Shown piece by piece: positions 1 through 64,000 of a stretch of DNA of 64,000 nucleotides. A model generated the notes under the pieces. It made no database searches and was not told the origin of the DNA. It saw only the letters and a program-made list of their open reading frames with translations. Source of the DNA: Terramyces sp. JEL0728 (lineage: Eukaryota > Chytridiomycota > Chytridiomycetes > Rhizophydiales > Terramycetaceae); the NCBI GenBank assembly GCA_027603945.1, contig JADIIU010000020.1, positions 1 to 64,000 on the forward strand, written 5' to 3'. How positions within the stretch are numbered: the first letter of the stretch is position 1; each line of letters starts with the position of its first letter. A program made the translations under genes and the position numbers.

Positions 1-46
1 TAGAATGGTAGGGTTCAATAAATTCTGCCTTCTAAATTCACACACA

Positions 47-1281
47 ATGTTTCTCCGTAGAGTTTCTCATCAGCTCAAACTTTTTTCAACAAAAACAAAA
101 ATAATGGCAGACCACAAGCTTTGTATGATTCCAGGACCAGTAGAATTCGATCCACTTGTCCTTAACGCAATGTCAACTCCAGCAACCTCGCACGTCGATC
201 CATCATTTATCAATTCATTTGGAAATGCAATTAGATTGGTAAAACAAGTATGGCTAGCACCTTCTGGACAGCCATTTATTTTATCCGGATCTGGAACATT
301 GACTTGGGATATGACAGCAGCTAACTTGGTAGAACCAGGTGAAAATGTGCTCGTAGTCAACACTGGTATTTTTGGAGATTGGTTTGCTGAATGTCTCTCT
401 GTTTATGGCGGGAAAGTTGACCAGGTTAAAGCACCATTCGGAGATGTAATTGTTTATTTAATTAGATTCCTACTTTGGCACAAATTGAAACTGCATTAAG
501 ATCAAAGCAATACAAACTCGTCACTGTTACCCATGTTGATACTTCATCTGGGGTATTGAATGACATCAAGTCGATTGCTGAATTAGTTCATCGCGTGTCT
601 CCAAATACTTTGATTGCTCTTGATGGTGTATGTTCAGTTGCTGCTGAAGAAATCAGAATGGATGAGTGGGGGCTTGATGTAGTCATGACTGCTTCACAAA
701 AGGCTATTGGTGTGCCACCAGGGTTGGCTTTATTGGTAGTAAGTCAGCGTGCATTGCAAGTAGCAGCAAACAGAAAAGCTGCGCCAAGCACTTACTTTGC
801 ATCATTCAAGAAATGGTTGCCAATTATGCAAAAGTATGAAGCCGGACAGCCTTCTTACTTTGCTACTCCTCCAGTTCAATTGATTCTTGCTTTGGAAATA
901 TCATTGAACCAATTCATGAAGGAAGGAATGGAAAAAAGGTTTGAAAAGCATATTGAAGCAAGCAAGAAATTCAAACAGGCAGTTTCTAAATTCGGCCTTA
1001 AGATTGTAACAAACTTTCTAATTTAGGTGCCTGTCAATGGTAAAGTAGCAGCCAATACTTTGACTGCAATCTACTACCCAGATGGAGTGCAAGGGGGCGA
1101 AATTCTTAAATCCTTATCCCAAGCTGGAGTTGTAGTTGCTGGTGGTCTTCATCCTGAACACAATACCAAATATTTCAGAGTTGGACACATGAACATTTCT
1201 GCTGTTGAACCTGAACATGGACACATTGACAAAGTCATTTCCGCACTTGAAAATTGCCTCAAGTGTCTTGGGAAATTGTAA
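47..1281 (+). CDS. AGXT: Alanine-glyoxylate / serine-pyruvate aminotransferase
   Basis: PLP-dependent class V aminotransferase that converts glyoxylate plus alanine (or serine) to glycine plus pyruvate. Three exons are joined by introns at 446-465 (20 nt) and 1006-1026 (21 nt), giving 397 aa, normal for the family. The segment MTASQKAIGVPPG carries the PLP-binding lysine, and the N-terminal IPGPVEF and SGSGTLTWD motifs are typical. From the ATG at 47 the N-terminus (MFLRRVSHQLKLFSTK) looks like a mitochondrial presequence. An internal ATG at 104 (MADHKL) would remove it, and the C-terminus ends GKL, a possible weak PTS1. An in-frame ATG at 5 adds 14 residues and lies at the window edge. The stop codon lies inside AATAAA, 6 bp from the convergent gene's stop. 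Identity is firm; dual targeting is inferred. Confidence 0.93.
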
Positions 1282-1287
1282 TAAACT

Positions 1288-1959
1288 TTATTCTTTCCAG
1301 TCTTTAAATATTCCCTTGTAAAACATATAGAGAGTGTCCTTTCTTGCCAAGTCGATATATCCTTGTAAATCCATATTTACATCAATAGTCGGCGGTAGTG
1401 CCTGACAATTTTCGTATTCTCTTACTTTATCTTGGTACTCTTTTGTCCAATCTTTGCTATACTTTAACCAAAACGTTTCCGTTGTCCGTACCAGGTACAA
1501 CAACATACTTGTCATCCTTTTTTCAACTATAGTGTCAAAATGTTGAAACTCTTTGATTGGATATCCGTCTAGTGAATCACTTGCTGGTTCAATCATTCTT
1601 GTTTCTTTTCCAGCTTCATCGGGTAAAGCAATATTAGATTCTTTCCTGTCCAGTAAAGCACGGTACTGATCGTGGTCCAATTTCGTTACATTAACCATCA
1701 TCCGTTCCAAAATCAAGTGCAACACCAAATCATCTTTTTCCAAACACAATTTAAACCTTGTTGGTCTGTCAACAGTAATATTGAACCAGAATTCTTTGTT
1801 TGGCATGTAAAACACCATGCTGTTTCTCAAAGAAAAGCCATTGTTCATCAAGGCCATGCTCTTGTCGTGTTCATTTAAAGCAAGCGTGAGAGTTTGGTTT
1901 ATCCATTCATTCGAGTCAAGGAACATGATTTTCTGGATTTGGAAATAATGAATTGACAT
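1288..1959 (-). CDS. Hypothetical protein, 223 aa
   Basis: Single open exon with ordinary soluble composition: no signal peptide, no membrane segment, mixed charged and aromatic residues. Central and C-terminal stretches look helical, around YLVRTTETFWLKYSKDW and near the end IDLARKDTLYMFYKGIFK. I recognise no family or catalytic motif. The first Met is used here; a second Met at codon 12 (MFLDSNEW) would also be acceptable. It converges on AGXT with only 6 bp between the stop codons. Its own stop, GAATAAAG, also lies inside an AATAAA hexamer, as for many genes in this window, which supports it being a real transcript end. No function can be assigned. Confidence 0.7.
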   Translation of the reverse strand: MSIHYFQIQKIMFLDSNEWINQTLTLALNEHDKSMALMNNGFSLRNSMVFYMPNKEFWFNITVDRPTRFKLCLEKDDLVLHLILERMMVNVTKLDHDQYRALLDRKESNIALPDEAGKETRMIEPASDSLDGYPIKEFQHFDTIVEKRMTSMLLYLVRTTETFWLKYSKDWTKEYQDKVREYENCQALPPTIDVNMDLQGYIDLARKDTLYMFYKGIFKDWKE

Positions 1960-2038
1960 GTGTTGGCCAGTGTAGTGTCTCTATTTATACTAATTAAGGC
2001 TGGTCGATTTAAGAATTTAAAGTTATATTGATAAGAAC

Positions 2039-3345
2039 TTAATTAACAATTTCTTTAATCTTTTTCAATAACATCTTGTTCATAAAAACAGTTCGACTCA
2101 ACTCTCGGATATTCTAAATTAGTATAAATTACCTTGAGACTATTACTGGAAAATTTCTTTGACAGGTAGTAAATGGTATCCTCAAGTGCAAAGTTTTCTA
2201 CCGCCAAATCAACGTATTGCTGGTGCAACACTGTGGGATATTTGAACTGCTGGTCATCAACATTAGGGATGGTTTTCAGGTATTTAATGTTGTTGACTAA
2301 TTCTTGTTTCTTGAACTGCAGGATATCTGTATTTGATTTTAATCCGGTTTCTATTTTTTGTAATCTGGCGATGGTTTCATCCAAGAATCTCTGGTTTCCA
2401 AGTAGTTGATTATTCAGAGATTTTAACCTTTCAGTTTCTCTAGGCGCGTTTTGCTTGAAAATATCACTTCTTTCTTGGAGTTTTTGCTTTAGCACTTGTT
2501 TTTGGTGGTGCAATTTTTCAACAGCAGGATCAATTTTCGGTTTGACTGGAGCTGGTAATTTGCTCAATTGCGGTGATTGGTATGGTTGCTGATATTGATT
2601 TGGCAGTGATTGGTACGGCTGTTGATTTGAAGGCTGGAATGAATTGGGAGGAGAATTAGAGTAAGAGCCACGTCTTTGTTGGATTGCAAATTGACTTGGC
2701 GGCGAAGGTTGTGGGAGGTGTTGTATTGGTAGATTATTCCTGGGTGGTGATTGTTGTATCGGATAATTTGATCTTGGAGGCGATTGGTACTGGTTTGGGG
2801 GTGAAGGTGCTGGTTTCTGCGAATAGTCAGACTGCTGAGCGTAAACATCCTATCATGAAATATTGTTACAGATTTCGTTTTCGGTGGAGGTACTGGCTTT
2901 GCTACAACTGGCGGATCTGCCGAAAACTCTTTCTGTAATATTCCACAGATAACTGGCAGCGTCTACATTAGAAACAAAAACCTGTTGATGATTAAAACTC
3001 AGAGACACAAGTCCAGAATCATTTACAATTTTCCCTGGCTTTATATACATTTGAGGTGTTGGAGTAACAAATATTACTGGATTTTGCTGAGGGTAATTTA
3101 AGGGTATCCAAATTGAAACCGGAATATTGTAGCGACTGGTTTGAAATTGTATACCCAGGACTCCAAATATATTTATCAATAATTCTTTTTGATCTGCGTT
3201 AGGAACGATTACAATAATCGGTCTTTGGAGATAAACCGCGGTACTGTAATAATAAGGCTTCCAGATCATTCGAAACCCTTTCTTGGAATTGGTATCTCCC
3301 TGTAACCGAATGTATCCACTGCTTCGTTTGCGGATGTAAAGCCAT
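2039..3345 (-). CDS. TSG101: ESCRT-I subunit TSG101/VPS23
   Basis: Ubiquitin-binding ESCRT-I subunit that sorts ubiquitylated cargo into multivesicular bodies. Five exons are joined across introns at 3194-3212, 2963-2981, 2850-2869 and 2114-2132 (19, 19, 20 and 19 nt), giving 409 aa. The N-terminal UEV domain (about residues 1-140) has YRGLSPKTDYY and YNIPVSIWIPLNYPQQNP, the expected catalytically inactive E2 fold. A Pro/Gln/Ser linker of about 100 residues follows, then a coiled coil and the C-terminal steadiness box (YVDLAVENFALEDTIYYLSK, then NIRELSR). Without splicing, each segment ends in a stop or a wrong frame, so this gene is strong internal proof of the tiny introns. The start was chosen because MALHPQTKQW gives the correct UEV N-terminus. 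Divergent from the surface-protein gene at 3470. Confidence 0.93.
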
Positions 3346-3469
3346 TTTTGAGATTTAGCTGGACTTGAAAATTTCAAAGTTAAAATACAAGCAAAATCAA
3401 CGGTATAAGCCGAGCTGTTTCAACAGACGTTGGATCTATGTCAGGTGTTTCGAAAAACTTTTTCAGTTC

Positions 3470-4081
3470 ATGAATATTGGACTTTTAACGATTTTGACAG
3501 TGATCTATTCTGCTGTCATTCACTCACTAATCCAATTAACTGGTAACGCTATTAGCAGAGTTGAGATTGGTGGCAGTGGAAAAGGAGATTTGCCAGGTTC
3601 CAGTGGTTCAGGTTCAGCCCAACCATCTGGATCTAATGGATCAACGCAGTCAACTGGTGGGACAGATGGAACAAATGGAAATGCTAGCAACGGCAATAGC
3701 AGCGGCAGCAGTAACACCGCTGTTCAAGCTGTGCCTTCAGATTTGCAACAAAACAATGCACCACCTCCAAGTACCACTGTAAACAATCCGCCAGTAGTAT
3801 CCGCCGTTAGTCAGCAATCTAACCCTCCGCAATCAAGTACCTCTCAGCAAAACCAAAGCCCTTCAAATCAACAACAAAGCCCTTCAAATCAACAACAAAG
3901 CAAACCGTCCCAAAATTCCCAAAATCAACCAAATTCGCCACCTCAAACAATAACAGCACAGACACCATCCTCAACTACTACTAATGATTCTACTTTTAAT
4001 ACAACGTCCAACTTTCCCCACAGCTCAGCGCTTGGAGCCTTTTCCTGCCCTCTATTTTTCATTCTAATTTTGCACTTGTAA
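3470..4081 (+). CDS. Secreted Ser/Gln/Asn/Pro-rich surface protein, probable GPI anchor
   Basis: 203 aa in one exon. The N-terminus (MNIGLLTILTVIYSAVIHSL) is a signal peptide. The middle is low complexity: a Gly/Ser stretch, then Gln/Ser/Pro/Asn-rich sequence containing the exact tandem repeat SPSNQQQ. The C-terminus is hydrophobic (CPLFFILILHL) after a Ser-rich stretch, the layout of a GPI attachment signal. The stop overlaps TAATAAA. It resembles fungal cell-wall mucins and adhesins in style only, and I recognise no catalytic domain. The upstream reading frame extends to 3365, but the ATG at 3470 is the one that creates the signal peptide. It may be a cyst-wall or host-contact protein; that is inference. 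Confidence 0.72.
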   Translation: MNIGLLTILTVIYSAVIHSLIQLTGNAISRVEIGGSGKGDLPGSSGSGSAQPSGSNGSTQSTGGTDGTNGNASNGNSSGSSNTAVQAVPSDLQQNNAPPPSTTVNNPPVVSAVSQQSNPPQSSTSQQNQSPSNQQQSPSNQQQSKPSQNSQNQPNSPPQTITAQTPSSTTTNDSTFNTTSNFPHSSALGAFSCPLFFILILHL

Positions 4082-4146
4082 TAAATGTAATTGTCAGATC
4101 TCTGTCAAGATTTGGAGCTTGATAATATAAATGTAATAACAATTTA

Positions 4147-7100
4147 TTATTTTCCTTCTGCTATATAGGTACCATCCCACTCGACGAGAGGCGGTTGAAT
4201 GATATAATGTTTACACCTGGATAAGAGTACCTTTGATGGGCCGTCGTCCGAAAGCTGTATAGCTGATTCAAATAATTCTTGAGCTTGAATAAACATCCTA
4301 CGTTTGTAGAACGCTAATCCGCCTTGGAATAGCCTCAAGGTTTCTGCTAGATCTGGACTCAGTGGATCTCCTTTTCTCCCCAGTAATTCGTACATTTTCA
4401 CAGGCAATTTTTTGCCAGTTACCACAACTGATTCAATTTCTCTGGTAAGGTATGCGTCTCCCGTTTCGTCTAATGTATGCTGTGTGATAAGTATTGTTAT
4501 TCCATAGTACTTTGTCAAGCCTTCTGTCCTCGATGCCAGATTCACCGCATCGCCGATACAGCTGAATTCCATACGTTTCAGTGAACCAATGTTCCCAGAT
4601 AATACCTACAATTACCAATGGTTACCATTCCTGTATTTACACCAATTCCCATTTTAATAGTTTTCTTTCCTTGCACCTCACGGTCTCTATTTGTGATAAC
4701 CAGTGCATCTCTCATCTTGAGCGCAGTATTGCATGCATGAATTGCGTCTTCGTCTTTTGCAAATGGAACACCAAACACGGCCATAACGGCGTCGCCTGAT
4801 ATTAATAAAAAATACCGATAAATTTGTCAAGGATACCCTGTTCTTCAGTAATTGCGTTAACAGCATCTGTAAAATGGTGGTTCAGTAATTCTACAACTTC
4901 CGGTGGATCCATTCCTTCCGACAAAGTTGTGAACGAGCGGATATCGCTGAATAGAATCGATACTTTCTTTCTCTTTCCGCCGAGTTGCCCGCTGCCTTCC
5001 TCCATCACCTGCTTAGCCAATGCAGGCGACATGTATCTGCCCAGGGTCATTACAGCTCTCTTTTCTGATGAAATGTCATCCAAAACGACAACCACGCCAT
5101 GACTTCCAATAAGAGGCATCACCTGATAGTTGACAATAACACTGGAATTCATTCCTTTGATTTCGAAATCTGTAACGTAAATACTTTCCCAGTTTTTGTA
5201 TACTTCGCGGATATCCTTGAGCAAGTCTTTGTTCTGCTCTTCACCAATCCATTTTTCCACTGGGTTTTCTTTCATGAACTGCTCATCTACGCCCAGCGCA
5301 TTCATTAGCCAAGGTCTATTTATGGTGTTCTGGATTATGCAGAAATTACCAGTTTCATTGAATCAGACAAGGTCATTACACAAGAGGTGATGGAACTCAA
5401 AATACTTTGCAGGTAGATTCTCATATCTTCGGTCTTTTTGAACAACTGAGACTTTTCAATAGCAACAGCGGCTGGATGTTAGCAAAAATAACCTTGCGAT
5501 GAAAATGAACTTAGGATCATTTCATCCTCTGCCGAATATACACCGCTTCTCTTATTGATCATTTGGGTCACGCCAATACATTCACTATGAATATTCTTGA
5601 TTGGCATACACAGAATTGTTCTCGTGATATATCCAGTTTGTTTGTCAACTTCTGGGTTGAATCTGGAATCTTTGTATGCATCTTGAATATTGATTGGAAC
5701 TGGATTAATGCGAATTTACCTCCGCTCGTAAATACGGCGCCAGCTATACCAGCGTTCGATGGAATTCTAATTTCTTGCACCGAATCTCTGCCTTGGATAA
5801 TTGCCCGCAGTTGTTTCCTTTCGGGGTCGTGCAAGAATAATGTACATCTATCCGAACTCAGTAATTCTTTGGCGGAATCCATAATCACTTTAATCAACTT
5901 GTCCAAATCCAAGATAGAAGCTAGCGATCTGGTAGTTTCCAAAAGCACCGTAACTTTATTTTGCGTCGTGTGCATTGATTCGTATATCCTTGCATTACCC
6001 ATCATTGCACCTGCTGTATTACTAAGGGATTTGAATAAATACTCGTCTTCCTTTTCAAATTTCCTCAGAGCAAATTCAGGACCTACATTAGCTTTTTCTT
6101 ACCCGGCCCCATCTTATTTACTCCTACGAAAACACCAGTGATGTTATCTCCGGAGGAGATTGGCACGCATATTAAACCGTGCGGATCGGCATCAAGATCT
6201 GGACAATCCACCTCTGGACTGAATTGTGGATACGATGTTGGGTCTTTAACATTTATCATGCATTTGTTTGCAATACAGTAGCCAACAAATCCCTGGTTCA
6301 TTGGGAACCTTGGGACTTGTTGACTATCTGCGAAATTTCCATACGGCAGAATTTCTTTAGTTTCGTCGTCCACACGGTAGAGTATAATTTGTTCCACATG
6401 CAACATTGACGTAGCTTCTTGCAAAATCTTCTCAACATCGCTGTAAATATTTGTATCCAAAGAAATGCCGCTATTGATATGCAGCAGTCTATCAACTTTT
6501 TCAAAAAAGCTCAGCAAATACTGAAAGTTTTCTTTCCTTTCCAAAATAGACATCCCCTCCAGTTTTTCGAGGAAATCTGACGCATAATATTTACTGAGAA
6601 ATCCAGAGGTCAAACTGGTATGCGTGAGAGGTAGGGTATGGAAGGCGTTGCCAATTCCACCGTCTGACTTTGTTAAATCTTCAGTTGACGGCTCTTCAAT
6701 TACTATTTGCGCAGCCATTTCTGATGTTTGGGATTGCTTTCTACTTAGTGCGCTTTGAATGTAATGAGCAGATGCTTTCCTAGCACTTGGCATTTGGTAT
6801 TTGGAATTTAGCAATGCTATGATTAATTTTGCCTACCTCTAGACGACAACTCTGAAGCTTTGAGCAAATGTGACAGACCGCCTAAAGATAGAAATTCGTC
6901 ATTTGCAGGAGCTAACATCAATACGAATTACGATATTTCGAAAGCACGGCGTTTAACAATATACAAGCGGAGCCTTGTATCTCTGGTAAATTAGTAGTTC
7001 TTGGTAACAGCTCCATGAATACTGACAGCAATCCTGCTTCATACAGAACAAACGCCATGGAAGGTTCTAGTATTATGGCTAATTACCTGTTTCCATTACC

Positions 7101-7828
7101 GACAATCTATTTAATTCCGATATTGCTTCGGACAGCTTGTACATGGTTGCATCGATATCAGTAAGAATCGCCAACTGGCGTTCTACGGCTTCCAGATCTG
7201 GTTCTGGCAACCAAGAGTCGACAATCACTACCCCAGTTGCATTGCTATCTCTGATTGTGTTTTGAACAGGTAACGATGCTCTTCTTACTTCAAAAACAAA
7301 AGAATTATCCTCAGTTTTAGAGCTTTTCGGTATATTTATATCATTCAGCATATCTGTTATTGTAATAGATGATTTCGTGGTTGCTTGCTTTATTTGGTCT
7401 TGGCGCAATTTTGTATAGAATCCAGAAGTGTGTGCTCCTGTAGGCAGTCCAGAAGAATGAGTGGTATAAATATTCGCGCTAGCCGGACGGGGTTTCGGTT
7501 TAGAACTTTCGGTACTATTGACAGTGGTTATCAAAGGATTGTTTGGTGCTGTTGTATCTAATATTATTGATGTGCTTGCTGGTTTGTCTTCTTTTTTTGA
7601 ATATGCCTGGTGTTTCTGCTCGTTTTTCTCTCTTGAAGTTACATTTGCTTTATATCGATTGATCGCTGCTCCTGACGGTCTTGGCATTGCATCTCTTGTT
7701 TTATCATCACTTAATCTGACAGAAGATCTGGGGCGTGAGCTGTCACTACTCTCGTGTACGCTTCCACTACTTCTCCGTCTAGTAGCTGAAGGGGATTCAC
7801 CCAATGTAACGACATGTAATCCCGACAT
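4147..7828 (-). CDS. Class III adenylyl cyclase with GAF-GAF-PAS sensory region
   Basis: Ten exons, 1166 aa. Introns: 7067-7086, 6912-6931, 6817-6836, 6083-6102, 5700-5719, 5472-5492, 5330-5349, 4796-4815 and 4596-4615. The last appears to end in TG rather than AG. Order: Ser/Arg-rich N-terminus with RPASA (1-240), a helical segment (about 250-310), GAF-A (about 395-545), GAF-B (about 570-770, ending [12 protein letters not shown]), a PAS-like segment (about 790-890) and the cyclase (about 905-1090). Metal aspartates are in FSDIRSF and [10 protein letters not shown]. The Lys of DKFIG and Ser of FSCIGD fit the Lys/Thr-type pair of bacterial-style adenylyl cyclases, so cAMP is the likely product. 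The order resembles cyanobacterial CyaB1, not the fungal LRR cyclase. The GAF domains may bind cyclic nucleotides (inferred). Confidence 0.88.
4596..4615 (-). other. 20-nt intron with apparent GT-TG ends
   Basis: In the cyclase gene, removing exactly 20 nt (a GTAATT donor, 3' end ATCTG) restores the conserved segment [14 protein letters not shown] and keeps the whole 1166-codon frame. No AG is available at a length that preserves the frame: the only AG inside would give a 10-nt intron and the wrong frame. A shifted cut giving the same protein is possible but would lose the canonical donor. Confidence 0.6.
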
Positions 7829-8189
7829 GTTGTAATTATTTATGATTGATGACTTCTTGCAACTACTTTTGAAAAATTCGATTGTCTCTACATTTCATTA
7901 CGTCAGTTGTCATTGTCAAGCATCTTGGCATTTCCCTCTAATTTTGCTACTAAAATTATTTTAATTTGATTTATATCTCGCTTTTATTACGGAAACCTTG
8001 ATTTCTTGTGCTATAATTTTGACACCTGTCAAGCACATTTCGAGAGAAATTTGATGGCTGTACTGGAGTGTCCTCACAGCTAGCAAGATTGAGATGCGGC
8101 CTGTCTTTGATTATTTACTGTCATATATAATAAAATAAAGCCGTTCTTGTAAAATCATGTAGTCACTCGAAATGACGTTTTGAAATATA
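7829..8189. promoter_or_regulatory. Divergent intergenic region, cyclase / coiled-coil gene
   Basis: 361 bp separating the start codons of two divergently transcribed genes that share RPxSA motifs. The sequence is AT-rich with a TATATAATAAAATAAA stretch near 8126-8141, about 50-65 bp before the ATG at 8190. I see no ORF with gene-like composition, no tRNA and no repeat. A shared promoter is an inference. Confidence 0.45.
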
Positions 8190-10767
8190 ATGGCAGACAA
8201 GAAACCTCCAAATCCAAAGCGAGCTACATTCAATAAGTTTTACAAATCAGAAACAGTATCGCCCTATCTTCAAAAAAGCAGTTTGTCAAAATCGACTGTG
8301 AATTTGTCTGAAACCAATGGGATCTACAAAATATCGAATGAAAAGGGACACAATAGAATAGTTGGCCCTGAAAACAGAAAAAGCAGTTTAAAATCTCAAG
8401 AAAGATCCAATAATGGATTTCAAATAACCTGGAAGACAAATATCAGCACGCCGAACCTCAAAGATCAATCGTACGAAGTGGATTTACCGCTATTCAGGTA
8501 ATTCGTGGAATTTATTGCAGCGAATTAAAGGATGGATTGAAATCAGGCAACCTAAGGCAACTGAAATTTGATTTATCGTCACTAAACCATAAAGTCGCCA
8601 ATGAAGGTATTTATAACTAATTTGGTGAACAATAATCCAACTGTGTATATCTTTTATAGATTCCTCACTAGTTACTGCTTCAAGCTGATCATGTTTCTCA
8701 AGTCAGTAAGAGATTGATTTACAAAGTGCGACATTGATATAAAGCGCTATCTTATGGATCTGCAATTCATTGCACCACAAGAGAATTTGGAAAATTTTAA
8801 CAAGATATTGAAAATGTGGGGCAGTTTACAGGATATATACATGGTAGCAACTCCATTTATTGTAGGATATTGTGATTCAAAAGGACGAATATACCAAGAA
8901 GATTGCACTTCAATTTGCCGAGATAGAAGAAGAGAATTCCTTGTTCAAAGATTTTGTTGAACAGCGGTCTAAATACTCTCCAGATAGACTCATTGAAATC
9001 CAAGTAAACCAAATTGTCAAAAAAGTAGAACAAAAAGTAGAAATAAAGCCCGAACAAAAAAGCTCTCAGAGTGAGGAACTGAGAGGCTCGCCGCGACCAT
9101 CAGTTCTTGATGGATTGGAAGTTCGGCCATCACTTGCCATTAAAAAACAGTTTTTGGATAAAAATATACAAACAGACGAGATAAAGGAAGAGATGCTGTC
9201 GTCAAAGGATTTCATGGACAAAGCCACTGGTCCTGATAGAGAAATCCCAGTTTATAGACCTTTTGGGATTCAAGTAGAACTCAGACATCCAATTGAAGAT
9301 GCCCATGACCAACTTAAACACGATTATCAGCAATTAATTGAGGAGGTATTGCCTCCCTAATACAGAATAAACAATTAAAAGAGGAAGCGCAACAGATGAT
9401 TAAGGATCTTCAAGAGGAATTTGGTTTGAAAATCAGCAACGCTGCCAAAGATGCGAATGTAAAGATGGTTAATTCTTTAGGGTGAGATCATACGATTACA
9501 AAAAATTGTGGATTACTTGCAAAGCGAAAATGACCGTCTTGAACGGGAACTGAATGATAGCAGCGCCAATGTCGCTTTGAAAGAACTTGAGCTTGCAGCA
9601 GTTCGAGAAAAAATGGCTCAGATTGGGCACCAGTGTAGGCTTTACTTAATTTAGTGGCTATTCTAACCGATGCTGACAAAGATCGGAAGCGCGTTGAGGC
9701 AGCCCTGAATGACACCATTAGTGCACAAAGAACAGAGTTGTTCACAAAAGAGAAAAGAGAAGCAGATCTCACAAAGAAACTGGAAGTATTTGAGAAAAAG
9801 AATACCGAATTAGAGCAAACCGTCAACTCTCAATCTGCTCAATTGCAGCAGACTACCGCGCAGTTGAATGATGCCAATGTTTACAATGAAGTCTTGATCG
9901 GAAAGAACAAACGGCTAGAAAAAGAATTATCAGGCGAAAAAGATGCCAAGCAAAATTTAAAAGAGGAATATGAAAAGCTGCTAGTACTCGCAGTCTAAAT
10001 TTAGGACGATGAAAAAGAAGCAAGAAACAAAGCAAGATTACTGCAGGAAGCAAATGATGAGCTCGAAAGGAAAATTGCAATCTTGATGCAATTCCCGGAT
10101 TTATCACTTGGTGAGGATTTCAATCTAGATGGCAATTACCAATTAATTTTAGATCCGCCACTATCCAAATCATTCATGGATACTTTGTATAATATGATTG
10201 AGCATAACAATCTTCGCATTTCACTATTAGAACAGCGCAATAGACGGTATAGAGACATTCTAATGAAACAAGGTAAACTACTCTAAGTTAGCCATAACCG
10301 ATGGCCATAAAGCCTACAGGAAATACAGACCGTTATCGTCATCTACCCTGGTGTTTAATATTTCTGCCATTGAAAGATCAAGACCCGCTACAGCAGATTC
10401 ATCCAAAACTCAAACTCAAGAAACCACGTATATAATTGGTTCGAATACAAAATCTAGACCGGTGAGTGCATCCAGTGTGAAAATCCTCAGACCCGGAAGC
10501 GCTGTGTCTGATAAGAGTTTTATATACAGCTCGTTGAAGGATGGCCAGTTAGATATTAAAGAAATTGACCCTACAACCACGTTCCCCCCACCATTGACCA
10601 AATTTCCATTTCTCAACAACAGATTTGATCCACTTTCAACTTATGACGGAGTGGTTTTGGAAGAATTTGAGGAAAGTGTGCCCAAAGCAGCACCAAGGAG
10701 ACCGATATCAGCAAGAACCAGGCCGCCGTCAGGAGCCGTCTACCAATGGAATAGAAATGAATTGTAA
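8190..10767 (+). CDS. Long coiled-coil protein, possibly ciliary/axonemal
   Basis: Ten exons, 796 aa. Introns: 8498-8520, 8607-8625, 8706-8726, 8844-8865, 9346-9365, 9459-9480, 9635-9654, 9984-10004 and 10273-10291. The spliced length is an exact multiple of three. A basic N-terminus leads to a helical region (VYIFYRFLTSYCFKLIMFLK, about residues 145-230), a charged linker, a coiled coil from about 380 to 620 (for example KIVDYLQSENDRLEREL), a conserved-looking segment around NMIEHNNLRISLLEQRNRRY, and a C-terminal tail with SRPATA, SRPVSA, RPGSA and RRPISA. RPxSA tails are common in flagellar proteins of other protists, and DRC2 elsewhere in the window shows a flagellum is made. The exact family is not recognised. 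The intron at 8607-8625 ends in GG instead of AG. Confidence 0.75.
8607..8625 (+). other. 19-nt intron with apparent GT-GG ends
   Basis: GTATTTATAACTAATTTGG looks like a standard 19-nt intron of this genome (branch block CTAATTT) whose terminal AG is GG. Removing 19 nt reopens the frame into EVNNNPTVYIFYRF and is needed for the 797-codon frame. No AG occurs for about 50 nt downstream of the donor, and the longer alternatives give stops. Confidence 0.5.
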
Positions 10768-10862
10768 AAGCTTTGCTCGTAATAAATCTGTTCAACAGCT
10801 ATTTGAAAACTGGTCCTGACAATTTTTTCAATCCAATCGAAAAATGGTAATTTGAAATTAAA

Positions 10863-11239
10863 ATGCAGGGAGGAGGAGCAAAATTTCCAGCGCCTAAATG
10901 GGTTTGGACACCTTACGGTAATCAGCAATAACAACAGGAGGATGGTGGCCAGCTCCAAAATATGGATTTACAAATTCATTAATCACAACCGGGATTATTC
11001 TTGGACTTGCGACAATTACTTTTTCAATTTCAGCATCAAATGAAGTATTCCCTATTAATTTAGCGTCGTCATCGATATCCTAAAGGCTGGATTCCTTCAA
11101 TGCTCTGGTCAAAAGAATTTCATGTATTATCGAATTTACATAGGACCCGGAATTAGTAGCGCAATGGAAAGAACAATTACAGATTGAAGGAAGGGAGTGG
11201 ATTGAACCAATTCCAAGTTGGTGGCCTTTCAAGAAATAA
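10863..11239 (+). CDS. Small single-pass membrane protein, possibly a mitochondrial respiratory accessory subunit
   Basis: 105 aa after removing introns at 10918-10937, 11045-11063 and 11124-11143. The protein starts with a Gly/Trp/Pro-rich segment (PKWVWTPYGGWWPAPKYG), then one hydrophobic helix (TTGIILGLATITFSIS), then a basic, Trp-rich tail (GWIPSMLWSKEF, ending PSWWPFKK). This layout, a Gly-Trp-Pro head, one helix and a short basic tail, resembles small accessory subunits of mitochondrial complex I, but I cannot name the subunit. An upstream ATG at 10844 directly followed by a 22-nt candidate intron (10847-10868) would encode nearly the same N-terminus, so the start is ambiguous. The stop overlaps TAATAAA, and the next gene starts 80 bp later. 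Confidence 0.72.
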
Positions 11240-11319
11240 TAAAAAGGATTCAAAAAGCTTTGATTGGATTAACCTTAACCTTAATTGTGAATAAATCCAG
11301 GAGGAAAACTCAAACAAAA

Positions 11320-13314
11320 ATGAAATTTCGACTGGAATATCACCAGCTACTCGATCTCCTTGAATTGGATCAAACAAAGGAACTCAACCAGCAAATAGTT
11401 CAGCAGTACGAGGACTTTGTTCAAAAGGCAGAACCAAAAGCAGTCTTTGTAATTACAAATAGCATTCTCGGCAAGTTCAAGTTCAATTCAGCTTGCCCAA
11501 TCACCTTATTGATTGCTCGACATTTGCCCAAACTGTTGGATTTCTGTAGCAAGAAAATTGTTGATGAAATTGGATTATCCATCTATCACTACTTTTTAGT
11601 CAACCTTTTCAAATTCAAAGATATTCATTATCCAATGTCTGAATTTTTGGGGAGTGCCATTGCAGACAATGATAAAATCAAAATTGGGCTGCAGTATATC
11701 AGAAGCTGCTTTGGGTTGAACGTAGATTTGGCGCACATTAACAATTTCGCCAATAGCAAGACATTCAATGAAGATTTCAGAGTGCTGAATCAAATGGTAA
11801 TTGTGTACGCGAATGCGCAATTGAACGAACCAATCCCAATTCCCCCAAGGTTGCTGAAAACGATGGTAGATGTATGGCATATCACTTATGTTATCAAGTC
11901 TGAACCCTTTAAAAATGTAGACGACTGGGGAATCATTTTTCCATTTCTCTTTAACCAATTTCACCATTCCATGTATTTCTCCCAGTTTACTTCTGTTCTA
12001 TTGTTGAAATACTTTTATCAAATGGCAAGCAGTGTGGATGATCCAAAGCTGCTGCAGTCACTTTCAGCAACTAACCACTTGGTGTCCAACGACTTTGCCT
12101 TTTGCCAATTTCTGGAGTTGGATTGGCTGACAGTTTACAAAACCGATTCCTGCCAATCGCAGACAATTGCTATATTCTGTTCGGTGTCCATATTGCATCT
12201 CAAAGAAAAGAACACTTCATCTGAAGTAATTTTGTGTAAATTGTCATTGCTAATACCACTTGTCTATTCCAACGAAGCAATATGGAAACCCTGTTTATCC
12301 TTAATTAACGAAGTTCTGTTGCTGGCAAAGAAAACAATGATTGCTCTGGACTATACCACTTTGGGATTTAACTGCCTTCAAAAAACACAAGAGATCAATA
12401 CAGCAATTGAAAATACTAATTATTTGGAGCTGGATCGTTTAATCTACTATTTCGTTCAATTTTGTAGTCTGGTATCAATCATTTCTACACAAAATGAATC
12501 TCTCATCCTTATGCAGCTGATTAGTATACCTATGCTTCTTGAAAATATTATTGAATTGGGCAAGAAGATGCTCCCTAACATTTCCTCACTTGAACCAAAC
12601 AAGCAGCTATATTTTGAAGAGCAATTAATTGCTTTAAGAGCGTCTGCAGTTTACTTGAAGGTCATTATCATCAGATCTCCACACTTTGTTAAAGCAGGTA
12701 ACGCAATGTTAGATAGGGTGGTCCCACTGAACATTTATTCATGCCCAGAGGCAATTCAGCGAATATTTTCAAAGAATCGAGAATATCTGACTAATGAACA
12801 CGCAGTTGTTACTGATGGGCCAAAAGAAAGCATGGCGGCTGCAGTTATTGATTTCAGAACATATTCAGATTTGTATCATTTGTATATTTTATGTTTGGAT
12901 TTGAAAACTACCTTTCAATTTAGAAGGATTGCCATTAAAGATTACAAACTGGTTGTAAACATATGGGATGAAATGTTTGTTTTGCTCACATTGCCAATTA
13001 TCAAACAATCATCAATCAAAATTGGACAGCATTTACTCTACGTAATCTTGGATACTGTTCTTACCTTGATGGAGTATTGTGGTGATACTGATTTTTTGCA
13101 TTTATTGATGGATCCACCGTTTGTTGAGCGGGCTTTTAAAAGTCTATTTCTATTCTGGCGTGGAAAGTACACTGGGAAATTATTCAAAAAGGTTATTTGT
13201 ACTTTTATGTAGATGATTGAATTTAGCATTCCTTGGGCTGCAAAACTGAAGATTGACGGGGAAGAGTACGAGTTGGACGAAGAAATCGTTCAAGTGTGGC
13301 TCTATTGCAGATAG
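11320..13314 (+). CDS. Large helical protein of unknown function, 657 aa
   Basis: Two exons are joined by a 21-nt intron at 13192-13212. The first exon is very long (1.87 kb) for a housekeeping gene here. The protein is rich in Leu, Ile and Phe with regularly spaced hydrophobic stretches (for example HYFLVNLFKF, LIYYFVQFCSLVSIIS), suggesting an alpha-solenoid of HEAT/ARM type rather than a true membrane protein. I see no signal peptide, catalytic motif or zinc ligands, and recognise no family. The first ATG of the frame is used (MKFRLEYHQLL). The C-terminus is short and acidic (EEYELDEEIVQVW). A nuclear or trafficking scaffold is possible but unsupported. Confidence 0.72.
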
Positions 13315-13507
13315 AGTTTGCAAAGTGGGATGCTACTAAAATATATTAGGATTGGCACATAAATAATTCCTTTTCTAAACCACCAGCTGCCACTGATCTG
13401 CATCTTTTCCACAGTCCTAATTTCTTTTTAAATGATCTGCATTTCATTTAACGATCATTTGTGGCTTGGTTATATATAACTTGGAAAAAGTTCAAAACCA
13501 ATAAAAA

Positions 13508-14724
13508 ATGTTGTCCTCTAGCGAAATGTCAAAAAATGAATTGAAGAGATCAAAGTCACCATCTCGGGATTCTAAAAAGAAGCAGAAAACTGGAACAGAG
13601 AAAGAGCAATTTATTACTTCCTTTAAAGAAATCCGTAGAGTATTAGAGCAAGATCTGGATGCCTGCAATTTGCCTGCAAATGGAAAAGAGTGGTTCAGGA
13701 AGATGCTTGATGAAACTGTTCAGGGAGGAAAGATGAACAGAGGACTGACTGTTGCTTCTGCGTTACAGTCGTTATTGAAGAGATCTTTGACTGAAAAGGA
13801 ATTATATGAAGCACACGTATTGGGGTGGTGTATTGAAATGGTTATTCTTCAATAATTGTAGTTGCAAGCATTCTTTTTGATTGCGGACGATATCATGGAT
13901 TCATCAATTACCAGAAGAGGACAGCCATGCTGGTACAGAAGAGTATTTTATATTAACATAGGAAACCGTCGGCATGATTGCTATCAATGATAGTTTTATT
14001 ATTGAATCTGCGATTTACAAGCTTCTAAAGAGATATTTCAAATCTCATCCCGCCTATGTCGAATTATTGGAACTGTTTCATGAAACCACGTTCCAGACTG
14101 AATTGGGCCAATTAATGGACTTGATTACCGCTCCAGAAGGCGATGTTGATCTTTCAAGATTTTCAATTGAAAAACATGCGTACATTGTAGAGTACAAAAC
14201 TGCCTATTATTCCTTCTATCTCCCGATTGCGCTTGCGATGAGATACGCCGGGATTACTGAAGAAACAGCCTATGACCAAGCCAAAAAGGTTTTATTGGCA
14301 CTTGGCGAATATTTCCAAGTCCAGGCAAGCGTTCTTAATGATAGGATGATTACCTAGACTGCTATGGATTGCCAGAAGTAATAGGTAAAATTGGCACGGA
14401 TATTGAAGATAACAAATGCGGCTGGTTGATTGTGCAAGCGTTATCTTTGGCAAATGAAGAACAACGCGAAATCTTGGATGTATTTTAAGCTAATTTAGAA
14501 AAACTATGGCCAAAAAGATCATGAAAAGGTAGCCCTCGTAAAGAAAGTCTACAAAGATCTCGATATCGAAGGTGTCTACAACAAATACGAAGAAGACAGC
14601 TACACCAGGATATCCACATTGATTTCAGAAATCGACGATTCCCTCATTCCTCAAGACATGTTTACAAAGTTCATGAACAGGTAGGCTACTTTATTTATTA
14701 AGAATTTACAAGAGAACCGTTTAA
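13508..14724 (+). CDS. FPS1: Farnesyl diphosphate synthase
   Basis: Isoprenoid synthase making farnesyl diphosphate from IPP and DMAPP/GPP for sterols, ubiquinone and prenylation. Six exons, 371 aa. Introns: 13841-13861, 13943-13961, 14325-14344, 14480-14498 and 14681-14702. The first Asp-rich motif is in [20 protein letters not shown], the second in [12 protein letters not shown], and the C-terminus NRIYKRTV is typical of the family. The third intron begins GC and ends AG; removing it is what rebuilds the second Asp-rich motif. The N-terminus has about 30 extra basic residues ([11 protein letters not shown]) absent from most homologues. The start could also be the next Met, 6 codons in. The stop overlaps TAATAAA, 8 bp from the convergent gene's stop. 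Confidence 0.95.
14325..14344 (+). other. 20-nt GC-AG intron
   Basis: GCAAGCGTTCTTAATGATAG interrupts the farnesyl diphosphate synthase gene exactly between FQVQ and DDYLDCYG. The donor is GC, the branch/acceptor block TTAATGATAG is standard, and the length is typical for this genome. Confidence 0.85.
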
Positions 14725-14732
14725 TAAAAAGA

Positions 14733-15986
14733 TTACAAAATACCTCTTTGCTTCATTGTCATACCACCGTGTCCAAATGAAGTATCTTGCTGGATTTTAT
14801 AAGCTTTCATTCTGATACTGCCCTGCTTTGTCCAAGTAAAATGCGGCGAGGTCGGATCAATAATGTACGATTCAGATGTTCTTGTTTTGATGTCATTCAA
14901 AGTTATGAGATTCCATTGGTGTCTTCCTCCGGTAGAATAACCTGTTACCAAAGCACATTCCAGGCCGATGGCATCGCACAAGATTTTAAACAGTAGCGCT
15001 TTATGGCGGCAGAGACCTATTTTTACACTGCACAACAACATGAAATTGTGTCCTTGACTATGTTAGCGATAGATTACGCTTTCATTTGGCGATATAAACT
15101 TTCATCTGCCTGCGAACTAGTAGCACCACCTGGTAATCCGTAATCTCCCAAAGCTAATCGTACAACTTTTAATAGGTACTCTACTAATCCGGCACCTTCA
15201 TACCTAGATTAATTCCAATCACCATTTCGCTTCGACAGTTACAGCTTCAATGATCTTGCGAAGCTTTTTATCATGAAAAGTATTTACAACAATAGTCTCA
15301 CATTCAGCATCAGTAACTTGGCTTCCACACATATGAATAATTTTCCATGAGATTGCCAGTGTTTTTCTATTCTTGTATCTCCAAGGTATAATAAACTTTG
15401 GGTTGGTTAGCAATACTTTTGCTGGAATACAACCGTCCATTGCTGCGTATAGGAGCGAAATAGATGGATTGTACTCGCTTCCTCTAAAGATCCATTTGTC
15501 TGCATCGCACAAATAGCAGCAATTTATAACATTCTTTGAATCTGTTGAGCATCCAAGTATTTTTTTGTTTGAATGAGAGTTGAAGTAGCAAATTTCTCTG
15601 AAAGATTGATCGTCCTTGGCTTCGATTCTTTGCCAGCCTTGAGCTGGTACTGCAAAGAAATTCATTCTAGATCGGTCGTTACTCATACATATCCTTTTAA
15701 CTTCTGTTTGCTGGAAATCAACTGTTTGTGGAGGAGGCTGAGGCTCGCAATCTTGACTTGATCGATCTTCTACGTTTTCGGTTTGTTGGTCAACTTCTAT
15801 GGGCAGAGTCGGTAGAGGTTTAGATTTACGTCTGGAGGTAGTCTGAGTGTTTATTTGGATATTATCAAAGAGGGTAGTGATTGATCCTCTCCTCTTGTTT
15901 GATTTTGGTGATTTTGGTTCGTTTTCCTTGTCTTTCATTTTATGATTGTCATCTAGTGACTTTTCATCGTTTGGGTTGGGAGACAT
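14733..15986 (-). CDS. EDR1-like transglutaminase-fold protein
   Basis: 404 aa after introns at 15204-15222 and 15058-15077. The N-terminal 110 residues are charged and Ser/Lys/Pro-rich, likely disordered. A globular middle part (about 110-255) contains ICYFNSHSNKKILGC and is not recognised. The C-terminal region (about 290-400) has IGLCRHKALLFKILCDAIGL, GGRHQWNLI and IIDPTSP. This supplies a Cys-His-Asp triad in the papain/transglutaminase-like order, closely resembling the EDR1/CTR1-type N-terminal domain of plant Raf-like kinases. No kinase domain is present here. Enzymatic activity is unproven; such domains may act as peptidase-fold scaffolds. Convergent with farnesyl diphosphate synthase. 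Confidence 0.75.
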
Positions 15987-16096
15987 CTATGAGGTCAAGA
16001 ATGAGTTGGAAAATTAATCTGGCTTTAAATGTCTTTGTGCACTTCTCGTGTGTCATTGCTACGTGATAACTTAATTAAGATCACGGAGATGGCGAT

Positions 16097-16438
16097 TTAT
16101 TTCCAGATATTTGGATATGCTTTATCAGATTCAGAGCTGATCGGTTGTTCTTGCGGGTATTCAGCGATGGGATTGTTGATCGAATATTGAAACAAGTATT
16201 TAGACATTCTACTGGCTATTAGTCGACGAGAATCTTGAACTTTTGCTCTTTGCTTGGCTCCATGTCGGCTGGCTCCATATTGATCTCGTTTGTACAGCTC
16301 GCGTACACCATTCCTTGACGCATTCGAAAATGGCGGTCTCTCTACAGTACAGAATGATCCAGATTCTACGCAGAGGGTGATGGTGGATCTGGATAACGAG
16401 GATATTTGCCAATGGCTTTGGAATTCATACATATGCAT
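16097..16438 (-). CDS. Small hypothetical protein, 113 aa
   Basis: Open frame from MHMYEFQSHW to a stop at 16097. The C-terminal two thirds is basic and coherent (NGVRELYKRDQYGASRHGAK, then RRLIASRMSKYLFQYSINNP). The N-terminal 40 residues are less convincing and could include an unrecognised short intron. No family, signal peptide or membrane segment is seen. It lies just downstream (on the minus strand) of the mucin-like gene at 16479, with 40 bp between. A competing frame on the same strand (16209-16412) looks less protein-like. Confidence 0.45.
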   Translation of the reverse strand: MHMYEFQSHWQISSLSRSTITLCVESGSFCTVERPPFSNASRNGVRELYKRDQYGASRHGAKQRAKVQDSRRLIASRMSKYLFQYSINNPIAEYPQEQPISSESDKAYPNIWK

Positions 16439-16478
16439 TGATCTCAAGTTAAACAGCGTGTCTGGAAATACACTTTAT

Positions 16479-17735
16479 TTACAAATATACAGATAAACTT
16501 TCTGCTGATTCTACGCTATTATGCTTTGCCTTGAACGGGTTGTCAATATCACCTGTTGTATGTGCAGCACTGAGTTTCGAATTCCCAAATGACAGTTTTG
16601 AAAGTCTGTCAGTCAGAATTGCCAAGAGTGATTTTGGGAGACCACCAGCTTTTGGCAGTTGAGTTTGATTGGGTAAGGAGGGCTGTACTTGAGGAACTGT
16701 AGGTTCATTTTTTATGTGTGCTTGGCCAAGGTTTGTATTTGGATCATTCCTGTCATCGTTGCAAAGGATTTCTAAAGTATCAATCGGGATCTCTTTGTCC
16801 GTTGAAGTGAATGACATGGATGGTATTCGATAGCTTGTCCGTTCACTGTCAACTGTTGAAGCGCTCGCTGGAAAAGTTGGAGGATCGGAATTCAAGTCTT
16901 GCTCGGATAAATGAGCATTCGTCGCCTTTTCTTTAATCCCATCGGATAACGTAATAACGTCAAACAACTGTTCGCTATCAATATCTTTGTTGGACTTTTT
17001 CGCTAGTGAGTAGAAGCAGCAGAATAATACAAAGCTCGACACTAGTAAAATACCAACTACAATGGCTACTATTGGTATAATAAATTGCGATATGTATTGT
17101 GGAGATGTAGTTTGATTAGCACTGCTTTGATCTGGGTTGTTTGGTGGCATTGTAGGATTTGATTTTAGCGAAATGGAATCAGTAGAAGAAACTGGACTGA
17201 TTGTAGAAACAGGTACTTTTGAAACAAGCACTATTTGACTGGCAACAGTTGGTATCGGGCTTTCTGTGTTTTGGTAATAGGTAGTAGTTACCTGAGGTAG
17301 AGAGCCAGTACTTGTGGGTTGTGTTACTGGTACTGGAATACCAGGTAAATCTATTCTGTCTTTTGAATCATCATTTGAAGTAATTATGCCATTTCCCCCG
17401 TTAGCAGCAGTACCACTGACACCAATTCCCCCATTGCCAGCGTTTCCACCATTAGCGCCAGTACCACTGACACCATTTCTTCCATTGCCACCATTAGTAC
17501 TAATGGTAGTCGAGGAAATAGTATTATCACCATTGTTGTTAACATTAATCGTTGTTGATCCACTTGAAATTTCGATATTACCATTGCCATCAATCTTAGT
17601 CTGGGCCCTGTCAGCATCACCGAAAATGTTAATACGACTATGCGATGAAATGGCTGATCTTCTTTTATCAAAAATATTGTTGGTATTTTGAGCAGAGAGG
17701 ACTAGTTTGAAACAACAAATGTGGAATAGCAGCAT
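16479..17735 (-). CDS. Type I membrane mucin-like protein, paralog A
   Basis: 418 aa, intronless. A signal peptide (MLLFHICCFKLVLSA) is followed by an ectodomain with Gly/Asn repeats (GGNGRNGVSGTGANGG and similar) and a Ser/Thr/Pro mucin stretch. One strong transmembrane helix (IIPIVAIVVGILLVSSFVLF, about residue 220) leads to a cytoplasmic tail of about 180 residues. The tail has SEQD and then FPASAST, a short spacer and RTSYRI, later RLSKLSFGNSK, and ends SVESAESLSVYL. The same tail landmarks in the same order occur in the gene at 19355, so the two are paralogs. A conserved cytoplasmic tail suggests signalling or sorting, not a simple wall protein. Ligand unknown. Confidence 0.75.
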   Translation of the reverse strand: MLLFHICCFKLVLSAQNTNNIFDKRRSAISSHSRINIFGDADRAQTKIDGNGNIEISSGSTTINVNNNGDNTISSTTISTNGGNGRNGVSGTGANGGNAGNGGIGVSGTAANGGNGIITSNDDSKDRIDLPGIPVPVTQPTSTGSLPQVTTTYYQNTESPIPTVASQIVLVSKVPVSTISPVSSTDSISLKSNPTMPPNNPDQSSANQTTSPQYISQFIIPIVAIVVGILLVSSFVLFCCFYSLAKKSNKDIDSEQLFDVITLSDGIKEKATNAHLSEQDLNSDPPTFPASASTVDSERTSYRIPSMSFTSTDKEIPIDTLEILCNDDRNDPNTNLGQAHIKNEPTVPQVQPSLPNQTQLPKAGGLPKSLLAILTDRLSKLSFGNSKLSAAHTTGDIDNPFKAKHNSVESAESLSVYL

Positions 17736-18189
17736 GTTGTACGAACAGCTAGCATACCGGTCTTATACTGCTGGGCTAAAATGAGGCACCTTGAAATCAG
17801 ATATACATGATAGGAATCAACCCGGGAATCATGCAAATTATATCGCTATTGGCTCGATTTATATTCGGTACGTCGTCGTGAATTATACTAGTAATTACAA
17901 TGTTTTGTATTGGATTTACAATTTTCTACAGTGGTTTGTATGACATCAATGCGCAATGTGAATGATGTCGAAAATGACAGGCTTATGACTTAGGACAGTA
18001 AGCCGAGACCAGCCCAACAGCGTGAATGATAGATAAACAATGAATTCATTCAAGAAGGGCTTTAAATTCTGGAAATAAATATTTTAATATCCCGGTATTT
18101 TAGTGTACTCCTTCAATAGTGCTCCAATTACTGATAATTTTTATTTGATTAAATACAGAGACTGACTACACCTACCATTACTGTGCTGG
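17736..18189. other. Intergenic region between mucin-like genes
   Basis: 454 bp upstream of the gene at 16479 and downstream of the gene at 18190. AT-rich. I see no supported ORF, tRNA or repeat, and nothing I can assign beyond probable promoter and terminator sequence. Confidence 0.4.
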
Positions 18190-18921
18190 CTATTTAGATG
18201 AAAGTTCTACACCGTGAGACTCGCCATCTTGGTTCCACAGCGAAAAATCGCCAGAACTAATACTGATTAAATCAAAAGTAACGGCACTTGAAGGATATTC
18301 AAGACGGCCACTACACAATGATTCGTCACATAGAGTAATGTTATCGGCGTCTTTTAAAGTTTCATTGTGATACCTCTGTAACTGTCTTACATTCCGGAAA
18401 ACGAAAAAGCAGCAGGATAATATCACTCCAGCAATAATTAACGATACCATGACGATAAAAGATCTCGGCGAGCTTGGTTCTTGTGAATCGTTTCTTGAAT
18501 CCAAGGAGCTTGTACCTTGTTGCGGTGAAATCAAGTTGTTTCCATTAACTGATGCAGATGTGCTAGGCGAGCTGGAGCTGCTAGAACTCTATAATTAGAA
18601 TCAAAATACCACATCTAGAGATGGAGATGGGGCAAGTGTATTCTTATTAATAATTGTAGCAGGAAATAGTTCTCTTGTAATTGTTATTCTATTTAGATCA
18701 GGCTTCACACGGGGGATTGAGTTGCGTTTGGAAATACTAGTGGAGGGTAATTTAATATCATGGGTATCGGCAAGCACATTATTAGCGTACACTGTCGGGG
18801 CTAAACTAGAGCCAGGATTGCAATCAAAGTTACCCCCATCTTTATTTCTTTGCACAAGAAATTCTTCGTTTACCGGGAGAGTTAATCCATTGGCGATAAA
18901 TAAACAGAAAAGTATTCGCAT
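18190..18921 (-). CDS. Type I membrane protein, shorter member B of the mucin-like cluster
   Basis: 236 aa from two exons, with a 21-nt intron at 18589-18609. Signal peptide MRILFCLFIANGLTLP; ectodomain of about 140 residues with a Ser-rich stem (SSSSSSPSTSAS) before one transmembrane helix (VMVSLIIAGVILSCCFFVF). The tail is about 70 residues and contains YPSSAVTFDLISI, which may correspond to the FPAxAxT landmark of the flanking paralogs, but it lacks their C-terminal ESLSxYL end. Position, orientation and layout match its neighbours, so it is probably a diverged or shortened tandem duplicate. That relationship is less certain than for the other two. Confidence 0.68.
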
Positions 18922-19354
18922 GTTTAGTTTAGCATAAATTTCCCTGATATAAATACGAGTGGGCTACTGGTTGCCACTTTGTGTAGTATTCTTGAGGCTG
19001 CCAATGCCATTTGACAGTCTAGCAATTTATGCAATGCGATTAATTTCGACATTGGGTATTGCTCGTCTACAGCAAACAGGTATTTACCATATCTTGCGGT
19101 AGCTCTAATTGAAAGAAGCTCTCTTCTATTTGATAAAGGTAGGCTGAAATGCAGCCAGCAAATGGTGGCAAATCAAAGACCTGCCAGCAATAGCACGAAT
19201 CGGGAATCAGAGTCGATTGCAATTCAATTGAATAAGTGATATACTGTTACCAATTCGTACAATAAAGCACCCGTAGTTGAAATGGAAAAAGTGCAGTCTG
19301 ACTTCCAACATGGGCAGGAAAGTAGGATTATGTTATTTTATTAACAGATACTAT
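18922..19354. other. Intergenic region between mucin-like genes
   Basis: 433 bp between the ATG of the gene at 18190 and the stop of the gene at 19355. It holds an AT-rich segment with TTTATA-type sequence about 25 bp upstream of the 18921 start. No supported ORF or RNA gene is seen. Confidence 0.4.
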
Positions 19355-20728
19355 TTACAAATAGTTGGATAAGCTTTCTTCTGAATCCACACTCACCGTA
19401 GATTCACGCTGATTAGAGTTAACTTCAGAAATGGCACCAGAAGTATACTTTGAAGTCCTGAATGAAAATCTGGAAAATCTTGAATTGAACATTGATATTC
19501 TGTATGGAGTTGCAGTGGTAGGAGTTTCATTTGCGGTTAAATCTTCAGGAATTGTGTCGTCAACCATGAATTTGGATTTTCTTCCCATTGATGATTGAAT
19601 TGATTGCCGGCCTTGAGAATTTCTTAAACTGTAAAGTTTAGGATCTCTTTCTTGGGCAGAATTCCTACTAAAGGTCAACTTTGAGTCCCTTCCTGAATAT
19701 GGCAGTGTCGATGTTCTAACAGAAGGAGTAATTAGGTACGACATCCGCGGAGCCGCTAAATCTGGCTCAGCTGCGGTTAATGCGGTTGCAGGGAAAGCAG
19801 GGAAGGACTCGTCCATATCCTGTTCAGAATAGCGATTGATATCTTCCCTAGTTTCAAAAGGAATTTTATCAATCGGATCACTGATAATATCAATCGGCTC
19901 TTCAACACTCTGTAGGGTCAAATCTTTTTCAGATGAAGTTGGGTCTTGAGGATAATACTTGTGCAGGAAATCTAGGTGACCATACTTTTTCAAATGTAGT
20001 CCTAAAAACAAGGCAATGCAAGAGGCAAATACACCGCCGATAATAAATGCGACAATTGTTACTGGCCGTGGTAAACCATTGGAAGTTGTGGATGAATTAG
20101 AGGCTGATGCTTGGGATGCAATAGTCGGCTGAGTAGACGGAACAATATATGCAGTTGGTTGGACAGCTTGCACAGTTGTGGTAGCTGGACTGCTTGTTGC
20201 TTGTCCATCATCAGGAAGATTGTTTGCTTTCTATCGTTAATCATGATTTACAATAATTAGTTGAGTTTGATTTGAAGAATCAACAGTTTGAGCGGGTATA
20301 TTTTGATTCGAATTTATAACATTGTTAAATGTTGGATTGGCTGCGATGGAAGACGTAGTTGTTGTAACTGATTGCAGAGTGGTAGTTACAATTGGTCTTG
20401 GTAGCGGGGTGATTTTTGGGGCAACAACTTTAGGTACAGCTGCTGGAGGATTATTATTTACATTAGTATTAGCTGTTCCAGAAGAGGCACTGTTGTCTGA
20501 AGTGTTTGAATCATCCGAACCGCTGCTTCCATCATCGCTGCTGCCATCATCTCCAGAGTCGTCGTTTCCGCTGCTTGAAGAGTCGTTATTTGCTCCAATT
20601 GCTTGCTGTATCCCATCAAATATTCGATGTCCAATGCCAAAAAATCTTTTATTTAGCGACCTTCCGCCATGCAGCTTATCAATCGAAACTGCCAAAACGA
20701 GGTTCAACAATATTGGTATTAGTAACAT
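19355..20728 (-). CDS. Type I membrane mucin-like protein, paralog C
   Basis: 450 aa from two exons, with a 21-nt intron at 20231-20251. Signal peptide MLLIPILLNLVLAVS; an acidic Ser/Asp/Gly-rich block (DDSGDDGSSDDGSSGSDDS), then a Thr/Pro/Asn mucin stretch. One transmembrane helix (VTIVAFIIGGVFASCIALFL) leads to a tail of about 230 residues. The tail shares ordered landmarks with the gene at 16479: SEQD, then FPAFPATALT followed by RMSYLI, a basic RFSRFSFRTSK, and the terminal SVDSEESLSNYL. The ectodomains are unrelated in sequence while the tails are conserved, the pattern of fast-evolving surface receptors with a constant intracellular adaptor site. Function inferred only. Confidence 0.75.
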
Positions 20729-21339
20729 TCAAAGAGAAAAAATTCTGGGTGTGCGTAATATACTGTTGGGCTACGATCTGGACAGTGGCTAAAACGCCCA
20801 GTTCTCGTCATCTTACCTAAACTTTTTCTGTTTCGTTTGGATTCGAGTTGCACAAAGACAGTAACCGTGCGTCGAGGATCAAATCTTTTTTCCTTCAAAT
20901 CCCAGTAACAGAAAGAGGATTTCTCGTTGGTGAATTGCAGTTCTTTTTTGGTTCCAGGTTTGGAGCCTGCGCTTGGAAATTTCACAGGTACAGGGTGAAA
21001 CTTGAACCCCTCTATGCAAAGCACTCCGATATTTCCGAGCATGGTGTAATGCAATGACAAAAGTGTTGATTTGACATGACGTTAATCCCTTCCCGGCATA
21101 GTGGTGGAATGATTAAATATCAGCTGCAGATCAAGAGTTCTATTCAGAATAATAGCTGAATTGAGGGCAATAATAGTGTATATCTTTCCCTCATCCATTT
21201 GGTATTTTATTTTGTTTGGAAGAGTACAATGATTCAAGTGGAGAGATATTTCCAAATTCACGCAACCTGGTTCATTCGCTAGAGCTAATATCTTTGGTAG
21301 AATAATGCAAACTTGAACAATACAAAGTGGCCAGCTCAA
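20719..21339 (-). pseudogene. Possible secreted protein with one in-frame stop
   Basis: One minus-strand frame stays open for about 200 codons apart from a single TAA at 21082-21084. It begins with a signal-peptide-like MSWPLCIVQVCIILPKILAL and continues with beta-rich sequence (VNLEISLHLNHC, then VTVFVQLESKRN). No GT donor lies close enough before the stop to remove it with an intron of the usual size. It could be a decayed gene, a sequencing error, or chance. The 3' end overlaps the start of the gene at 19355. Low confidence; no family recognised. Confidence 0.25.
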
Positions 21340-21572
21340 CCACAGTCTGAGGGACTTGCTAATAAATATAATTGGCAGTGCTATATAGTGGTTGGTTCAC
21401 ACCTCAAATATTGCCTGGTCAGAAATAGAAGCGAAATTCGACCAAATCCAACCTGCGGCAATCGCACTGGGGTTGTGATCTGGAAGCTGACCAGATCAAA
21501 CAATGCATTGATGTGTTGAAATGAGTGGCTTCGTTGAACTTCAAGTTTCGCTTTCACAAAAAAATTATACAA

Positions 21573-23988
21573 ATGAACGACACTGATTCAATCAGTGGTT
21601 CTTCTACAATAGAACAAAAAATCAAGTTTAAAGCTGCAGCCAAGAAATTCAAAAATTACACTACCAGAGAAGAATCCCCGCTTCACTGCGTTGCGTCAAC
21701 AAATAAACACATTTACGCTGGAGATAGTGTGGGTGTTATTTATGAATGGAATATATCAGAAGATGCCCCATCTCGCTTATTTGTAGGACATTCGAAAAAA
21801 GTGACAAATATTGTTGCTGGTAAAACGACTCTATTTTCTACCAGCGAAGATGCTTCAGTTAAAATTTGGGATCTGGCTACAGGAACTTGCATTAGAACTA
21901 TTATGGGACATTCTGGATCTGTACTTTCAATATGTTTAAATTATCAAGGGAAATTGTTTACTGGAGGACAGGACAAGACTATCAATGAGTGGGACCCTAG
22001 AACTGGTCGGAGAAAGTGGATCATGACTGGTAGTAAGGGTAGTATTCTATGTTTGGCTTCCTCTATTACTTGCCCCGACAGATTGTTTTCTGGCGGCAAC
22101 GACAACATTGTCAGATCGTGGGATACTTCCAGTGGCAGATGTATTCAAACTTTTGAAGGACACGAAGGCGCAGTGCTTAGCATTGCCATTAACGATGGAT
22201 TCTTGTATTCAGCCGGTCGGGACGGTGTCATTCATATGTGGCACTCCAACGATGGATCGTTGCTTCAATCTTTTGCGCCAGAAGATTTCTCTGCTATCAC
22301 ATCCATTATTTTTATTGACAAGGTATTGTACAGTGCAAATGAAAGTATGGTTATTACTCAATGGGACACTAAAGACCAGATTGCCATTGCAACTTATAAA
22401 GGACACAAAGGTCCAATTCAATCGCTTGCGGAACTAGATAATGCAAGTTCGCAACTAGTTAGCTGTGGCACCGACAGTTCAGTAATAGTTTGGAAAACAG
22501 AGAATCAAGGAATTGCACAAAACACCTTCTCGCCACCAACATGTACGTATTTTACTGACAGTAGCAAACGCATTCTATGCACGTCCCGCGTCAATCAGCG
22601 GTTCGCAGTTCAAAAGAAATTCATCCCAGTCAATCGTCAGCGAAGCAGAATCTCACCACTCGATTCAAGATCAGTTACAAAAAGCGCATGAAATCATCAA
22701 CAAGCAAGAGAGAAACAAACTGCGATTGAAAGGTGAGCTATCTGGTACAAAATCAGAATTGAATTTGCTCAAAAACGAGCTAGCTGAAGTAAAACGGCAG
22801 CTTGCATTAAAGAATTCTTTAAGCGAAGAATTGGATGCTGCAAAGGAGATGCTCATCAATTATAATACCGAACTTCAAAGTGCCCAAGAAGCTTATCACA
22901 GCAGTTTGCATTACATGTTTAGAAATTGCGATACTCAATTAAAACGCTCTGCCTTTGAAATCTCTACAGTTTACAAAATAGTAAATGGAGAATATGGCGC
23001 AATGCTGGGTAAATCCAAAAAGGAACAAAAGATTATCCCTGATCGAGTCTGGGATTTCGATTCCGACTGGGACTCTGACTGTGATGTTCCTGAAGATAAA
23101 TGTTGGTGGAGAAAATCTAGTAAACCAGAAAAGCGACTGAAAAATATTTCAAGCGCTTACTTTATACCAACTATTGAAAAGGAAGTTGTCAAACAACAGC
23201 CAATATCAGAACTACAGCCGCCTGAAAACCAACCAGCTTTGAAGCAATTCAAATTATCCGCTAAAAAATCCCTATCTAATCTTTTTATGGGGAGATTATT
23301 TGGAAGCGAAGAGATTAAAAAGGAAGTTATTCAACCACATTTACCTACCCCAGCCATGGCAGAACCTCAATTTGTAAGTCAGGATAGTGAAGAAATCTCT
23401 CCACTGTCTGATAAAAAGATCAAATACAAAAATACAGATCCTAAAAAAAGACATTCGACTACTGCGGTTCCAGCCAGTACAACCGAAACCAAACCTATCC
23501 GTATCAATAGAAATAGCATGATTGTCGGGCATGCTACTCCAAATTTTGGTGGTTGGCTAAACCCTGTGGGAAAATCTCACTCACCAGTTCCGGAAGAAGG
23601 CTCCCCGATTTCTGGATCTCCTGTATACTCTCCTTCAGACTCTTTGGGTAGAAACAAACGTAACTCTGTAAAAGTAAACACTTCTGAAGTTTACCGGTTT
23701 GAAAGCGCCGAATCTTTGGATTTCAGAAATATTCCCCAATCTCCTCAGTCCCAGTTTTCTGGGTCTCCAACTTCGCCAATCTCTATCGATGATATTGATG
23801 ACGAAGACTTTGGCGGACAGACTATTGCTAGGCTTGGTAGAATTTCAAGTGCGAATAGGAATGGAAAACACAGACCTATTTCCGTACAGGCTAAGCCAAC
23901 CGTTATCACCCCTCCTGTTTCTGACTCTGAAGAGAAACCTACAAAACCAGAAAGATCATCTTGGCTCTCTTGGATGTCTTCTAAATGA
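21573..23988 (+). CDS. WD40-repeat protein with coiled coil and long disordered tail
   Basis: 798 aa; one 19-nt intron at 22543-22561 joins the beta-propeller to the rest. Residues about 45-330 form seven WD40-like blades (for example SEDASVKIWDLATGTCIRTI and GTDSSVIVWK). A coiled coil follows (about 370-450: QDQLQKAHEIINKQERNKLR). Then comes a disordered, Ser/Pro/Lys-rich region with acidic patches (DFDSDWDSDCD) and a Trp-containing C-terminus (SSWLSWMSSK). The propeller resembles general scaffold WD40 proteins; I cannot assign an orthologue. MNDTDSISG is used as the start. Convergent with the ABCA gene, 63 bp apart. Confidence 0.8.
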
Positions 23989-24051
23989 ATCTCAACGTGT
24001 ACTCTGTGATTAATAAAATATTTTGAATGTTAACAATTGATTAAGTTACAT

Positions 24052-27000
24052 TTATTTACTGGTGCCAGATGCGTCGCTTTCGGTGATTACAGTGGTAAAG
24101 ATTTCATCCAGCGTTGTTTGACTAACACCCCAGTTTTCAATTCCTGCATCGTTGGCATGTAGAACGAGGAGGTCAAATACATTTGCCAGCTGAATTGCAT
24201 CTGGTTTGAATCCATATCTTCGACTTTGCTCAAACTGATGTATGCACACTGAGCCTTCAGGCAAAATTGACATGACAAACTGATGTGCTTTATCCATCTT
24301 GTGTGAAGTTATGGACAGTTTGTAGCCACAGCCGTAGTTTTGTTTTAGTGTGGAAGGGGTTCCAAGGCATTTCAAATGTCCTTTGGCCATAATACCAACT
24401 TTTTGACAGCAGACTTCCGCTTCTTCCATTGAGTGAGTGGTCTATAATTACTCTGCGATTACCAATAAAATAGCCCGATTACCTCTTGCAATTGCAATAG
24501 TATCCCAGACAGATCGGCGAACATCTGGATCTAGACCAGTGGTTGGCTCGTCCAGGAATACCACTTTGGGATCGGAAACAAGTGATATTGCAATACTGAC
24601 TCTGCGCTTTTCACCGCCAGACAGCCCTTTCACTAGTCGTTTGGCCAAGTGTAGTAGTTCGACTAGTTCCAAAGCAGCCCTAACTGCAGAATTTTCCAGT
24701 TCCGGACTGATTCCTTTCAAACGAGCATAAAAGAACAAGTGCTCTTCGATAGAGAGGTCGTTCCATAAAATATCAAACTATAATTAATAGATAATTACTT
24801 GGGGACAAACACCAATTGATCTAAAGGCCAACTGTGGATTTTCATAGATATCGAATCCAGCAATTGTTGCTTCTCCCGCAGTTGGAGGGTAAATTCCAGT
24901 CAAAACCGAAATGAGGGTAGTTTTCCCAGCACCATTTGGTCCTAAAAGGCCAAAAACTTCTCCATTTTCAACATAAAACGATACACCTTTTACTGCTTCC
25001 TTTTTTTGGAAGCTATTTTCATACGTTTTCTTCATTCCAAGCATAACCAGAGGAGTATCAGAAGGGTATTTCCGCTCTTTAATTGCGTTTCTTTCTGCTT
25101 TAACATGGTCGTCTTCGTCTTCTGCTACTTCTTCTGATGGTTCGAATTTTTGGAAAACCTACGGTTAGTATTGCTAGTCTACCTTTTCTTCAACGATTCC
25201 ACCTTTTTTCATATAGTTTTGAATATCGGTAATTGGATAATTCCAAGGTCTGCATCTCCCAAAGGTATCGGGGATTACTTGAGTCAAGTAAATTGAGAGA
25301 ATGATCACTACAACGATTTCTACAGACATCAAAATAAACCCGAAAAACACTTGGTCTCCAGGAATCACCATATCCAATGTGTACGACGCTAAAACATTGG
25401 AGGTCGCATGTCGATTTAGTAGTCCAAGAACTCTGTAAAATGCAAAAGGCGGCCAGATCATTACTACCGTCGGGAAAGTTGCCGGGTCGGGGAATACCTG
25501 ATCAAGTATGTACGAAGTGACAACCCCACAAATCACAATCAAAAAGACACCAACATTGGCAACAGATGAAGATTTGAATAACGAGTTGAAGAAGAAAGCC
25601 ATACTAACTTGGACAAACCCCCAGAGTAAGATGGCAATAATTAAAACAGAAAATGCAGTCTCGGTAAAGAGTTCCAATCTTGTAAGATATCCAGTCACAT
25701 AAAACACAAACATAGATACGACATAGCTGATGTAGAAAGTAATGAAAGAGCTGATGTAGTAGCCACTGGCATCTCCTAATCCATTCTAAAGTTAATTTTT
25801 GGCTACCATTCTTAGCATTGCCAAAATTCTTGCTTCTTTATCTTTGACCAATGTTAGTGTAAAGATTGGCAAGAGGAAGGAAATCCCCAAAGGATACAAA
25901 ATCCTGCCAATCACAGATCCAAATGGGAAAAATACCTGTCCTGGCTCCAAATATGGGAAGGCTCGTGTTCCTTGTGTTATCACAGTCTGGGCGAGTTTTG
26001 GATCACTCATTCTTAAGATCCCATTTGAAAGTTGCGATTGCTGCAACAGCTTTCGCAGCCCGGCTGTAGGAAACCCTTGAATGTTGGAGAGTACACCGTT
26101 TTCCCCGATTTGTAACGAATATGAATAATTTTTCTTTGCGTGGTCAATCTGATCGAAATAAATCCCGACATAGGGAGTGTCATCAAGAGCGCCATGTAGA
26201 TTAGCTAATGTCTGTGCCGCTGCAATATCTTGTGAAAGTGCTTGGACAGCAGAACTGACTGGCTGTATCTTTGATAGTTTGTCTATTGAGGATTGAATAG
26301 CGGAATAAAGGTAATCGGACAGTGATTGTTGATCAGTGAAATTTTGCAAAAAGAACGGCACCTGTTGATAGCCCGATACTGAGAGCGAGCTTGACAATGT
26401 ATACCACCTAGGTTCTATTGTGTCCAAGATACCATTAGCGCTTTGGCCGCTCTTAAAGTAGGGAATCCCAGCCGGGATTTGCGATGCGTTTGAAACTGGA
26501 GACAGTTTTGGAACTGTTCCAATTAGTGAAGACGTGACAGAAGTAGATGAACCAACAATAGCCCATGGCCGCATTTGGTATGACGAAAATGTTCGAGCCA
26601 GACTACCGTAAATATCCACTTACCTGAGAGCTTGTTTGGCATATGGATCTACCAAATTTGTGCCACCATTAGTTGGCGCCAAAACATCTAGCCAACCTGA
26701 CAATATTTCAGAAGTATATGCGCTAGGTTAGTGGAGATCTTACGAGTCCTTAGTTGAGTAAGTATGAAGCGGGCTTGGTGAATTTTCATAAGCACTTGTG
26801 TTTGAGAGAATATAGTCTTCGCCAAACCATTGCACACCTAATTTTTAAGTCGTATTTACATGGCAAACTTCCAGCTACTGACAGTGCAGTCAGTTCAGAC
26901 AGTGGATCTCTTCCAGTAACATCAACCAAGGACAATCTACTTAGATAATTCACGGCTCTGACAGGGAGCGTTGCGTATGGAATATCGCTTGCATTAAACC

Positions 27001-27707
27001 TGGTAATTCCAATCCCAGATATGTTGTAAATTGGCCAGTTTTGTTGATTTGTCGAATCAGCCATTGAACAGTATTGCACTTGATATGTTGGGGACCCATC
27101 AGAGTACTCTGCGATAATGATCTTTAGCAGGAAGGCAAGAATAATCATAATAAACGGACACAGTGTAATACAACAGATGTTTTCAAACCACTGGCGTTTT
27201 TGATAGCTAACTGCACGTCTGCTGAATGCTCTAAAATTAGCACTGGGATAACCTGAATTGAAACGGTTTCCTCAATTCGATATTCTTGACTTCTCCAGTT
27301 TTTTTAGTTTTATATCTGATCGAATCTGTCGGTCCTAGAGTTCCTGGCGTTCCCGGTCTTGCGGAAGGAGTCAGGACAGTATTTACAACGGTGATTGGAA
27401 ATGCCTCGAATCCAGGCGTTTCTGTTCGTTTTGGTCTATTTTTTGAAGGGTAAGACAAGGTGTCGTACAGATATGGTGCAGAGTTTGGGTTCGCACCTCT
27501 GCTTAAAGATACTTCTCCCCTTTCCAAATCAAGGTGAGAATTTAATTTTCTTGTTGGCATTGAATTGTTTCTGAACAGGGCATCATCATCCGTCTTCAAC
27601 CTTGGATATATCTTTACAATTTCCGATTGCGAATCCCTTTTCCCATAGTCTACTGATTGTCCCTCAGGTTCAGTAATCTCTTCCTCTTTGAGAGGATTAT
27701 CTTCCAT
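24052..27707 (-). CDS. ABCA-type half-size ABC transporter
   Basis: 1160 aa from nine exons. Introns: 27231-27252, 26838-26859, 26723-26743, 26603-26623, 25786-25806, 25159-25182, 24778-24798 and 24442-24462. The 24-nt intron is the longest I resolved. Order: cytosolic N-terminus (about 155 residues), first TM helix ([15 protein letters not shown]), a large luminal loop (about 190-500), five or six further TM helices (about 520-770), then one nucleotide-binding domain. The NBD shows Walker [10 protein letters not shown], signature LSGGEKRR, Walker B VVFLDEP and H-loop TTHSM. One TM domain plus one NBD indicates a half-transporter that probably dimerises; A-type proteins usually move lipids. 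Substrate unknown. Confidence 0.9.
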
Positions 27708-28271
27708 TCTGCTGAAAGCCTGCCAAGCTGATTTTTCATATTTATAAGTGCAGCCACAACATTGACAATATCAACATTAAAATTAAAATATTTACCATCA
27801 ATTAAAAACAAATATTACAGAGATCTCAGCCGCAACAGCTACCACATATTACCGATTATTGGCTGTATATGCCGAAGCGAAATAATTTTGAGTGTTGGCT
27901 GGGCTGCGTGGTTTTGATTAATGCTTTTGATTTGAGACAGGACTTGGATCTAGTGAGACGGAAGAGATCTGCAGCCATTTGGAATTAAACTCGCTATATT
28001 ACAGGTTTTTAACTCTGTTCCTCAATGCAAGTGACTTGCTCAAAAATGTTGAAATTTGTGTAACAATCGGCACAGATGGTAAAAACAATTCTACAGTAAT
28101 AGGATGCAGCGGATAATCAAATTGCCGCCCAGCATTTTGCTTTTGCAATCTATTCCAAATTTTCTTCCAAAGCGTGTTTCACATGAGGTGAAACCAAGAA
28201 TTACCAAACTGAGATCGGGCCTGCGAACCGCAATTGTTGACTTGAAAGTTTGACCGCTCTGAAACTTTCCT
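27708..28271. promoter_or_regulatory. Divergent intergenic region, ABCA / metallopeptidase
   Basis: 564 bp separating two divergent start codons. AT-rich on the ABCA side with A/T runs around 27770-27810, less so toward the metallopeptidase. A minus-strand ORF (28091-28327) overlaps the peptidase start and lacks gene-like composition. No RNA gene or repeat is seen. Confidence 0.4.
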
Positions 28272-29564
28272 ATGCTTACATTAATATTTGCTGCCCTTGC
28301 GCATTGCACGCCAACAGGACCCTCCATTACTAGACTTGATAGAACTGGCGCTTACTCCAAAGATATCACATACACAACTTTCTACGATCGGAAATCTGCA
28401 GCAAAGGTAGAAAAAGATTCCCAATCATCTTTCCAATTCCAGTTTACCTGCGATGGTGTGGACGACACTAAATGCCAATACGTCAAAAATTCATTTATTA
28501 GTGCAGGAAATAGAATCGCCAAGCAGCTGCAACTAAAGAGCAGCGTTCAAGTACAAGTCCAATTTCATTCATTTTGCAAAGCTATGAACCAAGGTTCAAA
28601 TTGCGATCAAGTCAACAATATCATTGGCAGAGCAACCCCTGCTGCATATTTCCCTGGCAGAACTTTTGGTTCTGACTGGTATTACTACCCACAAGCACTC
28701 GTAAAGCAAATGAAGCTAAACCAAAACTTGAACTATGCTGCTGTCGATATCTTTGCTGAATTCAACTCTGATTTTGATTTCTACTTTAAGGATCAAAACA
28801 TTCCGATTAAAGCTAATCAATCAGACTTTGAGTTTGTCATTTGCCATGAAATGACCCACGGCTTAGGGTTCGAATCGAACTTGGCTCAATACTCGTCTTA
28901 CTATGATGGCAATGGATTCCATGTTACCTCCAATGATCAGTACATTGCTCCTCTTCCTTTTGCACAGGGCAACTCACTCTCTTCTGCAACTGCCTCTACG
29001 TTGGCACCGCTTTCTATTTGGGATTCTTTTGTCCATTCGAGCAATTCTTCCTTTGCTGATTTGGGGAGAAGAGTTACCAGTTTCAAGCAAAACCAGGCAC
29101 CATTGAATCAATTTGTAACCACCTTTGAATCTAGCGGAGATCCCTACAATGCTGCTAATGAAATGATGCAGCATATATCGGGCGGCGTCAACCAAATCTT
29201 TTTCAATACCAATGACAAGCAGTCTGTGGAATTGTTTTCTGTTTCTAGATATGTTCAAGGATCCTCGTTAGTGCATGTTAATCAAAGCATGAGTAGTACC
29301 GCAGATTTTTTGATGATTCCGGTGATGAAGCCGCTTTTGGGACAGTCTTTAGATGACATTATATCAAAAGCAAAATCCAATGGAATCTACGGACCTGGCA
29401 TTTTAGGTATCATGTCAACAATCGGATGGCCAACTGCAAATCTACCTCAGATCAACAATCTGGAAATTGCAACCAATTTTGGTGGATATGCCAGTGCAAG
29501 TGTTGCTAAATCAATTTTGTTGAATGTATTGTTTGTAGGAATCGTCACTCTAATAAAAGCATAA
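28272..29564 (+). CDS. Secreted zinc metallopeptidase, HExxHGxGF type
   Basis: 430 aa, intronless. A signal peptide (MLTLIFAALAHCTP) and a pro-like region precede the zinc-binding HEMTHGLGF (residues 192-200), the HExxHxxGx pattern in which the Gly-rich extension is metzincin-like. Cysteines at about 60, 68, 102 and 110 suggest disulphides. The C-terminus is hydrophobic (SILLNVLFVGIVTLIKA), fitting GPI anchoring or a tail helix. The family looks like extracellular metallopeptidases of fungi and protists, but I do not know an exact group. The lack of introns sets it apart from its housekeeping neighbours. A wall-remodelling or host-digestion role is inferred. Confidence 0.82.
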   Translation: MLTLIFAALAHCTPTGPSITRLDRTGAYSKDITYTTFYDRKSAAKVEKDSQSSFQFQFTCDGVDDTKCQYVKNSFISAGNRIAKQLQLKSSVQVQVQFHSFCKAMNQGSNCDQVNNIIGRATPAAYFPGRTFGSDWYYYPQALVKQMKLNQNLNYAAVDIFAEFNSDFDFYFKDQNIPIKANQSDFEFVICHEMTHGLGFESNLAQYSSYYDGNGFHVTSNDQYIAPLPFAQGNSLSSATASTLAPLSIWDSFVHSSNSSFADLGRRVTSFKQNQAPLNQFVTTFESSGDPYNAANEMMQHISGGVNQIFFNTNDKQSVELFSVSRYVQGSSLVHVNQSMSSTADFLMIPVMKPLLGQSLDDIISKAKSNGIYGPGILGIMSTIGWPTANLPQINNLEIATNFGGYASASVAKSILLNVLFVGIVTLIKA

Positions 29565-29683
29565 GTGAGTCGCATCAATCTTTTAACCTAATTTCAAGAT
29601 CTTTTCTTCCATTGGTGGAGTCCTCCAGCCATCTCAATTAAATATCACGTCTTTTAAAAAATTTCCATTTTCGAAATCTGGAA

Positions 29684-32321
29684 ATGTTTTGGAAGTTTGG
29701 ATTTCACAATGCCTCAGCAATTGAAGGAATAATAGAAAAGGAAGGAGCGACACTTGATGATGTGATGCGCGAAGAAGAGCTATTGCAGGAAGTGAAAGCA
29801 CAGAACGCCAAACTGCTGGAATTGTACCCTTCACTAACGTAGTTTATGTCGACCGCAGAATATCAAAACCTTGCTGGAATACGTTACTCAAAATGACAGT
29901 CTAGACGAACAGAAAAAGTTCAAGTATTCCGCTCTTGATGTAGGTATCCGTTTGTAGCAAGTGAAATTTTCGGTTGCGAAATAATGACACTAATAGATGC
30001 GCTATTTCAGAACAGGGACATTTTGACAGATTTCTGGAACTTTCTCGCTACAGCAGACAATTTAAACTCATTAAACGCAACTTATTTTGCAAAAATCAAC
30101 ACCGTCTTACTGACAAAAAAGACTGCTGCAATGGTAGAGTTTTTAAAGGAAACTCCAGCAGCGTACAAAAACTTGGTGAAGCATCTTAGCTGTAATCCAA
30201 TTGCGGATTTGATTTTGAATATCATTAAAGTGGAAGATTTAAATGAAGGGCAAGGGGTATTGAAGGTTCAAAATCCTAATTATAGTGGCTTAAAGAGCAA
30301 GGATTAATTGAGAATTTGGTTTCTTTATTGGATCCTAAATTAGAGCCAGAGGTATTTATTGCTTAATTCAGTGCCATTCTATTGCTTCACAAACTTTGAT
30401 TGATATTGTTACGCTTACGTATCAACCCGTCAATGCATTTGATCCGAATGCCGCACCAGAATTACCTAGACCAAGCGGCGGAAACAATAATCTGCTCATA
30501 ATGGAAATGAAAACGTAATTAATTTTCAACCTAGTGAAAAAATATTAACCCAACTAATCGACTATATGCTTGACAGAACCAGTGCCCACTGCACTACCAG
30601 TTTAATTAACGGCATCAGTGTTATTATGGAACTTATAAGACGCTATTGCAGGTAGGTTTCCTTTGACGCAAGTGAAATTGAGTCGGCAGAAGTTCAACAC
30701 CACGAATTTAATGTTCGTAATCAAAACGGAAACCCAAACACACCATACCCTGGAATTGATAAAATTATCGCTCTGTCCATTGATCTGAATGATTTATTTT
30801 ACGTATTTTGCGGTAATTTGTCCAAATTTGCATATGCACTGGATAATCCGTTAAGTGTGGTAATAGGCTTGTTTATATAGAATGAATCAGTTGAAACAAC
30901 TGTTGGAAAACAAATTCCACTTGGATCTGAAAGGTTGAAGATTTGTGAGCTGTTTGCCGAATTTATCCACTTGCAATATTTATTTGCCTCCAGTCCATTG
31001 TTTGATATGATGGTTTGTCCTAGCGAAGATGAAAGCACGGCGCCAGAAATCACAGTTGTTGATGGTCTTATCATGCTGACTGAAACATTTATCCGAGAAA
31101 AGATTATGGAGAGATGCATTGTAATTGTTGGTAACGTTAGGGACTATTCTTTGCATTCCCGTGGAACAACTTTATTCACTCTGTCGTGTATGACATGATT
31201 GCCAAAATCTTTAATACTTATTCCTTTACTTCAAACCTTGCAGGTCAATATGGTTATCAAAAATCTCCAAGCGAACTGGCTTTGAATGACATTAACGAAG
31301 AGCCAACCTACTCGCAATTGAAAATGAAAGTCGTAAGACAAACAGTAAAGAAACTAATTGCATCCATATTCCAAAGTGGCACTTTGATTCAACAGATCAC
31401 AAATGCTCAACGACTTAACGATTACCATGTGTAAGCTCTTCAATAATACTAGTGAACAACCCAAAGGATTCAGACTAGGATATATGGGCCACCTGACTTA
31501 TATTTCAGAAGAAACATGTAAATTGTTTGAAAAGTGTGCCGAGGAATTGGACGACGAACTACATAGTAAATCAATAGTAACAGCAGATTATATTCATTCT
31601 GAAGAATGGCACGAGTATGTCAACCACACATTCCGCCAAACACAAGAAACCGATCGCCAAACCTTGGGAGGCACAAAACCTGAACAAGTTGGCGGTGTTT
31701 CCGCATTTGGAGGCGGTGGTTCAGCCGTTGATGATGATTTCAAATCTAAACCAGTAGTCTTGGCAAAAACCGTAGTTCATGATATTGATGATGATACTGC
31801 GGAAAAGAATATGCACTCTGATTCCATTGATGCATATAATGATCAATTTACAAGGTATCTATGCCAACAGATGGTCAAGGATTTGCCTGATAGATTTTTG
31901 GGTGCAGATAGCTCTGACGACGAAGAAGAAAAGAAATGGATAGGGTATTTATAACTGATATTAGTGATGTTGAAGACAAAGAAGTAGAGTTTGATATTAA
32001 TGAGGCAATATCTCATGACGCATTATTTGCTGCCCGTAATTTCCACAGGGACGGAGATGATGAAACAATGAGTGATGATTTGGAATCCGTACAGCAAGAA
32101 ATGGAAGATTTCCCATCAAGTGCTGTTGCAGACGTACTTTTTCCTAACCATAGTCGCAAAACGATCCTTTGCGAAATCTTCCCAAACTAGTTGAAGGAAT
32201 AGAAACACTGTCACCAACATCCACTTCAGGAACTGCTTCTACATGGGAAGCCGATTTTTCAAACATGAAAATTACATCTGATACACCTATTCCTGAAAAT
32301 CCTTTAGATGATATAAAGTAA
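29684..32321 (+). CDS. SAP185: SAPS-domain protein, PP2A/Sit4-type phosphatase regulatory subunit
   Basis: Regulatory subunit of PP6/Sit4 phosphatases. 804 aa from 12 exons, the highest intron count in the window. Introns: 29824-29842, 29924-29943, 30266-30285, 30352-30371, 30515-30534, 30652-30672, 30860-30880, 31121-31140, 31431-31452, 31945-31964 and 32134-32153. Hallmarks: N-terminal MFWKFGFHNASAIEGII, RPQNIKTLLEYVTQ, KYPFVASEIFGCEI, FPWNNFIHSVVYDMI and FRLGYMGHLTYI. The C-terminus is acidic and disordered (SSDDEEEKKW), as in yeast SAPs. The symbol is given for the family; which SAP paralog is nearest cannot be told. Spliced length is an exact multiple of three. Confidence 0.93.
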
Positions 32322-32557
32322 TATTCTGGAATTTTGAAGCAAAAATATAGTTTTACAATTTATCTGTTGTGTTTCTGATTTATTTAGAGTTCCTGTGTTG
32401 TCGGAATTCCGCAGTGCTTCCAATTTCCTCTAAAGTTTCCTAGTATATTTGCGGGCAGATTCATTTCAGGCTAAACCAGCTGCGGACATGCTAAATTTGG
32501 TTTGGCCAGCTCATTTTTCGTCACGGCGAGTCAGGTGGAATACTTTTTCAAAAAACT

Positions 32558-33701
32558 ATGGTCGCTACAACAATTCTACTTCCAGTCATTGATTTACAAC
32601 CTTACATTAATGTTCCAAACTCTGAAGCGGCACAAAAGGAATGCAAGAAGGTGTTTGATATTTTACACTAGTTGGCAGAAGCAATTACCGCTTACTCTGC
32701 ATTCGCTATTAAAGACCCAAGAGTTACTGAGCAAGAAAATTCCGACTTTTTGGATTTAATGGAGGACTATTTCAATCAATCTCATGAAGAAAAACTAAAG
32801 GATGCAAGGCCAGATTTGCACTACCAAGTAGGTTCAACTCCGGAATGCACTGAATTGCCAAGATGTGGAAGAGACGAAAGCTGTGTTCAAAGAGTAGAAA
32901 AGGTGCCTTGTCTCTAAGATAGATGAAATCAGAAGATAAGCCATTCGAATTTGACAAGCCAGACCCAAAATGGAGATTTGTAATTAATACCTGATCTAGT
33001 TCTGGAGAATGGGAACACCTCCAACCGAAACTAAATTCAAACAGCTGAACGCAAGTCCCGTTATTCCAGAAGGTATGGTAGTTCTAACGACAGCTTTCCC
33101 TGAATGGGAACACAGCATGAATCACTGGGGTAACAGGTTGTTGAATGCTGTTACGATTGTAAGTGAAATGCTTGCAGTTGGTTTGGGCTTGCCAGCGGAC
33201 ACATTTACCAAGCTTTCTGTTGGAGGTCCGCATCTTTTAGCTCCTACTGGTTCAGATTTGGAAAAGTATGGCCAATTAAACACTGTTTTAGCAGGATTCC
33301 ATACCGACTTGAACTTTTTGACCATCCACGGCAAATCTAGATTCGCTGGATTGCATATCTGGACTAAATCTGGAGATAAGCTTTTGGCAAAGATTCCTGA
33401 TGGGTGCCTGCTGGTTCAAGCTGCCAAGCAAATTGAATTCTTGACTGGTGGCCAAATCTTGGCAGGATTCCACGAAGTTGTAGTTGTCCAAGATACTCTG
33501 AAAGCAATTGAAAGACAAAAGGCTGCAAATCGTCCTATTTGGAGAATTTCCTCAACTCTCTTTTTCCACTTGGCTTCTGACCACATTCTTGAGCCATTAG
33601 ACGATTTCAAAACCAAAGAAAATGTGGAATTATATCCTAGACAATACGTAGGGGAGCAAGTTCAAAGAGAGCTTGGGTTTTTGGAGCTGGCAAGCAAGTA
33701 G
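32558..33701 (+). CDS. 2-oxoglutarate/Fe(II)-dependent oxygenase (isopenicillin-N-synthase-like)
   Basis: 360 aa from four exons, introns 32651-32671, 32903-32922 and 32980-32999. The double-stranded beta-helix part has the iron ligands His and Asp in GFHTDLNFLTIHG and the distal His probably in LAGFHEVVVV, with an Arg in ANRPIWRISS positioned to bind 2-oxoglutarate. The N-terminal VIDLQPYINVP is typical of the isopenicillin-N-synthase / DIOX superfamily, as is KPDPKWRFFWRMG across an exon junction. These proteins hydroxylate or oxidise small molecules; the substrate is not predictable. It sits tandem between SAPS and MPP10, with no functional link evident. Confidence 0.83.
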
Positions 33702-33759
33702 TAAATTTACCATTGAAATTTTTTTAACTCGACTTTTTTTTTGTTTTTTTGTAGAGCAA

Positions 33760-35688
33760 ATGCAGAATCCCTTGGATGAAAACTTTATTAATCAGGTGCT
33801 TAATAAACCAGAGAGGTTTTTAAAAGCCTCGCAAGACCCAGAACTCGTCAATTCTTACTTGGAAGCAGTTCAATTTCTATACAAGAAAGGTATTTCTTTG
33901 CTCACTTAGCCAAATCATTCGACACTCAAAACCTAAGTTTTTTGCCAGAAATCACTACTGAAGGCTTTGATACTAACCAAATTTGGGAACAGGTAAAGAT
34001 ACTCAACGAACCTGCACTAGAGTACTTTGACAAAGCTTTTGAAGGAGCTGAATTCAAAGAGGAATTGCAAGATGAATCAGACAGAGAAAGTGAAAATGAG
34101 TACGATGCAATGTTGGAAGGAGATAGTGAACAATCAGAAGATGAAAAATTCGACAATGGACCAGAACTGGAAGAATATGGAGGCGAAATGGACGAGGATG
34201 AAGATACCGAAGCTGATGGAGAATTAGAAGAGTACGAGGAGCCATTAGAAGATGAGGACGAAAAACCAAAACCCAAACGAAAACAAAGTGAAATTGACGA
34301 TGAATTCTTTTCATTGGAAGAAATGGAAAGATTTGCAGACCTTAGCGAAGCTAGGGATAATAAATTGGCCGCATTGTATGAAAAGAAACTAAAAGGCGAA
34401 GATATTGAGGATGAATTGGACGATGACGATGAAATGTTCACAATCGGCAAAGGTAATTGTAGCGTGACAATAGATATGGCCGAGGGTGTGTTTGATTATG
34501 ATGAAGAAGATGACGATGATAATGCAAATGGTTAGCTAACATTAACAATTAGATGTCAAATACTCTGACTTTTTTGAAGCCCCAGAAAAAACAAAAACAG
34601 GCAGAAAAAATTGGAGGGATGATATGGAACCAACAGAAGATGAGATTGCTGAAAGCTCAGAGTTTGACAAAATTGAAGAGTTGGAAAGCGACGTTAAAGA
34701 GAAATCTCTGTTTGATGATGACGAGGAAGAACAATCTGAAGGGCCAGTACTTTCAACCTTTGAAAAAGAACAGTTGGCAAGACAAACCGAAATTGAAATG
34801 TTTGAAGCTGAAAACATGGCTGTAAAAGACTGGACACTCCGGGGAGAAGTATCTTCCAAAACAAGACCTGTCAATTCTCTGCTGGAAGAAGATTTGGATG
34901 TTGATATTGCAGTTAAACCTGTGCCGGTGATTACAGAAGAAACTACCAAAACATTGGCTGATATGATTATACAAAGGATCAAGGACATGGCTTTTGATGA
35001 TGTAGTTAGAAAAGCTCCGCCAAAGGATTCTGTGTACGACCCAAACAGAAGGTGGGAATTGGATGATCAAAAGAACCAAAAATCTTTGGCTGACATTTAT
35101 GAAGAAGAATACCAAAGACAAACTTCTAAAACAGAAATCAAAACTGCCAAAGATTTAGAAGTCGAAAAACACCATCAAGAGATTGACGAGCTATTTAACA
35201 ATCTATCTCAACAATTAGATGCGCTTTCCAACTGGCACTTTACTCCAAAGGCTGCAGAGTTGGAATTGGTCGTTGTTCCAAATGCATCAGTTCCAGCCAT
35301 TTCAATGGAAGAAGTCATCCCTGCAAGTGTTTCCACCGCAAAGCTTGCTGTGCCTCAAGAAGTATATGATGGAAAGGTGGGCAAGTCTCAAGCAGAATTG
35401 GATGCAGCAGACAAAAAGAAACTGCGAGTCAGGGCAAAGAGAAAGATTGCCAATGAAAAGCGGGAGAGAGAAAGAGCCAAGAAATTGGTAAAGACATCTG
35501 AAGGGCTGCAATCTAACATCACCAAAGCTAACGCAATGAAACAACTCATGAAGCAAGATAATGTTACACTTGTGGTAGATCCAAGAAACAAGAAGCAATT
35601 CTCCAAAGGAAATGCAAATGTCATTGACAAGGGAGGAAAAATTACCAAGGAAAAGGTATCCCACCGGCCAGAAATGTTGAAATTATAA
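33760..35688 (+). CDS. MPP10: U3 snoRNP protein MPP10
   Basis: Component of the small-subunit processome, needed for early 18S rRNA processing with Imp3/Imp4. Introns at 33890-33909 and 34531-34552 are required. A third candidate at 34453-34473 (21 nt, GT-AG, branch GTGAC) contains no stop and keeps the frame, so the protein is 628 or 621 aa. Features: short helical N-terminus, long acidic stretches (EDEDTEADGELEEYEE), YSDFFEAP, DPNRRWELDDQKNQKSLADI, NWHFTPK, and a basic coiled C-terminus (KKLRVRAKRKIANEKRER). These match Mpp10 in order. The start ATG follows a T-rich tract. Confidence 0.9.
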
Positions 35689-35740
35689 ATCAATATTAAT
35701 TTACATTTTTTTACATTTTACTTGCAATTCGAAATCTCAA

Positions 35741-36290
35741 ATGACCAGCAGACCAGTCGGAGGAGTAGATTACTTTCCCTCCCTCCCTGAAAATAAAAAA
35801 GTTCGCGCAGATAAAAGAGCATTTGCTGGTACCGATGGATTAATTAGATTTGATGATGTTTGAGGCTCGATTACAGGGGAACATGCAACGAGTAGAAAGG
35901 AAACGGACGATATGCCAATGTAACCATAAATAACCATAGTACTTCTTGCGGGATGGTTAATGGCGCTTGTATTTTTCTCATATCAAGTCTGGCACAGCTC
36001 GACAAAAGAAGGAAATTCGTTACACATGTTTGGGTTGTTAGTATCGATTTCAATTGGACTAACACTGCTTGCAACTGGTACATTTCAGCACAATCTATGG
36101 AGTTCGCATAGGTAAATCGTTGGTAACGAGATTTGTACATAGATGCAATACAACGTTAAAGCCATTCAATTTGGCCTTGAATACTAAAACCACAGAGTTG
36201 TACTTTTTGGAAAAGATACCCAGAGGCTTTCGAGATGCTTTCAAGGAGTATAGAGATGAATATAGAACTAGGAATAAAAAGGATCAATAA
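35741..36290 (+). CDS. Two-transmembrane protein of unknown function
   Basis: 163 aa assembled from four exons, introns 35858-35876, 35920-35939 and 36112-36130 (19, 20, 19 nt). N-terminal MTSRPVGGVDYFPSLPE is polar. Two hydrophobic helices follow (LLLAGWLMALVFFSYQVW and MFGLLVSISIGLTLLATG) with a short loop between. The C-terminus is basic and charged (FRDAFKEYRDEYRTRNK). Size and layout suit a mitochondrial or ER small membrane protein, but I do not recognise it. The stop overlaps TAATAAA. The exons are small, so the model depends on the introns being real; the frame is consistent throughout. Confidence 0.72.
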
Positions 36291-36615
36291 TAAATATCTA
36301 CGTATGTCTGCAGCTTGTTATCAATACTGGCTAGTTTCATCAATCGCTGAATTCTTTTGGTAAACGTATTATCCATTTGTGCTGAATTGGGTCAAGTCAG
36401 GGAGCGTCCGCAGATGTAATCATCATTACCATATCAATGAATATTGATGCAGCTAGCTTCCAGTTCCTATTTGAGCACCACTTGCGAGGTTTGCTGCTTT
36501 GTTTGTTGCCCGTTGCGATTTTATGAAAAGTGCAAGAATGCCCAAGAATTGAAATCAATATCCTGATTTGGTCGCATGAACGAGGTCTGGAAGCCTCAAA
36601 GTTCAACTTGACCCA
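36291..36615. promoter_or_regulatory. Intergenic region upstream of the 7-TM gene
   Basis: 325 bp between the 2-TM gene and the 7-TM gene. Both strands were read; a minus-strand ORF at 36397-36606 has no gene-like features. No TATA-like box close to the ATG, tRNA or repeat is evident. Confidence 0.35.
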
Positions 36616-37523
36616 ATGAACAGCAAGTACATTATAGACAAGGGGATTTCAATTGACGGAACTGGACACCCCAACCTCGACACCGGTTCGTCATTGGGAT
36701 TATTTGCCATGGTCGTAATGGGGACTTATTTCCTGCTAACTACTCTAATGATTAGCTTGGCTTGGTTTGGTTGGATAGGTATTACCAGCATGAAAACCAA
36801 CGCCTACTTGATTGCAGTGCTAGTGCTGTTTTTCATCTGGCAAATCTTGAACGCACTGCTAAACTCAAATTTTTGTACCGCATTCATATACTGGTTTACA
36901 AATATCTTGGGGTCGGCTATTCTATTGGCTATGCTGCTGGGACAGATGGAAATCTTGAAAGCCTTTTCGCCAATGTCAAGGTACCTGAAGAAACCATTCA
37001 TTGTAAAGATGATGTACGGCGCTATTGTTATTTACATTGTACTCTTGGGGCCGTACTGGGCACTGCTATCTAGCTTGGGACAGCCTCCAAAGGCCGCTAT
37101 TTTAAAGTATGCGACTCCGGGGCTAACACTATTTGGCTTAGTCACCGTAGCGTTTGAAACATTTAATGCTACGTATGTTGCTTCAAAACTATTGGAGCAT
37201 CAGCGTCTGAATTGCCAACTAAACAGACAGAGTATCCACGCAGTAGCTACCAGGAATTTGATTACGTTGGTGATTGTGGATATTTGCTTCATCTGGCTCG
37301 GAGTAATTCTATTTGCCATTTCTCCTTCAATTGGCGGCAGCATTGAAGTAAGCGTAAGTACAATTTCTGCAACGATTGGTCTTGGACACTGTTTGGCAGG
37401 TAAGCTTGGATTGACATAGTCGCGCTAAATTTCAAATTGATCAGATTGCTGAATCTTAAATCTACTAGTCATGGTTCTAAAGGAGCTGGTAGCAAAAACG
37501 GCCGAACTCCTGTATCAGCCTAA
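36616..37523 (+). CDS. Seven-transmembrane protein, GPCR-like
   Basis: 295 aa from two exons, with a 20-nt intron at 37400-37419. Seven hydrophobic segments can be traced, beginning GLFAMVVMGTYFLLTTLMIS and AYLIAVLVLFFIWQILNALL and ending near SVSTISATIGLGHCLAG. The N-terminus is short and polar with no signal peptide, and the C-terminal tail is short and basic (KSTSHGSKGAGSKNGR). No DRY or NPxxY motif is seen, so this is not a class A receptor. It may be a lineage-specific receptor or transporter-like protein. Ligand and coupling unknown. Confidence 0.72.
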
Positions 37524-37647
37524 TATATTTTTGTTTTTCTCATGCTCAGACCGACACCAGGAAATCAGTTAACATTGGTGACAGGTTTCTCGGATTATCC
37601 CACTCGCAAATTTAATACCAGGATGGATAATGATACAGTGTTTATTT

Positions 37648-38319
37648 CTACAAGTCTAGTTTTTCCAATGGTAATAAGTTATTCAAAATTTCATCAATGC
37701 CCTTGCAATCAAGAGGAGTGTCGCTAGGATCGTGCTGGCTGTTATACTTTTTGATTGTAATGCATGCTTCGCGATCGTTCCACCAGCATTCTGCGTTCCA
37801 ACCGCGTGTTGATAAAACAAACTCTTCTGCAAATTCTTTGCCAATTGACAAGCATCCCGCCAAGATGCAGTCAATGTAGCTTTGTGGTATAGGGCAATTG
37901 GGAGTAGGTATATGTTCGGTATGGCTATATTGTTGCGAAGTTGTAGAGTAATTTTTCACTTTGGGGTTGAGGGTTTCGTAGACCCAAATCTGAGCGTCTT
38001 TAGGAATATCGGTATCTACCAGAGGGATAATATCAGTGATATCAATCAAGCATCTGGCGTAATTAGCCTCCCTTTGATCCAAAATTTTTAAATCGTTTTC
38101 AGGATCAGCGATTGGAATGAGAACACCGTTAACAGTGTGGTTTTGTTTTCTTGTCACTTGTACTGCTGTGTAGTTTTTTCTTGGGCATTTATAGCCCCAC
38201 CTTCTCTCAAATCCACATACTTTTACTGGTATCACACTGGTGGCTCTCTGTAATGAGCGTTTTCTGCTGGCGGTATTAATGAGTGAGCCGTAGCCAAAGA
38301 TATATTGTTTAGTATTCAT
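37648..38319 (-). CDS. Gamma-glutamylcyclotransferase-like (GGCT/AIG2 fold) protein 1
   Basis: 223 aa, intronless. The N-terminal YIFGYGSLI is the GGCT-family substrate-binding loop. A catalytic-type Glu is probably the one in LDQREANYAR. Further conserved blocks shared with the gene at 39419 are RRWGYKCPRKNYTAVQV, PIPQSYIDC and CLSIG. Such enzymes cyclise gamma-glutamyl compounds to 5-oxoproline, but the long C-terminal part (GWNAECWWNDREACI) is not typical of ChaC, so the substrate is uncertain. A TATA-like TATAAAAT lies about 35 bp upstream of the ATG. It forms a head-to-head pair with its paralog across about 1.1 kb. Confidence 0.82.
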   Translation of the reverse strand: MNTKQYIFGYGSLINTASRKRSLQRATSVIPVKVCGFERRWGYKCPRKNYTAVQVTRKQNHTVNGVLIPIADPENDLKILDQREANYARCLIDITDIIPLVDTDIPKDAQIWVYETLNPKVKNYSTTSQQYSHTEHIPTPNCPIPQSYIDCILAGCLSIGKEFAEEFVLSTRGWNAECWWNDREACITIKKYNSQHDPSDTPLDCKGIDEILNNLLPLEKLDL

Positions 38320-38350
38320 GTAAAATCAAGCTTCTCACAATAGGATCCGG

Positions 38351-38358
38351 ATTTTATA
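38351..38358 (-). promoter_or_regulatory. TATA box of GGCT-like gene 1
   Basis: TATAAAAT on the minus strand, about 30-40 bp before the ATG at 38319. Confidence 0.5.
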
Positions 38359-39389
38359 TCCCAAATAGACCAATCGTTCGTAAACACAATAATGGAACAA
38401 TACTGCGCCATAAAAGGCTCGATCACGCAATTTGCACCTCAGCCCGAACCCAATTGCGAGATTGATGACAAAAATCACTGCCAATCTTTGAGTTGTGTTT
38501 CATCATCATGCAGCGTATATTGGCACTCCAAGTTCTTATTCCTGACTGCTGAGTTAATTCTGTTTGCGGCAAGGATACTCAGGACATCAATGTGAACAGA
38601 AATTGTAATATTTTACCTATTTGAGCAAGCCCCAACATGCAATCAAGTGAATGTCATAAGGCAAGTAATATTGTACCATTAAGAGAAAAATGGTGTTTTC
38701 GGCACCAAGAAGCGGAGTTTCAAGCTTATTTACATTGACATTTGTGTCACCATCCCTGCAAAATAGGCTGTTTTCATTTCAGCTGCAGTAGTCCAGAACG
38801 GCCAGTGAAATGCGCTGTCCAACACGAGAGATTTACAATACAAGAATGCGGTGTTTACGATAATAATGCCAGGTTCTTGATCGCATGCGTTTCCAAACAT
38901 GCGCATAGGCTTATTAGTTACTAGTGTCGATTCAACCAGATAGCGGTCGTGCTATCAGGTAATTGCTGGGCCAGTTGTACAATCAGAGCCACGCAGTAAT
39001 CGAACGATTCTTTTCCCCGAATTACACGCTTCTAACAGTGTTCATATGGGATTCAGTGGAATATTCAGCCTTTATATCGAATTATTAATCTCAAGCTATT
39101 CCCGAGTGCTTTCAAAACCAATTGGGTTTAATTAGCGTTCATTTATGTCTTTGGCATGATGATATATCGTTATTTCATGCAAATGTCGAAATATTGTATT
39201 ATACGCGAGAAATATGGTGCAATTGGTTTTGGCGATTCCGCGCTAATAAAGATTATGGGACAGCAACCAGCCGCGAATATATACCTCGATTATACTCATG
39301 CTAGTCTCATCCCAATTGCCGTCGCGTATTTAAATTATCGAATTAATCTACTGCTTTGACTTTTGTTTATTGTATATCCACGGTACGAG

Positions 39390-39397
39390 TATAAATG
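39390..39397 (+). promoter_or_regulatory. TATA box of GGCT-like gene 2
   Basis: TATAAATG overlaps an in-frame upstream ATG at 39395, which argues that translation begins at the next ATG, 39419, 29 bp further on. Confidence 0.5.
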
Positions 39398-39418
39398 GTG
39401 CCACTTGTTTCATTTTAC

Positions 39419-40000
39419 ATGCAATATCTGTTCGGCTATGGCTCTTTAATCAACAAAGAATCAAGAAAGAAATCGATAAAATCAAGTACCCATATACCAG
39501 TGCGAATAAAAGGCTTACAGCGATCCTGGGGTTACTCCTGCCCCAAAAAACACTATACAGCAGTCCAAGTTTCAAAAAACGCAAATTCAAATACCAACGG
39601 CGTGCTGATACCTTTGCACAATCCTACTCAAGATCTGGTGATTCTAGATGAACGCGAAATGCACTATACTAGAACTAGAGTAGCCTTACAAGACGTGTAT
39701 CACTATTTCACTAACGAGATATTAAACCTTCCGCCCGATACCATTATCTGGGTTTACGAAGCAAGTCAAAAACAGACCGTAGATTTGCCAATACCGCAGA
39801 GTTACATCGATTGTTGCTTGACCGGGTGCTTGTCCATTGGTGTTGACTTTGCCAAAGAGTTTATTGCAAGCACTAAGGGCTGGGCTTTATTCCCATTGAT
39901 GTTTGACAGGTTTCACGAAAACCAAAAGATAAAGGAAAAGATTCCAGTGCAGCTGTTTATGGTTGTGGATCAATTATTGATTGAACATTTAATTATTTAA
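39419..40000 (+). CDS. Gamma-glutamylcyclotransferase-like (GGCT/AIG2 fold) protein 2
   Basis: 193 aa, intronless. It begins MQYLFGYGSLI, matching the start of its paralog at 37648. Shared blocks: RSWGYSCPKKHYTAVQV, NGVLIP, LDEREMHYTR (probable catalytic Glu), PIPQSYIDCCLTGCLSIG and ASTKGW. After that point the two diverge completely: this copy lacks the paralog's WWNDREACI segment and ends with an unrelated helical tail. The frame extends upstream to an ATG at 39395, but that overlaps a TATA box. The stop overlaps TAATAAA. Confidence 0.82.
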   Translation: MQYLFGYGSLINKESRKKSIKSSTHIPVRIKGLQRSWGYSCPKKHYTAVQVSKNANSNTNGVLIPLHNPTQDLVILDEREMHYTRTRVALQDVYHYFTNEILNLPPDTIIWVYEASQKQTVDLPIPQSYIDCCLTGCLSIGVDFAKEFIASTKGWALFPLMFDRFHENQKIKEKIPVQLFMVVDQLLIEHLII

Positions 40001-40174
40001 TAAAAATTGATTCTTTTGGATTACCCGGGAATTTCGCCAGTTACAAGTTGGTCTTCATACTACGATGAGATGGATACCTCAATTGCGATTAGTAAGGAGT
40101 GTAGATGCACAAACTGTTTCCTATCCAAAATAGGCTCTGAATTTCGATCTGAAAAAGTTTAACAATTTTGTAAA

Positions 40175-40450
40175 ATGGGAGTAACCAAAGAATCACTTGA
40201 AACAGCATTAAAAGAAAAGCTAGGAGCAACTCATGTAGAAGCAGTAGATATGTCAGATGGATGCGGACAGAACTTTGAAGTAATCGTAGTCTCTCCCCAA
40301 TTCGAAGGCAAATCAGTCCTACAAAAACATCGCATGGTGAACGATGCAGTAAAAGATCAAGTCAGTCAACTGCATGCATTCTCTCAAGTAATTCATATAC
40401 TAATTTAGAAAACTTTTACCCCAGAGAAATGGAATGCAGCTAATAAATAA
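40175..40450 (+). CDS. BOL2: BolA-like protein (BolA2/Fra2 type)
   Basis: 84 aa from two exons, with a 21-nt intron at 40388-40408. BolA proteins partner with monothiol glutaredoxins to carry [2Fe-2S] clusters and regulate iron. The sequence shows DGCGQNFEVIVVS and KHRMVNDAV. The invariant His is in QLHAFSQ, spliced directly to KTFTPEKWN, a classic BolA2 ending. The Cys in DGCG is the cytosolic type's extra ligand, and no mitochondrial presequence is seen, so the cytosolic/nuclear Fra2 orthologue is favoured. The stop codon abuts a convergent 33-codon ORF with no gap. Confidence 0.9.
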
Positions 40451-40552
40451 TTATTTTTTTATTCTGAAATCTGGCTTCATTAGTTTATCTGCTAGCAGTC
40501 CTCCTACAAACATTCCGCACACTGTAGCTGTAAATGCATAGAATCTATTCAT
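40451..40552 (-). CDS. Possible 33-aa membrane microprotein
   Basis: A 33-codon ORF with one hydrophobic segment (FTATVCGMFVGGLLADKLM) and a basic C-terminal tail (KPDFRIKK), the usual shape of tiny mitochondrial inner-membrane proteins. It occupies almost the whole gap between BolA and COQ7, and its stop touches the BolA stop. The downstream sequence contains ATTTATT, equivalent to an AATAAA-type signal on the other strand. No homologue is recognised. It may be a real small subunit or a chance ORF. Confidence 0.4.
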   Translation of the reverse strand: MNRFYAFTATVCGMFVGGLLADKLMKPDFRIKK

Positions 40553-40700
40553 TCAAAATTTTTTGGGAGAAATTTTAATTGGTGAAATTATCTCTCATCA
40601 TGGTTGCCTCCAGCACTTTTTTCCAATTCTTGATCCCGGTCGTTCCTATTGATAATTCGGAATTGTTCCTTCTATCATCGGAATCTTTTTCCTTTTTTAA

Positions 40701-41264
40701 ATGTCGGCAATCAAGAATCAAATCAGCAAACTGACTCCAAAACAGCTTCAATTAATTCAATCCATGCTTCGAGTAGACCATGCAGGAGAAATAGGAGCAA
40801 ACTGGATTTACAAGGGACAGCACAATTTCATTAAAGACAAAGAATCCAAAGATAAAATCAGAGAAATGTGGAATCAAGAAAAACACCATTTAAAAGTATT
40901 TGACGAAATACTAGCGAATACTAAGACGAGACCTTCTCTACTGCGACCATTTTGGGAATTGGCTGGGTATACGTTGGGGTCGGTTACGGCAATGATGGGA
41001 AAAGAAGCTGCGATGGCATGTACAGAAGCTGTTGAAACTGTTATTGGACAGCATTATAACGACCAGATCAGAAAATTGTATGGCAGTGAAGACCCGGAGA
41101 TCCAAAAATTGCTTGAAGTGCTAAAAGAATTTAGGGATGATGAGTTGGAGCATTTAGATACCGCTATTCAGATGGATAGTAAGAAAGCGCCTTTTTATGA
41201 TGCGCTTAGTGGGGTGATTCAAGTTGGATGCAAGACTGCCATTAAAATTGCAGAAAAAATATAA
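40701..41264 (+). CDS. COQ7: 5-demethoxyubiquinone hydroxylase COQ7
   Basis: Di-iron monooxygenase that hydroxylates demethoxyubiquinone in the penultimate step of ubiquinone synthesis, on the inner face of the mitochondrial inner membrane. 187 aa, intronless. Iron ligands are visible in MLRVDHAGEIGA, WNQEKHHL, ACTEAVETVIGQHY and RDDELEHLDTA, i.e. the paired Glu and ExxH motifs of the family. The N-terminus is short, with no long presequence, so import may use the first helix (KNQISKLTPKQLQLIQ). Ubiquinone need fits with NDUFS4 and PET100 elsewhere in the window. Confidence 0.95.
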   Translation: MSAIKNQISKLTPKQLQLIQSMLRVDHAGEIGANWIYKGQHNFIKDKESKDKIREMWNQEKHHLKVFDEILANTKTRPSLLRPFWELAGYTLGSVTAMMGKEAAMACTEAVETVIGQHYNDQIRKLYGSEDPEIQKLLEVLKEFRDDELEHLDTAIQMDSKKAPFYDALSGVIQVGCKTAIKIAEKI

Positions 41265-41391
41265 TATGTTCAAAGTTAGCTTTTCTATTCCTGATATGAC
41301 TAGCATACCAGTTAATGTATTGAGATTGCAACCGTTGTGCGGCTTTGTTCTACAAGATAATAGAATCGTAACCCAGTAATAAAATATCCAT

Positions 41392-41628
41392 TTATTGCTT
41401 ATTCTTGTAAAATTCTTTAATCAATTCCGTCTTTTCTCTGACCTCATCAAAATTCTGTGGTATTTTATACAGGTTCTTTCTTTCATTTTCAATATCCTGT
41501 TTGACTAGATCTAGTGACGACGGCAAGCGAGACAAGATTTCCGGTTCGTTGAAAAGAAACAGTGTTGCAATTGGAAACATTATGTAAATACCAAATTTAG
41601 TTACTTCAACTGGAATTTTTAGACGCAT
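41392..41628 (-). CDS. PET100: Cytochrome c oxidase assembly factor PET100
   Basis: 78 aa, single exon. One N-terminal hydrophobic helix preceded by basic residues (MRLKIPVEVTKFGIYIMFPIATLFLF) and a charged, helical C-terminal part (IENERKNLYKIPQNFDEVRE). The KFGIY-FP pattern just after the start and the short soluble tail match the Pet100 family of inner-membrane proteins that help assemble cytochrome c oxidase. The family is short and divergent, so the call rests on pattern and size. It converges with COQ7, about 130 bp apart. Confidence 0.75.
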   Translation of the reverse strand: MRLKIPVEVTKFGIYIMFPIATLFLFNEPEILSRLPSSLDLVKQDIENERKNLYKIPQNFDEVREKTELIKEFYKNKQ

Positions 41629-41787
41629 TTTGAAAAATAGGAAAAAATTGATTTTGATTTTGATTGATGATGCCTTTCAAAGACGGTTAATTTTGATTGA
41701 TGTTGTCAAAGACGGTTAATTATTTCGATGATAATTTATCCAACATGGTTTAAACCTCTGCTCCGATTTTTTTCTTTTTTCTTGCAA

Positions 41788-42684
41788 ATGACACTCAGTT
41801 CAAATTTACCACCTGCTGAATTCACTGAAGAGCAGTACACTAAATTTGAAAATATTTTACTAAACGAAAAAGAACAATTAGCAAAGAGATTCAGGGCACT
41901 GTTTTCTCTCAAAGCAACCAAAAGCGACAGAGCAGTGGAAATTATTTCAAAGTGTTTCAAAGACACTTCATGCTTGCTAAAACATGAATTGGCATATGTG
42001 CTTGGACAGATGGAAAACAAGAGCGCTATTCCAGTATTGTTTCGAGTACTTGGCGATTTGGATGAAAACGCAATGGTTAGACATGAAGCTGGTGAAGCCA
42101 TTGGGGCAATTGGAGATATCTCAACGTTGGGTGAATTAGCCAAGTACCAGAATGATATGTTCCAAGTAGTCAGAGAAACCGTCGAATTGGCAATCGATAA
42201 TATTCAGTTTGATTTATCCAATTATCGAAATGAATATCCAACAATTGATCCTGCTCCTGCCTTGGACAATAATGATATTGCAGAATTGGAATCCATCCTA
42301 TTAGACACCTCACTACCGCTATTCTACAGATACAGAGCAATGTTTTCACTAAGGAATATCAACTCTCCGGAATCAGTTGCAATCTTGGCAAAAGGATTCT
42401 ATGACAACTCTGCTCTATTTAGACACGAAATTGCCTACATTTTTGGCCAAATGTGTCACTTGGACTCAATTGAACCATTAAAGCAAGTGCTTGAAAATAC
42501 TAGTGAATTGTCAATGGTTAGACACGAAGCTGCAGAAGCACTTGGAAGTATTGCTACTCAAGAATGCTTTGATTGTTTACAAAAGTACAAGGAAGACAGG
42601 GATAGGACTGTAAGGGAAAGCTGCATTGTTGGGTTGGATATGTATGAATATGAAAACAGCGGGCAATTTAACTTTATCCAATAA
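41788..42684 (+). CDS. DOHH: Deoxyhypusine hydroxylase
   Basis: HEAT-repeat di-iron monooxygenase that completes hypusine formation on eIF5A. 298 aa, intronless. Four His-Glu ligand motifs occur in two symmetrical halves: LLKHELAYVLGQM and MVRHEAGEAIGAIG, then LFRHEIAYIFGQM and MVRHEAAEALGSI. The linker between halves (about residues 140-175) is typical. MTLSSNLPPAEF is used as the start; a frame extension to an ATG at 41728 would add hydrophobic residues not seen in the family. The stop lies inside AATAAA. Confidence 0.95.
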   Translation: MTLSSNLPPAEFTEEQYTKFENILLNEKEQLAKRFRALFSLKATKSDRAVEIISKCFKDTSCLLKHELAYVLGQMENKSAIPVLFRVLGDLDENAMVRHEAGEAIGAIGDISTLGELAKYQNDMFQVVRETVELAIDNIQFDLSNYRNEYPTIDPAPALDNNDIAELESILLDTSLPLFYRYRAMFSLRNINSPESVAILAKGFYDNSALFRHEIAYIFGQMCHLDSIEPLKQVLENTSELSMVRHEAAEALGSIATQECFDCLQKYKEDRDRTVRESCIVGLDMYEYENSGQFNFIQ

Positions 42685-42912
42685 ATTATATTTATCTCGT
42701 TTTGTTTCTGGAAAGTCTGTAACCAGTCCTGCTTAGCTGTCCAGGTTGCGGCTAACTGCTTGTATTACAGCGTTTGATTCACGCAGCAAAATTTATCAAG
42801 CGCTCAAAGTTATCATTAAAAACCTAATGAGAATTCTGTATAACCCTATTTTCGCACAAGTTTGTCTCTATTTTCTGAATTGCAAGATCAATTGTTTTTC
42901 CAAATCGAAAAA

Positions 42913-45900
42913 ATGGACTCTCCAAACAGAGAGCTAGAGGAAGGTGAAGCCAATTCAGATAATGAAATACAAGAAGAAGGAGAAGCTAATTCAGAAGACA
43001 ATGTATTTTTATTTAACAAAAGCAATACTCTGATGAAGAGATTAAGCAATCTTCACGAAAAACTATCGACTACAGCGATGACGAGAGTGAAGACGAAGAC
43101 GAAGAAATGAACGAGGAAGATTTGAAATTCATTGCTGATGATGACGAAGAAGATAGCCAAGATGAAGACGCTTTTGAACGTCGAAAACGGAAACGAAGAG
43201 AAAAAAAAGAGCGAAAGAGGAAACGAATTGGTACTTTTCATTAATATAGAAGAAGAAGGCGACGAGCAATTGTCTGAAGATGAATTGGAATTGATTAATG
43301 AAAATATTTCTGGAAAATCTGGCAGACAGAAATTGCGTAAAAAGGCTGAAGATCGAGATGATGTTGCAAAATTATTCGACGAAGATGAAGAACAGCCAAA
43401 ACAGCAAGAGTATGACTCTGATGGTCTTGATGATTTCATTGAAGACGAAGGGAGTGATGAGGAATACGATAAACGAGAAAAAGTCAGGGAGAGAAAGATT
43501 CATAAGCAGCTGTTTACTCTTGGGCAGGAGGCTGGAATCAGTAATTCTGCATTGGAAGAAATTGAAGATTTGTTTGGAGACGGCAGTGATTATGCATATG
43601 CCCTCAATCTCGTACTTTAATTTAACTCCAGGGGACTAGTCAACTAGCCATTGATGATGATTATGAAAATGATGTTGAACTACCAGTGAAACAAAAAGAG
43701 GTTACAATCAGAGATGTTTATGAGCCGACCGAAATTGCTGAAAAGATGTTGACTGAAAAGGATGAATCGATTAGAATCAGAGATATCCCAGAAAGATTCC
43801 AGGTAACTGTTGCTAATTGTAGGGTCAAGATGGCAGCTACGTACCAGATGATGCTGAAATTGCCAGGGAAGCTGGACAAATTTCAAAAATCCTGCAAAGA
43901 GAACATAAAAATGTTGACGAAAAAAGTCTCAGCACATCTGTCACGCAAGTTTTGAGATTCCTGCGCCGAAACAAGTTTGACGTTCCGTTCATTTACACCC
44001 ACAGAAAAGATTATTTTAACGGAGTCTTGGAATTGCCTGATATCTGGAAAATTGTCGATTTGGATGAGAAATTTATCCAAGTAGAAAAGAGAAAAACTCT
44101 TCTTTTGCAGCAAATAGCACAAATTGCAACTCTAGATCCATCCATTACAAACGATGAGCAGATTGCATCTTTGGTTGAAAAGATTGTCACAATGGATGAT
44201 GTGAATGATACCTTTGCCTATATTCAGCTGCTATATTCTGCACAATTGAATGAAATCCAAAAGGAAAAGAAAAAGAGGTTTAAGCCTCCAACTTGGAAGC
44301 AATTGTATGATGATTCCGTGAAATACAAAATCAATGAATTTACCAAACTATTTAATATCAACAAGGCGGATTTTGTAACTTCTGTTGCCACTCAGTCAGG
44401 TATCCATTTCCCTGAAGATCACTTTGACACACCATTAGAAGCTGCCGCAAAATTCATTTCACCAAGATTCCCCAGCGCAGAATCTGTCCTGGAAGCTGCA
44501 AAACACATGCTTGCGCAAGAAATTGCTACCCATCCCCAACTTCGAGCTGTTATCAGAATCATTTATTCCACGGATGCTGTGGTTACTGTGCATCCAACCG
44601 ATAAAGGATACAAGGAAATAGAATCTACCAGTCCCTATTACGTATCTGTATACTTATATTAGCCATTCAAATATCTGAAGGAAAAACCTGTCCCAAAATT
44701 CGTCGATGGCCAATTCCTGCAAATTATAAAAGCAGAACAGGATGGGTTGTTGACCTTGTCCATCCACGTCGATGAGGAAGAAAGTTTAGTGGCTGATATA
44801 GTGAAATTCATCTGCAATGATTATTCAAATGAGCTTGCACAGCTCTGGAACGCTGAGCGTAAAGCCATTGCGGTGTATGCAGCCAAGGAAATCCTGTTCC
44901 CACAAACCGTAAAGTGGTTGAAAGAAAAGATGGGCAACCAAGCGTGCGACTACATAGCAATGAAAACTCAAATCTCGCTTGAAAGAGTATTTGTTTACTG
45001 ATTATAGCATATCGGTGTTGCGCCATACAGAACGAGGCCAGAAGACGAAGAGGCTCCGGTTACGATGGCAATTTCCTGGGGCGATGGTGGTAAAAGTTCT
45101 ACATTCGCAGTTGTGTTAAACGAAACTGGGGAGCTACGAGAATACAAAAAGTTTGATAAACTCTCAGATCGGGATCGCCATGCAGATATAAAGGCACTGG
45201 TGGATTTTATTGACACATACAATCCCGCAGTAATTGCAATTTCTGGATTCAAACCAAATACCAAAATTCATTTATTCCCAATTATTCAGACTGAAGTACT
45301 AAACAATCTTCCAAGTCAAAAATACTTGCCCCGTGTGTTGATTGTCGAAGATGAATGTGCTCGCATATACATGAACTCAAAGTCGTGCTTGCGTGAATTT
45401 CCTGACCAGGATTATCCCCATCTAGTAAGATACTGTGTCTCCTTAGCCCGTTATGTACAGGACCCAATTAACGAATATGCTGCACTGTATAATTCCGACG
45501 AAGATATTAGGAATATTATACTTGATCCCCTTCAACATTTACTGCTGGATGATATACACATGAAAGCCATTGAAAGGGCATTTATTAATGTAGTTAATGA
45601 CTGTGGGGTTGATATCAACTTGGCTGCAAATCATACACATTTGTCCAACACCCTGCAGTTTGCCAGTGGTTTGGGACCTCGCAAAGCGCAAGCAATGATT
45701 TCTAAAATTGTTCGTTCTGGGGGTATTTTGGAGTCTAGAGGAGACTTGATCCAACTTGGAATCTGTCAAAAGGTTATCTTTGATAACTGCTCTTCCTTTA
45801 TTCGAATTAGACAGTACCATCTCAGGACTGGGAATTTCGATATTTTGGATGATACCAGAATTCATCCAAAAGATTATAAGCTGGCTAGAAAGATGGCGGC

Positions 45901-47344
45901 GGATGCATTGGATCTGGATGATTCTGTGTTGGATGACGAACACGCGCCGTCTCAACATGTGCAAGAATTAATTGAAGGAGATTCTGACCGCTTGAACCTG
46001 TTGTTGCTGGATGATTATGCTGACGAACTAGAGCGCAGGAACCATGAACCAAAGCGAGTTTGTTTGAACTTGATCAAAGACGAATTGATGTATCCATACA
46101 AGGACCATCGTCGGCCATTCAGTGGTGCTAACGATGAAGCTATTTTCAATATGCTTACGGGCGAATCTGATGTAACCCTTTATGAAGGAGCAGTGATATC
46201 TGCTGTTGTGACAAGAGTGGAGCCTCGTTTTATTAATGTACAATTGGGATCTGGTATTGAAGGAACGGTTCATATGTCAAACGTGGATGTTCCTTACGGA
46301 AGTGATGTTGACCTAACAAGAATGTTCCATGTTAATCAAGCATTGATGTGCAGTGTGAAGAACATTAATCTTGAAAGACTCGGAGTAGATTTGTCCATCA
46401 GAAGCGCTGATCTAGATGCAAACTCAAACAAATCTCGGGTTCGGGTGGATCCATTCTTTGATTTTGTTTCGCAAGAAAAGCAAATTATAAAAGAAAAGCA
46501 GAATGCAAGGAAAGTTGTTCGCGAAAAGCAGGTTAGATTTGTACAGCATCCATTCTGGCAGGCGACAGATTACAAAGGCGCTCAGGCATACTTGGCCAAC
46601 CGACCTAGGGGTGATTTGGTCGTTCGTCCATCTGGTAAAGGAAACAATCATATATCAATTACATGGAAGGTAGACGAAGGGGTTTACCAACATATAGGTA
46701 ATTCAACGCTGATGTAGATATTCTTGAATCGCAAAAGGAGAATGAATGGAGTTTAGGCAAGAGATTGACTATTGATGACATGCAATTCTTTGAAATTGAC
46801 CAGATTATTGCCGAGTATATCGAACCCATGACAAGGAAAATCTCAATGTTGATCGACCATCCAAAATACCAGAACAAAACTCTTTCTGAAATGTGTAAGT
46901 GTATTGTTAATCCAAGATACATTCGTCGGAGAGCAAGTTCATCAATTAAAGAGATCTGCTTATGGGTTTATTATTTCTCCTGACAAACCAGGTTCGTTCC
47001 TGCTTGTTTTCCGTCACCCTTCAAACAGCCCTAGGCAAGATATAATCACTGTTCGTCCTGGTTGCTATGAATTTAGGAACAAGAAATTTACAGATGTTGA
47101 ACAATTGCTAATGCACTTTAAACAGTCTGAAGCAGCAAAAGCTACCCAAGCAAACACCCAGGCTCAAAAAAGTCATTCTGAGCGTCGCCCAGATTCACGA
47201 AACGATCCAAGACAACAAAGAAGACCAGACCGGTCTGATAGAGATAAATCAGACAACCGTCGTCCGCCTGAACGACCAAGAGATAGCCGAGGTCCACCTC
47301 GATCTGGATATCAGCAGAATGGATACAGTGGCAGAAATTTCTAA
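42913..47344 (+). CDS. SPT6: Transcription elongation factor and histone chaperone SPT6
   Basis: 1422 aa (yeast 1451). Nine exons; introns 43003-43022, 43231-43249, 43612-43631, 43803-43822, 44642-44662, 44987-45007, 46698-46717 and 46895-46916. Spt6 travels with RNA polymerase II and reassembles nucleosomes. Order: acidic N-terminus with basic patches (about 1-240), helical Tex-like core (RRNKFDVPFIYTHRKDYF, then QISLERHIGVAPYRTR), YqgF-like domain (VTMAISWGDGGK), helix-hairpin-helix (ASGLGPRKAQAMI), S1 domain (VISAVVTRVEPRFINVQLG) and tandem SH2 (HISITWKVDEGVYQHI, then KRSAYGFIISPDKPGSFLL). The C-terminal tail is Arg/Asp/Pro-rich. Spliced length is exact. The stop overlaps TAATAAA, 21 bp from PEX2. 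Confidence 0.95.
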
Positions 47345-47365
47345 TAAATAATTCACACATTGAAT

Positions 47366-48293
47366 TTATTCTTGTACATATGGTTCTATATCTGTTATCG
47401 TTATGTTGCATCTTGGACATGGATAGTATGGATCAGCAACCATATTTGATTTGACACAGTAATAACAATATAAATGGCCGCAATTGGTTTTGTACGGCAT
47501 AACCACTACTGGATTCGGTTTCTTGTTATAGTGGCATATTAAACCTATAATTAAAAATGCATACATTGATTTTCTGGCAAATCAATTTTTTCCTTGAATA
47601 TCCTTCCAACCAGTTTCTTTTTTATTGCTGAAAAATTCAATAGTGGTATAACTGAAACGAAAAATTCCGTAAATGCCTGCCTAGTCGTGAAATAGCAGTT
47701 ACCATACTAGCTGCCTATTCATGTATTCAAATGAAATCATCCTTGACATTTCGGTCTTTTCGTAAATCAACCGCATTCCAAGTATTCGATCGGTAAGCGA
47801 GCGATACTCTCCATTATACAAGAACACTAGAAAATTGATTAGACGTAAAGCTTTCAGCGTCTGTTCAAGTCTCTGAATGAATCTCCATAGTTTGTACCTC
47901 CAAGAGGTCTGGCTCATTTCACTCCATTGCTTGCTGGTCATGTATTTGCCAATCCTATTCCATCCCCACTTTGTTATAATCCTAGACAGCAGAAATCCAA
48001 CCTTGTGTTTGTTTGTAATTGGTCTGAATCCTCCTTCCACTTTATGTTTATAAATCAAATTCTGTAAATACAGTCCATAGCTTTTCCCGGTAGTGACTAC
48101 AGATCCATAAACGATCAAGTCCAACACGAGGTTGATTTCTGGTTCAAATTTGCTTTTCAATGGTGTCTTATTAAAAATAGATTACTTTGAAAAACGAGAG
48201 CATATCGGATATATTCTCTCTGAATAAAAAGTCCAATTCTCCATCCAATTCCTGTGCATCCAACTGGGAGGACCGTAAAATTCTCTGATTCAT
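47366..48293 (-). CDS. PEX2: Peroxisome biogenesis RING E3 ligase PEX2
   Basis: Membrane subunit of the PEX2-PEX10-PEX12 ubiquitin ligase that recycles the PTS1 receptor PEX5. 288 aa from four exons, introns 48167-48185, 47681-47702 and 47545-47564. The N-terminal MNQRILRSSQLDAQELDGEL and the helical membrane region (about 50-220, with NRQLVWQAFTEFFVSVIPLL) are typical. The C-terminal RING has CLICHYN, CGHLYCYYCVKS and CPRC. The last intron splits the first RING cysteine codon. This shows the organism has peroxisomes, relevant to the possible PTS1-like end of AGXT. The stop lies in AATAAA. Confidence 0.92.
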
Positions 48294-48544
48294 TTCAAGA
48301 TGTAAAAAAGTTTAACTGGATTAGCAGAGCCAACTAAAATAAAATGTGTATATAGCTACTCTACGCACCAGCTATGATATTAAAGTCGCATTTCGAGATT
48401 CAAAATATCGGGACTAAATTCCATCCAATTTAAGCAAGATTAAGGTGCAGCAGCTAGGTACAGGAAAGATTAGCAGCTGTCGTTGGCTCTACATTCATAT
48501 GAATATTTTTTGTTTTTTCTTTTGACAAACTCCAACTTTTGAGA

Positions 48545-51500
48545 ATGTCATCTGTGGAATTGTGCAATATATTGCAGCAAGCGACCTCCCTTGATACCGT
48601 AAAGCGAACAGAGGCTCTAAAGATACTTGAAAATTGGGAAATGGCTCCAATGTACCATGCGACGCTGCAACAAATCTATCTGGATTCTAATTTGGACATA
48701 AAAATTAGATCTTTGGCGGTAATATCTCTGAAAAATGGAATCGACAAGTACTGGAGAAAGTCTGCAAAAGGTGCGATTCAACCTCAGGAAAAGCAATTAA
48801 TAAAGCAAAACCAAATACAGTTTTTGGGAGAATCAAATCGACAATTAGCGACGCAACATGCCGTTATTGTTGCAAAAATCGCTAGACACGACTTTCCAAA
48901 CGAATGGTAACAGTTTATTAACATAGGCCGGATTTATTAGATATTTTAATGCCCATGGTGGAACAAAGCTTCAACAATAATACAAACATGCGTTTCAATA
49001 CCTTATATACGTTACACCTGGTTATGAAAACATTGACTGCGAAAGCTCTACCATCTGCAAAAAGGATTACGCAGATGATTACCCCAAATGTATACAGATT
49101 CACTTCAACTGTGTTCCATAGTCAGTTAGCAAAGTTTTTCAATCTGGTCGAACAGAATTCAACAGATATTACTGAATTGAATGATACGCTAGTGCTTGCT
49201 AAAGTTTCATTAAAATGTTTGCGGAGACTAACAATCAACGGGTACCAAAGGTTTAGTGAAGCCAGCGAAGTCACAGAACTATTTTCCTCGTTGAATGGCT
49301 ACTTGCCCAAACTTCAAACTATTTGTAATTGATTATTCATGACAGATTCTCAAATATCCTCTTCTCCCAAAGCGAAAAGCATCGCCAATACTCTGAATGG
49401 GTTACTGATACTGTTTGGAAAGCTTTTTTTGAATTCTTCAGCCGATAGAGTGGTTGATTTCATTCTAGCCCCTTCCATTGTTGAAACAATTAGGGTTTAT
49501 TGGGCTTTTGTAGAATCCGACTCGTTGGGAGGTGAGATAATTTAACCCCAGACGACCCGCTATACGAAAATATCAAGATTCAAGCGCTGAAAATGTTGAA
49601 AAATATAGTCAGACATCCTGCATACCATGTAGTATCCGAAAAACATGCAGATCCAAAAGTCCCAGAGGCTCTGAATATTTTGCATGGTATTTTGACGCAG
49701 GAGTTTGTAATTAATTGCTCAAAAACACTATTGTCCCGGTACATTTGTCTTTCAAAGACTGATTTGGAACTGTGGGAAGACGATCCTGAATCGTTCAACC
49801 AGGAAGAAGAATCAGATCATTGGGAATTTAGTTTGAGAGTAAGTATAGGTTAATGATAGGGCTGTGCGGAAAAGCTGTATATGGTTTTGAATTCAAAGTA
49901 CCGAGAACTACTGTCTCCTTTCCTAGTTAGCACTCTCAACAGTCTTGGAGGTATCCGAATATTAAACATAGATCCAAGCGCTTCTAATTTGCTATTCATG
50001 GAGGGACTTTATTGCGTCTTTGGCTCCTGCGCATTTGAACTATATGACTATTTTGATTTTGATAAATGGTTCGAAACAAAACTGGTATTCCAGGTGCAGA
50101 ACAAAGCGCCGGAATTTAAAGTGTTGCGTAGAAGGATTGCAGATTTGATTGGCCATTGGGTTGGGGTTAAAAGTGCAAAAGAAAAAAGATCTGTCTTGTA
50201 TGAAGCTATTATATCACTATTGGTTCCAGGAGAAGATATTGTAGTCCGTTTGAGGGCAACCTCCAATTTGCTCAAGCTGATTGATGATTTTGATTTTGAC
50301 CCAGCGCAATTTGTGCCATATCTGCCGACCGTGATTGAAAATTTCAAAGATTTGTTAGATGCTGTGGATGAATTCGACTCAAAAATCACCATTATCAATT
50401 GCTTGATAGCTATAACGGAAAGATTGGAAGGACAGGTACGCTTGACTAAAAACAGGCGATTGTTGCTATGGGGCCTCTTTTTTCAGTGATTCACTCACTT
50501 TGGCTTCGTTCAGAAGGACAAAACATGTTTAGAACCTCTATAGTGAAAATCTTGACGAAATTTGTAAAGACCTTGAGAGGGGAATCCTATCAAATGTACG
50601 AAATGGTTGCACCGATACTACAAGAAAGTTTGGACACATCAAATCCTGGCCATGTTTACCTGTTTGAAGAAGGGTTAGAGTTATGGCTAGCAACAATGCA
50701 GAATTGTGCTCGTCCACATCAAGGGCTGCTGAACCTTGTACCGATCGCAGTCGGTCTTTTGGAATTGGGAACAGAGACTCTGAAAAAGGTAATCCACATA
50801 TTGGAAGCGTACATTGTTGTCTGTCCGCAGGAAGTTTTCCAATCTTATATAACCCCAATAATTTCGACAGTATGTAGGATATTGGAAAATGTGTCTGCCC
50901 CTGCAGTCAGTGCTTTATTGAAAATGGTGGATTTGGTCTTACAATCGGCAAACAACACCAACTGCACAGCTGCTTTGTTTAATGTTATTTACTCCACTGG
51001 ATTCTTTAACAAGGCTGTATCTGTGGTCTTAATGGGCGAAGACCTGAGTGTGGTTATCATTGCGTTCATGATGGTATTGGCGAGAATGGTACTGTACGAC
51101 CCAAATAGTGTAATACGCACGCTGGAATCTGGGGGACAAGATATCGTGGACCGATTGAGTATAGCAATGATTGAAAAGGTGATTCTTTCTAATGCTAGTT
51201 TGATGCGTTGAGCCACGTTAGGCAGTCAAAGCTATTCTCTCTGGCATTTGCATCCCTGGTTTCTACTGGCCATCCAAAAGTCGCTGCTCGGCTGGGAGAG
51301 TTCTTTTCAATATTTACCTCAGTTGCAATACAGCTGAAAGACTTGGATCGCACAGAGTAACGAATACAATTGACAATAGGGCTCAATTATTTTCCTTTGA
51401 AGCTCGTAACGAAGACGACGATGAGTTCAGTCTGGATTATGAACGCAGAAAATACCTAAACTCATTGGATCCGCTCTATATGGAAGGCTCATTTGTTCCA

Positions 51501-51617
51501 TACGTAAAAACGAAACTTGGGGAATTTGAACAGAAGGTTGGGACTGCATACTTGAATGAATTAACAAGGAAGATCGATCAGGATATAATGCTTCAAATCA
51601 ATAGAATGTTTCAATAA
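48545..51617 (+). CDS. IPO11: Importin-11 (karyopherin beta family)
   Basis: Nuclear import receptor of the importin-beta family. 975 aa from eight exons, introns 48907-48926, 49325-49345, 49532-49551, 49839-49859, 50436-50455, 51179-51198 and 51357-51379. The N-terminal importin domain has RTEALKILENWEMAPMY, IRSLAVISLKNGIDKYW and IAPHDFPNEW-type sequence (here IARHDFPNEW). HEAT repeats follow, with the IPO11-like LWEDDPESFNQEEE acidic loop and a long solenoid. The C-terminus includes RRKYLNSLDP. Importin-11/Kap120 is the best fit because of that loop; other large importins are the alternative. Convergent with NDUFS4, 24 bp apart. Confidence 0.88.
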
Positions 51618-51641
51618 AATTAACTGCTAATATAAGACCAT

Positions 51642-52137
51642 TTATTTAGTGTGATGCCAAGTGAGCTTCTTTGGATTGTACTGGATTAATATTCAAATAC
51701 CTTAAAGTTGCTGGAATAGCTTCTCACTTTGAATTTAGTTTCCTTTGGCTCTTGAACGGTGTATTTGTATCCTTGCTTTTGTGCAAATAAAATTGCATCC
51801 TCCTTGGTGGTGAATTTAATTCTGAGGGCTTGCACAGTGTCTGCGCTAATCTTAGTTGCAATTACCTTGATGACCAGCCCATCAATTCATTCTCCCATCT
51901 TTGTTGAACATCAAAATCAATTTTCCAGTAGTCCGTTCCTGCTGTTCCCGATTGCATATTGGTTTTTGCTGGTCTGTATATTCTAACAGTTCTAGTTGTT
52001 ACATCGAGTGGGACTCCAGACACAATATCAGCTTCGTATACAGTCGCTTTAGAATCAGCCGGGATTGTAACTTTATTTTCAGTAGTGAATAGTCGGGTGA
52101 ATACCGGTCGTTTGGCAAATGCTCTTGCGATGGACAT
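51642..52137 (-). CDS. NDUFS4: NADH dehydrogenase (complex I) 18-kDa subunit NDUFS4
   Basis: 151 aa from three exons, introns 51846-51865 and 51681-51700 (both 20 nt). The N-terminus (MSIARAFAKRPVFTRLFTTE) is a mitochondrial presequence. The core TVRIYRPAKTNMQSGTAGT, then WENELMGWSSSAD and RIKFTTKEDAILFAQKQGY, is diagnostic for this accessory subunit of the complex I N-module. The C-terminus NPKKLTWHHTK is also conserved. It is direct evidence that the organism keeps complex I. Its start is 61 bp from that of the divergent DRC2 gene, so the two share a very short promoter. The stop lies in AATAAA. Confidence 0.94.
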
Positions 52138-52198
52138 TTTCGAATGGTATGAATGTTGAAAATTCCTAAAGCCACTTTGAAAAAAACACGTCTCCACA

Positions 52199-53732
52199 AT
52201 GGCAAAGAAAGGCAAGAAGGAAAAGGGAAACAAGAGTGAGTTTGGGATATACAAGAATGAGGAGGAAAGGCGAAAGGCTATAGAGGAAATGAAACAAAAA
52301 GCAAACGTAAGACTATTTTGACAGGCAGGAAAAAAGGTTGGCAGAAGAAAAGATCTATAAATTGAATTTGCTGAAAATCCAAAATAGATGGAGAGAGATA
52401 ATGAAACAAGGTATCTTTGGAATTTATTCGAGCGAAATCGATTGAATTGAAAACCCAAATTGAAATCTTGAGACATATTCAATCGCGTAGATTGGACAAG
52501 AAGCAAACTGAAATTGATAATTTAAAATCCTCAATGGTTCAATCGGAGGAGCAATTTACAAACGCCTTGCAATCTCACTTGATTAACATTGACACGCTGA
52601 TCGATTTGCAAAACTCCCGATTAGAAACATTAATTTCCCAATTTGACGATGATTTAAATGCACTGGAAACAGAATTTAATACTGAAAGGTGTTTATCGTT
52701 AACCAAGAACAATGTTGCAAATCCAGCATGCAAAAGAGCGGGGCGACACTCTGGGAATTATGATGAGGGCAGAGCACGAGTTTATAGAAAACGAAGCAGA
52801 TGCAAAGCATGAATATTCCAGTATTAGAGACGATGTGAAAAACAAAGTAAATGAAAGTTGACATAGAATTTGGAAGAAAAACATGCACTTCGAATTCAGC
52901 TGGAAGGAACTGTAGAAGATTTATGGAGACAGTTCCAAGCCGCTTTGAATCAATATAATACATCAACTGATGAAAGAAAAAAACAGTTTGAAGAGTTGAA
53001 ACAAAAGGATCAAAAAAATGCAAAGGAAATTGAACAGCAGATGAAAAAGTTGGTAAAATTGCAGGTAGCATGCCATTAAATCTAGGAAAATATTGCGCAT
53101 CTAAAGACAAAAATGACCAACACGGCAAAGGACTATGAAGAAAGAAACAAAGCCTTAAAGGAAGAAAAAGATGCGATTCAGGTACAGTTCCAAGCATTGA
53201 AGAAGCGAATGAACACCTTTAGAGAAGAAGAAAGACACCGACTAACCGAACTTACTTTATTGTCCAACAACATCATAAAAGCGCTTCGTGTAAAAGTAGA
53301 AAAAGCCGAACAGATCATCAAATTAGCCGAAATGAATAGAAAGTTGGAAACCGAGCAAGAAAAAATATGTCCTTTCTATGAAGAATCTCCGTATGTATCC
53401 GTAATTTGACCTTAAAATAGGTACCTGAGGTTGAGATTGATATTGAGCTGCCAAAGGAATTCCACGGCATGCACCAATTCAACAAAAGGTTTAACAAGGT
53501 GTTCCTTGACAAATTGGCTCTAGAAAAGCAATATACAGCACTTTCTGAGGAAAATTCTCGGTTACGTGCCATTTTGAAACAATATTTGGACGGTATCACG
53601 CTGTCCGAATCGGTAATTAATGAGCTCAACCCTCTTATTGTTGTCAACGGCAAGACCAACGCCCCATTACGACAAAGAGGTCCTGTGCATGTAACCTACG
53701 TTGAAGCAGCTCAGTGTGTAGCAACTAAATAA
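52199..53732 (+). CDS. DRC2: Dynein regulatory complex subunit 2 (CCDC65)
   Basis: Core nexin-dynein regulatory complex protein of motile axonemes. 469 aa from seven exons, introns 52307-52328, 52411-52432, 52689-52707, 52847-52866, 53065-53085 and 53401-53420. The basic start [28 protein letters not shown], a nearly continuous coiled coil, and the C-terminal block [17 protein letters not shown] with [13 protein letters not shown] and LNPLIVVNG match DRC2 in order. Presence of an N-DRC subunit means a 9+2 type motile flagellum is built at some stage. Spliced length is an exact multiple of three. Confidence 0.92.
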
Positions 53733-54092
53733 ATCCTTTTGTATATGGTTTCCCTTGGTTGTCCTATTAATTGTGTTCCACATGGTGTTCCGCGCAACGC
53801 ATGGCTGGTTGCTCTTTTTGTTTTTGGGTACCCACAATCACGCTTTCATGTGGATTCTTGGAAAACAATATTTTAGTTGAAACAGTAACCCCCTTCCGCA
53901 ACGGAGAGTCTATTTCGTATTCCCCTTGCACTTGATTCGGGCTTGGTATTGGGTATGTATTCGTTATTTCGCTCCATAAGGGATCCCTGAAATCCCCAAA
54001 TAGCACACACCATATGGTTGGAATTCCGGGTGTAGGCTCAACACACCGCCGAGGCCAACCAAATAATATAAATACCTGTTCCTGCTGGAAGC
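53733..54092. promoter_or_regulatory. Intergenic region upstream of pepsin-like gene 1
   Basis: 360 bp. A minus-strand ORF (53767-54132) crosses it but has unconvincing composition and overlaps the protease start. It ends with a TATA box before the protease ATG. No repeat or RNA gene is seen. Confidence 0.4.
54067..54074 (+). promoter_or_regulatory. TATA box of pepsin-like gene 1
   Basis: TATAAATA 19-26 bp before the ATG at 54093, implying a very short 5' leader. Confidence 0.55.
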
Positions 54093-55265
54093 ATGCATAC
54101 AATAAACATGCTCGCCTCTCTCGTATTTGCAATAGCCGTTTCTACTGTTAGCTCTACACCTGTGCATAAGCCAATCAGTGCCAAAATCCACAAAGTGCCA
54201 TCAACTCACGCTGAAAAGCTCGATTCCGCACAATTTGCAGTAAACAGATTTTCTTCAAGCTCTGGCAGCTCTGAAGGATTGACCAATGTCAACAACTTGT
54301 TCTACAAAGCCGATATTGTTGTTGGGACCAATCAAAAATTGTCTATCGATTTGGACACTGGTAGTTCAGATCTCTGGGTTAGAGGCTCCCAATGTAACGA
54401 TAACGGTGATGGATCCTGCACTGGAAGCTCTGTCGATACTTCTGATAGCAACTTGGCTGACCAAGGTCAAACTTACTCTGTAAAATACGGCTCTGGTTCA
54501 GTTGACGGAGAAATTTATACCGCTGATGTCTCTGTTGCAGGAGCAAAAGTACAAAGCTTGCCAATCGGTGTCGGAACCACATTGCAAGGATTTGCAAACC
54601 AAGCAGATGGGTTACTTGGTCTCGGGTTTGATTCTATTTCTCAAATCTCTAAAGCTCTGGGCAAATCTGCCAATTTCTTTGACGGCCTAGGCTATACTGG
54701 CCAACAAAATGTGTTTTCTTTCTATCTTTCTGATTCTAAAGACGGAGACAATGGCGAAGTAACATTTGGCGGAATTGACTCCAGCAAGTACACTGGAAGC
54801 ATCAACTATGTCCCATTAAACTCTGAAACCTACTGGCAGTTCGATGCTACTGATTTGACTTACAATATTGGTGGCCAAACCGGTGCTGTTGGCGACTCCA
54901 GCTATTCCACCGATGCCATTTCTGACACTGGTACTTCCCTCATCATTCTTGGCCAATCTGCTGCTGATGGAATTAACAATGCAATTGGTGCTACCTTTGA
55001 CTCTTCTCAAGGTGCTTACACCATCGATTGCGGAGTTGCGCAATCCGGATCTCCAATTGAATTTGTTTTCTCTCAATTTACTCTCTCGGTCCCACCAGCG
55101 TACTATGTCCTTGATGCTGGAAATGGTCAATGTATTTCTGGTATCTTGGCTGGAGCTGGAAATGGCACTCCAAATATCTTTGGTGATATTCTTTCTAGAG
55201 CTTACTACACAGTTTATGACAAGGCAAACAACCAAGTTGGCTTTGCCCTCGCTCAACACGCTTAA
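54093..55265 (+). CDS. Secreted pepsin-like aspartic protease 1
   Basis: 390 aa, intronless, family A1. Signal peptide MHTINMLASLVFAIAVSTVSS (a second Met at codon 6 could also start it), propeptide to about residue 70, then the two catalytic motifs DTGSSDLWV and DTGTSLII. Other landmarks: KYGSGSVDGEIYTADV (flap), ADGLL-GLGF and NIFGDILSRAYYTVYD near the C-terminus. A disulphide pair is likely in GSQCNDNGDGSCTGSS. The C-terminus has no GPI signal, so it is probably secreted or vacuolar. It is the most diverged of the three copies: the others have DTGTT at the second site. Probable role in feeding or host digestion (inferred). Confidence 0.93.
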   Translation: MHTINMLASLVFAIAVSTVSSTPVHKPISAKIHKVPSTHAEKLDSAQFAVNRFSSSSGSSEGLTNVNNLFYKADIVVGTNQKLSIDLDTGSSDLWVRGSQCNDNGDGSCTGSSVDTSDSNLADQGQTYSVKYGSGSVDGEIYTADVSVAGAKVQSLPIGVGTTLQGFANQADGLLGLGFDSISQISKALGKSANFFDGLGYTGQQNVFSFYLSDSKDGDNGEVTFGGIDSSKYTGSINYVPLNSETYWQFDATDLTYNIGGQTGAVGDSSYSTDAISDTGTSLIILGQSAADGINNAIGATFDSSQGAYTIDCGVAQSGSPIEFVFSQFTLSVPPAYYVLDAGNGQCISGILAGAGNGTPNIFGDILSRAYYTVYDKANNQVGFALAQHA

Positions 55266-55367
55266 TATGTTTGAATAAAATTGTCTACCTATTGTGATCC
55301 CAATTTGGGTTTGTGTAACATCCGGTCTGTCTTCGGAATACATCGGAAGAAAATTTTTAACTTTTGA

Positions 55368-56537
55368 ATGGAATCGCAACCGCTTTTGCCAGCAGTACAC
55401 GTTCAACGAAAGAGATCAAGTCGGTTTTATTACTTGCTCGCAGTGGTTGCAGCGGTGTTGGTTAGCTCATTGGTGCTATCCACCCACATTCAGTACGATG
55501 CCAATCTTCCAACAATTTCCGAGTACAGCAAATCCCTCCCAACCAACCAAGATAGCTACAGTCTGATGGAAATTGATTACAAAGGAAATGGCTTGTATGT
55601 CGAATCCGAAATTTCATTCTCTGACATTTCCGAGACCCAAATTCATTATGACATCCGATCCAATGATCCTAAATGCATGGATCATTTGTTCATCAAGGAA
55701 ACTATCGAAAAAGAAAAGTTTAATTTGTACCTTGAAACCAATTACGAAAACTATAATCCTCCACGGATACAAGTTTATATCGCATTGCACATTCCTAAAT
55801 CCATCCACCTGAAAGACTTTACAGGCAAAGGTGGTTTGAAATGGAATGGGCCGACTTTTTCAATTGAAAAATTCACAGCCAAGTCATCGTCTGGTTCAAT
55901 TAAGATTGATGTAACTGATTTTTAACTATAGCAATTGGAGGCTGGAATTTTAAGTGCCTATGCAAGCTCAGGGTCTATCAAAATCACCAAAGTCGATGTA
56001 GAAACTAGTATTGGGCTGCATTCATCTTCAGGGTCGATCACTGCTCGAGAAATTACAGCAACTGATCTAATTGCCCATGCCAGCTCTGGATCCATCCATG
56101 TTACTTTGTCTGACATAAAAGATTCAATCGATTTGAAGGCTTCATCTGGTTCGGTTGAATTAGAATCGGATTTAACCGATTCCAGCTTAACAAATCAGGT
56201 AAAAATCGTTGCTTCATCTGGAAATGTGCGCGCAACTGTGAAAGAATACAAGCAACTTGAAATCCAGACAGCATCTGGCTCAGTAGAACTAGAAGCTACA
56301 CCGTTAAAACAAGAAACTGATGCAACTTTGAAAACCTCCTCTGGTAGCATCAGGGCTACATTCTTTGGATACGAAGGTACTTTTGATTCGACCACATCAT
56401 CCGGCTCGCTTCGTGTTAATGGTGATGTTGAATACGATATTACCAAATCCCACCATAAGACTGGTCAGGTTGGGACTGGTCCTGGAACTGTCAAGACCTC
56501 CTCACGTTCAGGTTCTACTTCTCTTTACTTCAAATAA
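55368..56537 (+). CDS. Type II membrane protein with SSGS beta-repeats, paralog 1
   Basis: 382 aa from two exons, with a 21-nt intron at 55911-55931. A short cytosolic head MESQPLLP is followed by one membrane anchor (YYLLAVVAAVLVSSLVLSTH), then an ectodomain. Its first part (about 60-180) is globular (YVESEISFSDISETQIHYDI). The rest is a ladder of repeats, each about 17-25 residues, with ASSGSI, SSSGSI, ASSGSV, TSSGSI or similar at the turn. This resembles the right-handed beta-solenoid of DUF4097-type putative adhesins. The tandem gene at 56682 is a clear paralog. Surface attachment is likely but inferred. Confidence 0.75.
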
Positions 56538-56681
56538 GAATTTTTGTATTTGTTTTTGACATTTTTTGGCTTGTTCCTGCTGTTCTTTCAATTGCTTGGC
56601 TTCTATAAGGTTGCAGAAAGACATTGCTTAGCTGCCACTTCAGCTTGGTGAGGCATTTTAACCTTAAAATTTTCTTGCAGA

Positions 56682-58140
56682 ATGGAATCTCAACCGTTAC
56701 TAGTTCATACTCATATAGTTCGGAAAAACAAGAATAAGCTCTACTGCTGCTATGCTCTGATATCAATAGTAATAATCAGCGCAATTTCAGGGTATTTCAC
56801 TTTCCCGAATGGTGCCTTTGAACCACTAGAAAAAGTAGCTTTGTACAACAAAGAATTACCAACCCAACCGGAATCATTCTCTAAATTCGATATTCACTAC
56901 AGAGGAAATGGATTGTCAGTGGAATCCGAGATTTCTTTTGCTGAAATTCAAGAAACAAAGGTTCAGTATGATGTCCTCTCTAATGACCCAAATTGCATGG
57001 AACACTTGGAAATTAAAGAAGGTATTGCCGGTGAAAAGCTGGATATTTCACTTTCTTCCGACTATACTGGCTTCTATCATCCTCAGGTCAAAGTTTACAT
57101 TACAGTCGTTTTGCCCTCTTTCGTCAAGTTGGATGAATTCAGGGGCGAAGGTGGTTTGATATGGAATGGCCAGGGGGAAGGGTCAAACGTAGATGCATTC
57201 ACTTCAAATTCGGATTTCCTTTCCGTAAACGTAAAGGTGTGATATTTACTAACCGAGAATCTTTTTGCAGGCGATTTGAAAATTACTGCGAATTCCGGCT
57301 CAATTACAATTTCTGATGTTACAGCCAAGTCTAAAGTTGCTTTGAAATCTTCTTTTGGTTCAATCTTGATTGAGCGGGTTACTGCTGAAGAATTGTCTGC
57401 AATTGCAAGTTCCGGAAGCATCAAATGGAATAACCTCAGCATTACGGGGAAGACTAACCTTGAATCGTCCTACGGTTCTATTAAAGGAAGGGTATTATTT
57501 TGATAACCCAGACAATCAAATCCAGTGACTTTACTACAAAGACAAGCTCTGGATCAATCGAAATTTCCGATGCCCAAGTTGGAGGAGATATTTTTGCCTC
57601 AACTACTTTTGGCTCAATTGGGTTGAATGTAAATCTTATTAAAAGTAGGATCTTAAATGCGGTACATTGGTCGCGAGTGCGTCTTCCGGAGGTGTTCGTT
57701 CTACTCTGATCCAATCAAAACATGCGGTCGACATTCAATCTTCATTTGGTACCATAGATGTAGATATTGAGTTTACTGATTCAAAAATCGCCTCAGCTAA
57801 CTTGCAAGCTACATCCGGAACTGTGTCTGGCAGAGTACTAAACTACAAATCTTTGGATGCTACGTCAAACTATGGATCCATCAAGCTAGATGCGACCCCT
57901 AGTAAAAAAGAAAACTCTTCCACAAATTTCAAAGCTGACTCGGGTAGTATCAAATCTACCTTTTATGACTATGAAGGGCAGTTTGATGCTAGTACGTCCT
58001 CTGGGTCAATTTCAATCGACGGAGATGTGGAATATATAGTGGACAAGTCGCAAAAAAAGAGTGGATTGGTAGGAGATGGCACTGATGGCACCTTGGTTGC
58101 CCACTCTACCCATGGCTCTATTAAGTTGTATTTTAAATAA
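56682..58140 (+). CDS. Type II membrane protein with SSGS beta-repeats, paralog 2
   Basis: 465 aa from four exons, introns 57237-57257, 57492-57511 and 57629-57648. Begins MESQPLLVH like its neighbour, then an anchor (YCCYALISIVIISAISGYF) and the same first ectodomain block (LSVESEISFAEIQETKVQYDV). The repeat ladder is longer, with SNSGSI, SFGSI, ASSGSI, SYGSI, SSGSIEI and so on, and ends GSIKLYFK versus GSTSLYFK in paralog 1. Intron 1 of both genes falls at the equivalent position, just before the first repeat, so duplication came after that intron. The two extra introns sit in the added repeats. Confidence 0.75.
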
Positions 58141-58259
58141 AAGAATTTATTCACAAAATTACTTGAATAGCCCAACATAGACCTTGAATTCATAAGACCC
58201 TATCCCTACCTCCTCGATTTCACTGGCAATACTAGTGCCGAATCTAATGTCAGCAGTAA

Positions 58260-59276
58260 TTACAGCTCAAGTAAGACGCAGCTTAGCGCAACTTCGTAGT
58301 CGTATGGAACCATTACATTATTCTGGTTCAATCTAGATTAGCAACACGAACTTGAATGTATTTACGATATCTACTACTTGCTGATCAATTTTGGAATCTA
58401 TTTGAAGTGCCATTGAGCATTTTGTCGACTGGTGTAATATTTTCTGGCAAAAGATTGATTTGCGCTGCTGGTCGTCGATATCATCAGAAACCTTGGGAGT
58501 TTTCTTGTTCAAAATGTATTCTTTAGTGTTGAATGTGATGATTTCGCTCAAAAAGTTTACTATTTTACCAAACTTTGAAAGGATTGGAAGGGCAGTGTTT
58601 CTTTCTGGTTCTAGCCAATTTGCATTTGTCAATACTTTCTTTTCTGCTTTTGCACTGTTGGCGAATGTTACTTTTTTGACTGTATGGCCTTCAATGGCGT
58701 CGTACGGTGCTGGTTCATAATGTAGGGGAATTTCCTCATTTTTTTCAACGATTTTTATATCAGCTAAAGAAATCTCTGCTGTTTGATCCACTGTTGTAGA
58801 AACTTTTTTTTCCTCCACTGCAACATTCTCATTTTCAGATCCTCCGTTTTTCAACTGTTCCAAGTACAGCTCTGGATCAACTCCAATTGGTATAATGTTA
58901 AAGGATTGATTATCAAGCTTTCTGAAATGCAGTGGTTCAGGTGATAATTGTCCTTTTAGAAATTCGCTTGAAATGAAGCAATGCATCCCACAAAAGTTTT
59001 TATGTGTGTCGCTCTTCAACAGTCCAAATTTCCTGTTTATTTTATATCCCTTTAAATTTTTCAGTGACTGGTTGCAAATTGGATATCCACAAATGTTGTT
59101 TGCTGCTCGTTCTTCAACGATTTCAGCTAAATTGTCCTGATTCAAATATCGGCACTATTTTAATGCCAAATTACTGCTTCCTCCAACTCGGAAATGGAAA
59201 ATATTTGTTCGTATAGCTTCTCCTGATAATCCAAAGAGATTTTGAGCAACTCCGAGTGCTTGTTGTCGTTAAGCAT
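58260..59276 (-). CDS. RTR1: RNA polymerase II CTD phosphatase RTR1/RPAP2
   Basis: Atypical zinc-finger phosphatase that removes Ser5 (and Tyr1) phosphate from the Pol II CTD and helps Pol II assembly. 325 aa from three exons, introns 59155-59174 and 58333-58351. N-terminal helices (LLKISLDYQEKLYEQ) lead to DNLAEIVEERAANNICGYPI with the first zinc cysteines, then FCGMHCFISSEFLKGQL with the second pair. This CGYPxC...CxxxC layout defines the family. The C-terminal half is variable. The last exon, MVPYDYEVALSCVLLEL, depends on a 19-nt intron with standard CTAATCTAG end. Confidence 0.88.
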
Positions 59277-59367
59277 TTGAAAAAATTGAAAGGAATGTCA
59301 ACGCTGAAAAAACTGAAAAATCAGACAATGAGATCCGATTTTGTGTGTATTCTCTTTATTCATTTGC

Positions 59368-60519
59368 TTATGCGTGAACAGCTTGGGCAAACCCAACTCG
59401 GTTGCTTGCCTTGTCATAAACTGTGTAGTATGCTCTGGTTAAAATATCGCCGAAAATAGTTGGGGTCAAGAAACCGGCACCTCTAGTAATGCCAGAGATA
59501 CAAGTACCATCGCCGTTATCCAAGACATAGTAAGCTGGCGGAATGGTCATGGTGAATGATGGGAATGAGAATTCAAGCGGAGTACCAGTTTTTGCAATAC
59601 CGCAATCAATGTAATAGATTCCAGCAGTAGAGTTGTAGGATTTTGCACCAATTCCAGAATTGATGTCATCAGCTTGTGCGTTGTTCATGATGATAAGAGT
59701 GGTACCAGTGTCAGAGATGGCATTATTTCTGAGGAACGATCCAACATTTCCGGATTTTGAGCCTGCCTTGTAGGTCATTTTGCTAGCGTCGAATTGCCAG
59801 TAAGTCTCGGAATTTAATGGGACATAGTTTATCTGTCCAGTGTACTTGGATGTATCCACTCCACCAATAGTGATTTCACCATTGTCTCCGTCAGCAGCAG
59901 CAGACAAGTAGAAGGAAAACTGGTTTTGAGCACCAGTGTAGCCTAGAGCATCAAACCAGTTCGCTGGTGAACCTACGGTTTTTGAGATTTGTGAGATTGA
60001 GTTGAATCCTAATCCAAGGAGACCATCTGCAACACCATCAAATCCTTTTTCTTGGGTAGATACACCGAATGGCAGGTTTTGAGCAACTGCTCCAGCGACA
60101 CCAACGCTACCAGTGTAAATGTTGCCAGATACAGAGCCAGACCCATAAGTAGTGGAAAAGGTTTTCCCAGTGCTTTTCAAAGTAGAGTCGGTGATGTCAA
60201 CCTTTGGTCCATCACAAGAACCATCAGTAGCAGTGCAGGTACTACCGCGGAACCACACGTCACTGGAACCAGTATCCAAGTCAACAGTCAATACTTGACC
60301 ATTACCGACAGTAACACTTGCTTTGTAAAATTCGTTAGACACATTTTCTAGCGGTTCAGAATTTGTGGTAGTAGAAAATCTGGCTACTGAAGCCTTTGAA
60401 GCAGCAAATAACTTTTCAATTCCGGCTCTAGATTGTTTAGATACCTTCAAAGTCACAGGCTTGTGAACTGGGGTAGCGGATACAGTGGCAATTGCTAGTA
60501 CGAGGGAAGAAACAAGCAT
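59368..60519 (-). CDS. Secreted pepsin-like aspartic protease 2
   Basis: 383 aa, intronless, family A1. Signal peptide MLVSSLVLAIATVSATP, propeptide with VHKPVTLKVSK (similar to copy 1's VHKPISAKI), catalytic motifs DTGSSDVWF and DTGTTLII. Landmarks shared with copy 3 include CTATDGSCDGPKVDITDSTL, KTFSTTYGSGS and GDNGEITIGGVDTSKYTG. It is closer to copy 3 than to copy 1. No GPI signal. TATA box 32-39 bp before the ATG. Substrate unknown; extracellular digestion likely. Confidence 0.93.
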   Translation of the reverse strand: MLVSSLVLAIATVSATPVHKPVTLKVSKQSRAGIEKLFAASKASVARFSTTTNSEPLENVSNEFYKASVTVGNGQVLTVDLDTGSSDVWFRGSTCTATDGSCDGPKVDITDSTLKSTGKTFSTTYGSGSVSGNIYTGSVGVAGAVAQNLPFGVSTQEKGFDGVADGLLGLGFNSISQISKTVGSPANWFDALGYTGAQNQFSFYLSAAADGDNGEITIGGVDTSKYTGQINYVPLNSETYWQFDASKMTYKAGSKSGNVGSFLRNNAISDTGTTLIIMNNAQADDINSGIGAKSYNSTAGIYYIDCGIAKTGTPLEFSFPSFTMTIPPAYYVLDNGDGTCISGITRGAGFLTPTIFGDILTRAYYTVYDKASNRVGFAQAVHA

Positions 60520-61160
60520 TTCTAATTAGGAAACGCTTGGAATTGGACGCTATTTATACATTGATTTCCACCGTTGTCGCCAATAAACCATGCGTGGGGA
60601 AACTCGAGATCCATATTCGAAAACGCAATCAGTACCAAATCGGGAAGTGGTTCATCGAAAATCCGTACCTTGCTGGATGGAAACGATATCTGATCCTTCG
60701 ATTGGGGTGGTTATGCTAGTTGCAGGACGACGGACGGTCCTTTTGAATAATCTCAGCTTGGTTTGAACCATATTTTCACTTTTGGAGATTTACCGCGTGC
60801 TTGTCCCGACAGATCGGGTCTGATAAAGAACCTTTCCACACTCGAGTGATTCCAAACATTCAAAGCTAGCGTGATATCTCGGAAGTGAAATATGTACATC
60901 TCCCCAGTCATTACTAATTCGGTCTCTGTCTGGTTGTCCTGAATTCATGATGATAATCAGTGCCCTCACCAAGCATGCGCTGTGAACGTACGCTTTGATG
61001 TCCCATTTATCGGAATTCAAGGTGCATGTTGGAGATTTGGCACACTGAAGGATGGGCACCTACAACTTGGCCAGGTGGATTAAAATATTCATTAATGCTC
61101 AGCATAAGCCGCATGGTTGTTCATTTATCCAGATTGAGTAATGCAAACTTATCTATGTGT
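60520..61160. promoter_or_regulatory. Intergenic region between pepsin-like genes 2 and 3
   Basis: 641 bp; holds the TATA box of gene 2 and the 3' flank of gene 3. A minus-strand ORF at 60790-61059 has no gene-like features. No RNA gene or repeat is seen. Confidence 0.4.
60551..60558 (-). promoter_or_regulatory. TATA box of pepsin-like gene 2
   Basis: TATAAATA on the minus strand, 32-39 bp before the ATG at 60519, matching the box of copy 1. Confidence 0.55.
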
Positions 61161-62344
61161 TTATTGCGGATGGACTGCTTTGGCAAACCCAACTTGGTTA
61201 TTGGCTTTGTCGTAGATAGTGTAGTAAGCCCTAGAAAGGATATCACCAAAGATATTTGGGGTCAAGAATCCTGCACCTTGGGTAACTCCGGAAATACAAG
61301 TACCATCGCCATTGTCTAAAACATAGTACTTTGATGGAATGGAAAGAGTGAATGATGGGAATTTAAAGTCGAGGGAAGGGCCAGTTTTTGCGATTCCACA
61401 GTCGATATAATATGCACCGAGGGTGGAGTTGTATGGTTTTGCACCAATACCAGTGTTGATGGCATTTGCTTGGCTGGTTCCCAAGATAATCAAAGTTGTA
61501 CCACTAGGTTAGGAAACTATTACGTATCAGAGATTGCGTTATTTGCGAGGAATCCGCCCAAGCTTCCAGATTTTGATCCGGCAGAATAAGTGACCTTGCT
61601 GATATCGAATTGCCAGTATGTTTGAGAGTTGACGGCAACAGTGTTGATTGCTCCAGTGTACTTGGAGGTATCAACTCCGCCAAAAGTAACCTCGCCGTTA
61701 TCTCCATTAGCTGCGTCGCTCAAGTAGAACGCAAACTTGTTGTTGGCACCTGTGAATCCAAGCGCATCAAACCAGTTGGCAGAAGTTCCAACTTGCTGGG
61801 AGATGGTAGAGATGCCATTATATCCTAGACCCAATAAACCGTCAGCTACTCCCTCTAATCCCTTTTCAGCTGTTGATACACCGAATGGAAGGTTGGAAGC
61901 GAGAGCTGGTCCAACAGCAATTGGCCCAGTGTAGATATCGCCACTGCAAGAGCCAGATCCATACTGGATAGAGTAAGTTTTTCCGGTTGATTTCAAAGTG
62001 CTGTCAGCAGTGTTGACTTTTGGGCCATTGCAAGATCCATCTGAAGCAGTACACTTGGCACCTCGAACCCAAACATCACTGGAACCAGTATCCAAATCTA
62101 CAGTCAAGATTTGGCCATTTCCTACAGTGGCATTTGCTCTGTAGACGAAATTGTATTCGTTTTCTAATGGGGCAGATCCACCGGATGATGCAAATCTTTG
62201 AATTGCACTATTTGCAGAAGCTGCGTGAAGTTCTTGTTTTGGAACGTTAGAGAGGTGGAACGGAGCACCCTTGTGGATTGGAACAGTAAATGGAACCGCG
62301 GAAGCAGTGACGGATACAGCGAAAACAGATGCAGCAAACAACAT
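61161..62344 (-). CDS. Secreted pepsin-like aspartic protease 3
   Basis: 387 aa from two exons, with a 20-nt intron at 61504-61523. Signal peptide MLFAASVFAVSVTASAVP, propeptide with SNVPKQELHAAS, catalytic DTGSSDVWV and DTGTTLII. The intron lies inside the second DTG motif (between the D-T codons and G), a functionally critical site, and is absent from copies 1 and 2. Shared blocks with copy 2: CTASDGSCNGPKVNTADSTL and GDNGEVTFGGVDTSKYTG. TATA box just upstream. The intron was either gained here or lost in the others. Confidence 0.93.
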
Positions 62345-62368
62345 TATTGGAGTCGCCAAATCCTTTTC

Positions 62369-62376
62369 AATTTATA
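62369..62376 (-). promoter_or_regulatory. TATA box of pepsin-like gene 3
   Basis: TATAAATT on the minus strand, about 25-32 bp before the ATG at 62344. Confidence 0.5.
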
Positions 62377-62657
62377 AAAATCCTTATCAGTGCATCAGTA
62401 ACAGACTCGCATGCTCATGTCCGGTGCCCAATCACGGTATAACCACTAGAAATCTTTTAGTACGAGATTGAACTTGGATGAAGGCTCCTACTTTCATATC
62501 AAACATGGTGGATAATTGAGCCGGTTTACTTCTCCCAACTATACTATAGGTGTTTGGCTGAATCAATATTGTTCATTGGTGTACCAGACTGCCGTGACGG
62601 TCATTTAATCGCGCACGCAAGAAACAGCAAAAATGAACTACAAATTATTGAATTTAT

Positions 62658-63263
62658 TCAAACCAACAAGGTCAAGAATATTAAAGAGTACGACACGAAT
62701 GTGCGTCCAGCATCGCTAGTAACAGTTGGAGAAACAGCGCTGGTTGTTCCCGCGGTAGAAGTGCTATTCGAGGACGGATTAGCAGCTAAAACGCCAGTGC
62801 AATAACTTAAAGAGGTACCTACAGCTGAAGAACAAAGTTTGACTAAATCTGCACAATCTGTCATTGGCATTTGGGAGCAAATGGAAGAAAAAGTACCCAT
62901 CAAATCACAGGAAGAGGATGTTGCATCTGGACAGCTCTTGCACGCAGTCATAGAGGGCATTTCCTTGCACAAAGAGGTAACATCCGACTGCACCTGTTTG
63001 GTAGACGGAACAGCAGAAACAGCAGTTGTGATTACTGTTGGGATCGACTGACATGCAGCTCCCTTTGGGAAATCATTGGTGCACATTGCATACAAGAATG
63101 CAGGAAATAGCTTTGTGCAAATTTGACCACTGGATTGAGTGCTTGAACAGGCTTGGGTGTAGATTTGACAATACACCGAAGACGGGTTTGTGGTACATAG
63201 TGAGCTGACAGTTGAATTGCTGGTTGACTGAGCTGCTGCAATTGAAATTAGCAATGAAATCAT
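62658..63263 (-). CDS. Secreted Cys/Met-rich protein, probable GPI anchor
   Basis: 201 aa, one exon. Signal peptide MISLLISIAAAQS, then a Cys-rich region with about 16 cysteines arranged in repeating modules. Two modules carry a Met-Cys pattern: CKEMPSMTACKSC and CSQMPMTDCADLVKLC. Before the C-terminus there is a Ser/Thr/Pro stretch and then a hydrophobic tail (TFVSYSLIFLTLLV) fitting GPI attachment. The MPxM...C pattern resembles copper-binding ectodomains of some fungal Ctr-linked proteins, so extracellular copper binding is possible but unproven. A plus-strand ORF across it is antisense and rejected. Confidence 0.7.
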   Translation of the reverse strand: MISLLISIAAAQSTSNSTVSSLCTTNPSSVYCQIYTQACSSTQSSGQICTKLFPAFLYAMCTNDFPKGAACQSIPTVITTAVSAVPSTKQVQSDVTSLCKEMPSMTACKSCPDATSSSCDLMGTFSSICSQMPMTDCADLVKLCSSAVGTSLSYCTGVLAANPSSNSTSTAGTTSAVSPTVTSDAGRTFVSYSLIFLTLLV

Positions 63264-63344
63264 TTCGCAAAAAAGGCGCAGACAAAATGTTTTAAATCGT
63301 TTTCACGTGACTTTGAAACAAGAAAACAAACTCTGAAAGGTAAT

Positions 63345-64000
63345 CTATATATTTTGTACAGGGCAGTGTGCAAGATCCAGCAACTTCAGATTCTTGATTC
63401 CGGTGATGTCAATCAAGTTCAAACACAATCTTAAACTAACAAATTCCAGCTTCATATCAAATAAATCCACACGGTGCAATGACATGCAGTTCATTGCTTC
63501 TATTTTTCTAATGTGTAATCCCCTAATAAAATCAAAATTTGTGATTTGAGTGTGGGAAATAGACAGGCTGAGGAGCTTTGTATTTGAAATACTTGTGAAA
63601 TCATTGACGGAAGTACAGCTGTCCATTTCCAAGTATTCCAAATTACACGGTAGCTGTAATTGCGCCAATCCTCCACAGTCATTAATTTTTAAAATCGACA
63701 GTTTTTCCAACCAAAGGAGATCTAATTCTGTTACAGCAGTGCCAGATAAATCCAGATTTGTTAAATTGCTTGAATTAGGAACACTAGCTATATTTGAAAG
63801 TGAATAGTTCCCACAACAGTCTAGTATCCGCAATTCCGTAGCGGATTTTAAATCCAAAGCTCTCAATCCAATACATTTACGTAAATTCAAATGGTTTATG
63901 CTGGATGTGCATTTGAATGAATATAGGTTTTCGCACCTTTCCATTTCCAGTATTTTCAACCCTTTTGGCAGCGATTTCACACCTCTAATAAACGATCCAG
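63345..64000 (-). CDS. Leucine-rich repeat protein, truncated at the window edge
   Basis: Minus-strand frame open from the window end to a stop at 63345; the N-terminus lies beyond 64000. At least nine LRRs of about 19-22 residues are visible, with cysteine at the end of many repeats (LKILEMERCENL, LNLRKCIGLRALDLKSA, LDLSGTAVTELDL, LSISHTQITNFDF, LLDLAHCP). The repeat type is like the cysteine-containing or SDS22-like LRRs of intracellular proteins. No membrane segment or signal peptide is visible in this part. Partner and function unknown. Confidence 0.75.
   Translation of the reverse strand, partial: GSFIRGVKSLPKGLKILEMERCENLYSFKCTSSINHLNLRKCIGLRALDLKSATELRILDCCGNYSLSNIASVPNSSNLTNLDLSGTAVTELDLLWLEKLSILKINDCGGLAQLQLPCNLEYLEMDSCTSVNDFTSISNTKLLSLSISHTQITNFDFIRGLHIRKIEAMNCMSLHRVDLFDMKLEFVSLRLCLNLIDITGIKNLKLLDLAHCPVQNI

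What the first reader, a model, noticed from the sequence alone, without database searches (positions are those of the whole stretch)
1..64000. Genome-wide ultra-short nuclear introns (19-24 nt) in a fungus-like flagellate
About 100 introns could be placed by restoring conserved proteins (SPT6, importin-11, SAPS, ABCA, TSG101, DRC2, COQ7-era housekeeping genes). Every one is 19-24 nt, and none of ordinary length (50+ nt) was needed. Spliced lengths of the multi-exon genes are exact multiples of three. The known extreme cases are Stentor (15-16 nt), the Bigelowiella nucleomorph (18-21 nt) and Paramecium; I know of no described zoosporic fungus or relative with this as its norm. It implies a spliceosome tolerating minimal donor-branch and branch-acceptor distances.
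Basis: partly seen in the sequence, partly recalled or inferred. Interest (0 to 1): 0.93.

Follow-up and report, generated by a model that had tools for sequence, protein, structure and literature searches.

The report
Chytrid fungus with uniformly 20-nucleotide introns
A chytrid fungus (Terramyces) appears to have cut nearly all its introns to about 20 nucleotides, a compactness otherwise known from a few protists and relic nuclei, which makes it a test case for how small a normal spliceosome can go.

Summary
In 264 kb of this genome (window plus 20 stretches of 10 kb from 20 other contigs), an ab initio gene finder with a flat length prior of 12-400 nt gives a sharp GT-AG peak at 19-21 nt, absent for 15 decoy dinucleotide pairs. 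With learned motifs and length prior, 235 of 244 introns are 17-24 nt (mean 20.2); 10 decoy pairs give 8-30. After removing the short introns, longer ones are at decoy level. A homology-based aligner that does not require GT-AG finds the same 19-24 nt introns in FPPS, SPT6 and an ABCA transporter. The window belongs to Terramyces sp. JEL0728 (Chytridiomycota, Rhizophydiales): its spliced SPT6 equals the deposited protein over 1422 aa, so this is a true fungus. Geometry is nearly rigid: 13-14 nt, branch-point A, 5-6 nt. U2 snRNA, U2AF65, SF1 and the Cwc25 glycine plug look conventional. Such introns are known from Stentor, mikrocytids and chlorarachniophyte nucleomorphs; I found no report for a fungus in the held library. 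No RNA-seq was available and U6 was not found. New member of a known kind, in an unexpected host.

The parts
446..465 (+). 20-nt intron 1 of a class-V aminotransferase gene (AGXT-like)
   Evidence: read directly; model; Pfam Aminotran_5 on the spliced protein
1006..1026 (+). 21-nt intron 2 of the same gene
   Evidence: read directly; model
13841..13861 (+). FPPS intron 1, 21 nt
   Evidence: exact with 5 of the 6 homologs aligned (one of the six, P0002, is unnamed); with P0003 a 45-nt gap ends at the same acceptor
13943..13961 (+). FPPS intron 2, 19 nt
   Evidence: exact with 5 of 6 homologs, shifted 2 nt with the sixth
14325..14344 (+). FPPS intron 3, 20 nt, GC-AG
   Evidence: 6 of 6 homologs; the GT-AG-only finder misplaced it as 14 nt
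14480..14498 (+). FPPS intron 4, 19 nt
   Evidence: 19 nt with 6 of 6 homologs, register shifted 1-2 nt; GT-AG register
14681..14702 (+). FPPS intron 5, 22 nt, missed by the ab initio model
   Evidence: 6 of 6 homologs
24442..24462 (-). ABCA transporter intron, 21 nt
   Evidence: deposited Terramyces P0225 and 4 of 4 other-genus homologs P0227-P0230
24778..24798 (-). ABCA intron, 21 nt
   Evidence: P0225 and 4 of 4 homologs
25159..25182 (-). ABCA intron, 24 nt
   Evidence: P0225 and Boothiomyces P0226 exact; with the 4 other-genus homologs a gap of 27-75 nt overlaps it
25786..25806 (-). ABCA intron, 21 nt
   Evidence: P0225 and 3 of 4 homologs exact
26603..26623 (-). ABCA intron, 21 nt
   Evidence: P0225 and 4 of 4 homologs
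26723..26743 (-). ABCA intron, 21 nt
   Evidence: P0225 and 4 of 4 homologs
26838..26859 (-). ABCA intron, 22 nt; the deposited model has 31 nt here (26838-26868)
   Evidence: 22 nt with 4 of 4 other-genus homologs
27231..27252 (-). ABCA intron, 22 nt
   Evidence: P0225 and 2 of 4 homologs exact
43003..43022 (+). SPT6 intron 1, 20 nt
   Evidence: deposited P0121; ends imprecise with other genera
43231..43249 (+). SPT6 intron 2, 19 nt
   Evidence: P0121; ends imprecise with other genera
43612..43631 (+). SPT6 intron 3, 20 nt
   Evidence: P0121; ends imprecise with other genera
43803..43822 (+). SPT6 intron 4, 20 nt
   Evidence: P0121; exact with 1 of 5 other-genus proteins, P0122
44642..44662 (+). 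SPT6 intron 5, 21 nt
   Evidence: P0121; exact with 4 of 5: P0122, P0124, P0125, P0126
44987..45007 (+). SPT6 intron 6, 21 nt
   Evidence: P0121; exact with 1 of 5, P0122; 21 nt shifted 2 nt with three more
46698..46717 (+). SPT6 intron 7, 20 nt
   Evidence: P0121; exact with 2 of 5, P0123 and P0124
46895..46916 (+). SPT6 intron 8, 22 nt
   Evidence: P0121; exact with 3 of 5, P0122-P0124; 22 nt shifted 4 nt with the other two
42913..47344 (+). SPT6 gene, 9 exons, 1422 aa
   Evidence: 100% identical to P0121, Terramyces sp. JEL0728
4147..7828 (-). cyclase-like gene with 9 predicted introns of 20-21 nt
   Evidence: model; Guanylate_cyc in one exon stretch
29984..32321 (+). SAPS-domain gene with 9 predicted introns of 20-22 nt
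   Evidence: model; Pfam SAPS E 1e-78 on the first 523 aa
49024..51617 (+). importin-11-like gene with 6 predicted introns of 20-23 nt
   Evidence: model; Pfam TPR_IPO11 E 6.8e-71

Best explanation
These are ordinary U2-type spliceosomal introns shrunk, genome-wide, close to the smallest size a spliceosome is known to use. Each has a GTA(A)NT donor, a YTRAY branch site with its A 13-14 nt after the donor, and a YAG acceptor with 5-6 nt after the branch A, so length follows from two nearly fixed spacings (13+1+5=19; 13+1+6 or 14+1+5=20; 14+1+6=21). Shown: the segments, lengths, motifs and spacing, their absence from deposited proteins and from alignments to other genera, and conventional U2, U2AF65, SF1 and Cwc25. 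Inferred: recognition by intron definition in which motif plus spacing replaces the polypyrimidine tract; early factors must act in turn, because the footprints of U1, SF1, U2AF65 and U2AF35 side by side (sizes recalled) would exceed 20 nt; origin by shrinkage of older introns (not tested).
For: Flat-prior GT-AG peak absent in 15 decoys; 235 of 244 introns 17-24 nt against 8-30 in 10 decoys; no excess of longer introns over decoys; alignment without GT-AG requirement recovers them, including a GC-AG one; SPT6 model identical to the deposited protein over 1422 aa; predicted branch A 13-14 nt from the donor in 201 of 235 and followed by 5-6 nt in 213 of 235; U2 at 140 bits with GUGUAGUAUCUG; U2AF65 with RRM1-2, UHM and an N-terminal stretch matching a U2AF59 chain; SF1 with SF1-HH and KH.
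Against: No RNA-seq: splicing is inferred from proteins. U6 was not found by six searches. Deposited models may themselves be ab initio. Branch points come from a motif score of mine, not from mapping. In divergent regions the aligner also opens gaps of other lengths without GT-AG (10-284 nt), which I read as coding differences. A few longer introns may exist: a 45-nt candidate in L008 and a 70-nt alternative in Isy1 are unresolved.
Confidence: 0.93

Rival explanations
1. Artefact of gene finding: chance GT-AG pairs chosen to mend frames, or assembly errors.
For: Gene finders can make short false introns; [quoted passage not shown]
Against: 15 and 10 decoy pairs give no such peak; an aligner that does not require GT-AG finds them; they share a branch-like motif at fixed spacing.
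Confidence: 0.02
2. A mixed genome: a dominant short class plus a real minor class of ordinary introns that my sample or model missed.
For: Nine of 244 calls lie outside 17-24 nt, including 45 and 68 nt; the start of Isy1 admits a 70-nt intron. UTR introns and introns over 400 nt were not looked for.
Against: On short-spliced sequence, GT-AG introns of 25-400 nt number 11 against 8-11 for eight decoys; the two outliers in the window are model errors.
Confidence: 0.2
3. Introns removed by a much altered spliceosome or by something else.
For: U6 not found; donor +5 G, usual in fungi (recalled), is only 14%; the Isy1 N-terminus did not align to solved chains.
Against: U2, U2AF65, SF1, Isy1 core and Cwc25 with its GGG plug look canonical; a short 18S motif was not found either, so the assembly may simply lack some RNA genes.
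Confidence: 0.04

Closest known systems
Stentor coeruleus 15-16 nt introns (PMC9505925, abstract and passages)
   Same: Narrow length class; GUA donor; branch A near-fixed (position 10 of 15, 5 nt after it); U2AF1 and U2AF2 listed as present.
   Different: Here 19-22 nt; branch A at position 14-15; clear YTRAY motif; Cwc25 keeps the N-terminal glycine plug that the paper says Stentor lacks; a fungus.
Chlorarachniophyte nucleomorph 18-21 bp introns (as told in PMC10245619, section 7)
   Same: Nearly the same length range; many introns (more than 800 there).
   Different: That is a relic endosymbiont nucleus; this is a fungal nuclear assembly of 15 Mb.
Mikrocytos mackini 16-17 nt introns (PMC10245619, abstract passages and section 7)
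   Same: Uniform ultra-short introns with conserved sequence.
   Different: 224 introns in a parasite with 17-19 spliceosomal proteins found; here of the order of 10,000 introns by extrapolation, and U2AF65 and SF1 are kept.
Paramecium and Nyctotherus introns of about 25 bp (PMC5014332, abstract and passages)
   Same: Only ultra-short introns, genome-wide.
   Different: Longer; ciliates.
Known fungal introns (PMC8476143, passages)
   Same: Same intron type; GT-AG and branch motif (general knowledge).
   Different: The survey of 644 fungal genomes calls a mean of 63 bp relatively short; its density table holds 2 Chytridiomycota.

Membership tests
Genomes with uniformly ultra-short spliceosomal introns (Stentor, nucleomorph, mikrocytid kind) | Nearly all introns in a narrow class below about 25 nt | tested here: met
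   235 of 244 in 17-24 nt, 264 kb from 21 contigs; decoys 8-30
Genomes with uniformly ultra-short spliceosomal introns (Stentor, nucleomorph, mikrocytid kind) | No class of longer introns | tested here: met
   25-400 nt: 11 against 8-11 in eight decoys; UTR introns and over 400 nt not tested
Genomes with uniformly ultra-short spliceosomal introns (Stentor, nucleomorph, mikrocytid kind) | Splicing shown in RNA | not testable with these tools
   no transcript data; protein-level support only
U2-type spliceosomal introns | GT-AG ends, branch motif, U2 snRNA | tested here: met
U2-type spliceosomal introns | U6 snRNA with ACAGAGA box | tested here: inconclusive
   not found in six searches; the two weak RF00026 hits are near-identical copies of one longer repeated stretch; the three matches do not continue as U6
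Reduced spliceosome (mikrocytid or microsporidian kind) | Loss of early branch-site factors (U2AF65, SF1; that these are the lost ones is recalled) | tested here: not met
   both present with their domains; the rest of the spliceosome was not surveyed
Stentor-like altered branching factors | Cwc25 without the N-terminal glycine plug | tested here: not met
   MGGGDLNLKKSWHP intact
Stentor-like altered branching factors | Isy1 with a non-conserved N-terminus | tested here: inconclusive
   first 31-40 residues of a hand-joined model do not align to solved Isy1 chains; the first exons are uncertain

The most novel reading that the evidence does not exclude
In Terramycetaceae (Terramyces and Boothiomyces) the spliceosome reads introns with two fixed rulers, donor to branch 13-14 nt and branch to acceptor 5-6 nt, while keeping full U2AF65 and SF1 that have no room to bind side by side, and it has lost the ability to splice introns of ordinary length.
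Probability: 0.3. Interest if true: 0.88.

Novelty: new member of a known kind. Interest (0 to 1): 0.77.

Why it matters
It puts the extreme of intron miniaturisation inside Fungi, with conventional early splicing factors, in what should be a culture-collection strain (JEL number; that Terramyces is a culturable soil saprotroph is recalled). Two questions become testable: how small an intron an otherwise normal spliceosome can use, and what U2AF65 does when only 5-6 nt separate branch point and acceptor. It is also a practical warning: in both Boothiomyces proteins examined, deposited models skip exons exactly between the positions of these introns.

Tried and rejected
A first gene-finder run was void through an integer overflow (corrected). 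In one search, gene costs higher than intron costs made many false 100-400 nt bridges; costs were changed. The two weak U6 hits were rejected. U6 patterns and a U6 consensus by BLAST found no gene; of 19 one-mismatch matches none was read further, the control pattern giving 11. [quoted passage not shown] Depletion of intron look-alikes in exons was not seen; rather a small excess (20 against a mean of 10.3 in 60 synonymous shuffles at the 25% threshold). Relatives' DNA was not at hand, so intron lengths in other chytrids were not measured. Prp8, U1, U4, U5 and U2AF35 were not searched for.
Full report
WHAT WAS CHECKED. The claim is that nuclear introns of 19-24 nt are the norm. I wrote a gene finder (Viterbi over the coding frames of both strands, phase-specific fourth-order composition) that may place introns of 12 to 400 nt at equal cost, and ran it on the window and 20 stretches of 10 kb from 20 other contigs (L004-L023): 264 kb of a 15.0 Mb assembly in 231 contigs.

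LENGTHS. With only GT-AG required and no length preference, 76 of 175 calls are 19-21 nt; 15 decoy dinucleotide pairs give 0-8 there. The other 99 calls (for example 45 of 101-400 nt) look like the noise seen with decoys. With learned motifs and still a flat prior, 132 of 166 are 18-24 nt: 18 nt 2, 19 nt 20, 20 nt 74, 21 nt 24, 22 nt 10, 23 nt 1, 24 nt 1; the rest are 3 below 18, 9 of 25-100 and 22 of 101-400 nt. With a learned length prior, 235 of 244 are 17-24 nt, mean 20.2; the other nine are 14, 45, 68, 123, 197, 215, 218, 363 and 371 nt. Under those settings 10 decoy pairs give 8-30 of 17-24 nt, and moving the length prior by +5 to +40 nt gives 9-25 in the moved peak and a score about 1,100 nats lower; a move of -4 gives 116. 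Coding model and motifs were trained with GT-AG introns allowed, a bias towards GT-AG that the homology test below does not share. After cutting the short introns out, GT-AG introns of 25-400 nt number 11 and eight decoys 8-11. UTR introns and introns over 400 nt were not tested. In the window itself: 70 calls, 68 of 19-24 nt; both outliers are errors of the model.

HOMOLOGY. A protein-to-DNA aligner with introns of any length from 9 nt and any ends (GT and AG worth 0.05 each, a tie-break) was run with relatives' proteins. FPPS, six homologs: five introns of 21, 19, 20, 19 and 22 nt with all six, apart from shifts of 1-2 nt and one merged gap; the third is GC-AG; the fifth had been missed by the finder. 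SPT6: the deposited protein gives eight of 20, 19, 20, 20, 21, 21, 20 and 22 nt; five of the eight are exact with at least one of five other-genus proteins, three lie in the divergent acidic N-terminus. ABCA: seven of eight exact with at least two of four other-genus homologs; the eighth, 24 nt, lies in a variable linker. In divergent regions the aligner also opened gaps of 10-284 nt without GT-AG, which I take as coding differences.

WHO IT IS. The best named FPPS hit is Boothiomyces sp. JEL0866 at 83%. SPT6 is 100% identical over 1422 aa to a protein of Terramyces sp. JEL0728 on a 157,150-base contig, and ABCA matches the same strain and contig length. Lineage: Fungi, Chytridiomycota, Rhizophydiales, Terramycetaceae. 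Deposited proteins embody the short introns, with one likely error: 31 nt at 26838-26868 where four of four other-genus homologs support 22 nt.

ANATOMY. Donor: A at +3 95%, A at +4 66%, T at +6 67%, +5 G 14%; acceptor T at -3 74%. Information is 6.3 bits in the first ten and 7.7 bits in the last twelve positions, GT and AG included. Scoring a YTRAY motif puts the branch A after 13 or 14 nt in 201 of 235 introns, and 5 or 6 nt follow it in 213 of 235. Thus 19 = 13+1+5, 20 = 13+1+6 or 14+1+5, 21 = 14+1+6.

MACHINERY. U2 scores 140 bits and carries GUGUAGUAUCUG. U2AF65: the raw genome hit (251.7 bits, four in-frame stops, below the 310.3 cut-off; the same search also rings in 2 of 14 control genomes) becomes, when spliced, a protein whose RRM1-2, UHM and N-terminal stretch match solved U2AF chains; its gene holds four introns of 19-20 nt. 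SF1 has SF1-HH and KH domains. Cwc25 begins MGGGDLNLKKSWHP, whereas the Stentor study (PMC9505925, passages) reports loss of that glycine plug and proposes steric-clash avoidance. Isy1's core is conserved; its N-terminus did not align in my uncertain model. U6 was not found (candidates excluded); a short 18S motif was not found either, so a gap in the assembly is a simple explanation. Prp8, U1, U4, U5 and U2AF35 were not examined.

MECHANISM. Shown: segments, motifs, spacing, and absence from proteins. Inferred: with 5-6 nt after the branch A there is no polypyrimidine tract, so U2AF65 cannot bind in its textbook place together with SF1 and U2AF35; recognition must rest on donor, branch motif, YAG and their spacing, by intron definition with factors acting in turn. 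At the 25% score threshold three quarters of introns are kept by construction, while 20 look-alikes of 19-21 nt occur in 168,864 nt of predicted exon, some of them perhaps real introns: motif plus spacing is nearly sufficient information.

RELATIVES. The deposited FPPS of Boothiomyces sp. JEL0866 lacks exactly the exon between Terramyces introns 1 and 2 (sequences, positions); the deposited ABCA of B. macroporosus lacks the stretch from intron 1 to intron 4, ending at those positions and phases, while its other four introns agree. This is what a gene finder may do with introns too short for it and suggests a shared trait; it does not show lengths.

NOVELTY. Known: Stentor 15-16 nt (PMC9505925, abstract and passages), mikrocytids 16-17 nt and chlorarachniophyte nucleomorph 18-21 bp (PMC10245619, section 7), Paramecium about 25 bp (PMC5014332, abstract and passages). 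A survey of 644 fungal genomes (PMC8476143, passages) bp relatively short. Searches for Boothiomyces, Terramyces, the strain names, and chytrid with short-intron terms gave no description of this; lists were capped (20 of 26, 20 of 308), and most subscription papers, which may include the genome papers of these strains, are not held. I file it as a new member of a known kind, the first I could find in Fungi.

SCALE. 235 introns per 264 kb extrapolate to about 13,000 for 15.0 Mb; the 132 of the flat-prior run to about 7,500. This is arithmetic, not a count.

TSG101 was checked, which also explained the 363-nt call; the two unread U6 pattern matches were read and excluded.

Noticed in passing
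L040 (G000:C35), 1958-2027, minus strand: At the start of Isy1 three intron-like units of 20, 20 and 21 nt stand in tandem with only 1 and 3 nt between them; splicing all three leaves an open frame (micro-exons of 1 and 3 nt), but a single 70-nt intron is also open (read by eye).
   Followed up: partly
L041 (G000:C30) and L042 (G000:C33); L001 (C199) and L002 (C111): Identical predicted Cwc25 proteins on two contigs, and another near-identical stretch on two contigs: duplicated segments or haplotype contigs in the assembly.
   Followed up: no
window 26838-26868: The deposited Terramyces ABCA model implies a 31-nt intron where four of four other-genus homologs support 22 nt.
   Followed up: yes
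L008 4814-4858: A 45-nt candidate intron with donor GTAAGT and end CTAATCTTAG; possibly a rare longer intron.
   Followed up: no
G000 whole assembly: No U6 gene found by Rfam model, BLAST or conserved-motif patterns: missing from the assembly, interrupted, or divergent.
   Followed up: partly
window 54108-62344: Three similar aspartic-protease-like genes and two related proteins starting MESQPLL lie in one stretch (named by eye only).
   Followed up: no
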